From the NCBI GenBank assembly GCA_034620365.1, contig JAQGEQ010000079.1, positions 496,001 through 560,000 on the forward strand: DNA of 64,000 nt. Direction: 5' to 3'. Position numbers and translations under genes: made by a program. Shown piece after piece: positions 1 through 64,000 of this stretch (positions within the stretch are counted from its first letter, which is position 1; each line of letters starts with the position of its first letter). Origin of the DNA: Pegea sp. RAD2-039. Taxonomy: Eukaryota; Chordata; Thaliacea; Salpida; Salpidae. The notes below the pieces were generated by a model. That model was not told the DNA's origin. It was given only the letters and a program-made list of their open reading frames with translations, and ran no database searches.

Positions 1-482
1 TTATCTCTCTATCAGTTATCCATAAAGATACGTCATGATGTCACTTGCTGACGTCATCACACAGTTATTTAAGCTGCAGTAATGATAAAAAGTCGATTAG
101 CAGATTGTCAGCGGTAGGCAGCAGCTTGGCTTCTTGCATTTGTTTCAAATTTTAGAGTAATTTTTCAGAGATTTGTGTTTAGTGAAGCGGAACTTATCCA
201 AATAAAAGTCAGTGAGACAGAACGAGGTTTTTGTGAAGTTGTTTGAAAGGACAAACTCGACACAAAAATCAACAAAAGAAGATTCTAAAAGTGATGTAAT
301 ATTCATGAGGCTCGCGTGTGTGCATAGCAATATGCACAAGTCTATTACGTCACATGCGTCAAAGAAGCAAACTTTCGTTTTTGTTTTAAAAAATTGCGTG
401 AACTACGCGAAAACGCGACTCATTTGTATCGTTTTGATCAGAACTTCTTGTTTATACAGGAAGTGATTTATTTGTTGATAAG
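1..482 (+). promoter_or_regulatory. 5' flank of the first gene, with a CRE-type palindrome
   Basis: This stretch lies upstream of the ATG at 483 and carries one perfect TGACGTCA at 49-56. No convincing coding exon is seen. Short open frames exist, but they have no recognisable content and no matching splice phases. A pyrimidine-rich stretch followed by an AG just before the ATG (about 455-466) could be a splice or trans-splice acceptor in the 5' untranslated region. Promoter function is inferred from position only. Confidence 0.35.
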
Positions 483-1954
483 ATGATGAATGAATCAGCT
501 GGAATCTGTGACGTCATCATCAAGGAAGCACGTCAGCCGAAGACGAGCAACAGGAAGTCGAATACGCGAAGGAAGTTGAAGATATCATTAGAGAAGTATA
601 AAGACATGAGCGAAGATGAAGACTCCGTGTTCTCTGATGTTCCTGAAGATGAAGATTTGAGTGAAATCGATGAAGATTGGTTGAACGCTGATATAGTGAG
701 TGCGCGACGACAAAAACCGGTAATGACGTCATCTGTTTGCAGGATTCCGACAGCAGTTGCATCTCAAGACTCGATGATCCATTGATGTCGCGATCCAAGG
801 AAAAAACTAATGGCAAAAAGAGCTTTGATGACGTCATCAGGTCGAATAGAGTAAAGAAGTCTAACGTCATCATCAAATCAAATGACGTCATCAAATCGAA
901 TTACATCAAGAAGACAGATGACGTCATCAAATCGAATGACTTTAAGAAGACAAATGACGTCATCAAATCGAATTACATCAAGAAGGCAGATGACGTCATC
1001 AAATCGAATGACTTTAAGAAGACAAATGACGTCATCAAATCGAATGACATCAAGAAAGCAGATGACGTCATCAAAAAAAGCAGCTTGAAGCTGGTGAATG
1101 AAGAAAGTGAAGACGATGAGACCCGAAATGTGGGAACAATCCTCTCAATGTGGGAGCAGAAAAGATCGGATGAGAAGAAAAATGTATGTGAGGTAGAACA
1201 ATTCGATTCTGGGACTATTGGCAGATTGAAAGGAGCTAAAAGTTTGTTTGAGAAGTTGTCTTGTGGTGTGTCTCAAACTCTTCCACGTTCATGGAAGTCT
1301 TCTAGACCTTCCATATTGACGTCATCTGATCGTTATAACGAAGATAAGATATTGAAACGATCTCAGGATGATGTTGAGATGACAAGAGGTTCTAAGATCA
1401 ATTCTAAGGATCAAAGAGCTCAAAACAGTCCTCATGATCACGAAGATGTAGTTATAAAAAGTCCTAAAGATCTCAAGGACCTGAAAACTTCCAGAGAAGA
1501 TTTGAAGATCAAAGAAGCTTTTAAGGATCATAAAGATACAGCTTTACAAAGTCCTCAAAATGCTGTTGGAGATTTTAAAGATCATTACAAGGACGCGAAG
1601 GTCCTAGAAACTTCTAAGTACGATAAATTTCATGAAACTCCAGATGCTTCTAAAGATCACAATAAAGATCTTAAAGTTACGAAGAAAACTTCCGAAAACT
1701 TCTCGAACTCAAAGCTTGAAGCTATTAAAAGATCTTCAACAGATTTCGAATCAGCAAACGGTCTCGAAGAACCCTCTTTGCCGGCACCTAGTGGTAGATC
1801 CTTATCTTCTAAGATCGAAAAGATAAATAGCTTTGAAAGACCAGAATCTTCTTGCAACTACAGCGGAAATTTTACTGATGAAGATCTTTCGGATGTATCC
1901 TCTCTTTCATCTGCTTCTACAGATGAAGAAGATCTCGATGATCTACTTCTCTGA
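483..1954 (+). CDS. Acidic, Lys/Ser-rich repeat protein, two exons, function unknown
   Basis: Two exons are read: 483-695 (71 codons) and 743-1954. The intron between them is 47 bp (GTGAGT donor, TTTGCAG acceptor) and the frame is kept, giving about 474 residues. The start begins Met-Met-Asn; a long acidic stretch (SEDEDSVFSDVPEDEDLSEI) follows. Next comes a tandem repeat of 12 residues of the type DDVIKSNYIKKT (see the repeat entry). The rest is rich in Lys, Asp and Ser and looks disordered. The tail is Ser/Asp-rich and ends DDLLL before the stop. An AATAAA at 2236-2241 fits a polyadenylation signal. I see no signal peptide, membrane segment or catalytic motif. It lies 1 kb upstream of supervillin on the same strand. 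It could be an alternative 5' half of supervillin, whose N-terminal half is also disordered in other animals, but the stop codon and poly(A) signal favour a separate gene. Confidence 0.6.
883..1076 (+). repeat. 36-bp coding tandem repeat with a CRE palindrome in every unit
   Basis: Perfect TGACGTCA palindromes start at 883, 919, 955, 991, 1027 and 1063, exactly 36 bp apart. Each unit encodes 12 residues with the core DDVIKSN or NDVIKSN, followed by Tyr-Ile or Asp-Phe/Ile and two lysines. Two unit types (Tyr-Ile and Asp-Phe) alternate at first, suggesting growth by a 72-bp step. A further palindrome at 829 and a degenerate one at 862 precede the array. Confidence 0.9.
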
Positions 1955-2988
1955 CGTCACAAATGCATGAGACTACACACAAGCTTTCAGCAAATTTTGT
2001 TCTTGTGCTTCATCAATAACGAGATGACGTCATGACCATCGTCGCCAATCGATAAAGTCGTCATGGCAACCATAAAAGTCTCTTCATTGTGAACGAATTA
2101 CGTGCACAAGTCGAAAACGCCATTAAGCGACTCCAAATTGCTCAGTGACGTCACTGTGATGACGTCACCATGTGTGTAAGCTAATACGTCATCAATTCTC
2201 GAGATTTCAGTTTCTTTTTTTAATTCATATTTTTCAATAAAACAAACTTTTACAAACAGCTAAAATCAATTGAGGTGAAAAATAAAGAAGGAATTACTTC
2301 GAGGTGAAAAATGTCGAGATCTTACTCTCAGGATCTGAAGATATTTCAATAAATTATGATGAAGATGTAGACAAGTTTTGAATTATTAAAAAGTAGATTA
2401 TGATGAAATTCTTAATTATTCATTAATTCCATTTATACTAGTTCAGAAGTAAAAGGGTTTCCGAATTATTTTTAACAATTTCTAATCAAATTTTCTTCAT
2501 AAAAACTTTACCTAAAAAGTTACATCAATTTGATAATTACTTCATGAGAGTTAGATGGTTTTCGCTGCCATAGTGATCAGTTTTTTTCTATTTCTCTTCA
2601 GTTCTACTCTTAACTATCGACTGCTTATTGTTCTAACAACCACAAACTGTAAAAAGTAAATAAGCTGTGAAAGAACTTTGTATAAAAACTGAAACAAAAT
2701 TTAGTGAGAAGCTTTATAAGTTTAGAGGTGCTTAAAACTCTTAAGAAACTAGAATTGTTGAAGACTATCTTCTTTTAATAATTAACTCTTGTTTTTTATT
2801 TGTTTTAAGCCTTTATTTATTATCTACTTGAGTTAGAAAGACAGATTACTTGTGAAGATTTATCAAAATCAGGTTTTAGTTTAGAAGTTATATTTCAAAG
2901 AAAACTAAAAATAAATTTTCTATTTTCATTCATTTGCATATTTTTCATAAAAAGTTGAAAATTGAATCTGTTGGAGTCTCAAAAAAGC
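1955..2988 (+). other. 3' untranslated region, then AT-rich spacer
   Basis: The first 280 bp carry four TGACGTCA palindromes (one spans the stop region at about 1952) and end at an AATAAA (2236-2241), so this is probably the 3' UTR of the first gene. From 2242 to 2988 the sequence is AT-rich. I see no gene in it. The supervillin start codon follows at 2989. Confidence 0.5.
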
Positions 2989-5900
2989 ATGCAAAAAAGT
3001 GAATCTCAAAAAGTAAGTGAATTGATAAAACTTTTTAAGAATTTCTTTAAAACTTAGTGATAAGGATTCGAATTATTATCTTAAGTTAACAAATGAATTA
3101 TTTATAACTTCTTAGAAGGTTTTACCGGAATCTTGTTTTACAGGCAAGAAACCCTCGTAAGTTGGTCAGGTCTGTGACCCAACCAATTTCATATGATGAT
3201 ATTAAAGCAGCTCAATCCAAAATCAATTTGAGGTTTGTTATCTTTCATTATTTGTTTGATAATTAAATAAATTCAAAAATAAATTTATAAGAACTTAATT
3301 TTAAATTAAAAATAAATGTTTATTGTAAAAACAAATTCTAGAATTTCTATTTCTCACCAAAAGCTAGATTTTTATTTTTGATTATAATTTCAATAAATTT
3401 GAAGTGATAAAATCAGCTTTAAATATTTGTTTCAACCATTTTATCAAATAAATGATTATAAAATAATATATAATTCGAGTTTTCTGAACAAATTAACTAC
3501 CTGGGTAAATATTTAGATAGTGGTAAACACGGGCAAATCTTCTGTTGAAATTTGGTTCCACCCCTAAACTGATTGTTTTAAGATTTCTCACAACTTTTAA
3601 ATATAATCTAATTTATTAAAATTTAGTTAATCTAATTATATTTTTCTGCTTTTTAATTTCATCATAAGTTAATTTTGTTTTCCGCAAGATATCTGTCTTC
3701 ATCTTTTGCTGAACTTTTTGAATTTTTAAAATATATAAACAAATATAATAATCTTGATGAAAATATATTAGTTTTGTTTGTTATTTAGATTTAAATTTGA
3801 AATTTATTAACTTGTTTAACCGACTGTTAATAACTCAACTCTCTTTCTACATTTGGCACTTATCATCTGTTAAATGTTTATATTTTGAAAAAAAGCAATA
3901 TTTCAAAACCTACTCAGGCTAAGTAGCGTTAAATGTGAAATCAAACAAAACCAGTTTTGTCTTTGAAACAGTTATGTTAGCAACAAGTTACTTTATTTTC
4001 ATTTATCAACAATTTACAAATTTATTTGGTAATTGGAATTCTCTACTTTTAGAAGGTTGTCGAAATAAATTTTTATAGAAAGTTCAATAACACTAATTTT
4101 TTATTTTGAGTTTTATAGTCTAAAAATAAATTGTATTTATTGGTGACGTTAAAAATAGTCGATACAAAAGTGCATCATAACATTGATAACAATCTGTTGT
4201 TTGTGTTTAGTAAATTAGATAGTAATTGCGCTTACGAGAAGATGCAATAAAATTTTCAGCATACTTTATTTGTTAAGAAAAATTTAAAATTTAAGTAAAG
4301 ACTTAAATTCAAAGATTTGTTTTATTAAGATAAAATTGTTTAAAAAACCTTAATAAAAATGGTTGTTAGTAAGTTAAACTCTTAAGTTATATTAAAAAAA
4401 TTTATTTGAACAATGTTAAACTTTGTATGTTTTTACTTGTATGAAAAACGTTTTATTTTACAAAATATTACTTTTAGTGAAATATTTATTTAGTAGCTAT
4501 TCAGTCTTATAAAAAAGCAAACAATTTTCAAACGTTTTATTCCATGATCGCTATGTTAATATCTAAAATTAATTATGTGTCCAATTAAACTATAGACGAT
4601 TCTTAAATAGGCAATATTTTTGTTGTTTAATGAAAAATGCAAAGAAACAAATTCTGAGCAAAAATTTTAAAAAGTATGGTGATTACTTTTAGATTTAGAA
4701 TTTTTAAAAAGCAGTCAAAAGTCAAAACGTCTTAGAGAAAGGTAGTTTATTAAGGGTGTATCACGTGACTGCTTATTACTGTTTATGTATGACTACTCAT
4801 AACACGCTAATGGAATCTGTTTAAGTAAAAACTTAATGACTACCATAAATTTATCATCAGCTAATTAAATGAAATATAAAAAGAAAAAAATTGCATTTTA
4901 AAAATTGTTACAAGTTAAAATGGAAAAAGCAAATTGCCGAAAATTCAGGTAAGCATTTTTAACGTTTATTTTTGTATTTTCAATTATAAACTAGATTATG
5001 TCGATAAAACTTGTAAAACATTACCTTACATAGTATATAGTTCTTATAAGATTTTTTTCGTCGCAGTTTTCCAGTTAAAAAAAAAGTATATTTGATAAAT
5101 TGTATAAAAAGTGATTTATAATATGTTTGGATAAGAATATCTATTATAAAAGTTCATTAAAATAAAGTTCTATTTTAAAATTGGAACTTTAAACCTTTTT
5201 ATGTTTATTTGAAGAAATATTTTGATTTTTTATTCCAATTATAGATTGAGATAATTTTAAAAATTCAAAACCACTTTTTATGTCAGTATATCTCTGGTAC
5301 TCACCAAAAATATTTGCCAAATATTTATAAATGTTTTAAACTTAAAAATTATTTCTATTTTAATTTTTTATTCGCTTTCAACAGGAATATTATTATCTGA
5401 AAACTTTTCTAAACGTCAGATAAAAATCGATTTCTCGCAAATTTCAATTGGTTTATACATTTCAAAAAAAAAAATTAAATTACTGCAATTAAATGTTTTT
5501 CGAAAAAACATTATATTTTAATTCTTTTATTTATAAAAACAATTAGTTTCATGTTTACAAGCAAAAAATAGAGAAAGTAGTTGGCTTTGAGCTTGAAGTT
5601 TGTGATGTTTTGAATTTGTTTTTCTCAACGCCGCAGCTTCTTTCTCCTTACCCCTTGAGAAATGCTTTATCACAAAAAACTATTGAAGCGAATCTTTTTT
5701 TGCACAAAGTTTAATGGTTCTTTTATTCGAATGATTACTTTGTTTACTTCTTCAAATACTTTTAATTGTGAAATTGTGAAATGTGAATTTAATTTACTTT
5801 TGAAATTTCTATATATAGATAGATTAACTTACTTGCATAATAATCTTCTTTTTTAGTTTAGTCAGATGTTATTTATATTCAGTTGTTGTGTTCTTCATAT

Positions 5901-8900
5901 CAACAAAACTGTCAACAAAAATTGTTGATGGATTCTGAAATGATTCTAGAGTAATTTGAAAACTAATCTGAAGTTGTTTATCTTGACATATAGTTGATTC
6001 ATTAAGTATTTTGAGTTGTAATATCCTAAATAATTATAGAATTTATAAACGTTTTTCATGAAGACCTTTTGTTGATACTTTAGATACGAAAAAATCTATT
6101 TTCTTCCTTTTATAAAAATGAAAAAAAAGTTTTTTAGTTAGTAGATAAGTTTTTTAGAAAGTAAATTTAACTTTCATAAATTACTGTTAATTTTAAAAAC
6201 ATCTGAAAAGTTCTATTTTATTTAAATGAAAAAGTTTAATTAGAAGAGCTTAAAAAAGCTGATAAAATTGTTTGGGGAATTTTCATTTAATTCTGTTTAG
6301 TAGCTCCAAATATATTTTTTTATATTTTTATTGAAGTAGAACTCAGAAAGGAATTATCTTTGAGTTTAATCTTGAAATTTTATGAGCCAAATTTTTATAG
6401 TAACTTATTAAACTTGAATAATTTGTCAGTTTATTTTGTAACCCAAAAAAGTTTTTTTTTACATAAATATTATGAAAAATTATTTCGAAATACTTAAAGT
6501 AAAATTTAAATCTATAAAATTGTTGAACTATTTCTTTATAAATATTTTTATTACATAATTTTTTTCATTGTGAATTTTAAGATTAAATTAGAGGATTTTC
6601 TTTAAAGAAAATTTCAGTAAATTTTTTCACTATAAATGTTTATTGTGATGAACAATCTGATTAATGTTACTTATTTTCAGTTGTATTTTTAGCTTTTCTC
6701 TTATTTTCTGTTTGTTTATATTTAGTTTGTTTTTGATTACCTGCCAAAATATTTTAGTCATTATATAAAATAGTCAACATCAAAATATTTGAACAAATAG
6801 ATTTTATTATAAAATTATAATCATAATAAGACTTTCTTTTAATCATTTTTCCAATAATTCCTAAATTATCTTATTTTTCAAAAATCAATAAATTGAAAAT
6901 TTCACTAAAACTTTGAAAATCAATCATTATGTAATCTTTATTAATATTGAAAATATATTTATGGATTTATTCTGTTTTTTTCATCCAATATTGAACTAAT
7001 AATAACATTTTCATGTAGTGATGGTGTAGCTCTTTCTTTTACTGAAAGAGTTTTGTTTTTTAACAATATCAATCAAGCTACAAGAAGCAACACTATTGGC
7101 AGACCCAAGAAAAAAACAGGTTTGTTAGAAAGTTGTCATTTTAGTAATTGATATTTTGTTTGAATTTTTCCATTTGTCAAGATTGAGATGAAGTAAGTAG
7201 AATTTGTTGATATTAAAAAGTATTTTTTTTTCATTCACTTCCTGAAGTGACGTCATCATTGCTGTAAATGTTTCATATTTTGTAGATACAAATTTGTTGA
7301 TTAAAAGAAGGTTAGAGGTTTTACAAGAGAAGTCATCTAAGAAAATAGATCGATTTGAAAAGGCAAGCTTGGAGTTTTTATTTACAAACTTATTACGTTA
7401 GATCTTTTATTTTAATTTTGAAATAAATTATTTTGTTTTCTACAAATATTTGTAAACAAGTCATCTATTTTCCACTTCCTTATATGGCTCTCAATTCAGT
7501 AGACGATTTTTACAACTTTGATGACGTCATCGTTAACACGCGACTTTATTAACTATCTTTATTCTAAATTATAGAAGTCACCTGACAACAAACCAATAAG
7601 CCGTCCCAGCCCAGTGGTCCATTCCAAATCAGTGGACCATTTTAAACCAGTGGACCATTTGAAACGAGTGGACCATTTGAAACCAGTGGACCATTTGAAA
7701 CGAGTGGACCATTTGAAACCAGTGGACCATTTGAAACCAGTGGACCATTTGAAACCAGTGGACCATTTGAAACGAGTGGACCATTTGAAACCAGCGGACC
7801 ATTTGAAACCAGTGGACCATTTGAAACCAGTGGACCATTTGAAACGAGTGGACCATTTTAAACCAGCGGACCATTTGAAACCAGTGGACCAGCTGTCTGA
7901 CCGCTCATCGAACAAAGTCGTTGATGAGGTCATGGCCTCTCGCAAGTGAGTTGAAACTATTTAGTGTCGTGTGATTGATGACGTCATTATGACGTAGTGA
8001 AAGCGGTGAAAAGATGAAGAACGCGAAGCTGATCGAGCTGGAAGGGAAGATATCAGTTCGAGAGAGGTTGTTGTTTGTAGTATTTGATCTTGATGATCTT
8101 TAAGATCTTCATCTTCAGGATGAAGATGTTAGAAAAGAGCAAAGAGGAAGAGTCATGGAGAAAGAGCAAGATCAAGATCGGGAGTAAGAAGAAGATTTCT
8201 TCAATTAACGAACGTCTTGGCAAGCTTCACGAGCATACCGACAAGGTGATGACGTCACACACGCGATGTCGTCTATGACGTAATTGATCGTTTAGAAGTC
8301 GGAAGCAAGTGGAGAAGTGGTTGCTACGACAACGAATCCTATCAAAGAGCGATTAAACGCGATGATGAATAACAGCGAGAAGTGGAAGATGAAGATGGGA
8401 AAGCAAAATGATGCCAAACAATTTACTGTCAAAAGCAAAATTGCTAAGAAAGGTTAATGGTGATGACGTCATCACTGATCGTGACGTCATGACTCTTCGT
8501 AGACTTGCCAACTGCGGCGGTATCACCTCTTGTACATCGTAAACTCCCTCTTACTCTTGACCAGCCAGCTGTGACGTTACGTGAAGTCAGTAGTGACGTC
8601 ACGAGTCTAGAAGGATTGTCGAAAGTGTCTCAATTGGCGCGGAAGGGATTACAGGAGAATGTGATCAAGGTCTCTCTCATCAAGATCTTCCGATCGGAGA
8701 TCAACTTCCGTTTGTTGACAGAAAACTGATTTTCGGATTCAAGAAATCCCGGATATTTGTGATGATAGTTTCGAGACCTTCTTTCAGCCCACCATCATCA
8801 ATAAATGTCCCGTATTCAAGGAAGATCTGGATGAAGATCACGATGAAGATCTCAAAGATGATTTCGTATATGAGAAGACAATTGAAGAACTCGTCAATGA

Positions 8901-11900
8901 TGACGTCAGCAACTCAACCAACCAATCAGCGTGAAGTAATTGAGATTATTTCAGGATCATAACTTACTTGTTGGATTGGGTAAATTGAAGTCACGTGGTT
9001 TGCCAACTCGTAAACGAAAGAAAGGAATTAATCCGCTTCGACAGCTAGCTGCGCGCGATGATATCAAAGTAAGTGTTGATGACGTCATGTTTGGTGGTGA
9101 TGACGTCATAACTTTTGTAGTCGAGCTACACGGAACATCGAACAAATATTAGTGAATTAGAGCAACAACGTCTTTCTGTTATCCATGGCAACACGCGTTT
9201 TACGTCAGCCGCGTTAGCAGGTCTCGCTCACAAAGCCGATTTATCAAAAGTTCGACTTCGTAGCAGTAAACAACCCAAGTTTACATCACGTGACGTCAAA
9301 CCATGGAAAGACTTGATGTTGCTTCGGTTTGTAGATGCTTGTCGCTAGATGATGATGTAACTTTGATGACGTAGGGTGAAAGGACGACGTCACGTGCAAA
9401 CGCGATTGATGGAACCAATCGCGTCATCGCTAAATAGTGGAGATGCTTTTCTTTTAATAACTCCAAATCATTTATTTGCTTGGTTGGGTACTTTTGCTAA
9501 TGTCATTGAAAAGGCTAAAGTTCAGGTTGGTTGCTAGGCAATAGTTGCTATGTGCTGGTTGCTATGTGTTGGTTGCTATGCAATAGTTGCTATGTGTTGG
9601 TTGCTAAGTGCTAGTTGCTAAGTGCTGGTTGCTATGTGCTGGTTGCTATATGCTGGTTGCTATGTGCTGGTTGCTATGTGCTGGTTGCTATGTGCTGGTT
9701 GCTATGTGCTGGTTGCTATATGCTGGTTGCTATATGCTGGTTGCTATATGCTGGTTGCTATATGCTGGTTGCTATATGCTGGTTGCTATATGCTGGTTGC
9801 TATATGTTGGTTGCTATATGCTGGTTGCTATATGCTGGTTGCTATATGTTGGTTGCTATATGCTGGTTGCTATATGCTGGTTGCTATATGCTGGTTGCTA
9901 TATGCTGGTTGCTATATGTTGGTTGCTATATGCTGGTTGCTATATGCTGGTTGCTATATGTTGGTTGCTATATGCTGGTTGCTATATGCTGGTTGCTATA
10001 TGTTGGTTGCTATATGTTGGTTGCTAGTAGCAACAGTTATTTCACGTAACTTCTCGACAACAGGAACTAGCAGATTACATCATTCACAAGGGCGACTTGG
10101 GATGTTCGGCAAAATCTGTTCAAATAATTGAAGAATCTTCAACGCGAAACAACGAGAAGTTTTGGGAGTTACTCGGAGGACGGTGAGTAGATCACGTGAC
10201 GTAAGGATTTGTATCTCGATCAGCTGATTACAGAGGTGAATATGCGACATCTGGCGGAGATGCTGATGATGAAGCTTTTGAGATTAGCGCTGAATCAACA
10301 ATCAAATCTTATGTTCTACAAGTAAGTCTTTACCAACTTCTCGCTGCTCCCTAGCAACCAGAGACCTTTTCTGTCGTCAGGATGAACAGCTTGTGCCGTT
10401 TGAAGTAGCGTGGGGGAAATTACCGAATATGAAACTGCTGAGTAGTGATCAAACTTTTGTATTTGATTTTGGTTCTGAAATGTACGTGTGGCAAGGCAAA
10501 GAAGTTAGTGACGTCACTACTATTGATGACGACATCACTAATCCACCAATGACGTCATCAGGTGCCGTTCGAACGACGACAATTGGCGGTAAAGTTGGCG
10601 AGAACTTTATGGGATAAAGGCTTCGATTACAGCGAAGCAGGTTTCTGTCCATTTGCTTCAGCACCTGAAACCACGACAAAGTTAAAAGGGCCGCGGCCCT
10701 CTTGGGCACTGTTTGCGCGCGTCAACGAGAATTTAGAAACGGCGCTGGTCCAGGAGAAGTTTGATGATTGGTCCAATATTCAGCGCGAAATCGGACTTCG
10801 AAATCAACAACAACAAGATGTCAGCAGAGAGCAAAAAGCGCGCGACGTAGCTACTAAACTCGCCATCAAACCCGACATGTGTGCGTATGACGTCACACTG
10901 ATGACGTCACAACCTTCTGTCCATCGTCTACTAACACTAGAAGGTGTGTAGTTGATGAGTAAACAATGATGACGTCATGATGTCGATGATAGGTCACGAT
11001 TTATGGCGTGGTGATGACGAAATAGTTGAAGTAGATGGTCGCGTGGTTCGTGTTGATGGTTCACAAGTCGAGTTATGGTTGGCAAGTAACAACCAATTAC
11101 AATCAACTATCATCAATCAACCTCAGATCTTCTACAAGTCAGTTTTCACCACTAGGGGGCGCCCATCTTCATCTTCATTTTCACAGATGTGAGACTTGTG
11201 TCGTTAGATGGCGCTATCATTTATCTGCTACCGGCAAATTTGATGCTAAAGCAGCGACTCGTACGTCATCGATGACGTCACACTTCGATAGTGATGAGTT
11301 ACGTCATCGTAAGGAAGGATTAGGTCGCGATAGAAGCGCTTTTTTCATCTGGAAGGGACAACAATCAAGTTTAAATGAGCAAGGTGTCTCTGCTCTTCTC
11401 ACGACACAACTCGAGAAAGCTTCCTCACCTCAGGTAATTCCCCATCTCGATCACTGACGTAATCACTGATGACGTCATCATAGGTGACAATGATTGAGGG
11501 TCAAGAGGTGCCCCTGTTTGCAAAGCTATTTCAAAACAGTTTAATCGTGATGGATGGAAAAAGAAATTCCAGAAGTGGTTTCTATGAATGGAAACTTCTG
11601 GTTGTCATAGCAACCACCCAACGTCACGGCTTCCTGTATCAGGTAGCTACTGATGACGTCATCACTTTTATGTAATACGTCATCGATAGGTTCCTTGTAA
11701 ATCGTCTTCGTTTCGATCAACTACGTCATTCCTTCTTTTCAACACTCGCGAAGGAGGAGCAGTCATCTGGAACGGATGTCGATCTCCGGAAGTTTGTCGA
11801 AAAATCGCCAACGACGTCGCGATACAAGTGAGTGATGACGTCACCAGCTAACTTGTTGCTGATTGGTTGTTGATGTTTAGATACAAACATCTCGACCCGG

Positions 11901-13182
11901 AACTCTCGGATTTCGATCTAGGAGTAAAAATCTGGAAATTGAAACAATTGAAGAAGGTGAAGAAGATTCATCTTCACATTTCCAAGATGGTAAGTTCTTC
12001 CTTCGGCTACTTCCCCTGGGGTACTTCCCCTTTGGTGATCTCTTTTTGAGGCACTTTTTCTTTCTACTAACTCTTTGACTAACAAACTATTTTTGTCAGT
12101 TAAAAGTCAAAAGCAGAAATGTAAGTTTGTAGAATATGCAAATTAGTTGCTGCCGCTGCCGCTGCTGCAATCAAATCGATGTTCCGCTTCACTGATTTCG
12201 CTTCTTACTTCTTTCTTTACTTCTTCTAATTATGATATCATGAACAGCTATCATCCGTATGCGGCGTGACCGTTACAAAAGTCTTCTCACATGTACTGGC
12301 GATGACGTCACTACACGTGCGTGGCATATGACGTCATCAGGAGACGAATTTCTAGCAAAGCCTCTGAACATATCTCGACAAATTGAAACCAATCATCCGT
12401 ATCTTCAAGAAGATCTTATGGAAATCTCCACACCAGGTGACGCTTTTTTACTGGTTTCGTTCCACTTCACTGATTTTGTTCCCCTTCATTGGTTTTGTTC
12501 CACTTCACTGATTTTGTTGCATTTTACTAATTTCGTTCCACTTCACTAATTTCGTTCCACTTCACTAATTTCGTTCCACTTCACTGATTTCAGCGCTGGT
12601 AATGTTCGAGAATTTTCACGGAGTCTTCTTATGGGAACATTTATCTTCCGAACCTCTCACCGCGTCTGCTAAGCGACACTATGACGTCATCAAACGTCTC
12701 GCTATGGAAACATGTCTCAACTACGTCAGAGGTATTCTTCAACTTTCGCGTTCAATCATCTTGATCTCTTTTATGACGTAGAATATCGAGCTGGTGTTGA
12801 CCCGGTATTAGTGGTCGCGGGCAGCGAACCTATTGAATTTGTGGCTAGCTTCACTGTGTGGACGTCACCAGCCAAGTCGCTAAAACGCGATGATGATGTA
12901 AGTGATGACGTCACTACCTCCATATATAGTCATCTATATTATTTGTAGAAAACGTGGAAGCCACAGAAGCTTAATGACGTCATCAGCAGTTTAAGTCGGT
13001 TGACGTATTCATTAGAAGAATTGAGAAGTAAAGACCTTCCTGGTGGAGTTGATCCCAATCATCTAGAGACATATCTGTCAGAAGAAGATTTTAAGAAGTT
13101 GTTTGAGATGACTAAAGAAGAATTTTATAAATTAGCGAGTTGGAAACAAATGAAACTAAGACAAGAAAAAGATTTTTTTTAA
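2989..13182 (+). CDS. SVIL: Supervillin (gelsolin-like repeats plus villin headpiece)
   Basis: This gene encodes a peripheral membrane protein that ties actin and myosin II to the plasma membrane. About 25 exons are read, giving roughly 1,300 residues. The first are 2989-3012, 3144-3232, 7019-7119, 7286-7362 and 7575-7945, all in matching phase, with a 3.8-kb AT-rich intron at 3233-7018. The N-terminal part is charged and disordered and includes a hexapeptide repeat. The conserved half starts near 9120 with a [15 protein letters not shown]-type segment. Then come KPWKDLMLL and [14 protein letters not shown] (about 9310-9420), the gelsolin-like domains ([16 protein letters not shown] at 10450-10503, [16 protein letters not shown] at about 11330), and a headpiece at 12949-13182 containing [19 protein letters not shown] and ending KDFF. 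These match supervillin in order and spacing. The ATG at 2989 was chosen because its 24-nt exon joins the next in phase. The N-terminal half is shorter than in vertebrates. One intron appears to use a GC donor. Confidence 0.93.
3233..7018 (+). other. Large AT-rich intron of supervillin
   Basis: This is intron 2 of supervillin by splice phase (donor AG|GTTTGT, acceptor CATGTAG). It is much longer than the other introns of this gene. It is AT-rich with homopolymer runs and contains no TGACGTCA. A 64-residue open frame at 5662-5856 has no recognisable content, and I do not call it a gene. Confidence 0.6.
7363..7574 (+). other. Probable GC-AG intron in supervillin
   Basis: The exon ends GAAAAG and is followed by GCAAGC rather than GT. 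The acceptor is TTATAG at 7569-7574. Joining there keeps phase 0 into the repeat exon. The nearest GT downstream (after TTGGA) would bring in a stop codon. A TGACGTCA lies inside the intron at about 7520. Confidence 0.65.
7611..7895 (+). repeat. 18-bp coding tandem repeat in supervillin (V-D-H-L-K-P/R)
   Basis: About 15 copies of an 18-bp unit encode Val-Asp-His-(Leu/Phe)-Lys-(Pro/Arg) in the supervillin exon at 7575-7945. Units differ by a C/G change that swaps Pro and Arg, and by rare other substitutions. The near identity suggests recent expansion or homogenisation. All three minus-strand frames are partly open as a by-product of the 18-bp period, and I do not call them genes. Confidence 0.9.
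9526..10063 (+). repeat. 14-bp minisatellite filling a supervillin intron
   Basis: The unit GGTTGCTATATGCT is repeated about 36 times from 9527 to about 10027. The left end is more diverged (CTATGT, CTAAGT and GCAATAG variants). The flanking exons end at 9525 (ALTTC AG, residues KAKVQ) and resume at 10064 (ELADYIIHK), so the repeat is almost the entire 538-bp intron, and the 5' splice site GTTGGT is itself made of repeat sequence. With a 14-bp period the array cycles through all three frames, and none has a stop on the plus strand. It ends in an inverted motif, GTTGCTAGTAGCAAC, at 10020-10034. Confidence 0.92.
12437..12593 (+). repeat. 19-bp intronic repeat that forms the 3' splice site
   Basis: This short supervillin intron consists largely of about seven copies of a unit like GTTCCACTTCACTAATTTC. 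The last copy runs straight into the acceptor CTGATTTCAG. Each unit contains CTAAT or CTGAT, which fit a branch-point consensus. Related sequence appears once more in the preceding intron at about 12180-12205. Confidence 0.8.
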
Positions 13183-14344
13183 TCTTCATCATTTTAACTA
13201 TTTCTGATGTTGCTGCTTCTTCATCCTAATCTTTAAACATCTCACCTGATCTTTATCTTTCTGATCTTCATCTTTCTTAGCTGCTTCTGTTCATCGCACA
13301 TTTTATTGGTAATAAAAAATCGTCAGAAAAATATTCTGAAATCAAATAACAAGTTGTTGTGATCAACTTTCAAATAATTCTAATTCTCAATTTTTTAGTT
13401 TTATCAGATTTCTTTGCACCTTCACTTGTAAAAACTCCTCGCCAACAACATCCAGTCAATCACTTATCTAAAACTTAGTGCTTGAGTTGATATAGATAGA
13501 AAATTAATCCTAAAACTTCAAAAGATTAATTCTGAATCGTGATATTTACATCTGATGTTTTAAAGACTCAACAAACCTCTAACTTTTTACTGAGTTCAAA
13601 TCCACTGAGTAGCTTTTAGCTGTTTCCATCTCAGCTGGAAGAATTCCAACAATTTCATAATATATTATTTAATGATCAAATGATGAATGAAAGATTTTTG
13701 TAGATCTTCTGATAATCGATGAGATCTTTTAATTAAATTATTTATAATTTTATCAGTTTTATAATAATTACTAAATCAGTAGAAAATTATTTGTAAAAAG
13801 TTTTAAACAAGTTGTTGAATTTCTACTTGTTAGGAGACAAGAAACAGAAGAGTTATGATTTGATGACTGCCTCAGGCGCTGTTGTCATAAAACTTTCACT
13901 TTTTTGAAGTTGGTTTTAAAACATCTTGAAATTTTAGATATCTTTTTCTAATTAAGTTTTTATTATGAGAAAATATCAATTGTATTTTGATAAAGTTGAA
14001 TCATAAGTTTGATGTTTAAAATGAATTTATATGTTCAAGTCGAGACTTGTAAGTTTACTTTTTATATAAATTGATTCAAACAGCAAATTTCTTATTCTTT
14101 AAACCATGTCTTTATACTGCTACTAGTTGAGATTAAATATTTTTTTAATATTTATGAATTTATAATGAAAATTTATATTTTAAAAATCAGTTTGTTTTTG
14201 ATTTAATGAATTATATAATAATTTCAATTCTTATTTTTGCAGTTTGATTTTTTTTATAGTTTACAATAATTTAAAAAAATCTTGATGTTATTTTTAAATT
14301 AAGATAAAAAAATGATTAATTAAAACAAAAATGAAAATTGTAAA
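13183..14344 (+). other. AT-rich intergenic spacer
   Basis: This separates the supervillin stop from the glycosyltransferase start. An AATAAA-like run at about 13310 could be the supervillin poly(A) signal. I see no coding content, and TGACGTCA is absent. Confidence 0.5.
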
Positions 14345-15848
14345 ATGTCTGTGATTCATAGATTTGTAATTTTAGTTATTTCATTCATGATTTCACAAAT
14401 TATTCTTGTGATTACTAGCAGCTTCTTCACTACTTACAAAAACCAACCAATTGTAGAAAGGCTTTTACTCACACAACCTGATATTTTGCCAACAAAATCC
14501 TCTTATAAAATCCACTTATTCTATAAATCAGAAGGATTACAACAAGAAGCTTTAAAAACTGAAGATATTACTTTAGCTGTCCATAGTACAGTTGATCGTC
14601 TATATAAGTTAATATATCTGACTGAAGTATGGACAGGAACTATATCTTACTCTATTTTTGCGCCGGGAACGAATGCTTCATTTGCAGATGATGCTATTGA
14701 TGGTTTGCGAATGTGCTGGTCAAGAATTCGAACACGTGTTCATTTTCATTTAGTTTATCCAGTTGAAAAGCCAGCAAATATGAGCAAAACTGGATCATTT
14801 GTGTATCTGGCTTGTAAAGATGTTCTTCGTCGATTACGAAAAGTAGAAATCCAACACACAGACTCTATCTACCCTCATAATATCATGAGGAATGCAGCTA
14901 ACTCGGCAGTTTTTACCGATTTTGTTTTACATATAGATGCAAATATAATTCCATCTTATCATCTTCGACAAAATTGTATGAAATTTTTAGAAACCAGAAA
15001 CCAAAGGTTTGTAAATCACTTTTTGCTACTAAATCATAAACCAGTTATTTGAGCATTTAAACTGAATACAGAAATGAGATTTATGTCTTACCTACTTTTG
15101 AAGTTGTAAAGCAAACTGTGAAGTCTACAGAAGAATTGATTAAACTTTATAATAATGGAAAAGCTCGAGCCTATTTACAAGTTAGTAAAGTTGAAAGTCA
15201 ACTTAAACTGAAAATATATTTTTATGCAACAATCTACACAAAGATACATATCAACAAATATTCATAACATGAAACTGTTTAAAGGAGACTTGTACAAATT
15301 GTCATTTGAAAACTGAACATGCAAAATGGGTTTCAATTAGTAAAAGTTCTACAAATCAATCGACAAAATCTATTTCGTTTTATACTGTGGAGTCTATTCG
15401 TGGGTGGCAACCATTCTATATATCAAAAAGAAACTCAGCTTTATATGATGCTTCCATTTTCAACTACGGATTTGATAGACTTTCAAAAGTCAGTGTTTTC
15501 GTTAATAATATTTTATCTTTACAACTAAAACTTGCTCAAGTTTATCTTTTTAACTTTCTTTGATATATTTATAAATTATTATTTATAATTAGCTGAAACA
15601 GTTATAACAAAAACACAAAATTATAAATATTTCATTTAGATGATTATTTTTCGCAGATGTGTAGTTTGAAGAGCCAAAACTACCAATTTGTAATCTTAGG
15701 AAATGAGTTTTTATACGTAAACAAGTACAAAGTAAATGCAAATATTGAAGAAGTTCGACGAACAAGAAACGAAAAAGGATTTTTTACTGCATTTTTCATA
15801 AGTTTACGTAAGAGAGGCTACTCAAAGAACGTTGATATAATATGCTGA
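14345..15848 (+). CDS. GT49 glycosyltransferase, B4GAT1/LARGE-like
   Basis: Four exons are read in phase: 14345-15006, 15072-15180, 15288-15488 and 15657-15848, giving about 387 residues. Residues 8-30 form one hydrophobic segment, as in a type II Golgi enzyme. Then come ITLAVHSTVDRL, the segment around EVWTGTISYSIFAPG, a YPHNIMRNAA motif and the start of the metal-binding strand (FVLHIDANIIPS). The C-terminal part has NEIYVLPTFEV, a Cys-x-x-Cys, YDASIFNYGFDRLSK and a LGNEFLYV strand. This order is that of the GT49 domain shared by B4GAT1 and LARGE, which build the glucuronate-xylose glycan on alpha-dystroglycan. The usual DxD reads Asp-Ala-Asn here, so metal binding or activity may be altered. 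Length fits B4GAT1 rather than two-domain LARGE. Orthology within the family is not settled. Confidence 0.85.
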
Positions 15849-18800
15849 CTTTATTTTATAAAATCGTTCACAAATGGCATGATGTTGGTAATTGAATAAA
15901 ATTTAAATGATAAAAATACATATGAAGTATGTGATACTTACAACTTAACTAAATGATCAGTTTAAAAAAGATTCTTCTTTTGTAATTAATACCTACATGG
16001 TGGTTTTATTGAAAGTTTATCATAAAAATACTCAACAGTTGAACCTCTTAACTCCTTTCTTTGATAGACAGAAAACCTCCCAAACATTTGGATCTAGAAA
16101 CAGAAAAAGTAATTAAATATTTCTAAATGATTTAATTTATAAGATTTTACTTTTAAAGAAAAACTCTTAAAACTTATTAAAGGAAATGTTACAATCTTTT
16201 CATAAACAATTATGTTCATAAACAAGCATCTTTTATTATTTTTACTTCTTATAAACTTTAATCAAAATATCTGCAAGGGAATATTTAGATATAAAAAAGT
16301 AATATTACATATGAATAAAGAAATTTAAAATACATCTCATAAAAAATTTGTAAAAGTCATCATAATAAAATAATAATTTATCAGAAAATGTTGAACATCA
16401 AACTAGTATTAATTATCTGTATAGATATATTCAAACAAATATTATTAAATAAATTATAGATAAGACATACTTTAAAACAAACAATAGTTTTATAATATCA
16501 ATAAAATTATTTAAACAAATTTTTATAGCTTTTCAACATAAATTCCTGTCTAAAATAGATTCAAATAATTAAATTTTTAAAAACAATGTTAAGAAAGTAA
16601 TCTATGAATATATTTGTAATTAATCATTCATTTAAACCAAACTAAATTGTTTATGACAAAATACAAATTAAAACAAAATATTTGCTCACTAAAACTGTAT
16701 TTTATTGTAAATAAAAAAAATGGTTTTACTTGTAGTGGAAGACATCCATTAGTTATCAAAATTGTGTAACATACTTGAAAACAGACGAAATTGGCCAAAA
16801 AAATATTTGGAACAAATAAACAAGCATTTTAAAATGTATTTATGTTATGCATAAAAAGTTTATTCATATGATTGATATCTAAAAAAGTAATTATGGAATA
16901 ATAAAATGTTTAACTAATTTCTTCATCAAAATGAAAAAGACTCTTATACTTTTTATGTATAGCTTTAGAGTTCAGTCAAAATTGATTGTTTGTGAAAATG
17001 CGAAAGATAATTTAACAAAAAATAAAAAATTCCAAACATTTTAAAATTGCAGTTTCTCAATATAAAAAAAGATATAAAAATTTACTTTGTAGCAAATGAG
17101 TTTTTACCAGTCAAAGTGCATAATTGACTCCAAAAACTAAAAAGAAATTTGTTTGCTTCTACTTTTAAATAATATTTCTTTAGCGTCTGTGGTAAATAAC
17201 AACTTAAAGTGACAAATCACGAAAGTAGTTGAAGCCTAACATCAATACTTTTCTTATAATAACTCTTTAACGCTTTTATAAAGAATATTTTTAAACATAT
17301 TTTAACAAAACTCACAAAAATTCATTTTTTGATGCAATTTACATTTAGTTTTGATGTAATATTTACAAATTACAAAAATAACCCTTTAAACGAAGTTAAT
17401 TCAAAGAATACAATATCTCTAATTAGATTTGAAAACTATAACAAAGAATTAAAATATTTTAATAGTATAATTAAAATTATTCATATTAAAATATTGTAAT
17501 AATTAAAAACTACAGGTTTTCAAACTGTAAACTTGATAATGAAAATGATTGGCAACAGCAATAAAAACTAATTTAATGATTTTGAAAAGTTTTTATTATT
17601 TCGTACAAATTACTCAAAGTTATATTTTGGAACGAAAATTTATAAAAAGAAGATTTTAAAGAAGATAAATTAGATTTTCAGTTTAGAAGTAAAAGACACT
17701 ATCTTATAGCTAGACATGTCTTACAGAAGCAAGCGAGTCTTCGGCTTCTTGGAAATATTTGTTTTTTTTCATAATTTAAACTTTACCTGCGAGACATAAT
17801 TTAGAATTATTGGATTTTTTGAAAATCTTATTAAGTTTTAAATTAATTTAAAGTCTCAATTTTTATAGATGTTCTTTTTTGTGTAAATTTTCTTAAAATG
17901 ATTTGAACTCTTGAAGTTTATTTTTCTCTTCTTCTAAAAAATAATATTTATTTGAAATTCTTCTCGCTTCAATACTAACTTGGAATTTCCTCCCTTTAAA
18001 GAAAGTTAAAAAATTTTGAAAGATTACCAAATAGACATTTTAAGAAATATGATTTTGAAATATACCAGAATAATGCAAAATATGTTTAAATTTACATAAA
18101 TTGTTAAAATTATTTCAAAAAATGTCAACTTTGCAATTTATTTAAATGTGAATTATCGACAGACAATTTCCTTTCAAACCAATTGTTACTTTAAGAGAAA
18201 AACGAAAAAATTCTTAAAAGTATTCTTTATATTAAAACAAGCTGATTTTAATAAAATTTTATAGCCGGAAGGGTAACAAAATTTAGAGCATAGATCTATT
18301 AGTTAAGACATATTCTCGGTGATGTGAATTGATAACGCACAAAAATTAGTTTCAGTTCAAATATAATTATAAAAAGTTCTCTCATTAAAACTCTATTAAA
18401 GTTTTATCTATCTTGTTTGAGAAGCATTTTCAAGAAATATGCTAATTAAAGAAGGTTTAATTTTACTTTTAAAATCATAATTATAAAACGTAAATTTTTT
18501 TGAATAAAGTTTGCCTAACAAGTTTAACCAAAATTAGATTAGATGCTAGTTAACTTGAAGCATTGGTTTTATTTTATTTGTAAAATGATTTCAGATTTTG
18601 ATGTAAAAATTTATGACTAAGTTTAAATTTTTTCAACTGAAAAAAAATGAAAATAATCCGATTATTTTCATACTTCTGGCTTTTTGTTCCGAGGACTATT
18701 TACGATTGTCTGCTTCGTATGCAACACTGAACAACGATTTAAACGTTTTGCATCAAAAATTCTTTTCAATTCTGTCTTTTAATTTAATTCACACTATTTG

Positions 18801-20805
18801 AATAACATTTTATAGCATACTGAAATAAATCTTCTTTAAAAATGGATGTTTTAAGGACATTTTGGTGATATTTTTTTATAACTCGAATATTGTTTTTAAC
18901 CGCAAATTATAATCACCTAAAAAACAATCTTTGCTTACATATATCAATCCTACTAGCTTTTGGTGAAAATTAAAATAAATTTCTGTAGTTTATCTGAATT
19001 TTTAATTTCTAAAATTAGTTTCATTTAATAACGAATTAAATTAAAATAAATTAAACTTTTAATAACGAATTAAAATAAATTAAACTTTTAATAACGAATT
19101 AAAAAAACATAAAAGTGATGGAATTAAAGTTGTATAATCTGAATAACTTGATCTACAGAAAGATGGTTCTATTTTTGTAAGACTTATTAGATAAAATCGA
19201 ATAAATAAATATGTTAAAAATTATTAATATAAATTTTGTTAAAATAAATTGTTTTTTTAATAGTAATTGATAGCAACTATGTGACTGTTCGCTTTTTATG
19301 GTATATTCATTTTTTTTAAACTTATGAATTTTCTTTTGTGTTTCTATTTGTCTTCTATACACTTCATTGACAAAGAATTTTTACAATTGATTTTAAAAAG
19401 ATTGTTAAGTGAAACAAAAAAAATAGCATAACATAAGGAAATAAATTTCAATCAGGATATAATCGCTTCCTTTAAAATTTAGAAAAACTAATTTTTAGAA
19501 ATGATATTAACTTATAAATAATTGACAGCAGTTGTAATTTGTATAAAGAAGTTTTTAAGTTGCAAAAATAATTCAGATTGATTATTTGAGTTGGATTTAC
19601 AAACACAAGGAAATGTTTTGGTTTGTTTCAATCAAGTGTTTGTTAAATTTTTTTCTCGAAAGTAAAATCTAAAGAAAACAGGATATTCCTTTATAATAGC
19701 TGAAATTCAATGTTAACCAAACCCTAATGAATAAGAATTTTATTAAGTTTAATTGGCTGAAGCAAATTTAAAATTTGTTGATGATATGAAAATTAAAAAT
19801 ATCATTAACAAAAAGTATTTAATCATTTTAAATAAACTTTTGATTTATCTGTAATCAAACTTAAAGCCTTTTTTTTTCAAAAGTCTTTTTTTCTTCTTAT
19901 CCACATTTCAACTAATAAAAGAATCAGTCTGAATTATATCAGACAGAAAGCATTTTTGTGTCTACGGTTTAGTGAAATTGATATTAGAATAAATATTATT
20001 TGTGGTTTAGAGGTCATCTTTTTTTATGTGAAGTCAGTAAACTGCATGATTACAAATTTGGAGTTTTAGAAAAATAAATAAATTTTAGAAGAATAATAAA
20101 ATGATTTTTCAAAATATTTTTTATTTGAATTTTAACTTGATATCTAAAAAACTGAGAAATAATTTTAAAATTTAATCAGTTCAAGTCAATGATAATAAAC
20201 TTTTTATAAAATTTAATTTCTTAAGCTGTGCGTTTAAAATGTTCTTTTTATTATTTAATTTTATTTAAAATTAGATGAAAATTATTCTAAATGACATTTT
20301 CTATTTCCAAAAACAGAAGAGACTGCATTTAGACAAATTTATTGTTCTTAAAATAACAAACCTTGGAAAAAAATGTTTTGTTTGTAACTCAAAGTCAGAA
20401 TTTCATTTCTTTGTATTTTAATGCGTTGAGAGATGTCTGTTAAACTTTTCTTTCATTACTTAAAGATCTTTCTAACTATTCTTTCTATCTTAAAATCAAT
20501 TTAATCATTTTTAAACTTATTTTTTGGTTTAAATATTTTATAATCTAGTTTTTTCGCATTTAAGAAATAGTAGAAAAATAATCTTTTTTGTAATACTTTT
20601 TAAAATCAAATATTAACTTCTAAATTAGTTCAATGAGAAATTCAAAATAAGAATATTTCCATCAAATTAACTGTCTATAGTTTTTATGATATGTCTTAAG
20701 TTACTGATAAGATTAAATTTTAATAATCTTTAATCGGTTTACAGAATTTCTAGAAATATTTAACTGCAATTGATGGAATTGGTATAAGTTAAAAGAAGCG
20801 AAAAT
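15849..20805 (+). other. Five-kilobase AT-rich intergenic region
   Basis: No gene is recognised. The longest open frames (for example 18613-18801 on plus and 19153-19362 on minus) have AT-driven composition and no family resemblance. A short tandem repeat lies at about 19027-19105. There are no TGACGTCA palindromes. Distal regulatory elements cannot be excluded. Confidence 0.5.
19027..19105 (+). repeat. 29-bp AT-rich tandem repeat
   Basis: The word AATAACGAATTAAA recurs three times with a 29-bp period (slightly longer in the first unit), joined by AATTAAACTTTT. It is intergenic with no visible function. Confidence 0.7.
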
Positions 20806-23800
20806 ATGAGTATAACTGCTGTATTTGGTGGGTTTTCTTTACTTGAAAATATTTTTGTGGTTTCTAAAGTATTTAGCATGCCAATAAAATGACTACAAAT
20901 AGAAACTATTTAAAGTTAATTTTTCTGATAAAATAATTTTATAAATTGTAAATTTTTACAATTTAAAAAATCATGAGACTTTTAGAGAACATTTTAAAAC
21001 TTATGTTCAACTTTATTTTATAAAATGATTTAAACTAACAATCGTATTTTACAAAACTTTTCAATTTTTAGGCAAGGCGCTCGGTAACAACAAAGGCTCG
21101 GTACAAAATTTTGGTATCGTTGGAATAACCGTTGCAAGTGAACAAGTTGCAAAGTTTGTGTTTTTCTACTGTCCTTGTGATTATCCAAAAAATAAGGTAT
21201 GATTTTTATTAAATTATTCATATTTGTAATATTTCAATTTTGAATGCCTTTATTAACTGGGTTGAACATTTCAGTGAAAATATTTGAATTTTTAAGTCAG
21301 ATTTTACCAATGATATAAAAATTTAAATACAAAATCAACTGTAAACTAAAATAGTGAATAAAAATTGTTTTAAATAAAAACAACATTAAAATGAAACTTT
21401 TTCATATAAAGTAAATAATAACAAAATTCTTGTGGTTATTAAAAACAGGTTTCTTTACCATTAAACAATTATTCAAATTAGTTTGTTGAATTCTACAAAT
21501 CTACATCAAATAATTTATCAAACCTCACATTAGTCTAAAAAATGAAATTTTAAATTTAACAATACCCAACTGCTCGATGGCATTGTTGATATTTCAGATT
21601 AAATAAATCAAAAAAATTATTATTTAGTTGTATGGTTCTACATTTATTTGGGGACCTTCTTTTATTCTACTACTGGCTGGATATTTGGCAAACCGACGAA
21701 CATGGAGACTAATGACTGGTAAGCGATTAAATCTTCAAATCGTAAAGTTTTTCTAAAACTGAAACAAAATTTTTTATGTTTTCTGCTATCAGGATTTGAT
21801 TAAATTTAGATCATATCAATTACTGAATCACAAATATTTTATTAAGGTCTATTTAACCGGACTCAAGGTGTTGGTAGAGGAGGAAAACGAATTATTCATT
21901 TTATTTTTATATTTATACAAATTGGAATGAAGGCGATAATAGCCCCAGCGACTTGGTTCTTACTGGCTATGTTAAAGGTTCTAGTTTGTCCTAACTCACT
22001 ATTTGTAGTTATACTGTAAATACTTTAAAATAATTTACACACAAAAAAAAATTAAAGCTCCTTGAATTATAAAATTTGAAATCTAATAAACCTCAGCAAA
22101 AATTTTGCTTTTGAATGGTGATACTGTTTAGGAAAAGTATTACCGAATACAGTATCTTCTTCGTTTCTTAAAAACAAAGATTAGATGAAGTAATCTCTCG
22201 AAAATTAAAGCTAAATCTAAAAAATCCTTTTATCTTTTAATTTGAGCTAAAAAATAATCAGATTAGAATTTCAAAAAGAAACATTAACATACATTTAATG
22301 CTAATTGAATTTTCTTATATTTTTACAGGGAGATTATTACGCTTGTGCCCGGTGGCCAAACCCTTATGAAAACGTGAACAAGTCCAGAGAATATTTTCAA
22401 CTTGTTGAAACAGATAAACCGTTTCCAGAACCTTGCGAATACAAGTCAGTTGAATTAACTTTAAAATCTCTAAGAACAATAATGACATTTATTTGAACTC
22501 AAAAAGTTGATTTTTTTTTTATTTTTTAGTCCAAACCCAGCAATATTTAAACATTCCAACGAGGCAGATATAATTGCAAGAAATCTTCGCGCACAGAGTC
22601 ACGTGATTGGCTGGTGCTATGTTTCAGTTGGGCTTTTAATTGGTGTTATATCTATGTGTGTTATGAGATGCAAGTCTAGATTCTCATATGAACAAAGTAA
22701 TTTTATTGAAAGGTAACAAATGAATTCTCGACGAACTAAACACTTTTACTAACAAATGATCTGGTGCAGATACCGATCAAGTGAAGTTAGTGCTTTTGAA
22801 GATTTACTAAACCAAAAGGCAGAAGAACAAGCTAAGGGCGTTGTTGATCGCTTCTTCAGTAAACCACGAAACAAAGAAGATTGGGATCAAATAGCAGTCA
22901 TTAACGATAAGGTTTGTGAGATAATTTTTAGTAATTTCAAATATTTCCCATTTTCTCCTTTAATTACCAAAAATGAAAATAAAAGGTACTAGTCGTTCAA
23001 AAATTCCGAATTTGTATTTTTTCATAATTGGCAGTTATTTTTGGCAATCCTTTTGATATTTAGCTGCCTATAAAATGATAAATTAATTCGAAAGTCATTA
23101 AAATTTATTAAAAAAAACTAAATTTTTGAAATGGAATCTTTTTTTTAAGCAAAATTAATAAAACTATTTAATACATAATATTATATAACGATGTATATAA
23201 AAATATTCTATTTAAATCATTTAAGTTAAAAAATATCGATCTTAACCAACTACTATCTGCAGATATTTGATATATTTGACTTAAATCTTGTTGAAAATTT
23301 ACTCTTTAACAGGTCAACAAAAGTAAGAGAGGAAGACCCATCTACAGTCCTTTGCATAACTTCGTTAATAAGGAATCGAGAAGAAATGCTGAAGAATCTG
23401 ATCTTCCTGATTTGGTAGGGTCATCAGCGGTAAAGAAGAAAGAACTTACAAAGATTAAGAAGAAGCCAGGTCTGATACCAAATTGTTTGAAGAAATTTAA
23501 AGCGTTTGAAGATAAATTAAAAGTTTAGTAAAAAAATTATAGTTAAAAGGTTCTTTAATTTATAAGCTACTAAAAAGTATTCAAAGAAATAATCTCTTAT
23601 TTCTGCTCCATCTTCAGATGCTGGCAACTTGGAAGTTGCTCTTGCTATGGGAGCTGGAGTAATGATGGCTGGACGAGCTGCTACTCCAAGAATGAAAACT
23701 CCGATAGTTATAAATAATTTACCGAGAGATGTTAACAGTAAGCCAACAACAGATGATCCAATAAAAAAAACAGCAGAAGAAGAAGTTACTGAAGATAAAG

Positions 23801-23922
23801 AGCTTGAGGTTGTCAAAGAAGAACAAGAAACAAGTTTGAATGAAGAAGCTGCTCAAGATGAAGAAGTTATTGAAGAACCGACTGAAGAGATTGAAAATGA
23901 CACCTCTCCTCTTATTGACTAA
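20806..23922 (+). CDS. CALHM-family channel protein
   Basis: CALHM proteins are large-pore, voltage- and calcium-sensitive plasma-membrane channels. The first exon is only 22 nt (20806-20827, donor GTGGGT) and joins phase 1 to the exon starting at 21072, giving an N-terminus whose spacing to the first membrane segment matches CALHM. The first extracellular loop has the family Cys-Pro-Cys (FFYCPCDYP). A segment ending RRTWRLMTG follows, then KAIIAPATWFLLAML. The next part of the second loop holds paired cysteines (YYACARW, EPCEY), and the fourth membrane segment starts AQSHVIGWCYVSVG. The cytoplasmic helix AFEDLLNQKAEEQAKGVVDRFF corresponds to the family's C-terminal helix. The last exon (about 23619-23922) adds a long Glu-rich tail not typical of vertebrate CALHM. 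All introns read are GT-AG and in phase. Family is confident, but the number within CALHM is not. Confidence 0.88.
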
Positions 23923-25653
23923 ATTTAAAGATGTAGATTTTTACTAACACTTTTCTAAAGTATTTTAAGACGTGTCTTAAAAAGCCATAAACAGAAGAAA
24001 ACGACTAAAATGTTTAATACTAAAATATTATTTATAACTTGTTTGATTCCGAAACACACTCGGATCAAATTTTAATAAGATATCATTGTATAAATATGTA
24101 ACTAGAAAAACATTCAAATAGTCAGGCTTCTAAAAACTTACTTCAGTAACAAAATTGTATTCAGAAAGAAGAGTTTTGTTGGGTATCTTTGTTGGTATAT
24201 TTCAACTTTTTTATTTGACTTCAACCAAAACAAAAAGGGTTCCCCTAAAATAAATGTTTAGCTTTGTACATAAAGATGATACTTTAGACAAATGGAAGTT
24301 ATATAAAAAAGCTCATTTTCTAAAACTATTTCTTAAAAATTCAAGTGTTTCTCTTTTTATTTTAAATATTGTATACTTTTACTATTGTACATATTTCAAT
24401 TGATATGTTAATTGTTAAAATTATATTTGATAAAAAGTTATCTAACCCTTTATAACAAATAAAAGTTTAACAAATATTTCTAGTAAAAATGTGATGCTTT
24501 TTATGAGATTTTTATCAAGTATTTTGAAGTTAAAGTTTATGTCTGGATTTATTTCAAACTTTGTTAGGTCAGAAAGTCACCAATTAGTTGCTAATATCAA
24601 ATGGGTTTGGAATTTCCACAAGCTACAAAAATAGTTTACTAAGATCATTAGCTTAATATATATAAAGCATCAAAGTAAGAAAAATTAAAAGAATGAAAGT
24701 TTAAATTTTTAGAAAATTTTTGAAAATATTTTTTAAATTGCCTGAAAATTTGTTGAACAAAACAATTAGTTTTAAAGAATGATTAAAACTAAAAAACTAA
24801 GTAAAAAACCTACTAAGATAAACAATTTAACATTAGTGAATTAGCTGTACATAGATAATCTTGATTAAAATACAAGATTAAAGTAGCTTTCCAAACATGT
24901 GATATTTAACCATTTTCCCACCTTCTTCTATTTTGTCATCTAAAAATTTTGACTCATAATTTATGTTTTACTTATGCTTCTGCAATGTTGGTATTCTTTA
25001 TATATTAATTTTAAATTGTAATACACCTAAGACCTTCCAATTATCTCTTCGCTTATTATATTTAGTTTTTGGCCGCTATAAGACGTGTTGAATTTGCCGC
25101 TCGCAGCCATGTGTTGTATAAAATAGTTTAAGTAAAATTAAAAACTGCAATTTATAAAGAAAATTCAAAGATAGTTAATAATGTTAATCAAAAAAATGCT
25201 TTTATGCCTAAAACATTGATATTTTTATATATAAGCTCAAGATTTGTACACAATAATTTTCAACAATTAAAACAAAAACCAATAAACGTATTTTTCGCAT
25301 AGCTCAAATTTTACTAAGTTTTTATCGATTGCTATTTCTTAAAATGCTTCATATAGTTAAATCTTCTTATTATTAAGTACAAACTGATTTCTAAAGGATC
25401 ACATCGTCATGCTAAGTCAACTAAACTAGCCATCACTTTTTTAAGATATTTTATTGAAGATTATTTGATATTTCTTTATTAAAAATAAGAGAAAAGAATA
25501 TTTGTATTAATGTAGTACTTAAATATTTGATTCAAATTTTGAAATTACTGATTTTTATGTTTAGAAACGCTGATCGTTAAGACTAACGTACGAAGCATGT
25601 TTACAAACGATATTTCAGTATTTTATTTTTAGGCATTTTACAAACTGCTTAAT
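23923..25653 (+). other. 3' region of the channel gene and AT-rich spacer
   Basis: AATAAA-type runs near 24460 may end the CALHM transcript. No coding content is recognised up to the tectonic start, and no TGACGTCA is present. Confidence 0.45.
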
Positions 25654-28600
25654 ATGAAAATAATTTGGATTATTCTTAGTTGCTTAATTCACATTTCATA
25701 TTGTCAAAACTCTTCAGGTAAAGTTTTATTTTACCTAAAAAAATAAATTTAAAAAAAATTTATCTTATAAATCATTAGTTTTTTTCTTATCTACATATGA
25801 TAATTATTTGTCAGTATTTCTAAGGTAATTTAAATTAAATTTTATTTTAAATAAAACATCTTTTCAACTTAGAAAATAATTTAATTTTTGTTTTAGAATT
25901 TGCATTCCTTTCCACATCTAGCAAAGTAAATTTCAATTTCTTTTCCATTCTTCTCGAATCAAATTATGGAAATTCTCAAATAAACTGTTCAATTACTGAA
26001 GCTTCTACTATTGGTGAATTTTTTCTTCATTGAATTGCTTATAATTGATTATCATCAATAATTCTAAGAGTTTTGTGTCTGTTAAAATTTATTCCTTCTA
26101 TACAGACTACAATTTTGTTTCCTATACTGTCCTACAATCTTATTGGACTTATCATTTATTTTAAACCACTTCATAAGTTCCTTTTTATAGTTTCTTTACA
26201 TTTTAGATGAGGCTGAAAATGCAACCTTGAATCCAAGTTGTAAAAACACAGGCAAGTTCTTTTCAAATGTGTTTGATCAGGTTTACTCATAACCTAACTC
26301 TTTTATTCACAATTTAATTACAAATATTTGTTTTTAGATTCTTCAATCACTACATCCTTGTGGAAAATTACCTCTTCATCTTTTATCACCTTACCTGGTT
26401 CTTTAGTAAGTCAAAATTAGATTTAAATAAAGTATTTTTAAGTAAGATTTATCAAAGATTTTTATTTCATTCAATTATTATGGATTCTTTCTAAAGTTTT
26501 TAATGTTGCAGACCCATTTATACCCCATTCAAGTGAAAAGAATAAGCTTGGATTTTAATATAAGAATATTAGAACTTTTGATACTTTCATGTTGTGATAT
26601 CACCAACAATCTTGTTACTACTTCATTAATTGAAATTGATGTTTATCCAAATATTGGTGGGCAGTACAACTACTCAGGTAAAAAGTTATTATTTACCCTG
26701 AAGATAAAATTGGCATTTTTTTTTTACAATTTTGAAGGACCTGTGGTTTTTCCTAACCCTGCTTATACTCACATCGCTTCTTGTCCTTGCGACTTGACTT
26801 TCAACTTTTGTGATATCAACTGCTGTTGTGATCAGGTATTAATCCCAATCCTAACTTCCCATCTCAATCTCGTATTTTCAGGATTGTACCTCAGCATTCA
26901 TAGAAATTTTTGATTGCATAACTGGCCCTTTTGGTGGGGAATATATTAATGATGATGAAAACTTTTGTAATTCCACTAAACTCTCATCTGGCTGGTATCA
27001 GTTTTTATGTGTGGAGTTTTCCAACAATCCGTTTCTAGGAGATTTTTTTACTAATTCTTCCAACAGCTTGAAAGTTCTTCAAAATCAACAGGATTTCGAG
27101 TAATTAGAAAATCATATATTCACTTTGTAACAATTGATATTCACAGAAGTAAAATATCATCAGTAAATAAAGCAACTTACTCATATCAAGCTTCTGATTT
27201 ATTCTTCTTCTACAACAACCCGTTTAAAACCACACTGCCGACAGGATACCAACAAGGAGATATTTTATATTTTAAAAAGTCGGATTCTACTCTCAACAAC
27301 TTCTTAACATTTCCACAAGTAGCTAGATGACTTGAGTCGACATCTACTAACATTATTCAACAGAATAGTGGAAATGTGAGATGTTTACGGGACTCGGTGC
27401 TTGGATACTTGCAACAAGTTGATACAGTATGTGATGTAGAAGTGACCAATGCTCTTTGTGTCCAGGGCAGTGCTTTAGATGCTAGTACCTATTTCCCTGA
27501 TACTTCAACGATTAGTACAAGTATATCTACGACTTTTTCCGTTCAGGTAACAACATTGAATTGTTTTATGCACTAAAATTTATTAACAGCATATAAAACT
27601 TATTTAAAACGTTACAGAAAGATTATTACTGCGTTAACGAGGACGATTATAAAAGGATTAAAAAGCGGGCATCGAATAAAAACTTAAGTGCAAATGGTTT
27701 TCCTGAGAAACCCTTCGGTACTCAAAGTAAGTTACGAAACTAAAATATTACGACAAACATCAGGTAAAAAGCTGAAGCGCAGTTAGAATTTGGTGAAAGT
27801 CACGTGGTCATTAAGATAATTTTCCTTATATAATACGGTCAGTGCTGTACCAGCCGTTTGATGAATGGTAGACTGGTCCAGGGGCTCGAAGACTTCTGGT
27901 ACTATTTACTTGTAGCATGGATTTGTTCTTATCGTAACTTCGTTTTGCGTTGCGAGTCATTCCAACTACCATATTGCGTACCTGTTACAAGCAACTGGTC
28001 TATAAAAAGTTTATTTCAGCAGCAAGGAGTCTCAGATTACACTGAAATGGATTCTAGGTCCTAAGAGAGATTAATCTGTTGGTGAAGCACCCCACTAAAC
28101 ATCTACCCCCTTGTCGCTCAGTTCGATGTTAAATCAGCTCACCTTCTTGTAGAGCTCTACAATGCAAGGACTCGGATTCTTCTTTGACACTTTGTACAAG
28201 TTATCCCGGAAGTTGATGACATGAAGAATTTCATCTGTTATCCAATCCTTGTGCTTAGTATGTTGTGCCGCTGGAGTCTCTCCCCGCTTCAACAAGAACT
28301 CCTCACTATTCAAGATCTCTGGGATGATGGAGTACCCCATTTCACGAATGATACGGGACAGACCAGCAGAGAAAGTGGGCCAATTCTTGGTGTTGTTGGA
28401 AGGTTTCTTCGGAGTGGAGATATGATAATTGGAAGCTAAACAAGTGAATAAATGAAAAAGTTTAAATTGATCAGTAAATTACCCGAAAGGTCAGTTATTG
28501 GATCACTAAAGAAGACTTCATCGTCGGAACAAGTTGGTGAAGGTACTTGATCAACTCCACAGCTCCAATTGTTATTTGGGATCACGTAGCTGAAGTAGAA

Positions 28601-31292
28601 GTTCAGTTTGAATCTCAATCTTTCAACAAACTTACGTTGGAATCACATAATGCATGCTTTCATCAGATTCCATTTGGCAACTATTGATGAAGTCATCCAT
28701 GATGAAAGGAGAACGTTTAATATTCAAAATCTGACTAATCAAGTCAACACGTTCGATACTGTCATCATTTTCAATCCATAAACCTTCCTCTCGTAGATCT
28801 TCATCAAATAAATCCGAAGGACCTTTTACGAGAGGCCAGCTCGAAGGTTTGTCGGGTCTAAAACCATCGACATTGTAAATCGACGCGAAACATGACGTAG
28901 TAATCAAGTCCTGTAAATCACCTGTTAGGATCGAGTAACTCCTGTAGTTCATCTAACAGATCTTCATAAGACTCTGTCGAACTTGTCGAACCAAATCTTC
29001 TGCTAGTAGTGAAGCGTCTGGGTTCTGGAACCAACTCTACGATTTCATTTTTTTGAGGATACCAGGAGAACTCCAAAGACTCGATCTCGCTTTCCTGAGA
29101 TTGTTCCGCATCACCGGGTTGTGTAGAGTCTTCACTCATGTCATGAGGATCCATTTCAACCGAAAATTTGATCTGAAATTTTTATAAAAAAAAATCAAAC
29201 CAGAAATCAGATGAGTTTTGAAGATGATGTTAACCTGTTTAAACCACAGATTTCAAACCTATCATCAAAAACCAAGAATACTCAAATCAAACTTCACTTA
29301 TCGTAGGCAAATCAGAAGAAGACTAAAGATAATAATTAAAAATCGAGGAATCCTCTTTTAGTGACTCCCAATGTTTGCAGAGTACCCCTGGAAAGCTCAC
29401 TTAGCTTTTTTATATCTTTTTTTATGATTGTAAAAAAGGTTTTTTTGTTTCAATATCGAAATAAAAGATGAAATTTTGTTCACAAAAGAAAAGAAATTGT
29501 TTAAAACGTCGAAAAATTCATCAAATTTCTCAATCTTTTCAAACTTTTCATATTTTTAGATTTACTTCTAACTTATTCAGATAATTTATCAAACTGAAAA
29601 TAATTTTTATAAAAAGTTTCTAATTTCATGAAATTTCTGAACAACTTGTTCGTTGAATTATTGTAGAAGTCAATTTATGTCCTGAAGTTTCATCTATTGT
29701 TCTTTCTGATGATGGAACTTGCCAGAATGCTGTAGTTAACGTTACTTATGTGATTATTTGGGAATCCAATCAAATTGTTGGAATTACTGCTTCAATTTAC
29801 CTCTCTAATTTTACTATCAATAAAGGTAACCAATAAATTTCTCATTTTGTAGAATAGTTTATGAAAGAAATATTTTCGATCAGGTGATGAAGATGATGGG
29901 ATGATGACACAGTACTTTCAAGTAAGATACAAACACAACAATCAGACATCTACATCAATAAGATCAGGAAATCCGGGATACAATAAAGGTTTGCCAATCA
30001 TCACTTCTACAGATCAAAGTCTGGCTGGTCGATCAAACAACTTGTATACCTGGAAACCAGGTTAGACTGTCCTCGACTAATATGGTCATTTGTTGATCGA
30101 AAACTTGTGGTAGGGCCGACAGGGTCGTGTGAAAGTGTGGGACTTTCAGAAGTATCTTTTGGATTGGATTATTCATCCGGATGTATTGTTAGATTAAATC
30201 TTGCTAACTTCTCTGATTGTTCTCTTCTTCGTGATCAAGTAGAACGATTCCAACAAAATCTTTTTCAAAATGTAAAGTTTGTTTCACGGTTTGGAAACCC
30301 TGTTGACTTCTCTACAGATTTTCTCGATCTGATGTAGGACTATAAAACCAATTTCTTTCCAACAAATATTGAAGTTGAAATATTTTCAGAGTTGATACTG
30401 ATGACGTCAACGCTACCACAGAGCTTGACTCTACTGGGCAATGTGCTAGGATTCCTTCAACTCTCATCATTGAAGTGATTGTCTCCAAAGCAGGAAAGAT
30501 CCGGGGTTTCCCCTTGAATGAGATTCTTTACATCAGAGTCCGGTTAGTACTTTACAATATTTCAAGTCTTAGTTTTGGGTTTTTTGTTGTAACAAACGTT
30601 TTTTTCAGCTACCAGTGTTCAACTATATTTTGAAAGTTTTGTAAACTTATTTATTAAAAGTAGAAATTCGACTTTCTAATTTGTAATTTGTAATTATCAG
30701 TAAATTTGTAAAATGTTTTGGTTATTAACCCTAAACTTTTAATTGTCTTCAAATTCTATTCGTAATTTTAAGCATCGAATTCGTGATTTTTGATCTAAAC
30801 GATGAAACATCCATCTTGTTTAGTTATCAACGACAATTATGGAAGATGTCTTGCAAAGAAGCTTCTTCATGTGACTTGGACTCAGATGCAGCTGAATCAT
30901 TTCCTATATCTTCAGTTGTCTCGTTTATAGATTTAAACTTGAGTTCTGATGAAGAGTGAGTCTTGTCATATCTAACACGTGAGTTAATTATTTGATATCA
31001 CAGAAGAGATTTCAGCGATAGACGAAATTGTGTTCGAGATGCTACTTGCTGGAAGGAACTGTTTCATCCTTTGACATACTCAGGGTATCAGTTTCAACCT
31101 GCTGATTATTCTTTTGATCAAATTCAATATAATCTCGCTTGTACTTTGCTAATTATATTTTCAATATTTGGTGAGTTAACTTTTTACACATCCGCTTAAT
31201 AATCAAAATCATTTTTTTTAGTGATGATATTGGTTTTAACGGATTGGAAATGGATTGAAAACACTTTCCATGAATATTTCCCATTTATTTAA
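25654..31292 (+). CDS. Tectonic-family ciliary transition-zone protein
   Basis: Tectonics are secreted or membrane proteins of the ciliary transition-zone complex required for ciliary protein composition and Hedgehog signalling. Exon 1 (25654-25717) encodes a clear signal peptide (MKIIWIILSCLIHISYC). Later exons give HPCGKLPLHL, the diagnostic cysteine cluster CPCDLTFNFCDINCCCDQDC (about 26790-26890), and FCVEF-like and GNPGYNKG-type segments (about 29970). The last two exons encode one hydrophobic segment (ACTLLIIFSIFVMILVLTDW) near the C-terminus, as in membrane-anchored tectonics. The stop is at 31290-31292 and an AATAAA lies at 31353-31358. The intron at 27728-29666 keeps phase 1 across 1.9 kb and contains another gene on the other strand. 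A 60-bp intron at 26678-26737 is a multiple of three with no stop. Which tectonic paralogue this is cannot be told. Confidence 0.85.
28071..29154 (-). CDS. Unknown protein gene nested in a tectonic intron
   Basis: Reading the minus strand from the ATG at 29154, five exons join in phase through tiny introns of about 46-64 bp (donors GTGATT, GTAAGT, GTAATT, GTGAGC). The product is about 285 residues. It starts MDPHDMSEDSTQPGD, then is acidic (SQESEIESLEFSWYP, EDLLDELQELLDPNR), followed by RPDKPSSWPLVKGPSDLF, SPFIMDDFINSCQMES and a conserved-looking helical part (LSRIIREMGYSIIPEIL, DWITDEILHVINFRDNLYK). It ends WGASPTD. An AATAAA about 50 bp past the stop on the minus strand fits a poly(A) signal. 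I do not recognise the family. The segment DWITDEILHVINFRDNLYK slightly resembles the linker before reverse transcriptase in some non-LTR elements, but the clean intron structure argues for a host gene. Confidence 0.6.
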
Positions 31293-32833
31293 GCAAAAAA
31301 GACCAATTTGTCCTTTTCATTTGTTACTTTTCACTGTGACTTGATTAAGTTTAATAAAAGTTTTAATCGATTTTTTATTAAAAAGCTTCAAAAAATTGTT
31401 GAAAAAAGTTTTAAATTTATTAAAATAGAAATGAAAAAAAGTTCATTTTCGAATATTCTATATTGACGTTTTTATGATATAATTGTAATAAAGTATTTTT
31501 TAGTAAAAGAAAATTTACTTGAAGTCTACGAACTATATTTTTATATTTATTATTACAATACCGAAATTTTGAAATCCAGTCTAAAATGAAAATCTTTTAG
31601 TAAAAAGCAAAATATTTTGAACAAGGAGATTGAAACAATAAAAAACTAAATATTTTTTAGATGTTCTGAATATTGTTTGTTTAGTGAAGTTGCGATTATA
31701 ACAGCAGTAACCTTACTGTATTCGGTAACTAAATCACCTCAAATCAAACTTATGTTTGTGATTTGCAGTCATTTTGATGGAATACAAAAATTAATTTGAA
31801 TTTTAGTTTGATCTTTCAACCAGGTAACTAGAACTATAATTAACAGTCTCTATATATTTTTTAGCAATCAGGACAAAGTTTAATTTCCAAAGTTGTGTCT
31901 CATAAAACTATTTGTATTGATTTTCTAAAAACTTTATTTCATATTACTTTTTTTGTTTATGGATATAAAACACTTTCATCTTTCTAAACTTGCAGTATTG
32001 AGAAAGACCATCAAAATAGAGTCAACATTTTTCGTGAGCCAAGTCAGAGTCGATGCCACATAGGGCAAGGAAGATATAGGTTATATGATTACCGAGTTTT
32101 AATCAAACTCTGTAAAAATTTCAGCCGAGTGTGCCTCTTGGTCATCGACTTACTTAATAAAAAAAAATTTCAAAAGAAAAATAACCATATAATATATAAA
32201 TAACCACATGCTTTATCATTTGACCTTCTAAGAATTTACGAGTAAAATTCTTTGTTTCATAAACTTTCTGATATTTATTCCTTAATTTACGCCGACCTAT
32301 CAATATATTTATTTTTTGTTATAGTAGCATTTTTTTCATTCTTTTGCTGTTGATAACTTTCCAAGTAAGCGATGTTTCAAGTACTTAGAATTTGATAATA
32401 TTTGACTTTCTGTTTGTAAACTTCTCAAAAATATTGTTTTAAACTTTATATAGTAAGCTTATAAATATTTCACAATTCAAAGTTTGTTCTTTGTTATTTA
32501 TTGACATTTCTTTTGTACAACTCAAGTTTATAAACATTTATATTGTAAAACAAATATATCAGAACAATTTCAGTAACTTCAAATTTGTAATAATAGAGAG
32601 CTTATATGTAGAAAAACAGATATTTTAATGATAACTGAAAGAATTTTAAGTGAAAAAAAGATTCTAGTAATCAAATAATTAACTATAATAAATAGGGCAT
32701 TTAAAGAAAGTTTTTATGAAAAAATAAAATTGTAATAAGCCATAATGTTCCTATTATTTACAGTACATGTTCTTATTGAACTTTAGTAAAATAAATTAGT
32801 AATTTTTAGGCAGATTTTCATCAAATTTTTATC
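31293..32833 (+). other. AT-rich spacer between tectonic and the peptidase gene
   Basis: The first 70 bp hold the tectonic 3' UTR and its AATAAA at 31353-31358. The rest has no recognisable gene and no TGACGTCA. Confidence 0.5.
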
Positions 32834-35800
32834 ATGCTTTCAAGTTCTGCAAACCGACTTCAAATACACAGGTATCTATTACAAAATCATTTAACTTAAA
32901 GTTATTAATTTAGTACAATTTTATTTAATAAATGGTTATCATAATTTTCTTTATAGTGTTTTAAATTTCATTTTTCTATATTTTAATGTAAATAAATGTT
33001 AAATATTTTATTTATATTTTTTATTTATCCATTATAATTCAATTTTTGTGATGATAAGAAATAATTGTTTTCTATTATAAGTTGATATTTTTATTTGAGA
33101 TTTTTGTAATAATATAAAATGATTTAATATTTCTAAACTAGATACTTTTATAGCCAAAATAATTATTTTCAAAATGACATAAACTATGATAATTTTTGTG
33201 CTAAAGAATGTTGATGTACAAATGTATGATCTACTGTCTCATTTTTTATTAAATTTGTATAAACCTTATTCTACTTATAAACCATAATTTATAAATTACA
33301 ATTTTTTTAATGGATTTTTTTAAAGCATTTTTATTTTTTAATTCTTGATGTTTTTTGATACTTAGATTTATATAAAAGGTGGGGAACAGGTTTTTGTTGA
33401 TCATTTTTTAACTAATCATGATAACTTTAATGTTCTCTTATCTGTCAACTTATTTTTTTAACTTTTAACTTCTATAAAATAATAACTTTTATAATTTTTT
33501 TATTAATTTGATAATTGCTCATTTCATTATTATAGCTTTTTATTATATGACTTTATCTTTGTTTATTTTTGGCAAACGTTTTTATGAAGATCATTTATGC
33601 ACAATGAATACTTCTTAAATAAGCTTGATAGATACAAGCATGTTTTCTACCTGATGCTTTTATTACTAACTTAAACCACTTCAAGAAATTTCTTTTTAAA
33701 AGAGTTAACTGGTTTAATAATTTGTTTGCTAGTTACTTGAATTTTATATATAGATTTTATATTTAATGATTAATCTTTAGATAAAAACTTTATACAAATT
33801 ACTCATTATTTTTTAATGCTTATAGACATATTTTGAACTTTGGAAAAGTTTCAAATCAATTATCAGTTCGTTTTATATCCATTTCAAAGTCATACTTTGA
33901 TAAATCTGATGATGGAGTAAGAGTTAGTAGTGAACATTTGTTAAAGAAACAGAAGCGGAACACAGATGACTTGCGTCTATCTCTTTCTCGTCCTTTGAAA
34001 GATTTTCCTGAACTACAATTTGCTACACTTAATAAGGAATCTTATGAAATTAAAAAAACTGTTCTTGATAATGGATTAGTTGTAACAACCCAACCAAAAT
34101 ATGATTCCCATTCAACAGTTGGTGGTATGAAAATGTTTATTTCATAATATAAGTATTATAATTATTAAATATTGTGCTAATTATCAAATAATTTTTTTGA
34201 AGATTATAATTGTATAATCATTTATATTTGAATAGTTCTTATCGATGCTGGGTCACGTTTTGAGGTTGCCTATCCAAGTGGAACCAGCCTACTGCTTGAA
34301 AGATTAGCATTTACTAGGTCTTCGATGGTTCAAAATAAAGATGAATTTATGCAAATATTAGAGTCTTTAGGAGGTATATGTGATTGTCAATCATCAAGGT
34401 AAAGGACATATTTCTGTGAAGCTTTTCATGAAATAAAAGTTTTTTTTAGAGATGTCTTCGTGTATGCTGCTAGTGTTAGTCGAGAAAAAGTTGGTGGTTT
34501 AGTAGAACTATTTGCTGATACTATCTTCCAACCTGTTCTATCTGATGAAGATGTTGATCATGCTAAACAAGGGATCGCTTTTGAAATCCAAGATATTGAT
34601 CTAAGACCCGATCCAGAACCGTTGATGACAGAAACTATCCACGCAGTTAGTTTGCTGTCAACTTTTTCAAACCATTTGCTTTATTGATGGATTTTCAGGC
34701 AGCTTTTAGAGGAAACACGTTGGGATTGCCTCGTTATCCTGAAATTAATTCCTTAAATGATATAAATCGCGAAACTTTGCAAACATTTCTAAGGAGTTAT
34801 TTTGTACCATCAAATATGGTCTTAGCTGGAGTTGGAGTAGATCATGATGAACTGTGCCAACTTGCTGATCAGTATATGACAAGTAGGACTCGATTAGTTT
34901 GATGATCAGAGAGTTAAAATGTTTATCTTCAGCTTCAGCGAGATTGCCATCATGGGGCTTGGATGGAAAGATCGTTCGTGATAAATCCTTAGCTCAATAC
35001 ACAGGAGGTGAAGTAAAGATTGAAAAAAAGTTTGATTTGTCTATGAGCGTCGTTCCAATGCCTGATCTAACTCATGTATCTGTGGGTTTGGAAAGTGTCG
35101 GCTTCACTGTGAGTCCACTGCTGCTTGTGATGATCATAAAATTGATCAAATGTTGATCTCAGGACACAGATTTTATCCCATTTTCAGTTGTGAACATGTT
35201 AATGGGAGGTGGGGGATCTTTTTCAGCTGGAGGACCTGGAAAGGGGATGTTTTCACGTTTGTATCTGAACGTGTTAAACCGGTAAGATTTCATCTTCAAT
35301 CATCTACATCTTTCTAACATTTTCATCTAATAGTTATCATTGGATGTATGCAGCAACTGCTTTTCATCACACTTATCAAGATGGAGGATTCTTCTGCATC
35401 CAGGCTAGTGCTCCTCCAAATAGGACACGAGATTGCATCAGTGTCATCTTACAAGAGTTTGTCAAACTTACTCATGGAGTTGATCCAGTAAGTTGAAGTT
35501 TGCTAAGCAACCAGAAGTCTCGAAGCATCCTGAAAGGAAACTCATTCAATTTTCCCCCTTGCGTTCCTAAGGTTGACCTTTTTGTCCTGGTATCTCGAAG
35601 TATTGCCCTGGTACCTCATTGTCAATATTCTCTGATAGTTGGGGACTTTAAACATCCGTACGTTTTCAAATTTCGATTTCATAGTTTAGTGGTCTTGAAG
35701 CTAATCTGTCCCAGAAGTCCAACTTTTATCCCCATTTTGATGAGAGCTTTTTGGCGCTTTTCCATCCCGATCTTCTTATTCCGATCTTCTTCTTCCAGCT

Positions 35801-36186
35801 AACCACTTTGTACATTTAGGCAGAGCTTGCTCGAGCTAAAAAACAGCTTCAATCAATGCTGATGATGAATCTAGAAGCGCGTCCTGTGATCTTTGAAGAT
35901 GTTGGGCGTCAAGTTCTGGGTACAGGGAGACGTATAAGCCCCAATGATCTTTGTCAGCTTATTGGTTGGTTTTAGGAAGCTTGAAAACCACCCAAATTGA
36001 AAAAGTTGTTTTCCAGATGAAGTTACTAATGAAGATATTATCAGAATTTCTCACAAAATGTTGAAAAGTAAACCTTGCCTATCTGCTGTTGGTAGTTTAA
36101 AAGATTTGCCAAATCTATCGGAGATTGAAACTGCTTTAAAAGGAGATGGAAGACTCACTTCAAGATTCCGTTTCTTTAACCGATGA
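32834..36186 (+). CDS. PMPCA: Mitochondrial processing peptidase alpha subunit
   Basis: This is the alpha subunit of the matrix peptidase that removes targeting presequences. Exon 1 (32834-32871) encodes [13 protein letters not shown] and joins phase 2 to the exon at 33826, giving an Arg/Ser-rich presequence. Then come [32 protein letters not shown], a zinc-site position lacking His-x-x-Glu-His (LLERLAF, as expected for the non-catalytic alpha subunit), [12 protein letters not shown], and [19 protein letters not shown]. The glycine-rich substrate-binding loop [20 protein letters not shown] is at about 35203-35262. The C-terminal part has [48 protein letters not shown] and ends RFRFFNR. All ten or so exons join in phase. 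The 3.4-kb length is due to AT-rich introns. AATAAA lies at 36232-36237. Confidence 0.95.
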
Positions 36187-36567
36187 TTGTTCAATTTTAT
36201 TTGAAAATTTGTCCAACTGTTAAAACTTGTTAATAAAAATTTTACAACTAAAAAAACTTAGTTAGCAGATTTACTTTTCATTTCTTTTATGATTTCTTTT
36301 TTAATTTGTTGTTTTACTCGGGGTAGTAAGATCAATAAAAGATTCATGTTAAAATTAGTTTTAAAACTAAACAATTTTTAGTTCTGAAAATGAGTTTCAA
36401 CTGGTTTCTTTAAATCTTTCAACTTCTGTAATTATTATTTCTATTAAATGATTTTTTGTGTTTAAAACCCATATTTAATAAAAAAATGATAGGCTTCAAA
36501 TAATCAGTTTAGAAATGATAGTGTTGGCAATATTATAACTGTTCAACTTCTGCTTAAACAACACGAG
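36187..36567 (+). other. 3' UTR of the peptidase gene and spacer
   Basis: A poly(A) signal lies at 36232-36237. The remainder leads into the LINE remnant on the minus strand. I see no coding content. Confidence 0.45.
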
Positions 36568-37175
36568 TCATTCTAACATGACAATGTTTGATGGCAGCTG
36601 GTTCCAAGTACTAATTGTGTGGTATGCGAAAAAATTTGCTTTGATTAACGTACTAGGTAATGTGGGCTTATTAAGATGTAATGTATGTCGTCTGAGTTGA
36701 TATAACTTGAGGGAAGGACTAATGGAAAACAAAGTATCGAATTGAAGGTCAATTAAACTTTGGATAATTTTAAAAATAAGAATTAAGTCGTATTTAATCC
36801 GCCGAATTTCCAAAGTATTTAAATTGAAGAACCTGAGACGATGTTTATAACTATGGTATTTAATATTCAGCTTCCTACATACTAATCTCGTAAATGTTGC
36901 CTAAACAGACTCGATTATTTTGATATCACTAACTTGATATGGCATCCATGCACTGACATTGTGTTCAAGAATTGGACATACGTACAATTTGAAAAGATTG
37001 ATAAAAAAGCATGGGTTCTTAGAATTAAAGGTCTTTATAATAAGGAAGACAAAGTTGATTGATTTTGCAAAGATGTTGGAAACATAATTGTACCATTTAA
37101 AGTCAGATGATAGAAGAATGCCAAGGTCTCTTTTGAGTCAGGGAAGATCTCCGTTTCACAAAGTCATGCTGAACA
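36568..37175 (-). mobile_element. Broken non-LTR (LINE) retrotransposon, 3' end of the ORF
   Basis: On the minus strand, from about 37173, a QHDFVKRRSSLTQ segment corresponds to the QHGF motif of LINE reverse transcriptases. The frame then shifts with an apparent deletion of the YxDD core. It resumes at about 37138 with LGILLSSDFKWYNYVSNI and continues through LYVCPILEHNVSAW, the usual thumb/connection region of jockey/CR1-like elements. A TAG at 36901-36903 interrupts it. After that come LVCRKLNIKYHSYKHRLRFF and the typical last motif FFAYHTISTWNQLPSNIV, ending at 36568. It is 5'-truncated, internally deleted and interrupted by a stop, so it cannot make a working enzyme. The clade is not determined. 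Confidence 0.82.
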
Positions 37176-38675
37176 TTAGATATTAGATGGTGACATCAAA
37201 TGGACTGGTAATATAAATGATATGTTCTTTAGTTTGAGGATGCTCTCAAAGACATGACTTAAAATGGCTGAATTAGGATTATTGCTAATTTATTTGTAAT
37301 GATAATGACTCTTTATGTCGAGCTTTATTCAAATTACTAAGAAGGCGACTAACAAAAATGATAAGTATACCAAAGATACGCGCTACCTATAACACAGTTT
37401 ACTTACCGAATAACAAGGACATGCAGGACAATGACGTTAAAACATTTACGTCAGTGACAAAATATTTACTGTTATGCCACATTATCCAAGTTGAAGTATT
37501 TTCCCACAAATGTTCAATTCAGTTTATTCCAACCAATTTTATTAAAATTAAATTCCTCAAAATGTATAACTCAGGACATAAACATGTTTTGTATTTGAAT
37601 CTTAAGTTCAGCTTTTGCTAAATTTCTTTTATTGCTCAATTGAATTTTCTTTTTCATAAAATCTTTTTATTTTTTCGAACTTTTTTTGAACTCTTTCTTA
37701 ATTTTTTTAAGACTCTTTATCATTAACAAAGATTTTTTTCTGGTCGAAAAGTATCTCGATTCAAGTTTATCTGTCTCTTTATTAATTTTTTGTCTCAGAA
37801 TTGATTTGATAAACTCTGATATCAAATTACATCGCCTTTCATAACCTGACCTGCTAGTTGAAAAGGTTTATAGTTACAGAGGGTAAACTAATCTGACGTC
37901 TTTTGTAAATTTGAAAACACTCAAATGCTGTTTTCATTTTGTTTTTATTTAATAAGTAAATTTTATCTGTAAATTGAAAGATGCTATAAACCTGACAAAA
38001 TCTACTGATCGACTGTTTAAGCAAAAAAAATTTTGACAAAAATGCATAATTAATAATTCGCCAAATTGTTTATTCGATTAATTGTTTCTGGGTAATAGTC
38101 ACAAATTTAAATTATCGTCTTCTTTATGTTCAACATAATTTTTAAAACTCTACAAAAAAAAACGAATGAAAAATATGCTTTAAAAAACATATAGAACAAA
38201 GAAATCATTTGTCAGAAATGTTTGAAACTTTAATTAAATTTTATATAAAACAAACTGAATAAATCTTATTCAGATCTAAAATAAGTTTTATGGAAGTTTT
38301 AGAAATCATAAAATCAAATTTCATGCAGGAATTGACAAAGAAAATCAGAAAAAAATTATCAAAATAAAGAAGTTTATGTACCGGAAAAAGTTAAATTTGA
38401 TTCGATTTCAAATTGAATATTGACTTTCCATGAAGTCATCTGAGAATATCGACAAGAAGGGGAGACAAGAAGGTGAAATGGACCGACGCTCTGGCGAAAC
38501 CATCGCTAATTATTGTCCTATTTTTGGGTACCAGGACAATCTAAAGGTTCAACATTAGACGTGGAAAAACTCGATGAAGAAAAAGGGTCAGGAAGTCAAT
38601 TTATGGGGCTGGATTCTCTTTGAAGGTATTTTGATATCTTGGGGACAACAATTTTTTTGAGAGCGTCAACTTCTT
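37176..38675 (+). other. AT-rich spacer
   Basis: It may include the 5' part of the degraded LINE up to about 37260. No gene is recognised. An open frame at 37358-37621 (87 residues) lacks any familiar motif. A run near 38440-38640 is less AT-rich but has no convincing exon. Confidence 0.45.
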
Positions 38676-41600
38676 CTACAGATCTACGTTACATCCCATT
38701 TTCTTGATATTTTTCTTCGAGTTTCCTAATTTTAGGGAACTTCTCAAGTTTAGTTTTGAAATCATAGAGGCTCTGGTGATCCCATAAAGAGAACAAGAAA
38801 AAAGCTTGAACAGATTTCGTCTCATTGATTTAATTCTCCAAAAGTAAACAAACGGATTAAGTAAAGAGTTGATAGTCGTAATCTGTAAAAAAATGTTTAC
38901 AAATTTCACAAATTAATTTCTAGATGTTATTCTAAGCCTAAAATAAAAATTAGAATTATATCAACTAAGTGATGTTATTTAGGGTTAAATTAGTGTCTAA
39001 GTAGTTTTATTGATACTTTAATAAGATTAGCCAGAAATTGCTTCTATTTGAGTATATTGAATCTACTTTAGTCTTAGCAATTGGTTCTTTCTCATTTTTT
39101 ATAATTGATTGGTGGTAGTCCAAACCATATTAAGTAACAAAGTTTTAAGTAGGGTTTGTAAGAAGCTAATTTAACATTAAGTAGAAAAAAACCTTGACTA
39201 AAAAAATTTTAAATTAAGTAAAAGTATGACGTTAGTGAAAACTAAGAAAGCATGCTCAAGCCAAAAAAGCCTTTTCAGCAAAAAAAACTGACTTGCAATA
39301 GAATGTTGCCAACTTCTTTAATTCCTCTATCATTATTGAAGTAAGTATACAAAAGAAATATGATAGATGGTGAAGTAGTTACCACAAAAACAGAAATCAC
39401 TATAAACATCGACATCATCAGTTCCAGTTCTCGTTTGCGAGTTCGATTGCCTTTCGAACATCTCTGGCGATTTCGTGCATGTATCTTCTTACTCACAGCA
39501 ATAGGTGAGGCGTTAGGAAGTTTCAAACGATCATTCCGAACATATTCAATCGTTTGATTATCCCCTTTGTTAGATGCTAAAGGGACATTTAAACTCTCAC
39601 AAGCAACCCGACTGTTTTTTCGATTACTACGATTGGCTTCAGACCCACCAGTTAAGTTTCCCATATTTGTTACTGTTAAATTCTGAGTGATTGATTTTTC
39701 ATCAACTGAATTTACTTCAAAGTTAATTGCTGAAATATCCGAAATATCAGGTGTTTGAGATAAATTAATTCTAGATTCAGTTTTATCGTTGATAACTCCG
39801 GTAATTGAATCAGTGCTGCTAGGAAAGGAGGGTGAACTACTTCTCAAATATCGTAGACCTTTTAGCTTATCCCAAACTTTATAGAACATCACAACGTAAA
39901 GGACTATAGTGATGGTAAAAAGAAGCATGAAGAGTAGTGACGTCACTAGCATCTCGAGTTTTGTGAGAGGTGGGAATATTTGGGAGCATGAGTCATGGAA
40001 ACAATAGACTTCGTCCGGAGCGATATTGTGGATTCTGTAATTTAATAGATTTGTTAAAACAAAGAGAATTAAAGCTTTAAGTTAATTTGTTGTTTTTCAA
40101 TTATGGAAGAATCAAGTTTCTTGCCTGCAATCACATTCTTTAACACAAGACCAACCTCCTGCTGGTATAATAATGAAAATCACGATTGGTATTATCCACA
40201 TTATTGCCAGTATAGAACACAATCGCTTTTTAGAGATAATTTTGATATAACTGTCAATTTAAAACAATCGATTATTTCAATTTAAAAAAGTAAGTTACCA
40301 ATTTCATTTAAACTTTGTTTTTAGTTGAATAAATTTTAGAAAGTTCTACTTTGACAAGCGATTACCGACCACGTATCTCTTACCTCGTGTTGTAGAACAG
40401 AAGTAAGTAGCGATCAAATGATATCATTAACAAGCCAGCTAACGACGATATAATTGCAGTTATTGCTCCACCATAAGCAATAGTCTATAAAATTGTCAAA
40501 TCATTTATTTTCAATTTTCATAAAACATCATAACTAAAAATAATCTTTAAAAGCTCGATTTTAATTTAAAAATAAACTTTAGATTTTTGTTTGAAAAAAA
40601 ACATTTTTTTTGTGTTTTTAAAGATGCTTGAATCATTTATTTAAAGCTTTTTAATATTGATGAGGACTGAAACTTTACTTAATCACTTTCAACCATTGAG
40701 GCAACAGTAAAGCTATGTTTTATGATTGTTATTAGTAGAACTTTTTAAACATAATTATTTACATGACCTTTTTCAATTATACGAATTTAACTTTTGTTTT
40801 ACATAACAACCGACTTTTATTATACAGGTATATTTTTAAATTTTATATTTCAAATTAAGCAAACATAACATTTTTTGAAAAAAAACTTTCTTAGAATTAT
40901 TATGATTTTTGGTTTACTCTGGAACTAAATAAGTTCAAATAAATAACAGAAATGAAACTTTTAAATTGTTTGAACTATCACTGTAATTCAGTTTTTCTTT
41001 AAAATAAGTAATTATTCGTTGAATTTTATAAGGTGAAAGGTTTTTCTATTTGATAAATAAACACAATTCGGTGAATTTAAATTTTACCTTAGCTTCATTT
41101 TTAACCGGAACTTGAGTAATTTCAGCAATTCCGTACCAGAAAAACACAGTTGCTCCCATAATAAAATCAGATAAAGCCAAATGACATAAAAGCCAATTTA
41201 TCGGTACAAACTTTTTCGCGGGAAACTTGAACAGAACGATTAACACTAAAGTATTTCCTGCAAAAACAAAAATTAAAGAAATGGAAACGATAAGATATTG
41301 AGAAGATATTTTCCTATAAACTGATTGCATTATTTATAAATTAATTTTCATAACTTTTTTAGATTGGTTAAAAAAAGTTATACAAATTATTAGCTAAACT
41401 GAAATTGCAACAATGTTTTTTAATTTAATTGAAAAATAAACTTTCTGTTACTATCTATTAGTTGATGTCTTGTTCAAAAATCCAAATAAATATTAAATAA
41501 TCCTAAAGAAAAGATTATCAGATAGAAAATTTAAAAGAACTTTTTGAATAGCAAACAGAGAAGTTAAAATGAAATGATTTTGTTTCAATTTATATATAGT

Positions 41601-42407
41601 TCAATTAAATTAATCAATAAATTTATTTTTTGTTTCCTGTTCTAAAAATAAACAATCAAGTGATTTGAGGAAACCTTAAAAAGTTCTATTTCTCTTAAAG
41701 TTAAGATACAATTTTAGTTTATTTATTTTTCGAACTAATCTTTTTAAACAATCATTATTTCTTTATCAAAGCATCAGCAATATTATCTCTGTATGAAAAC
41801 TTATAATATAAATAAGATAAGGTAGACTAAACAGACTAAGTAACCTACTAATAAACTAGTACCAAAAAAGTTCAGTACTTCTGTCCACAAATCAGTTATT
41901 TTGAACAAATAGAAAATGGTTTCAAGAAATGTAAAAGGTAAAACTTCCCACAATGTTTATAGCTGATAATTATTCTAATTCATCCACTACAGAGACTTTT
42001 AGGAAGTTATTAGTTTAATTACTACCTTATTTCAAATGAAAATTTACAGATGAAAGTTCAAAGTGTTCTATACAAGTGCAGCTGATTTATTTTAGTAATA
42101 AATACGCTTTTAGAAGTAAACAGATTATCTTAAATTAGTTGATAATTAAACCTCAAAACCATTGAACAATTTTTAAAATTATTTTTTACTCTGGATCAAT
42201 TCTGATTTAATAAATCCATCATCATTTATAACAAGTTTGAAATAGTAACTTACCAAACATGATAGATAATCCAAATATCGCAGCAATTACGTTAACAAGA
42301 AGATTGAATTCACGTGTAGTGCTACATAAGTCAGGATCACCAATTAAAGTTTTGTTGTTATAACTATTATTTCGCTTGATATCATTCCATATTCGGGGCA
42401 AATCCAT
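38676..42407 (-). CDS. Class A (rhodopsin-like) G protein-coupled receptor, orphan
   Basis: Six exons on the minus strand are read: 42254-42407, 41088-41257, 40384-40484, 40125-40250, 39293-40034 and 38676-38882. They sum to exactly 1,500 nt, giving 499 residues. Membrane segment 1 holds the Gly-Asn pair (IMFGNTLVLIVLF, created by the first splice), segment 2 holds LALSD, segment 3 ends in FDRY (the E/DRY switch), segment 4 has the conserved Trp (ILAIMWIIPIVI), and segment 7 reads NSLLNPFVYFW (the NPxxY position). The extracellular N-terminus has N-glycosylation sites. The third cytoplasmic loop is long (about 150 residues) and Ser/Asn-rich, a pattern common in aminergic-type receptors. The intron at 40035-40124 has a GC donor. 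Ligand cannot be assigned. Large AT-rich introns separate the first exons. Confidence 0.88.
40035..40124 (-). other. GC-AG intron in the class A GPCR
   Basis: On the minus strand the segment-4 exon ends GATTGCAG and is followed by GCAAGA. The acceptor is AATTACAG just above 40034. The phase-2 join restores the second extracellular loop reading frame (C-R-I-H-N-I), and the total coding length is exactly 500 codons. No GT nearby gives a working join. Confidence 0.75.
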
Positions 42408-44871
42408 TTTTTATTAGAATGCTTTTAAATCTATATACAAGCCTGTGAAGAAAATTCAAACATTAAAAATGTATGCTATCTGAGAAAAAATATCAATAAC
42501 AGTTGTTTTCCTTACAATTCTATACTTTAAACTGTATCATTTAAAAATAACAGTTAGTTGTTTATTACAAGTCAAACAAGTGAATAAACTAAAAATATAC
42601 TTTTTTATTTATAAATATTTTCTAAAAAAAAGAAAATTTGACAGCCAATTACAAGCTTCCTAATAACGTAGAGATAAACCTGAGCATTATCTAAGTAACA
42701 AATCTAATTTGTTTGTTTAATTACATTATTTTTCCAATTAAGTATATTGATACTTGATGATTCTTCACAAACTACATAAAGTCTGATACAAATTACTTTG
42801 CTGTAGTAATTTTCAATAATTTTTAATGAGATAATTGAAACGTTTAAAGCTCCGTCATGACTAATAGCAACTGTTTGATTTTTAAATTGATTTATTATCC
42901 GTTAAGGTAATGTAAAAAAAACGAGTTTTCTCTTTAAGAAATTAATTTTTCTTGTTTGGTTTGTATTTTCCTTTTCACATGCTTATAGATTATCTTTTAA
43001 TTTTAATAACAGTTATTTTTTATTCTTCCTAATCTTCTTCACTCCCACTTTTAAAAAAAAAAATTTGTAAATAATTCATAGAAAAAACCATCTACAAAAT
43101 AGAAACAAAAATAAAGTTAAAAGCTCAAGACATTTTTAACTTATTGATTTAGTTTATAAATATTAGTTATTAAACATTACTCAACAATATTTCTGTAAAA
43201 CACTAATTTAAAATTAAATATTTTACTTTGTATAAGATAGAAACTATTTTACATTAAAATTTTTTTATTAAAATTGATTAATTTATTTAATCGATTGAAA
43301 ACTTTCAATTTCAAAATATTTCCTTTCATAAAATAGTTTCAAATAGAAAACAATAATAAATAATATTTTTTTTTAGTTCAAAAACCATATATAACAACAA
43401 AAGCAAAGTCAATTCTAAATACAATAACATGAAAAAGTATTATTTTTCTTAATTTTATGTTTTCATGATAAAGCTTTTTATCAATCACTCTCAAATAACT
43501 TCTGAATTTGAAATAATTGCCTTATTTCAAGCAATTCCAAACATGAATTACTAAAACTCTGACAAACTAAACTCATTCAAACAATTTCATTTCGTTTTAT
43601 GGTAAACTTAAGAAAAAGTTTTAACTTGTTGCCTTTTACTTATGATGTTTAATTTTTTCATGTCTCATCAAGTCTACACTAAAAGTCTAAACTTTTTCAC
43701 TGTGAAAGTTGTCTTGCTGTAAAAACTCTTGAGTAATCTTAAAATAGGAAAAGGAGAGATTTTATGATAAATACTTATGAAATCTATTAAAATATTTTGA
43801 TAGAAACACACAATTGCTTGTAACAATAATTAATAAATTTTAAAATGAACAAGCTAGGCTTAGAAAATCTAAAAAAATTGCAGCTGTTTCTTATTACCTT
43901 TTAATCTCAGCTACATTTGAATCAATAAAGCTCTTGGTAAAGAGACACCAAAACCTTTGTTTTTATTGAATCAAACAAAGTTAGATATTAATAACAACAA
44001 TAACTTGCTCAAAATATAAATAACAACTGTTCTATCAATTAGTAAAGGTTTTGTCTTTGTAATTAACTGCAAACTGATAAAATTGCTAATATCAAATTAC
44101 ATTTATAAGGTAACTGGTAATGATAAAACCAGACATTTTTTCTACAATTTCCAAGAATGAAAATAGCTTTTTAAAAATACTGTGCTAGAATTTAGAAACG
44201 CATTTTTGTGTTTTTCTTAGTATATTTTCGCCGATTTAGTTTTTATTTTTAACTTCCTTCAACACTAAGTACGTATTATAATTTGACGCAAAGCTATAGG
44301 ATCTACGTAAATTGCTCTTTTAAATCATTGAGAAGTAAATATTTTTGACAAAAAAGTGAAAACAATTAGTCAAATATACTAAGTGATTAAAAATATTTAT
44401 GAATAATTGAATGTTACTATTAAATTTACAAATATTTTGAAGTTTTAGAAAAACGATTCATTTAATTTTTGTAATTATGTAGATCTTGGCAGCAATTCAG
44501 ACTAAAATTTGTTGGTTTATCTTTTAATTTTCTTGTTGGGAGCAAAAACAATCTAATTATTGAGCTGCTACATAATGAGTAAATCCTAATCTAAAAATGA
44601 AAAATATTAAAAGCATCAATTTTATTCTTGATTTGGGATTGATTAAAAGAAGCAGCATCTTAAGCTGAAGCAAATTTGTTTAAAAAATGAATTTTGATAA
44701 GCAGTTATAAAAATATCTGAAAAAGTTTCAATATTTTGACATGTTGTGTAATAATTTATTTTTGTGAAAGTTTGATAATGACGTCATAATAGTAACTAGC
44801 AGCAGGACTCTGTCGCAATATACTAACAGAACACGATAAATGCATTTTGTGGTTTAAAGAAACGCATTTCA
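42408..44871 (+). other. AT-rich intergenic region with one CRE palindrome
   Basis: This lies between two divergent genes: the GPCR starts on minus at 42407, and the next gene starts on plus at 44872. A perfect TGACGTCA at 44779-44786 is 85 bp upstream of the plus-strand ATG and is the only copy between 40 and 46.8 kb. That position fits a promoter element. No coding content is recognised in the rest. Confidence 0.5.
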
Positions 44872-47395
44872 ATGGATCTAAATAATGAAATCAGGACTAA
44901 AGATATATACGAAGAAAGTGCTGATTTAATTATGAAAGATTTCACTGAATCTGTTCAAAAAGATGATTTTGTTACTTCTGTAAATAATGATTTCAGTAAA
45001 ATAAAAAATAAAAATATTCCTGATCAAGGCTTAGAAATTGTGGTAGAAAAATGTAAACCAGAAATCAGTTGTAAGAAAATTAAAGTAAGAATTAGAAGTT
45101 TATCTTATAAGATATTACAATAGATTAAATTGTGTATTGTAAATATTTAGATAAATAGCTTCAAAAATCAGAAAAAGGAAAAAACAATTTTGATTTTAGA
45201 ATTATTTCTTAGACTTAATTTTATGATTTTACAAAATGATAAACTCGTGAAAAACCAACATTATAACTTTTCAATAAAAAATTTAAGGTTTTTATGAAAT
45301 AACTTCAATAATTTAATCATATTCGAATGAAAAAAAAATTAACATTTTTTTAATCACCAATTATTACAGTTTACCAATAACAACATTTCAGTACAACATT
45401 TCAACAATAAAATCAAAATATAATTTAATTTTTTTCATCTCTTATCAGCATTCCTTGAAATCATTTTTTCAAACTTTTGTTTAAACTTCCATACTAAGTT
45501 AATAAGAGAAGACAAAGACTTTACAAAATATAAATTGAAGTTTTAATTTCTGATTTGATGATTTCTTTTCTAATTTCTAGCTATCATCTTTAACGCTACC
45601 TAATTTTACAACAACAAAATGAAAAAGTAATTAATAAAAAAATTTGAATTAAAGTTTAAATTTATAAAAACGATGAAACAATTTAAGCTTTCAAAACATC
45701 TTTCTATATGGTAAAATTTTATAAAAAGTTTCAGGTTTCTTCTGCAAATTGTTTTTTAGTTATACTGACGTTTTTGTTTTGTGACAATGACTCATGCTTG
45801 TCAAATATGTTGCATTAAACAGAAAAAGGTTTATTTTTAAATGATAAATTTGTTGATCAATTGATTATTGATTAGTTTATCATCAAGGTTAATACAATAC
45901 CATATGATGGAGTTAAATAAAAACAAATTAATCAATTTTAAAGGATAAATTGTTTAAAAGTTAAACAGAATATTTTGAGTCATAATCAATTTATAATTTT
46001 CCTACAGATTTCATTAAAAGTTGCTTCTTTAATAAATCAATAATTAAAACTATAAAACTTGAACAGTCTTGAAGTTTTGTTTTTGTCCTTATCTTCATGA
46101 ATAGTTCACCTTTTTGTGGTGATGTATTAACATATTATTAAGACAGATGTAGCTTTTGAGCTCTGAAAAGGATTCCAGTAAACTTTCATCTGACCTTTTA
46201 GTTGTAATCTTTGTAATTTAGATAGAACTGTTTGCTTACAACCGTATTTTCATTCTAATATTTCAATGAATTAGTTTATTGTTTCCATAAAATAACCATT
46301 TATTGCCTTGCACCAACGCCACTTCATGTTTAATTAACTTCAAACCAACAATGTAGACTTCCAGCTGTAAATAAAGTTTGTGAAATTACCATAAATGGTC
46401 CTGGGTCCCAGAACCTCCGGGGCGAGCTATTACGGTCCCAGCCACTTTTCGTTTAGCTCCCAACATCTTAAAAACTTAATCAGATCTTTGATAAGATGAC
46501 TTTAATCACTTGATGTGTCTTCTTTGAGTTGATCTTCTTCAACAAGCAACCTGAGTAGAATCACGAATGACTACAAAATCCAAATCCTGTTTTCTTATTT
46601 TGTTAACTAATTTGTAGTTATCATCTGGAGAAAGATCAAAAAAGTTCTTTGATCAAAGAGATCTACCATCAACCTCCAAGATGTTGTTACCGGATGAAAA
46701 TGATAGCTCAGACTCGGAATTTCAACCACGACGCTCACCACTAGATGACAGTAGCACTTCAGGATCATTCTATCTGAGTGATGAAGACATTCCCGGATGT
46801 AGAGGACATTACTCCGGAAGAAGATCAGCACGATCTTGTCGAATGTCAGATGATTCAGATCTGAATTACTGCTATAACTATGAAGAAGGTGATGACGTCA
46901 TGGAAACGCGCGCGAAATTAACTCGAAGATTTGGTTTCAGGATGCAGAAAGTCGGAGTATTTCGTGAACCATCAGCTTTCGTCGGATTTTGAAGACTTTT
47001 GGGTCTTTGACAGATCCCGAAAAACCTCCCTGTAAGTTGCTAAGTGTTGCCGTTTCTATGACAACCAATTGTTGCTTAGAGCTCCTGCGTTAAGACGCAT
47101 TAAAGAAATTGATAATAGCCTCCGGGAAGAGGCAGACGAAATGAAGCCACTTGAAGTGAAATCGCCCAATCACATCGATCAGCCTTCTCCACTGATTATC
47201 AGCGAACCAATCACATTACTGAAGGTGAAATGATTAACCAATCACAACACTCCGTCAGTTAACTACGTCCGCAGAAGTCGAAGTCTCTAGATTGTGCATC
47301 ATATTCGATAAAGAAGGTGAAACTGGCTCATTCTGCTACTTGTCAACTTCGTACACAATTAGCGCAATTCAAGCACGCGCCTTGATGACGTCACT
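44872..47395 (+). CDS. Unrecognised five-exon gene, acidic Ser-rich protein
   Basis: Exon 1 starts at 44872 and ends at a GTAAGA donor near 45085 in phase 0. An exon with acceptor TTTGTAG at about 46617 is also phase 0 and reads LSSGERSKKFFDQRDLPSTS, then MLLPDENDSSDSEFQPRRSP, an acidic Ser stretch, and NYCYNYEEG. It is followed by a 47-bp intron that contains TGACGTCA. Next come CRKSEYFVNHQLSSDFEDFW, APALRRIKEIDNSLREEADE and a last exon, KSLDCASYSIKKVKLAHSA, ending FKHAP at 47395. Total is about 250 residues. The N-terminus is acidic, the middle Ser/Asp-rich, and one helix looks coiled-coil-like. I do not recognise a family. The join of exon 1 to the rest over 1.5 kb rests only on phase. The gene is convergent with the connexin, whose stop is 237 bp away. 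Confidence 0.5.
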
Positions 47396-47611
47396 CGCGC
47401 GCAATCGATTGTTGCTATTGACGACCGCAATTTAATTAAAACTCGATTTAAAAACTAATTTTGTGTGTTTCAACCGATGACGTCATCAGCTTTTCTTTCT
47501 GATGTAAGAAAGAAATATTTTTTGAAGTTTTGAAATTTGTTTGAAGCAAAAAATTAATTCAAAAAATTGGAAATAATTTAAAAATTTTAATTTCGACTTC
47601 GATTTAGTAAC

Positions 47612-47627
47612 GGTTGCCATAGCAACC
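47612..47627 (+). promoter_or_regulatory. X-box (RFX-type) palindrome
   Basis: GGTTGCCATAGCAACC is a near-perfect inverted repeat matching the X-box bound by RFX transcription factors. It lies just past the connexin stop codon, in its presumed 3' UTR. Binding is inferred from the motif only. Confidence 0.5.
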
Positions 47628-47631
47628 CACA

Positions 47632-49118
47632 TCAAACACTCTCGATGGTTGTATCACTACTAGCGCTGTCCAAACTGAGTGCGTCAGTTCGCAGGCCGCG
47701 ATTGGTCGGCACGTACATGACGTCATCAGTGTTGTCGTTTAGACGAGCCAGTAAGATTCGTTGCTGGTCACCTGATAGCGTCGACCCGAAGCAAACCGAT
47801 TTCCGGAAACGAGACCAGCCCAATGCGTAGAACTCAGCTAAGCTGAGACAGCAGGAGATTGCACCTGGCGCGATAAAGCGTGATTGACGCGATGTTGATG
47901 ACGTCATAAGTCTCTAACCTAGAATGAACATGATCCACAGCAGGATCGTTTTCTCAGTGGGTCTCGAGATGTAGCAATTAGTTGGTTGAGTGCAAGGATG
48001 ACGAAGACAAACAAAAACTTCGGGAACCTTCATACCATATAAGGTATATTGAAGGAAGAGGAAGCCAGCCTGCAACGATGACGTCATCAGTCCCGCGGGC
48101 AATCAGAATTTGTTTTCAATTTTATCGAAATGAAATTTGACAGCTTGATTTAAATTTGAGACTTTTTGAGTCGAATTTCGATGAGTCACGTGATAAAAGA
48201 CTTTTCTATTATTAATGAGATATTTGAGATTGAATCGCGACAATTATGGCGTCACAACTTCGAATAACAAACTTCAAAAGATGTTCGAAGAACAACATGC
48301 CACCAATAAGCTCGGAAGAGAGTCGGATTTTCCAGCATCTTCTTCTCTTCCTGTTCTTCTGATATTTTTTCTGATCTTTCGCGCTTCTCAAAATCTCCCC
48401 CTGAAACCGGAGCGCTCTTGAAATTTGAGCATCGAAGATGTCTCATACTGAAACGAGACCTTTAAAGATCATTTGGATCCTAGAGATCAGTTTTTAGAAG
48501 ATCAAACCTGGAGATGTTCCAAACTCCGCTCATACCACCTTCCTGATCCCTCAAAGACCTTTTCCGTCTTCTTGGAAGATCACTCCGTCTTCGGATGATG
48601 CAAATTGTCGGGGGAGTGATGTAAGGAGGACACGAAGAAGGATCACAAGAATCAACTCTCTTCCTCTTGATACTAGGAGGATGAAGATAAGATCCAGTCG
48701 AATCTTGACTTCGAGCTTCATCAGGAGTCTTTTGAAGATTAGATGGGAACTTGATGGAAGCGTGATAGATTCGATGAGTCGCGTATATGACGAAGAAGAT
48801 ACCAGGAAGTGAGACAATGAGGACCATGAAAGACCAGAAGCGAAGTTGTGAGATAGGACTGAAGTAATTAAAGCAAACGTTATTACAGCCAGGGGTCCTG
48901 GTGTTGCAGAAGAACTGCTCCTAAAAAGGTCTTTTCATGAGGAGTTATTTAGATCTGTAAATCGCTATGCTTACTTGTTCATCGTCGTAAACGTTGTCAC
49001 CGATTCTAGCAACGACTAAAATACGAAAAACAAACATTAAAATGATCCAAAGTTTTCCTGGAAAAGTTGAATGGGCGCGAACCATTTCAAGAAGGCTGTG
49101 AAGAATATGCCAAGCCAT
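47632..49118 (-). CDS. Connexin (gap-junction subunit)
   Basis: Connexins form hexameric hemichannels that dock into gap junctions. Five minus-strand exons join in phase. The first (ATG at 49118) reads MAWHILHSLLEMVRAHSTF, then membrane segment 1 (LWIILMFVFRILVVARIGDN). The second starts EQFFCNTRTPGCNNVCFNYF, the Cys-x6-Cys-x3-Cys first loop, then PISQLRFW and segment 2. The cytoplasmic loop is long, basic and Ser-rich. Segment 3 ends in AGFLFLQYTLYG, followed by the second loop (KVPEVFVCLRHPCTQPTNC, then YISRPTEKTIL), which is nearly diagnostic. Segment 4 is FILGAISCCLSLAEFYALGW. The tail contains a DDVMYV segment encoded by a TGACGTCA. An intron acceptor and several introns also carry that palindrome. 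Vertebrate connexins usually have a single coding exon, so five exons is consistent with a tunicate. The exact cytoplasmic-loop splicing (exon 3 start at about 48449) is less sure. Confidence 0.93.
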
Positions 49119-51783
49119 GATTGGTCGATTTTAGAGTTGATCTTTTGATAAAAATTTTTCGAAATTGATTAGAAAATTATTTCTGTAAATTAAAATTAAA
49201 TAATTTCAAATTTGCTTAGAAACGAATATTCTTGAAGATAATCATCAAGCTGATTAACCAGAGTAATATCTGTTTCCAGGACTCATCGTAAGTCTTGGAG
49301 ATCTTTGTCTCAATCCCTAAGCCTCAAATTAATGATCTCAAACTTATCTAAACAAAATGAAAGTTCAAATCTAGTAAAATTTGCTTAAATATTTAGTTCA
49401 ATTCTTAAAAGTAAATTACAAATTGATAAGTTTAATATTTCGAATATAATTGAATTTAAAAAATATCTAATTCTAATTTAAAACAAGTAAACTGACAAAA
49501 ATAAATATACAAAATAAGTTTGTCAAAACTCAAAGACTCTCTCGATCTAAACTAGCGTTTTCTGAAGAACTTACAAATGTGGGCAAACTAGTTATTAACA
49601 TATATCTTATAAATCCCATCTTTTCACGAAACTAAGTCCAAGAACGCGATAGTGACTGGCATGACGTCATCATATTCAGCTTTTGTGAGTAGTTCATAAA
49701 AAAAAGGAATGAACAATGAAAGAAGAAGTTTTGAATGTGAACAAGAGTTAGAACAACTTTGTACAAGTTTATTAATCTAATCACTTTCCGAGTAATTGAC
49801 GTCATACCATCAAGCTGCTAGAAAGTTTTGTTTTCTGAAAAAACCCAGAATCTTCATAAAAAAAATTTATTTTTGACTTCAAGTGAAATTTAAAAAAATA
49901 TAAAAATAACTGATAAATTATTCAAATCAAAAATAGTTTTATTGGATATTATGTTACAGACGTAGCTATGATGTACGTCACCATTCTCAATGACGTCATC
50001 ATCTATGTGCACAAATTTATCAAAACTTGAATATGTATTGTAATGAATGAATGTTTTATAAAATCAAATCTTTTGTTTTCTTGATTATTCTAACGATTTT
50101 GATTACTTCTAAAAAATTGATAAATCTGTGTTTAAAACAAATTTCAATTTTCATGTCAATATTTTTACAAAAACATATTTTTGTGACAGAATCTTTGTAA
50201 TTACTAACCAACCTAGAATATCTAAATATTGATCATCATAAAACTTATCGATTTTATTTAGTTGGTTGTTTTTCCAAAATTTTCAAATTTTAATTTACTT
50301 TTTTTCAGCTACTTAAACTTACTTAAAATTCTAGCATACTCTACATCATGTTGAAAGTGACAGAATGACATTTTTCACTTTAAAAGAGACAACATCTTTG
50401 AAAGCCAACTTTTCATTATCATCTACATTAGCACACATGCTTTAACATGAATAGAGTAAAGATGAACAGCTTTCTTGAAAATTAAATTAGCTTATCTATA
50501 CACATATCAATGATGGTAAAAAAAAACTCTACAAACATACTATTAAATAATATATAAAATCATTTTCACTACATAACGTAATTAATTTGTAAAGTTAACC
50601 AATTACACTTTTATTTTAAAGTATTTCAAAAAATTAAAACAATTATTTGACTACTTCTTAAAAGATTTAACTTTTTGTGAATTTGATCTGTAAGAAACTT
50701 GGAAATAACATTTAATTAATGATATCAGGTTATCAAAAGCTTTTGGTAAATGTAAATTATTTCATAAATTTCTTTTTATTTATGATACAAATTCAATTTG
50801 ATGTTTATTTTGAACATTCACAAACTTCACAAATTTTGGTCTAACAATTTAAAACAATCAGTCGATTTAATTTTAGTTAAATAGAGAGCTAATGAAAACA
50901 CTTCCTTTTTTATTTATTTCTACAATAGCGAATATTTATAGCTCAGTGCACAATAATGCATTTGTTTTTTTTTTAGTTTAGTCTAAAATGTAATTTCATT
51001 GTATTTAATCAACAAATTTTAGACTTATTTTGAAGTCAGAACTGAACCAGTAGTTAAAAAAGATTAGTTTTTGCAATTAGTTTTTTGCAATGAATTTATG
51101 AAATTCAAACAAGATTTCGACAATAATATTCTTTACTTGTTTCTTTTTCTTTTTGTTTTATTTATATCTAAGTGTTTAATAATTGAGTTTAAGACCCAAG
51201 CTGTTATAAAACAGAAAACTTTAGAGTTTGTGCTTGATACAAGATAATGAAATTGTTCTTAAACTATTTCAGGTTGTTCAAAATTCAACTTTGCGTTAAG
51301 TCCTGTAACACTTTATACGATTATATTGATGTAAATTATAGTTAGCAACAAATTTAAACGAGTACTTTTAATAAACCTTGATTTTGCCAGTTAATGTAAA
51401 GAGAAACTGAAAATACGACTAAAATAGAAATTTTTTATACATATTTCTATGAATGAAGTGTATAATAATGATTAATAATCATTTTCATTTCTTATTTTAA
51501 TATCAATTTATATGAAACAAGAAAACAAAAGAATTTAATTAATCTAATATGTAAAAATTGTTGAAAGTTTATTTAGAAACAAAAGTTTACTTTAAAATTA
51601 CGCTCGAAGTCTATTAGGATACTTTGCATATTTGTAACAAACAAAGTTGTGACCTTAAAACAAAAATGTTAACAATATTTCGATTCACTTTCAAAACTCT
51701 TTTCTGAAAACAACTTTATCAGTTTTTAGCTTTTAAATTCTTTATTTTTAATTTTTTGCAGATAATTTCTAGTTACTCTGAAG
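49119..51783. promoter_or_regulatory. Connexin upstream region with three CRE palindromes, then AT-rich spacer
   Basis: Perfect TGACGTCA copies lie at 49662-49669, 49797-49804 and 49991-49998, that is 540-880 bp upstream of the connexin ATG. A degenerate copy is near 49974. Beyond 50.1 kb the sequence is AT-rich with no palindrome and no recognised gene up to the alpha-catenin start. A TTTGCAG at about 51757-51763 could be the acceptor of a 5' untranslated intron of alpha-catenin. Confidence 0.45.
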
Positions 51784-54315
51784 ATGCAGACCTGGAAGAT
51801 TAGGACTTTTTCAGTTGAAAAGATCATAGAACCAATTCTGAAGGCTATCACTAATCTCACAGAGAACAGAGATCCACCTAAAGATTGGATAAACAACAAA
51901 GAGAAACGCAATGATTTGCTGAAGAAGATGAAGAAAGCGCTTTACAACGCGTGTAGAGTAGGGTGCTTAGTTGGTAAAGAAAGTGAAGATGAAAATGTGA
52001 AGAGAGAGGTTGTAGACACTGTGAGCAAACTGAAGTCTTTAGGATCATCACTTGAGGTCGCTGTTAATGAGTTTGTTAATTCTGGTTTGACGCCAGAGAA
52101 GCAACGCGCGATGCGGTGTACAGGTAAAGAGTTGTTGTCCATGGTTACCAAGCTGCTAATTCTAGCTGATATGACTGATGTTGGGACTATTCTGAGTAAC
52201 TTGAATGAAGTAGCTGAAGCGATTGAAGCGATTAAAAACTCACAAACATCTGAACAGATCGAGAACAACTTTCAACGTAATAATGATCGAATGCTTCGAT
52301 TGAATCAAGCGCTTTTTCAACGACAGAAAGATTTAAACGATCCTGAAGCTCATGACCGACTAGCACAAGCTCGATGTAAGCTTGAAACGAGCTACAAGTT
52401 TCTACATGCAGCTAAACTAGTCAGCTGTGAGATCCCGGATGTTGCCGCGGCTCTCGATAACTCCGATTTGATCTTTAAAGACGTCATGAGTTCAATTGAT
52501 GATATTAATATGGCTCTTACGTCAAAAGAAAAAGATCCTGAACAAGAAGATATTCCTCTTAATCTGATGCAGGCTCTTGATGATTTTATTAATCGTGTTG
52601 ATATCAACCCACTTGAGTTTGTTGAAGTGAGACATCGCCCTACATTTGAAGAGCAGTTGGAAAGTGTAGTCGAGGGAGCAGCTTGTTTAGCAGATTCGAA
52701 ATGTACTCGAGAAAACACTCGAAATTTAATAGTTGAAGAATGTAATAATGTGAGAAATAAGTTGCAGGATCTACTGACTGAATACAAGAAGAGTTTGGTA
52801 CAAGAGCAAGCAACTAAAGAAGTTGAAACTGCTTACAGTGAGATGGTGGAAAAAACTCAAAACTTGAAAGGTCAACTCACTAAAGCAGGAATTGATCATG
52901 TGTCTGATGCTTTTACTGATAAAGAAGTCGTGACAACTCTAGTAGATGCTGCTTGTCATGGCAACGAACGTAATGTAAAAAATGAAATTGAACATTTTCT
53001 TGACCATTCACAAACACTTGTTCTCGCTGCTAACGCTGTTTCGATGACGTCACAAAATCCAAACGCTGTTAAAATGGTGAATTTAGCGAAAGATCAGTTG
53101 GAAAGACTTAATTCACAACTAATCAATTCTGCTTTATCTGTTGCTGTGAAACCGGAGAATATAAATGCAATACGAATCCTAGATATGTACAAGAAACTGT
53201 GGCTGGCAAGATTTGAGGTACTTGAAGATAGTGTCGATGAAGCTGTTGATGTCGATAAGTTTCTAGAAGTATCTGAATCTCATATTATGAATGATCTAAG
53301 CTTTTTAATTGATGCTTTTAATCGAGAAGATGTTGAAGTTATGAAGCAGCAGTTTGATGCAACTTTCAACCGATGTAAGCGAGTCTGTAAAGTTTTGAAA
53401 GATGAGATATGCGAAGACAAGATAGGTGAAGATCAAAAGAAGATTTTAGAAAGCTATAAGAAGTTGACAGGAACCTTGAAAGGAAATTTCAAAGAACAAG
53501 TTTCAAAATCAGCTCAAAATCTTAAAATTGGAGTTCGGAAAGATGCAAGAGACACGCGGTTAGTTGATGCATGTTGGATGGTTTATGATGGTGTGAAAGA
53601 TGCTCGGGCGGCAGTTACAAGTGTCCCAGAATTCAGAGAGCCAAAAGTTATAGATCTGAAGTTACAAGAAGTTGAAAAGAAACAGAATTTTCAAGTTGAA
53701 ACTCAAGATGTGAAAATAAAAAGAGAATTTGATGAAGAAGAAAAAACAAAAATTCAAAATACAGTTGAAGAGTTCGACGAAGAAAAAAGGGCGTTTGAAA
53801 TCGAAGTTTCGAAATTCGATTGTGACTCGAACGAAGTGATTCAACTCGCTCGAAAAATGTGTGATGTCATGAACGAGATGACCAAGTACACAAATGGAAA
53901 GGGACAGTTGAAAACCACTAATGACGTCATAGATGCAGCGCGATTTATCGCCAAGTTAGGTTCAAGATTGAATAAACTAACAAATGAGATCGCTTCATCT
54001 TGCCCAGATGTAAATGTGAAAAGTGATCTTCAAGCCTATATACAACGAGTTTCTCTCTACTGCCACCAGTTGACGATGTGTGCAAGAGTTGAAACAGAAG
54101 TTTGTATGAACTCCGGGAAAATTGTATCTGGTATTGAAGGAGCTATGTCCTTGCTTCAAGCATCAAAGAATTTGATGAACACAGTTGTGCTTTTAATGAA
54201 AAGTTCATATACTGCTTCAACGAAAAGCTCTAATCCAAATAAAGATGTTTCTAAGATTAGATGGATGATAAAAGTTCCTGATAAAAAACCATTGATACTT
54301 CGTGAAGACTTGTAG
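51784..54315 (+). CDS. Alpha-catenin, intronless copy
   Basis: Alpha-catenin links cadherin-beta-catenin to F-actin. The 843-residue frame is colinear with the family. The N-terminal start reads WKIRTFSVEKIIEPILKAIT. Next comes ELLSMVTKLLILADMTDV in the beta-catenin-binding/dimerisation domain. The M domain carries RPTFEEQLESVVEGAACLAD, the helix around LQDLLTEYKKSL, and DHVSDAFTDKEVV. The actin-binding domain carries VSKFDCDSNEVIQLARKMCD, TNGKGQLKTTNDVIDAAR, then LQAYIQRVSLYCHQL, and the helix with EGAMSLLQASKNLMNTVV. It ends VPDKKPLILREDL, about 30-40 residues short of the usual C-terminal tail. The divergent linker at about residues 590-640 is charged. There are no introns although neighbours are intron-rich, which suggests retroposition followed by retention, since the frame is intact over 2.5 kb. 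Confidence 0.93.
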   Translation: MQTWKIRTFSVEKIIEPILKAITNLTENRDPPKDWINNKEKRNDLLKKMKKALYNACRVGCLVGKESEDENVKREVVDTVSKLKSLGSSLEVAVNEFVNSGLTPEKQRAMRCTGKELLSMVTKLLILADMTDVGTILSNLNEVAEAIEAIKNSQTSEQIENNFQRNNDRMLRLNQALFQRQKDLNDPEAHDRLAQARCKLETSYKFLHAAKLVSCEIPDVAAALDNSDLIFKDVMSSIDDINMALTSKEKDPEQEDIPLNLMQALDDFINRVDINPLEFVEVRHRPTFEEQLESVVEGAACLADSKCTRENTRNLIVEECNNVRNKLQDLLTEYKKSLVQEQATKEVETAYSEMVEKTQNLKGQLTKAGIDHVSDAFTDKEVVTTLVDAACHGNERNVKNEIEHFLDHSQTLVLAANAVSMTSQNPNAVKMVNLAKDQLERLNSQLINSALSVAVKPENINAIRILDMYKKLWLARFEVLEDSVDEAVDVDKFLEVSESHIMNDLSFLIDAFNREDVEVMKQQFDATFNRCKRVCKVLKDEICEDKIGEDQKKILESYKKLTGTLKGNFKEQVSKSAQNLKIGVRKDARDTRLVDACWMVYDGVKDARAAVTSVPEFREPKVIDLKLQEVEKKQNFQVETQDVKIKREFDEEEKTKIQNTVEEFDEEKRAFEIEVSKFDCDSNEVIQLARKMCDVMNEMTKYTNGKGQLKTTNDVIDAARFIAKLGSRLNKLTNEIASSCPDVNVKSDLQAYIQRVSLYCHQLTMCARVETEVCMNSGKIVSGIEGAMSLLQASKNLMNTVVLLMKSSYTASTKSSNPNKDVSKIRWMIKVPDKKPLILREDL

Positions 54316-55504
54316 TATGATGACAATCTAGTTTCTGTTTATACAGACAAAATATTTCATTCTCTAAACGTCATCATTGATAAAAATCTTTTAATTTTTC
54401 TAATGTTAATTTTTTAAATATTTTGTCATGTTTTCATGACACAAATAATTGTAACTTTATTTCCTGGTTTTCAAAATCCATTTATAATTATCAGATGATT
54501 TTAATTTGTTCATTCTCACAAAACTTTTGTTTGATCGAAATATTCCATGATTATTTGTACCACTTAGTATCTGATGAGTCTCCTAAAACCTCATCGAGTC
54601 TTACAACCTTCTTCTAGTCATTCTAATATAAATACAATTTATTGATTTGTGTGATGTCTTCTTCTCTGTCTCAATTTTTGAGTTTTATGATTAAAGTCTG
54701 AGCCAGCAATGAAATCATAAAAAACTTTTTAAATTTCTCAAATAATTCAAATAAAAGTCAATTCGAGTTTTCAAGATTTTTATAATTCTTTTTTAACATA
54801 ACCTAAAAACTGAATTTGAGAAGCATTTAAGGTATGACTGACTTCATTACAATAGTTGTCTTTAGAAACTTTATATCAAAAGTCTTGCTTTAATCACTTT
54901 TAAAGATTCTTATGCTTTGAGCCAGTTCCAAATTTAACTGTTAACTATTAAAAAACTGCTAACTTTAATAATATATTAAGTTTATATATAATTACACTAT
55001 TAAATTTAATTATTAAAATTCACATTATTGTATTTTGTTTACAATTTTCTTGTTGTTATAAAAATACTTTTTGAAATTTATAAAAAGATCTTTTTGTCAA
55101 CATTTTGAACTATAAAAAGTTCTTTTTGAAAACTTTTCTTAGTAAAATAAGATTTTCAAAATTTTCTTATTGCTTTTCAAGTCAAGTTGTTTTTTTAAAT
55201 TTTTGTCTAGATGAAGTTTTAATTACAAAATCATTTTGATAAATTAAACTTAACTTGCTTTAAATTCTCTAAATTTATAAATGAATAAAATAAATAAAAC
55301 TTTTAATGTTCAAATAGATTTTGAGATTTATAAAAATATCTTAGAAGTTAACAGTCTTATACACAACAAAAGTTTATTTTCAGCATTTCAGTTTTTGCAC
55401 AAACTTAAACATTTTTAATGTTTGTTAATACATCTCTACTACTGTTTATATTCAAAATAGATGATTAAGTATTTCAAAGTGGAGTTAAATACATCAAATA
55501 TTGT
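54316..55504 (+). other. AT-rich spacer downstream of alpha-catenin
   Basis: No coding content is recognised. It ends in the left copy of the SINE target-site duplication (AAATATTGT at 55496-55504). Confidence 0.5.
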
Positions 55505-55691
55505 TGTCCTGCTTAGTGGCGAAGCGGTTACTACCACCTACCTTCTAGCTAGGAAGTACCGGGTTCGACCCCAGGTGGAGACATATAAAAACTCCTGAGA
55601 AAAACCATAAAAAACTCGTGAGAATGTGTGTTAGTGAGATGTGCTCTCTTTAGGCACCCTCCACGCATTTATATATATAAATAAATAAATA
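55505..55691 (+). mobile_element. tRNA-derived SINE with target-site duplication
   Basis: The head has RNA polymerase III promoter boxes: box A as TAGTGGCGAAGCGG (from about 55514) and box B as GGGTTCGACCCC (about 55561). These come with the spacing of a tRNA gene but with a poorly paired acceptor stem. A tRNA-unrelated body of about 90 bp follows, then an (ATAA)n tail at about 55670-55691. Identical 9-bp flanks AAATATTGT at 55496-55504 and 55692-55700 are target-site duplications, so this is a single complete insertion. Intact promoter boxes and duplications suggest it is fairly young. Confidence 0.88.
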
Positions 55692-55700
55692 AAATATTGT

Positions 55701-56475
55701 CAAGATACCTTACTATTCATATCTAAAACCTAAAATACTTCATTAAAAATAACTTAAAAATAAACGTTTTATTTATAAATTGTTCGTAAAACTACAAAAA
55801 GATAAATCATTAGTCTATGTTTTAAAACTTTTCACAAAAATATTGTTCAGTGTAATAACAAGAATTTATAGAAGCAATTGATAAAAGTTGTAAATAGATT
55901 TTAAGATTACTTTTCTAATAATAGGTTTTTTATACAAACTTTATTTTATAATAAAATACAAAAGTTTTGAAATTTCCTCATGAACAAATCAAATACTTTT
56001 TAAAAACTTTTATTCGAATTTTTAGTGTTACCAAATTTATTTTTGATTTAACATTTCTGTGAAATTATAATTTGATTTTTTAATTACAAATAGATCTTGA
56101 TTTTAATCTGTTTATGGTTATCAGCTTAAATACCAGCTTCAAGTAAATTACGGCTCATCAAATCTAGAAAGAAATATATATTTTTGCTTAAAATATTTCT
56201 TCAATTAAATGTAACTATTTTATAATTTTTAGATTTTTCTGTCAACTCAGAATATTTTCTTATTTCCTTCTTTCATCTTAGTCACATGTAATTAATATTT
56301 TATCACTTATATCAGCAAAATTAGTAACGATTATTTATTCTGTTGACGTCAAAGTACTGAAGGAAATGACAAAAATGTATTTAATTGATGATTTGATCAT
56401 CAGTTTTAATCATAATTTTTCTTTTGGTAGTTAGATAAACAGCTTAATTTTATCGTTTCAATTAATCAGATTTAT
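55701..56475 (+). promoter_or_regulatory. Upstream region of the GPR157-like gene
   Basis: This is AT-rich sequence with one perfect TGACGTCA at 56344-56351, 125 bp upstream of the ATG at 56476. The position resembles a proximal promoter site. Nothing else is recognised. Confidence 0.4.
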
Positions 56476-57459
56476 TTGATAAGCTTATCTATGAATTTCA
56501 CCAACAGCAGTTGCTCTATGTTTAATGGAGATCTTTATAAGTGTAATGTGATATCTGTAGTTAGAAAAACTACAGCTTCTCTATCACTTGCAGGAAGTCT
56601 TTTTATGATCTTCATCATCTGGCTTTTCAGTAAATACAAGTTACAATCTCAGCGTCTTATCTTTTATCTAAGTGTGTCTTCTGCTTGCTACGCGACTGTA
56701 GTGCTAGTAGGAAGTAGAACACCCAGTATCGGGTTTAGATGTACAACAGAAGGATTTCTACTGAACTACTTTGGATGGACAGTTTTACTTTGGGTTAGTT
56801 TTATTACTTTTGATCTTTACATCAATATCATCAGACAAAAAGATACAAATCAGTTTGAAAAGTTCTATCATTTGGTTGCTTGGTTACTACCGCTAATAGT
56901 TAGTGTACTACCATTGCAAGGCGGTTACTATGGACCAGCTGGTGTTTGGTGTTGGATCGTACACGATGCGTTACCATGGAGATTCGGTTTATGGTACGCG
57001 CCTCTATTTGCGATTATTGTTGCCATGTTTTTTGCTTACACGTACATTTACATAGTCGTGCGTCGTCGCGTTACCGGTTGGCATGACAACCAGCAACCGG
57101 AAGTGGGTCGTGACCTCCAAAATCACTTCAATAATCTTCGCTTCTACCCCTGTATCTACCTCGCACTTTCATTTTCACCTTTCGCGCTTCGCGTCTATGA
57201 CATCTTCGCCAACAATCAATCATTTGAATTGTGGCTACTCACTGTCCTGACGGTACCTTTACAGGGTGCAGCAAACGCGGTCTGCTTCGGTTTTGACCCG
57301 ATGACGCGATCGCGTCTTACTTTCAATCAAATCTTTAAAGCGCTTCGAAATCGCTTTTGCCGCGCTTCTCGTGAATATCAACCGTCGCCAGCGGGTGGCG
57401 CTAACCGCCGCAGAATCACTGTCCAACAGTCTTTTTACGATGATTACCGTCAAGCATGA
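56476..57459 (+). CDS. GPR157: GPR157-like seven-transmembrane receptor, intronless
   Basis: A single exon encodes 327 residues, close to the length of vertebrate GPR157. A short N-terminus has possible N-glycosylation sites (NFTNSS). Seven hydrophobic segments follow, including LSLAGSLFMIFIIWLF, LIFYLSVSSACYATVVLV and LNYFGWTVLLWVSFITFDLY. The loop before segment 5 has GVWCWI, then a segment starting FGLWYAPLFAIIVAMFFAYT. These are typical of the cAMP-receptor-like/GPR157 group and differ from class A (no DRY or NPxxY). The C-terminal tail is basic and ends in aromatic and acidic residues. GPR157 in vertebrates is a ciliary Gq-coupled receptor, but function here is inferred. The start could also be the Met six residues in. 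AATAAA sites lie at about 57574-57583. Lack of introns may be original or due to retroposition. Confidence 0.82.
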   Translation: MISLSMNFTNSSCSMFNGDLYKCNVISVVRKTTASLSLAGSLFMIFIIWLFSKYKLQSQRLIFYLSVSSACYATVVLVGSRTPSIGFRCTTEGFLLNYFGWTVLLWVSFITFDLYINIIRQKDTNQFEKFYHLVAWLLPLIVSVLPLQGGYYGPAGVWCWIVHDALPWRFGLWYAPLFAIIVAMFFAYTYIYIVVRRRVTGWHDNQQPEVGRDLQNHFNNLRFYPCIYLALSFSPFALRVYDIFANNQSFELWLLTVLTVPLQGAANAVCFGFDPMTRSRLTFNQIFKALRNRFCRASREYQPSPAGGANRRRITVQQSFYDDYRQA

Positions 57460-57914
57460 CGTCATCACACGCGAAATATGACGTCATCAGACACAATTTG
57501 ATGAGGATTTTGTATTGTTGAATGAATTTACATCAATATCGACAAGTGAATGACTCGAACTTGCCGAGCGTGAAATAAATAAACCGAATCAGCTCATTGT
57601 GACGTCACATGATGATGATGAAGAGTTTGGAAGATGAGGATCTGTTTCGAGTCACTTCACAGTTCGTTCAGTTTCAATGATTCAAAAATAAAATTTCGAT
57701 TTTAAAACTTTTAGTGGCGAAAATGTTTGTTGGCAAAAATGGCCCAGTGATGGGAAAGCACCTAGTAAAAATGCACAAAATGAAAACTAGGGAGTAAAAG
57801 TTTCGAAGGCAAGTTCGATTAAGTCGTAATTAGTGCTAAAAAATGGAATTGGAAAAAAATTCACTGAAATAATTGCGAATAATTGAAAATAGTGATTAAA
57901 AAGTGAAAATGTGA
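57460..57914. other. Short spacer between two convergent genes, with three CRE palindromes
   Basis: TGACGTCA copies lie at about 57458, 57479 and 57599, in the presumed 3' UTR of the GPR157-like gene, which ends at AATAAA (57574-57583). The remainder up to the neurabin stop codon shows nothing further. Confidence 0.5.
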
Positions 57915-60900
57915 TTAAAAAAGTAGAGATCTCCGGTGAGATTGTCGACTTGAATTTAACTTTTTGTTTTGCTTTTTCATTTGTTTTTTCTTCTTTTCAT
58001 ATAAACTTCTCAATTCTTTCAATTTTCGTTTTAATATCGTTCTTGTAGCTTTATTTCCGAATTCCTAAAAATACTCAAACTTGAAATATTTTTCAAAAAA
58101 AGCCAAAATAGTCACCTTGAAGTTGAAGTTAAGAGAAAGTAATTTATCACCATCTAGTTGAAGTTGTTGAGTTTTTGCAACAAATTGTTCCAAATTGTTT
58201 CCTCTCATCCAATTTTCCACATCATCTACACTCCAATTAGGAAGATTTAAAATATTAGAAGGAAAATTGAAATTTAAATGAAAATTTTCATCTTTAGATG
58301 AAATATCCAAATTAAAAGCCTGAAATGAGACATTGAAGTAGATGAAGATGATGAGGAGGAGAAAAAGTACTTCAGATAAAGATGAAGTCGTCGAAGTTGC
58401 TGATAAAGGTCGCTTCGGTGACGTCATCTGTTCTTCTGTAATCTAATTAAAGATTCAAACTTTAAATTAAAAATTTATTTTTTTTATTAACTTGTTTTTT
58501 TTGAATTATTTCTTCATTTTGATTTTCATAAGTTTTGTCCAAATCTCCGGTTTGTGACTTTAACACTGCTACCTCGTCTCGCGTGCTACTATGACGTCAT
58601 CTATTACATCACTAGCTTATAATAATATAATTAAATACTTGTTAGTGTGTGACGTCATCGCTTCTTCAGCTTCTTTCTGTAGCTGTTTCTATGCATTGAA
58701 CAAAACCCATTAAAACAATCATCACTTAGCAACCACTCGAATCGAACCTTCGCGTCGAATGACGTCACAAACAAGTTTGGTCGATTAATGGCAAGTACAT
58801 TGTCTAATTCGCCGATGATATCTTCAGTTAGGTTGTCATAGACACTACCAACAACTTTATCACTTTCATCGCTAGTTACCGCTGCACCTTCGATACAAAT
58901 GACGTCATCATCAGCTACTTCATTTGTTGATATTTTTAACTGAAACAGCGGAAATGACGTCACAAAACTCACCCGTCGAGTTGTTTTCAAGTTGGGGGGT
59001 TTTCCCTTCGCTATCAGAAGACTGCTGAGTGTTGTTAGAGTCGAGTCCTTTCATCGGAAGATTAGCGGCCATCGCGATTTGATTGATCTGAAGATGACAA
59101 GCGGTTGTGACGTCATTAATTGAGAAGATGAAGATCTCACCTGGACTTCGAGAGTTGAGATTTTGCTCTCTACTTGATCTTTATCTTTCTGGAGTTTATT
59201 AATGTGATCTTTTAACGTACTCTCACGACGTAGAAACTCTTCTTCTCTAAAGACACAATCTTTATGACGTAATCTCATCTTTACAACCTCACCTTGTTTG
59301 AAACTCCTTGATCAGCTTCTTCGCTTTATTATACTTCTTCTCGAGCAAGCAAGCATGTGCTTTGGTTTCATCTAGTTGTGCTTTTGTTGTAACCACTTCG
59401 ATCTTTAACTCAGCAAGTTGTTGGTGAGACTACAAGTAATTAAAAGAGATTATATGAAGCTGAGGTGGTTATTATCTGATATATTTACGAGGACGTGTAC
59501 TTACATCATCACCTACTACTTCTTCAACTGCAGTTGGTTGTTGTTCAAATGTCTGCAAAAAATTTGCTGTTATTTTCCAAAAGTTGAATAAAAATAAAAA
59601 CAAACAAAAAAACAACAAGAAAATTAAAATAAGTTGTTTAAGTGAGAAAAGTAAAATGAAAGAAATGTAGAACATAAAGTCGAAATAAAAAGATTCTGGT
59701 TAGTTTATAGGTTAATGATTAACAATCAAACAAACATAAAATCCCACAGATGAAGATGTTTACCAAAAAGTCTCTTCACAGGATCAAGTGCTCCAAATGA
59801 TGTCCTCAGATCTAGACAAAATCAACTAAACAGCAGAGAAGTCCCAACCCACATCAACTCAACTCAAAGCACAAACAGTTTTCATTCCATTTGTATTTAT
59901 TAATCTTATTACGAAGCGTAAGAAAGAATAAAAAAGCTGAATCGCGGAAGACGTATTAGTATCAAAGTTAGCAATGATTGTAAGTGGATTAGCTTGAAGT
60001 TGGCAGAGTAGTTGGAATGTTTTGATGTGTACTTTGTCCGTGTAACAAAAACTATTTGATGAAATTAAGAACGTACAAATTGTTGATGGAGGCTACTCCT
60101 TTGAGGGAGCTCTTCATCTTCGGATTGTTCATCAATAATCTGTCAAAGATGAAATTAAGAACGTACAAATTGTTGATGGAGGCTACTCCTTTGAGGGAGC
60201 TCTTCATCTTCGGATTGTTCATCAATAATCTGTCAAAGATCTGAGGTGTGATGACGTCAAGATCTTTGTACTAACCGCTTGATTCAGATCTTCATCCTCT
60301 TCTTCTTCTTCTTCGCTGTAATTTTCTTGATGATTTCTTTTCTCTCTTTCAATTGAAATCTGAACAAGCCTAGCGATCTGAATATCACAAGATCAGAAAT
60401 TGGATGAAACATGAAGATGCAGATAGTCACCTCGGAATTATGAGGGTCTTTTTCGCGTCCAACTTTAAATCGGATCACACCCGTTGTATTGGAAAGAACA
60501 TCAGACGCGTAATGTTGAGAAACTCCCACTAGTGAGTGTCCATCAACTTCTATGATTTGATCATTTACCTTGATCCTATAAAAAGCGATAAATCACTTCA
60601 GGAACCTCATAAGCCTTGAAAAGGTCAACTAGAAGCCCCAGGGGACCCCAAAACTGACCTGTCATCTGCATGGATGCTTCCTCCAGGTACGACCGTCTTC
60701 ACAAACATCCCTAGCTTCTCGACTCCAGTGTCTGCTCCCACTCCAATTCCAACAATACTTAAACCTAAAGGTTGAGATCCTGGAACAAATCAGGGGTCAA
60801 AGGTGAAAGGGGCGTGTTGAATGAACCGGAACCTTTCTCGATTTCAACATCGAAAATGATTAGACGCTCGAGTCGCTTCTCTAACTCGTACTCGGCAGTA

Positions 60901-62667
60901 GCGATGATTGGATCTGCTTCGTCATTGAAGCGATCATATTCATCTTTTGAATACGTCACAAACACCTACGCGCGCGTATCAGTCACATGTGAAAGGGGGT
61001 TGGGGCGTATGGGGCACCTGAATCGGGTCACAGCTAAATCCGACTTTCCGGGGACGCGCGATTTCATCAATTGGGACTTCTTCGAGAAGTTCCTGGGGAA
61101 GTCCCGGGATTTCGTAATAGAACAAACGATTATCGACTGCACGAGAAGTTGGTAACGTCACAATTGTTTATCATCGGTTGCCACTCACCTGTTGCCTCAT
61201 CTTCATCGCTGTTCGCGTCGTTTATGACGTCATCAACGTTCTGAGTATAGTCTTCTTGTACTATTCCGACGTCATTGATGCTTTGAATGGTTTGTTCTTC
61301 TACTGCCGTGACGTCATCGACGATTTGATGAAAATCTTCTTCTACTGCTGTGACGTCATCAACGCTGTGAGTACGCTGTTCTTCTACTGCAATGACGTCA
61401 TCGACGCCTTGATAACACTCTTCGTTTACTGCTGTAACGTCATCAAGGCTGGGCGTTTCTCGCACGTCATCGTCATTATCAACAGCATTGATGACGTAAG
61501 AAGCATCGAGATGATCCTGACAGGAATCTTCACTATCACAATCAGGCATCAGATCTTCTCCCAGATGAGCTGGGACGGATGTAGAAGATTTTAATTGACT
61601 TTCACGTCCAGTAGTAGCTAATTCTTCAAATGATTGAGATATTTTGCGGACATTACAAGATTTACTCTCCAAATGTCCCACAACCACCTCTAATGATGGA
61701 CTACTGGCTACTTGGACGGGGGTTGGAGTTGCTTCATGGGCGCTGTAGAAGCCGTTGATGACGTCATCGCTGCTTGAAACTGAGTTGTTTGTATCACTTT
61801 TGCTAGTAACTGAAGTAGACAGGGCGGACATGTAATTAGTGAGGTATGTGGACCGGTTCTTGTTGTTGCTTATTAGTAACGAGTTTGGGCGAGGGGCAGG
61901 TTTGGGGTGGTTACGGACAGGAGTGGTTAGTAAGGACACAGATCTGGAACGCTCTTCAAACGCCATGATGATTGCTCCAACCTTTGCGCGTTTCTTTTCT
62001 GTAGAAGATAAAGATTAGAAGATAAAGATTAGAAGATGAAGATTAGAAGATAAAGATTAGAAGATAAAGATTAGAAGATAAAGATTAGAAGATAAAGATT
62101 AGAAGATAAAGATTAGAAGATAAAGATTAGAAGATGAAGATTAGAAGATGAAGATTAGAAGATGAAGATTAGAAGATGGAGATTAGAAGATGAAGATTAG
62201 AAGATGAAGATTAGAAGATGAAGATTAGAAGATGAAGATTAGAAGATGAAGATTAGAAGATGAAGATTAGAAGATGGAGATTAGAAGATGAAGATTAGAA
62301 GATGAAGATTAGAAGATGAAGATTAGAAGATGGAGATTAGAAGATGAAGATTAGAAGATGAAGATTAGAAGATGAAGATTAGAAGATGAAGATTAGAAGA
62401 TGAAGAAGATGAAGATTAGAAGATGAAGATTAGAAGATGAAGATTAGAAGATGAAGATTAGAAGATGAAGATTAGAAGATGAAGATTAGAAGATGAAGAT
62501 TAGAAGATGAAGAAGATTAGAAGATGAAGATTAGAAGATGAAGATTAGAAGATGAAGATTAGAAGATGAAGATTAGAAGATGAAGATCACTCACCTAATG
62601 CGGACACTGGTGCTTCTGTTTGTGAATTTCTCATAACTTTTGTCATCATTTTCGGACTCTTTGTCAT
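57915..62667 (-). CDS. PPP1R9: Neurabin/spinophilin (PP1-targeting scaffold)
   Basis: This scaffold binds F-actin and targets protein phosphatase 1. From the minus-strand ATG at 62665-62667 (the frame is open further upstream, so an earlier exon is possible), exons are 62595-62667/62703, then 61189-61998, then an exon encoding [22 protein letters not shown]. There RKVGF stands where vertebrate proteins have RKIKF, the PP1-docking motif. Next are [19 protein letters not shown] and [15 protein letters not shown], the PDZ domain ([47 protein letters not shown]) and a Glu-rich linker. The coiled coil has [19 protein letters not shown]. The end is a SAM domain ([32 protein letters not shown]) with [17 protein letters not shown]. 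The middle coiled coil is much shorter than in vertebrates. The exons between 58600 and 59100 are the least certain. Confidence 0.88.
58320..58370 (-). other. 51-bp intron of length 3n with no stop, in neurabin
   Basis: On the minus strand the donor is TCTGAA|GTACTT and the acceptor CATTTCAG|GCT. Removing it joins SLSE to AFNLDIS. If retained, it would add 17 residues rich in Leu, Ile and Phe ([17 protein letters not shown]) just before the SAM domain. Splicing is the more likely state, since neurabins have no membrane segment. Confidence 0.55.
60058..60237 (-). repeat. Exact 90-bp tandem duplication containing a 63-nt neurabin exon
   Basis: Two copies, 60058-60147 and 60148-60237, are identical as read. 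Each contains, on the minus strand, an acceptor (TTTGACAG), a 21-codon exon (60077-60139 and 60167-60229) encoding [20 protein letters not shown] plus Phe, and a GTACGT donor. The 27 bp between the exons is too short to splice and contains a stop in frame, so a transcript could use only one copy. Both choices give the same protein. Confidence 0.85.
61225..61442 (-). repeat. 42-bp coding repeat with CRE palindrome in neurabin
   Basis: Palindromes start at 61225, 61267 (CGACGTCA), 61309, 61351, 61393 and 61435 (TAACGTCA), exactly 42 bp apart. On the minus strand each unit encodes 14 residues of the type [14 protein letters not shown]. The core Asp-Asp-Val comes from the palindrome. The linker codons vary, while the palindrome and the AVEE part are kept. 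Confidence 0.9.
61999..62594 (-). repeat. 14-bp minisatellite filling a neurabin intron
   Basis: About 40 copies of a 14-bp unit (GATTAGAAGATGAA on plus) occupy nearly all of the 596-bp intron. The end towards 62000 has mostly GATAAA variants and the other end GATGAA, with scattered GATGGA and two short units that lack GATTAGAA at about 62400 and 62510. On the transcribed strand it is a pyrimidine-rich CTTCATCTTCTAAT array, each unit with a CTAAT that fits a branch point. Flanking exons join in phase 1 (SAL to EKKRAK). Confidence 0.9.
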
Positions 62668-62703
62668 TGTAAGTCTACTGGATGATTCTAGTGACTCAAA
62701 AAT

Positions 62704-64000
62704 CTGATTGAAATCAATAAATGTAGTTTAATTCAAAAAGTTTGAAATGTTTTTAGATAAAAAAATGTAGTTATAAACTTATATGAAAAAGTTTCAATTT
62801 GAAAAGTTTAATCATCAACTACTACTTGATGCTTGTAATAAACCAATTCAAAATAAATTTTTATCAGCTACTGAGAGTTCAAAAGAAAAAAGGCAAGCTA
62901 AAAATGAGTAGAAAGCGCAGTCAGTATAAGCAATTTAATCAGCAATTGAAAACTTTTAATGGTGAATATATGCAAAATATAACAGTTAAATGATTATGTG
63001 ATTTAGTTTCAGTTGGTTCTCGAAAACTTTTTGCTCAAACCTGTTTTGTACAAATGAATTTATCTTTACCATTTGATACACCCTCCCAGCCACAGTATAG
63101 TTCAGATGCCATTGTCCAAAACTAATTACTAATACAAAAGTTAAATTAATTGCATTTAGATGGATAGAAATCTGAAATTAGAAATAAATAATCACTTAAA
63201 AAACTTGGTTACTAGAAACCTTGCATAACACTGATGATTTGATTTCTATAATTTCATAAGAACTAAAATCAGAATAAACATGATTTAGGTCATTACAACT
63301 TTCTATCAAGTATAAAGTAGTTGGTTGATGTTTATTATCATTTTATAAACAAATAGCTTGTAAGACATAAATATTTAGGTTTATAATTATACAAGTAAAT
63401 AAAAAATAATTAAAATGAAGTAATAAACAAGAAATAAATTACATTTTTAATTATATATTTATAAAAACTATAATTATTATAAAAGCAACCAATTGACACA
63501 CATAAAAAATTGTTTTAAATGTTCTGGTATAGAGAAATTAAATAGAATATTTGGATATAAAAGTTACTTTGCAAGTTCAAAACTTTATTCAAATTTCATA
63601 ATATAAATCACTTCCTTTAAAATTTCACTTTCCTAAAAAACTGAAACTATTTCTATCTGTTTAAAAAATATATACACAATGAATTACACATTATAATATA
63701 TATTCTTATAAATAAGCTAAGTTTATATATTTATTACAACTAAAAAGTCAGTGACTATTAAAAACCTAATATTAATTCTATCAATTTGGCAAAACTTTTA
63801 TTATTAAATAAACTTGTAAATAGCTCAACAAAATTGATTTTAAAAATATTAAATAGTTTTAAGTATCTTAAAAACATTTTATCTGAGAAAATAAAATACC
63901 ATAAGTAGATATCATCAAGGAAACAACAATTCATAAAAGAAATGAAAATAAGAAACAATAAAATATTGAAAAAACAAAGATAGAAAAAGAACAAAGTATG
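62704..64000 (-). other. AT-rich region upstream of, or within, the neurabin gene
   Basis: No exon is recognised. Because the neurabin frame is open at its upstream AG (62704-62706), this may be intron leading to earlier exons beyond the window. Open frames at 62799-62993 and 63758-63994 have AT-driven composition and no family features. No TGACGTCA is present. Confidence 0.4.

Follow-up and report, generated by a model that had tools for sequence, protein, structure and literature searches.

The octamer palindrome TGACGTCA is present in large excess throughout the genome of the salp Pegea sp. RAD2-039. The window, that is the whole 64,000-nucleotide stretch analysed here (contig JAQGEQ010000079.1, positions 496,001 to 560,000), contains 71 perfect copies, against a mean of 0.60 and a maximum of 4 in 100 dinucleotide shuffles; the initial annotation had estimated about 70 copies and a chance level well under one per 64 kb, and its observation was confirmed. 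The excess extends genome-wide: in the 105.7-Mb assembly, TGACGTCA occurs at 27,792 places against 969 for its reversed letters, and the extended form GATGACGTCATC at 3,824 against 4. Two results had been named as fatal to the claim, a count close to Markov expectation and an enrichment accounted for by coding and CpG composition; both were checked and neither occurred. In the 8-mer ranking, the top two places were taken by other words, GTCAGTAG and TGTCAGTA, which are repeats because they have only 22 distinct flanks. No genome-wide excess of TGACGTCA in an animal was found among the literature matches listed (open-licence papers), and scans of the window with Rfam and for tRNA (bacterial code) were empty, as was a search for the COX1 family. 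Striking as the pattern is, its cause is unproven.

Along the window, the copies are gathered in islands: 15 lie in 1-2200, 0 in 2201-7200, 25 in 7201-13200, 2 in 13201-44700, 1 in 44701-46600, 9 in 46601-50000, 3 in 50001-57400, 16 in 57401-61800 and 0 past 61800. These segment counts agree with the islands and the near-empty 13.2-44.7 kb described earlier. The features concerned are the following.

49..2167, no strand: cluster 1, 15 copies of TGACGTCA, on and slightly past predicted gene 12
879..1075, plus strand: 36-bp coding tandem array of DDVIKSN-type repeats, in the range of cluster 1
7248..12982, no strand: cluster 2, 25 copies, the majority within predicted gene 14, in its exons and its introns of ~50 bp; a gelsolin-repeat match slightly under the Pfam cut-off falls in one exon of this gene
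8453..8502, plus strand: predicted 50-bp intron with two complete copies
9286..9293, no strand: TCACGTGA, an example of the second gene-body palindrome, found also at 4761 (intergenic), 10192, 22599 and 48186
30402..30409, no strand: isolated copy in the motif-poor 13.2-44.7 kb
39938..39945, no strand: second isolated copy in the same motif-poor region
46893..49998, no strand: cluster 3, 9 copies, at predicted gene 20 and the connexin gene and in their surroundings
47632..49118, minus strand: connexin gene model (PF00029, with E 9.1e-21 for one large exon); 1 exonic and 2 intronic copies; its presence is a sign of a chordate and suggests a tunicate
51784..54315, plus strand: open frame of alpha-catenin, whose two exonic copies are at 53045 (frame Met-Thr-Ser) and 53922 (frame Asn-Asp-Val-Ile)
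57457..61766, no strand: cluster 4, 16 copies, reaching from the end of a GPCR frame (cAMP-receptor-like) across predicted gene 23, which has PDZ_5 and PDZ domains
61225..61442, minus strand: 42-bp coding tandem array of six units, in gene 23

The placement of copies was determined on home-made, approximate gene models covering 264 contiguous kb, for which the finder assumed GT/AG introns. On these models, the density per kb was 1.52 in exons and 1.50 in introns, so that the comparison of introns with exons suggested in the initial annotation gave no difference; it was 0.19 in intergenic DNA, where 21 of the 248 copies lie. Gene bodies thus exceed intergenic DNA about 8-fold, in a patchy distribution. 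Within motif-rich genes, exons carry 3.4 and short introns 7.2 copies per kb, and short introns of other genes carry 2.9; density is low in long introns as well as in intergenic DNA. Among motif-rich genes, the nameable ones encode a dynein heavy chain, a galactosyltransferase-like protein, a PDZ protein and a connexin, a functional mixture on which we rejected shared gene function as the common factor. Densities of neighbouring genes were correlated (0.38, p 0.016, 29 models).

Exonic copies over the 264 kb fell 62 times in the frame xDVx, 31 times in xTS and 0 times in the TGA frame, with 19 lying across predicted exon edges of the home-made models. The Asp-Asp-Val and Met-Thr-Ser frames noted at first were thereby recovered; the absence of the TGA frame, noted with them, is no evidence, since that frame is impossible inside an exon. 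Given amino acids and codon usage, 3.2 and 1.4 in-frame copies would be expected in nine motif-rich genes; the actual numbers are 51 and 25. The tripeptides MTS, DVI and DDV were enriched 13-19-fold in the same genes (MTS, 21 against 1.1 expected; DVI, 33 against 2.3 expected). TGACGTCA therefore overrides both codon and amino-acid choice, and the exonic copies appear to have altered the proteins. CYM, GCY and CWL ranked above MTS by fold; their source is a 14-bp tandem array also present in the window.

The unit itself extends beyond the octamer. RTGACGTCAY was fitted by 62 of the 71 window copies and by 214 of the 248 in 264 kb, and the base adjoining the core was T in 70% and C in 23%. Most copies had been described as extended to GATGACGTCATC or its C/A variants: the preference for outer bases stood, with at least one GA../..TC arm in 55/71, and the exact 12-mer proved to be restricted to 11/71. 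Among 106 intronic copies, both arms were alike regardless of gene strand, and this near-symmetry relative to transcription fits a dimer on duplex DNA; in exonic copies the arms differ somewhat (T 80% versus 56%). In three tandem arrays the core is less variable than the remainder. Core differences were 0/48 against 23/168 elsewhere in the six units of the 36-bp array (883 to 1063), 2/48 against 55/204 in the 42-bp array of gene 23, and 3/176 against 45/308 in an intronic tandem array. Duplicates of ~3.6 kb were too alike for testing core conservation.

Near-matches were counted inside and outside islands, which for this purpose were picked by copy number. One-mismatch words in islands totalled 66 (23.4 expected) against 193 intact copies, and we infer from their small number that unmaintained, decaying copies are unlikely; outside islands the ratio was less clear-cut, with 55 intact (1.0 expected) and 75 one-mismatch copies (40.1 expected). 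The runner-up word in islands was TTACGTCA/TGACGTAA (22 against 1.7 expected). The AP-1 (TRE) word TGAGTCA was not enriched (28 against 31.2 expected). A second gene-body word, RTCACGTGAY, is weaker than TGACGTCA. The mixed word TGACGTGA was not enriched over 264 kb (5 against 20.6), with 4 against 1.7 in islands and 1 against 1.9 outside; on these counts a single bZIP reading both TGACGTCA and TCACGTGA was rejected, and two dimers are more likely.

As the best explanation, held with somewhat less than even confidence, we propose that the copies serve a CREB/ATF-type dimer as sites within gene bodies and that selection acting on their number maintains them. The unit R-TGACGTCA-Y fits published motifs of CREB/ATF and JUN-FOS proteins, including that of ATF4 (GGATGACGTCATCC), the M26/CRE motif ATGACGTCAT (PMC3534124), and the FOS and FOSL1::JUN motifs GATGACGTCATCA and ATGACGTCAT (PMC9164029). 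Octamer and outer bases are identical to those of CRE, and the symmetry expected of dimer recognition on duplex DNA is seen at the level of sequence. A CREB-like bZIP exon is present in the genome, matching a CREB1 bZIP query at 80% across 46 aa, together with 12 bZIP_1 matches. The initial annotation had raised an architectural site among its explanations; such an architectural or regulatory role is the best supported, the copies being candidate sites whose unit fits a CREB/ATF dimer. According to the excerpted text of PMC1796609, mammalian CRE is commonest 1-150 bp upstream of start sites, and position bias toward promoters is found in vertebrates only, with none in Ciona. The sites described here likewise lack promoter-proximal bias and, unlike the mammalian ones, are spread along gene models, up to 87 in one model, that of a dynein heavy chain. 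Since Ciona CRE lacks promoter bias, promoter position is not defining in tunicates, and a non-promoter role is compatible.

Under this proposal, a bZIP dimer of the CREB/ATF type that recognises RTGACGTCAY would use TGACGTCA as its site on duplex DNA, mainly in gene bodies rather than promoters, through many interchangeable copies in exons and short introns of a subset of genes and neighbourhoods. The protein would bind the gene-body copies, and selection on site number per gene would create and keep them wherever the encoded protein tolerates them; the benefit may be chromatin opening, support of transcription or contacts within gene neighbourhoods. Such selection could be effective in a very large population, of the kind known for tunicates. 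A related case may be the lineage-specific architectural motifs of ctenophores, the CTEP1/CTEP2 sites, which lie at promoters as well as at loop anchors within introns or between genes (PMC12221973). They would share with TGACGTCA a CpG-containing word, few binding proteins and many places, but theirs is a GC-rich motif bound by C2H2 zinc fingers, and the excerpt of that paper describes no exonic overwriting.

Several observations stand against selection on CREB/ATF sites. The 87 copies in the dynein model, with their protein changes, are hard to reconcile with weak regulatory selection, and the nameable motif-rich genes have no clear common function. The correlation between neighbours fits domain-level forces equally, the balance of intact and one-mismatch copies is less clear-cut outside the islands chosen by copy number, and an ATF2 query found a 35% match only. 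Nor does the proposal predict the behaviour of CpG: observed/expected CpG tracked density in exons (rho 0.75, 20 genes) and not in introns (rho 0.30, p 0.20), and the correlation for masked CpG over gene bodies (rho 0.73) is due to exons, not introns. Germline CpG methylation as a cause of motif-poor genes was not adopted, as intron CpG was not significantly correlated and deamination products were not concentrated outside islands.

A possible but rather less probable explanation is a driven word, in which a palindrome-recognising protein or enzyme in germline repair or conversion corrects near-matches to TGACGTCA. The word would then spread without benefit to the genes, as proposed for cyanobacterial HIP1. 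The overriding of codon and amino-acid choice (the in-frame copies, MTS and DVI) is what such a drive would produce, and in motif-rich genes exons have about half the density of short introns, as if the TGA frame and protein constraint acted as filters on a single pressure. The genome also contains candidate enzymes: the methylase family PF00145 is matched 11 times, with seven matches falling in open frames 832-873 aa long. The confinement to certain genes and neighbourhoods and the sparseness of copies between genes and in long introns, however, need an extra rule, and the outer bases match bZIP preference. Vsr-like repair acts on T:G and should deplete the deamination products TGATGTCA; these were 2.7-fold enriched in islands and outnumbered their reversed letters over the whole genome (11,070 places to 2,673), and Vsr-like T:G repair was rejected accordingly. 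At meiotic hotspots, moreover, the break-initiating allele is usually converted away, so that the initiating word tends to be lost.

HIP palindromes occur in coding and non-coding DNA alike; for TGACGTCA, density is the same in exons and introns and lower in intergenic DNA. Like HIP1, TGACGTCA is a palindrome of 8 bp that its genome contains very frequently, far above expectation. HIP1 is bacterial and, according to PMC4390886, is linked to methyltransferases, with a mismatch-repair model proposed. Its one-base deviations are biased towards the first and last base (PMC4390886), a bias absent from our islands, where outer-base variants had 0, 2 and 1 copies and the second-base variant TTACGTCA had 22. 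A combined version, which we regard as tentative and doubtful, is that a word recognised by a CREB-type dimer spreads itself through genes by biased germline repair or conversion, with the weaker word RTCACGTGAY obeying the same rule of placement in gene bodies. Self-spreading of this kind would write Asp-Asp-Val-Ile and Met-Thr-Ser into proteins and occupy a large part of certain introns of 50 bp.

Were selection to maintain the copies, exonic regulatory DNA would be strong enough to rewrite proteins, and gene-body sites would add a level of control spanning the whole genome in an apparent close relative of vertebrates. Were drive responsible, they would be an animal counterpart of HIP1, with a repair bias shaping proteomes. 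Under either reading, tens of thousands of replicate sites make it directly testable whether abundance reflects function or bias.

That CRE copies act as meiotic recombination hotspots, the bound factor directing breaks as at yeast M26/CRE and the word being enriched in places important for recombination, seems improbable. ATGACGTCAT creates hotspots in both fission and budding yeast, also within an ORF (PMC3534124), and higher density goes with a modest increase in masked intron GC (rho 0.49, p 0.01, 26 gene models). GC3 (rho 0.26) and flank GC (rho 0.08) did not track density significantly in the same 26 models, and the link of GC to density is weak. Conversion of initiating alleles means that hotspots should lose TGACGTCA, and M26 in S. 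cerevisiae showed no significant correlation with natural breaks (PMC3534124). M26 was defined by recombination and the word described here from sequence; a genome-wide excess and protein rewriting are not described for M26 in the excerpted text of PMC3534124.

We consider it quite improbable that TGACGTCA is an RNA-level splicing signal of very short introns, although these are the densest class in motif-rich and other genes alike. In line with the early remark on short introns, those predicted at under 120 bp number 222, of which 42 carry at least one copy, and two copy-bearing short introns of a gelsolin gene are supported by a protein alignment that runs through both. The other 180 carry none, and the finder may over-predict short introns. 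The further remark that copies often directly follow the donor found no significant support: in predicted introns under 120 bp, 16 of 53 sites start within the first 12 nt, against 12.3 expected (p 0.14). Exonic copies and the near mirror symmetry of intronic flanks also disfavour the intronic processing signal that had been suggested.

A mobile or inserted element, with the copies as footprints or remnants of transposons or micro-palindromes, is highly unlikely. The copies are clustered, some lie within tandem arrays, and one dynein copy falls at a 2-residue alignment gap. Flanks read on both strands were nevertheless distinct in 468/496 cases, and the copies are therefore not a repeat family; no sequence is shared beyond ~3 flanking bases, and one-mismatch remnants are few in islands. 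Both alpha-catenin copies lie in ungapped columns against solved catenin alpha-1, as does the gelsolin copy against a homologous protein. In one dynein query, two further copies were ungapped beside the one at the gap, another fell where the alignment was not significant (E 1.1e3), and the last was unaligned. With five copies ungapped and one at a gap, the few comparable copies look mostly like substitutions in place rather than insertions, and a repeat family or insertion is disfavoured.

The chance that TGACGTCA is a by-product of amino-acid, codon or CpG composition, as its tracking of exonic CpG might suggest, is close to nil, and we regard this explanation as refuted: in motif-rich genes the expected counts fall short by a factor of 16-18, introns bear TGACGTCA equally, and the reversed palindrome occurs 2 times against 6.2 expected (both-strand counts, 264 kb).

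The initial annotation put the copies of TGACGTCA, a palindromic octamer with a CREB/ATF-type core, at about 70 in the window, and we counted 71 exact copies against 0.60 expected from dinucleotide shuffles. In the whole assembly (387 contigs, 105.7 Mb), where the window lies at C245:496001-560000, 27,792 copies were found vs 969 of the letter-reversed control, and the extended 12-mer GATGACGTCATC occurred 3,824 times vs 4 for its letter-reversed control. The window plus 100 kb on either side, 264 contiguous kb, contained 248 copies, and TGACGTCA ranked first among 8-bp palindromes by observed/expected ratio in both the window and the 264 kb. The feature is real, genome-wide, strong and at the DNA level. 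Its distribution is over-dispersed, with a variance/mean of 14.5 in 10-kb bins of the 264 kb; for the first 100 copies on contig C1 the ratio was 3.7, vs 1.15 for 99 plus-strand copies of TGATGTCA. Among the matches listed in a literature search, no report of this TGACGTCA excess was found.

The TGACGTCA copies are not a repeat: 468 of the 496 both-strand occurrences in the 264 kb have distinct flanks. The first flanking base favours T (70%) or C (23%), the second C (45%) and the third A (61%), with weaker preference farther out. Within the window, 62 of the 71 copies fit RTGACGTCAY, 37 carry ATGACGTCAT and 11 the full GATGACGTCATC. Motif-rich islands, 4-kb bins selected by copy number (at least five copies; 60 kb in total), held 193 copies vs 0.9 expected, together with 66 one-base neighbours vs 23.4, among which only TTACGTCA (TGACGTAA) was strongly raised (22 vs 1.7). 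Outside the islands, the rest of the 264 kb gave 55 copies vs 1.0 and 75 neighbours vs 40.1. The scarcity of one-mismatch copies in the islands would speak against free decay of TGACGTCA. The AP-1 word TGAGTCA stayed at background (28 vs 31.2 expected).

When 106 intronic copies were oriented by predicted transcription, the two arms were similar (first base T 74/71%, C 21/26%), a pattern expected of a symmetric dimer on duplex DNA and not of an RNA signal; the arms of 96 exonic copies were less similar (T 80/56%). The same base preferences are described for CREB/ATF and long JUN/FOS sites in PMC9164029, PMC9930257 and PMC3534124. The genome gave 12 bZIP_1 family matches; a CREB1 query found a single exon matching at 80% across 46 residues, and an ATF2 query gave a match of only 35%.

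By approximate gene models, from a small GT/AG finder trained on the 264 kb without RNA support, copies per kb were 1.52 in exons (102), 1.50 in introns (125) and 0.19 in intergenic DNA (21). In nine motif-rich models (at least 2 copies per kb with array repeats removed, which dropped gene 9), densities were 7.24 in introns below 120 bp, 3.40 in exons, 2.89 in introns of 120-500 bp and 1.17 in longer ones, vs 2.90, 0.60, 0.29 and 0.17 in the other models. Two introns of about 50 bp in a gelsolin gene, both bearing a copy, are supported because the protein alignment continues through both; other short introns may be over-predicted. Copies are distributed over the full gene length, and an earlier suggestion that they often sit right after intron donors did not hold on testing. 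The dynein heavy chain model (gene 0) carries 87 copies over 20.6 kb and an Unc13-like model with MUN, C2 and C1 domains (gene 32) none; densities of neighbouring genes are correlated (0.38, p 0.016, 29 models). No clear common function was seen among the named motif-rich genes. The region includes a connexin exon (PF00029, E 9.1e-21), which indicates a chordate, as connexins are not known outside this group; the assembly size of 105.7 Mb and the many introns of about 50 bp make a tunicate likely. A GPCR at window 56476-57459 matches PF05462 (E 1.7e-18), the family of slime-mould cAMP receptors. Glyco_transf_49-type protein pieces at window 14345-15052 and in the gene 28 model (right flank, 92810-103759 in window numbering) are nearly identical by eye, which suggests recent duplication.

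With amino acids and codon usage fixed, the motif-rich genes carried 51 in-frame copies at Asp-Val vs 3.2 expected and 25 at Thr-Ser vs 1.4; thirteen motif-poor genes carried 8 vs 0.4 and 2 vs 0.13. Since this excess goes beyond amino acids and codon usage, the force acts at the DNA level, and it appears to have altered proteins: MTS was found 21 times in motif-rich genes vs 1.1 expected, DVI 33 vs 2.3 and DDV 33 vs 2.6, exceeded in fold rank by three tripeptides of an unrelated tandem array. Against solved homologues, alpha-catenin places MTS over SIS and NDVI over SDVI, and gelsolin DDVM over DDVM, all without gap. Among five copies in the dynein query, two fall in columns free of gaps and a third sits at a gap of 2 residues; the fourth is in a stretch whose alignment is not significant, and the fifth falls beyond the alignment. 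GC accounts for little of motif density. Masked exonic CpG correlates with it (rho 0.75, 20 genes) but masked intronic CpG does not, which does not fit the overall picture.

Three tandem arrays include TGACGTCA, and differences were fewer in the core than elsewhere: 3/176 vs 45/308 in a 22-bp intronic array of 22 units (P 8e-7), 2/48 vs 55/204 in a 42-bp coding array of 6 units (P 2e-4) and 0/48 vs 23/168 in a 36-bp coding array of 6 units (P 0.003). These tests are only indicative, since array units are related to one another. In the right flank (67330-78425 in window numbering), segments reaching about 4 kb are duplicated in tandem with 93-98% identity; a copy pair 20 bp apart is retained in three of four, the second copy being TGAGGTCA in the fourth. 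Arrays of a 14-bp unit without the palindrome lie at window 9544-10026 (34.5 copies) and 62002-62587 (42 copies).

We tentatively regard the copies as predicted gene-body CREB/ATF-type sites that selection would maintain by number, the leading reading. A conversion or repair drive ranks next, as a less likely reading; the present evidence does not separate the two, because one binding preference could direct selection or drive.

Another palindrome, TCACGTGA, which takes the form RTCACGTGAY, occurs at 30 places in the 264 kb vs 5 expected (about 6-fold). Predicted gene bodies hold 28 of them, 13 in exons and 15 in introns, and the other 2 are intergenic. Its places in the window are:

Window 4761, 9286, 10192, 22599 and 48186: second palindrome, RTCACGTGAY

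The form resembles USF2 motifs in PMC9164029. The mixed word TGACGTGA was not enriched, so that a separate second dimer would be the likely reader of TCACGTGA, which suggests a general rule for palindromic binding sites and not one word alone. The DNA-methylase family PF00145 has 11 matches, seven of them in open frames of 832-873 aa (contigs C57, C249, C32 and C52), some near each other; these frames are possibly, at a guess, carried on mobile elements.
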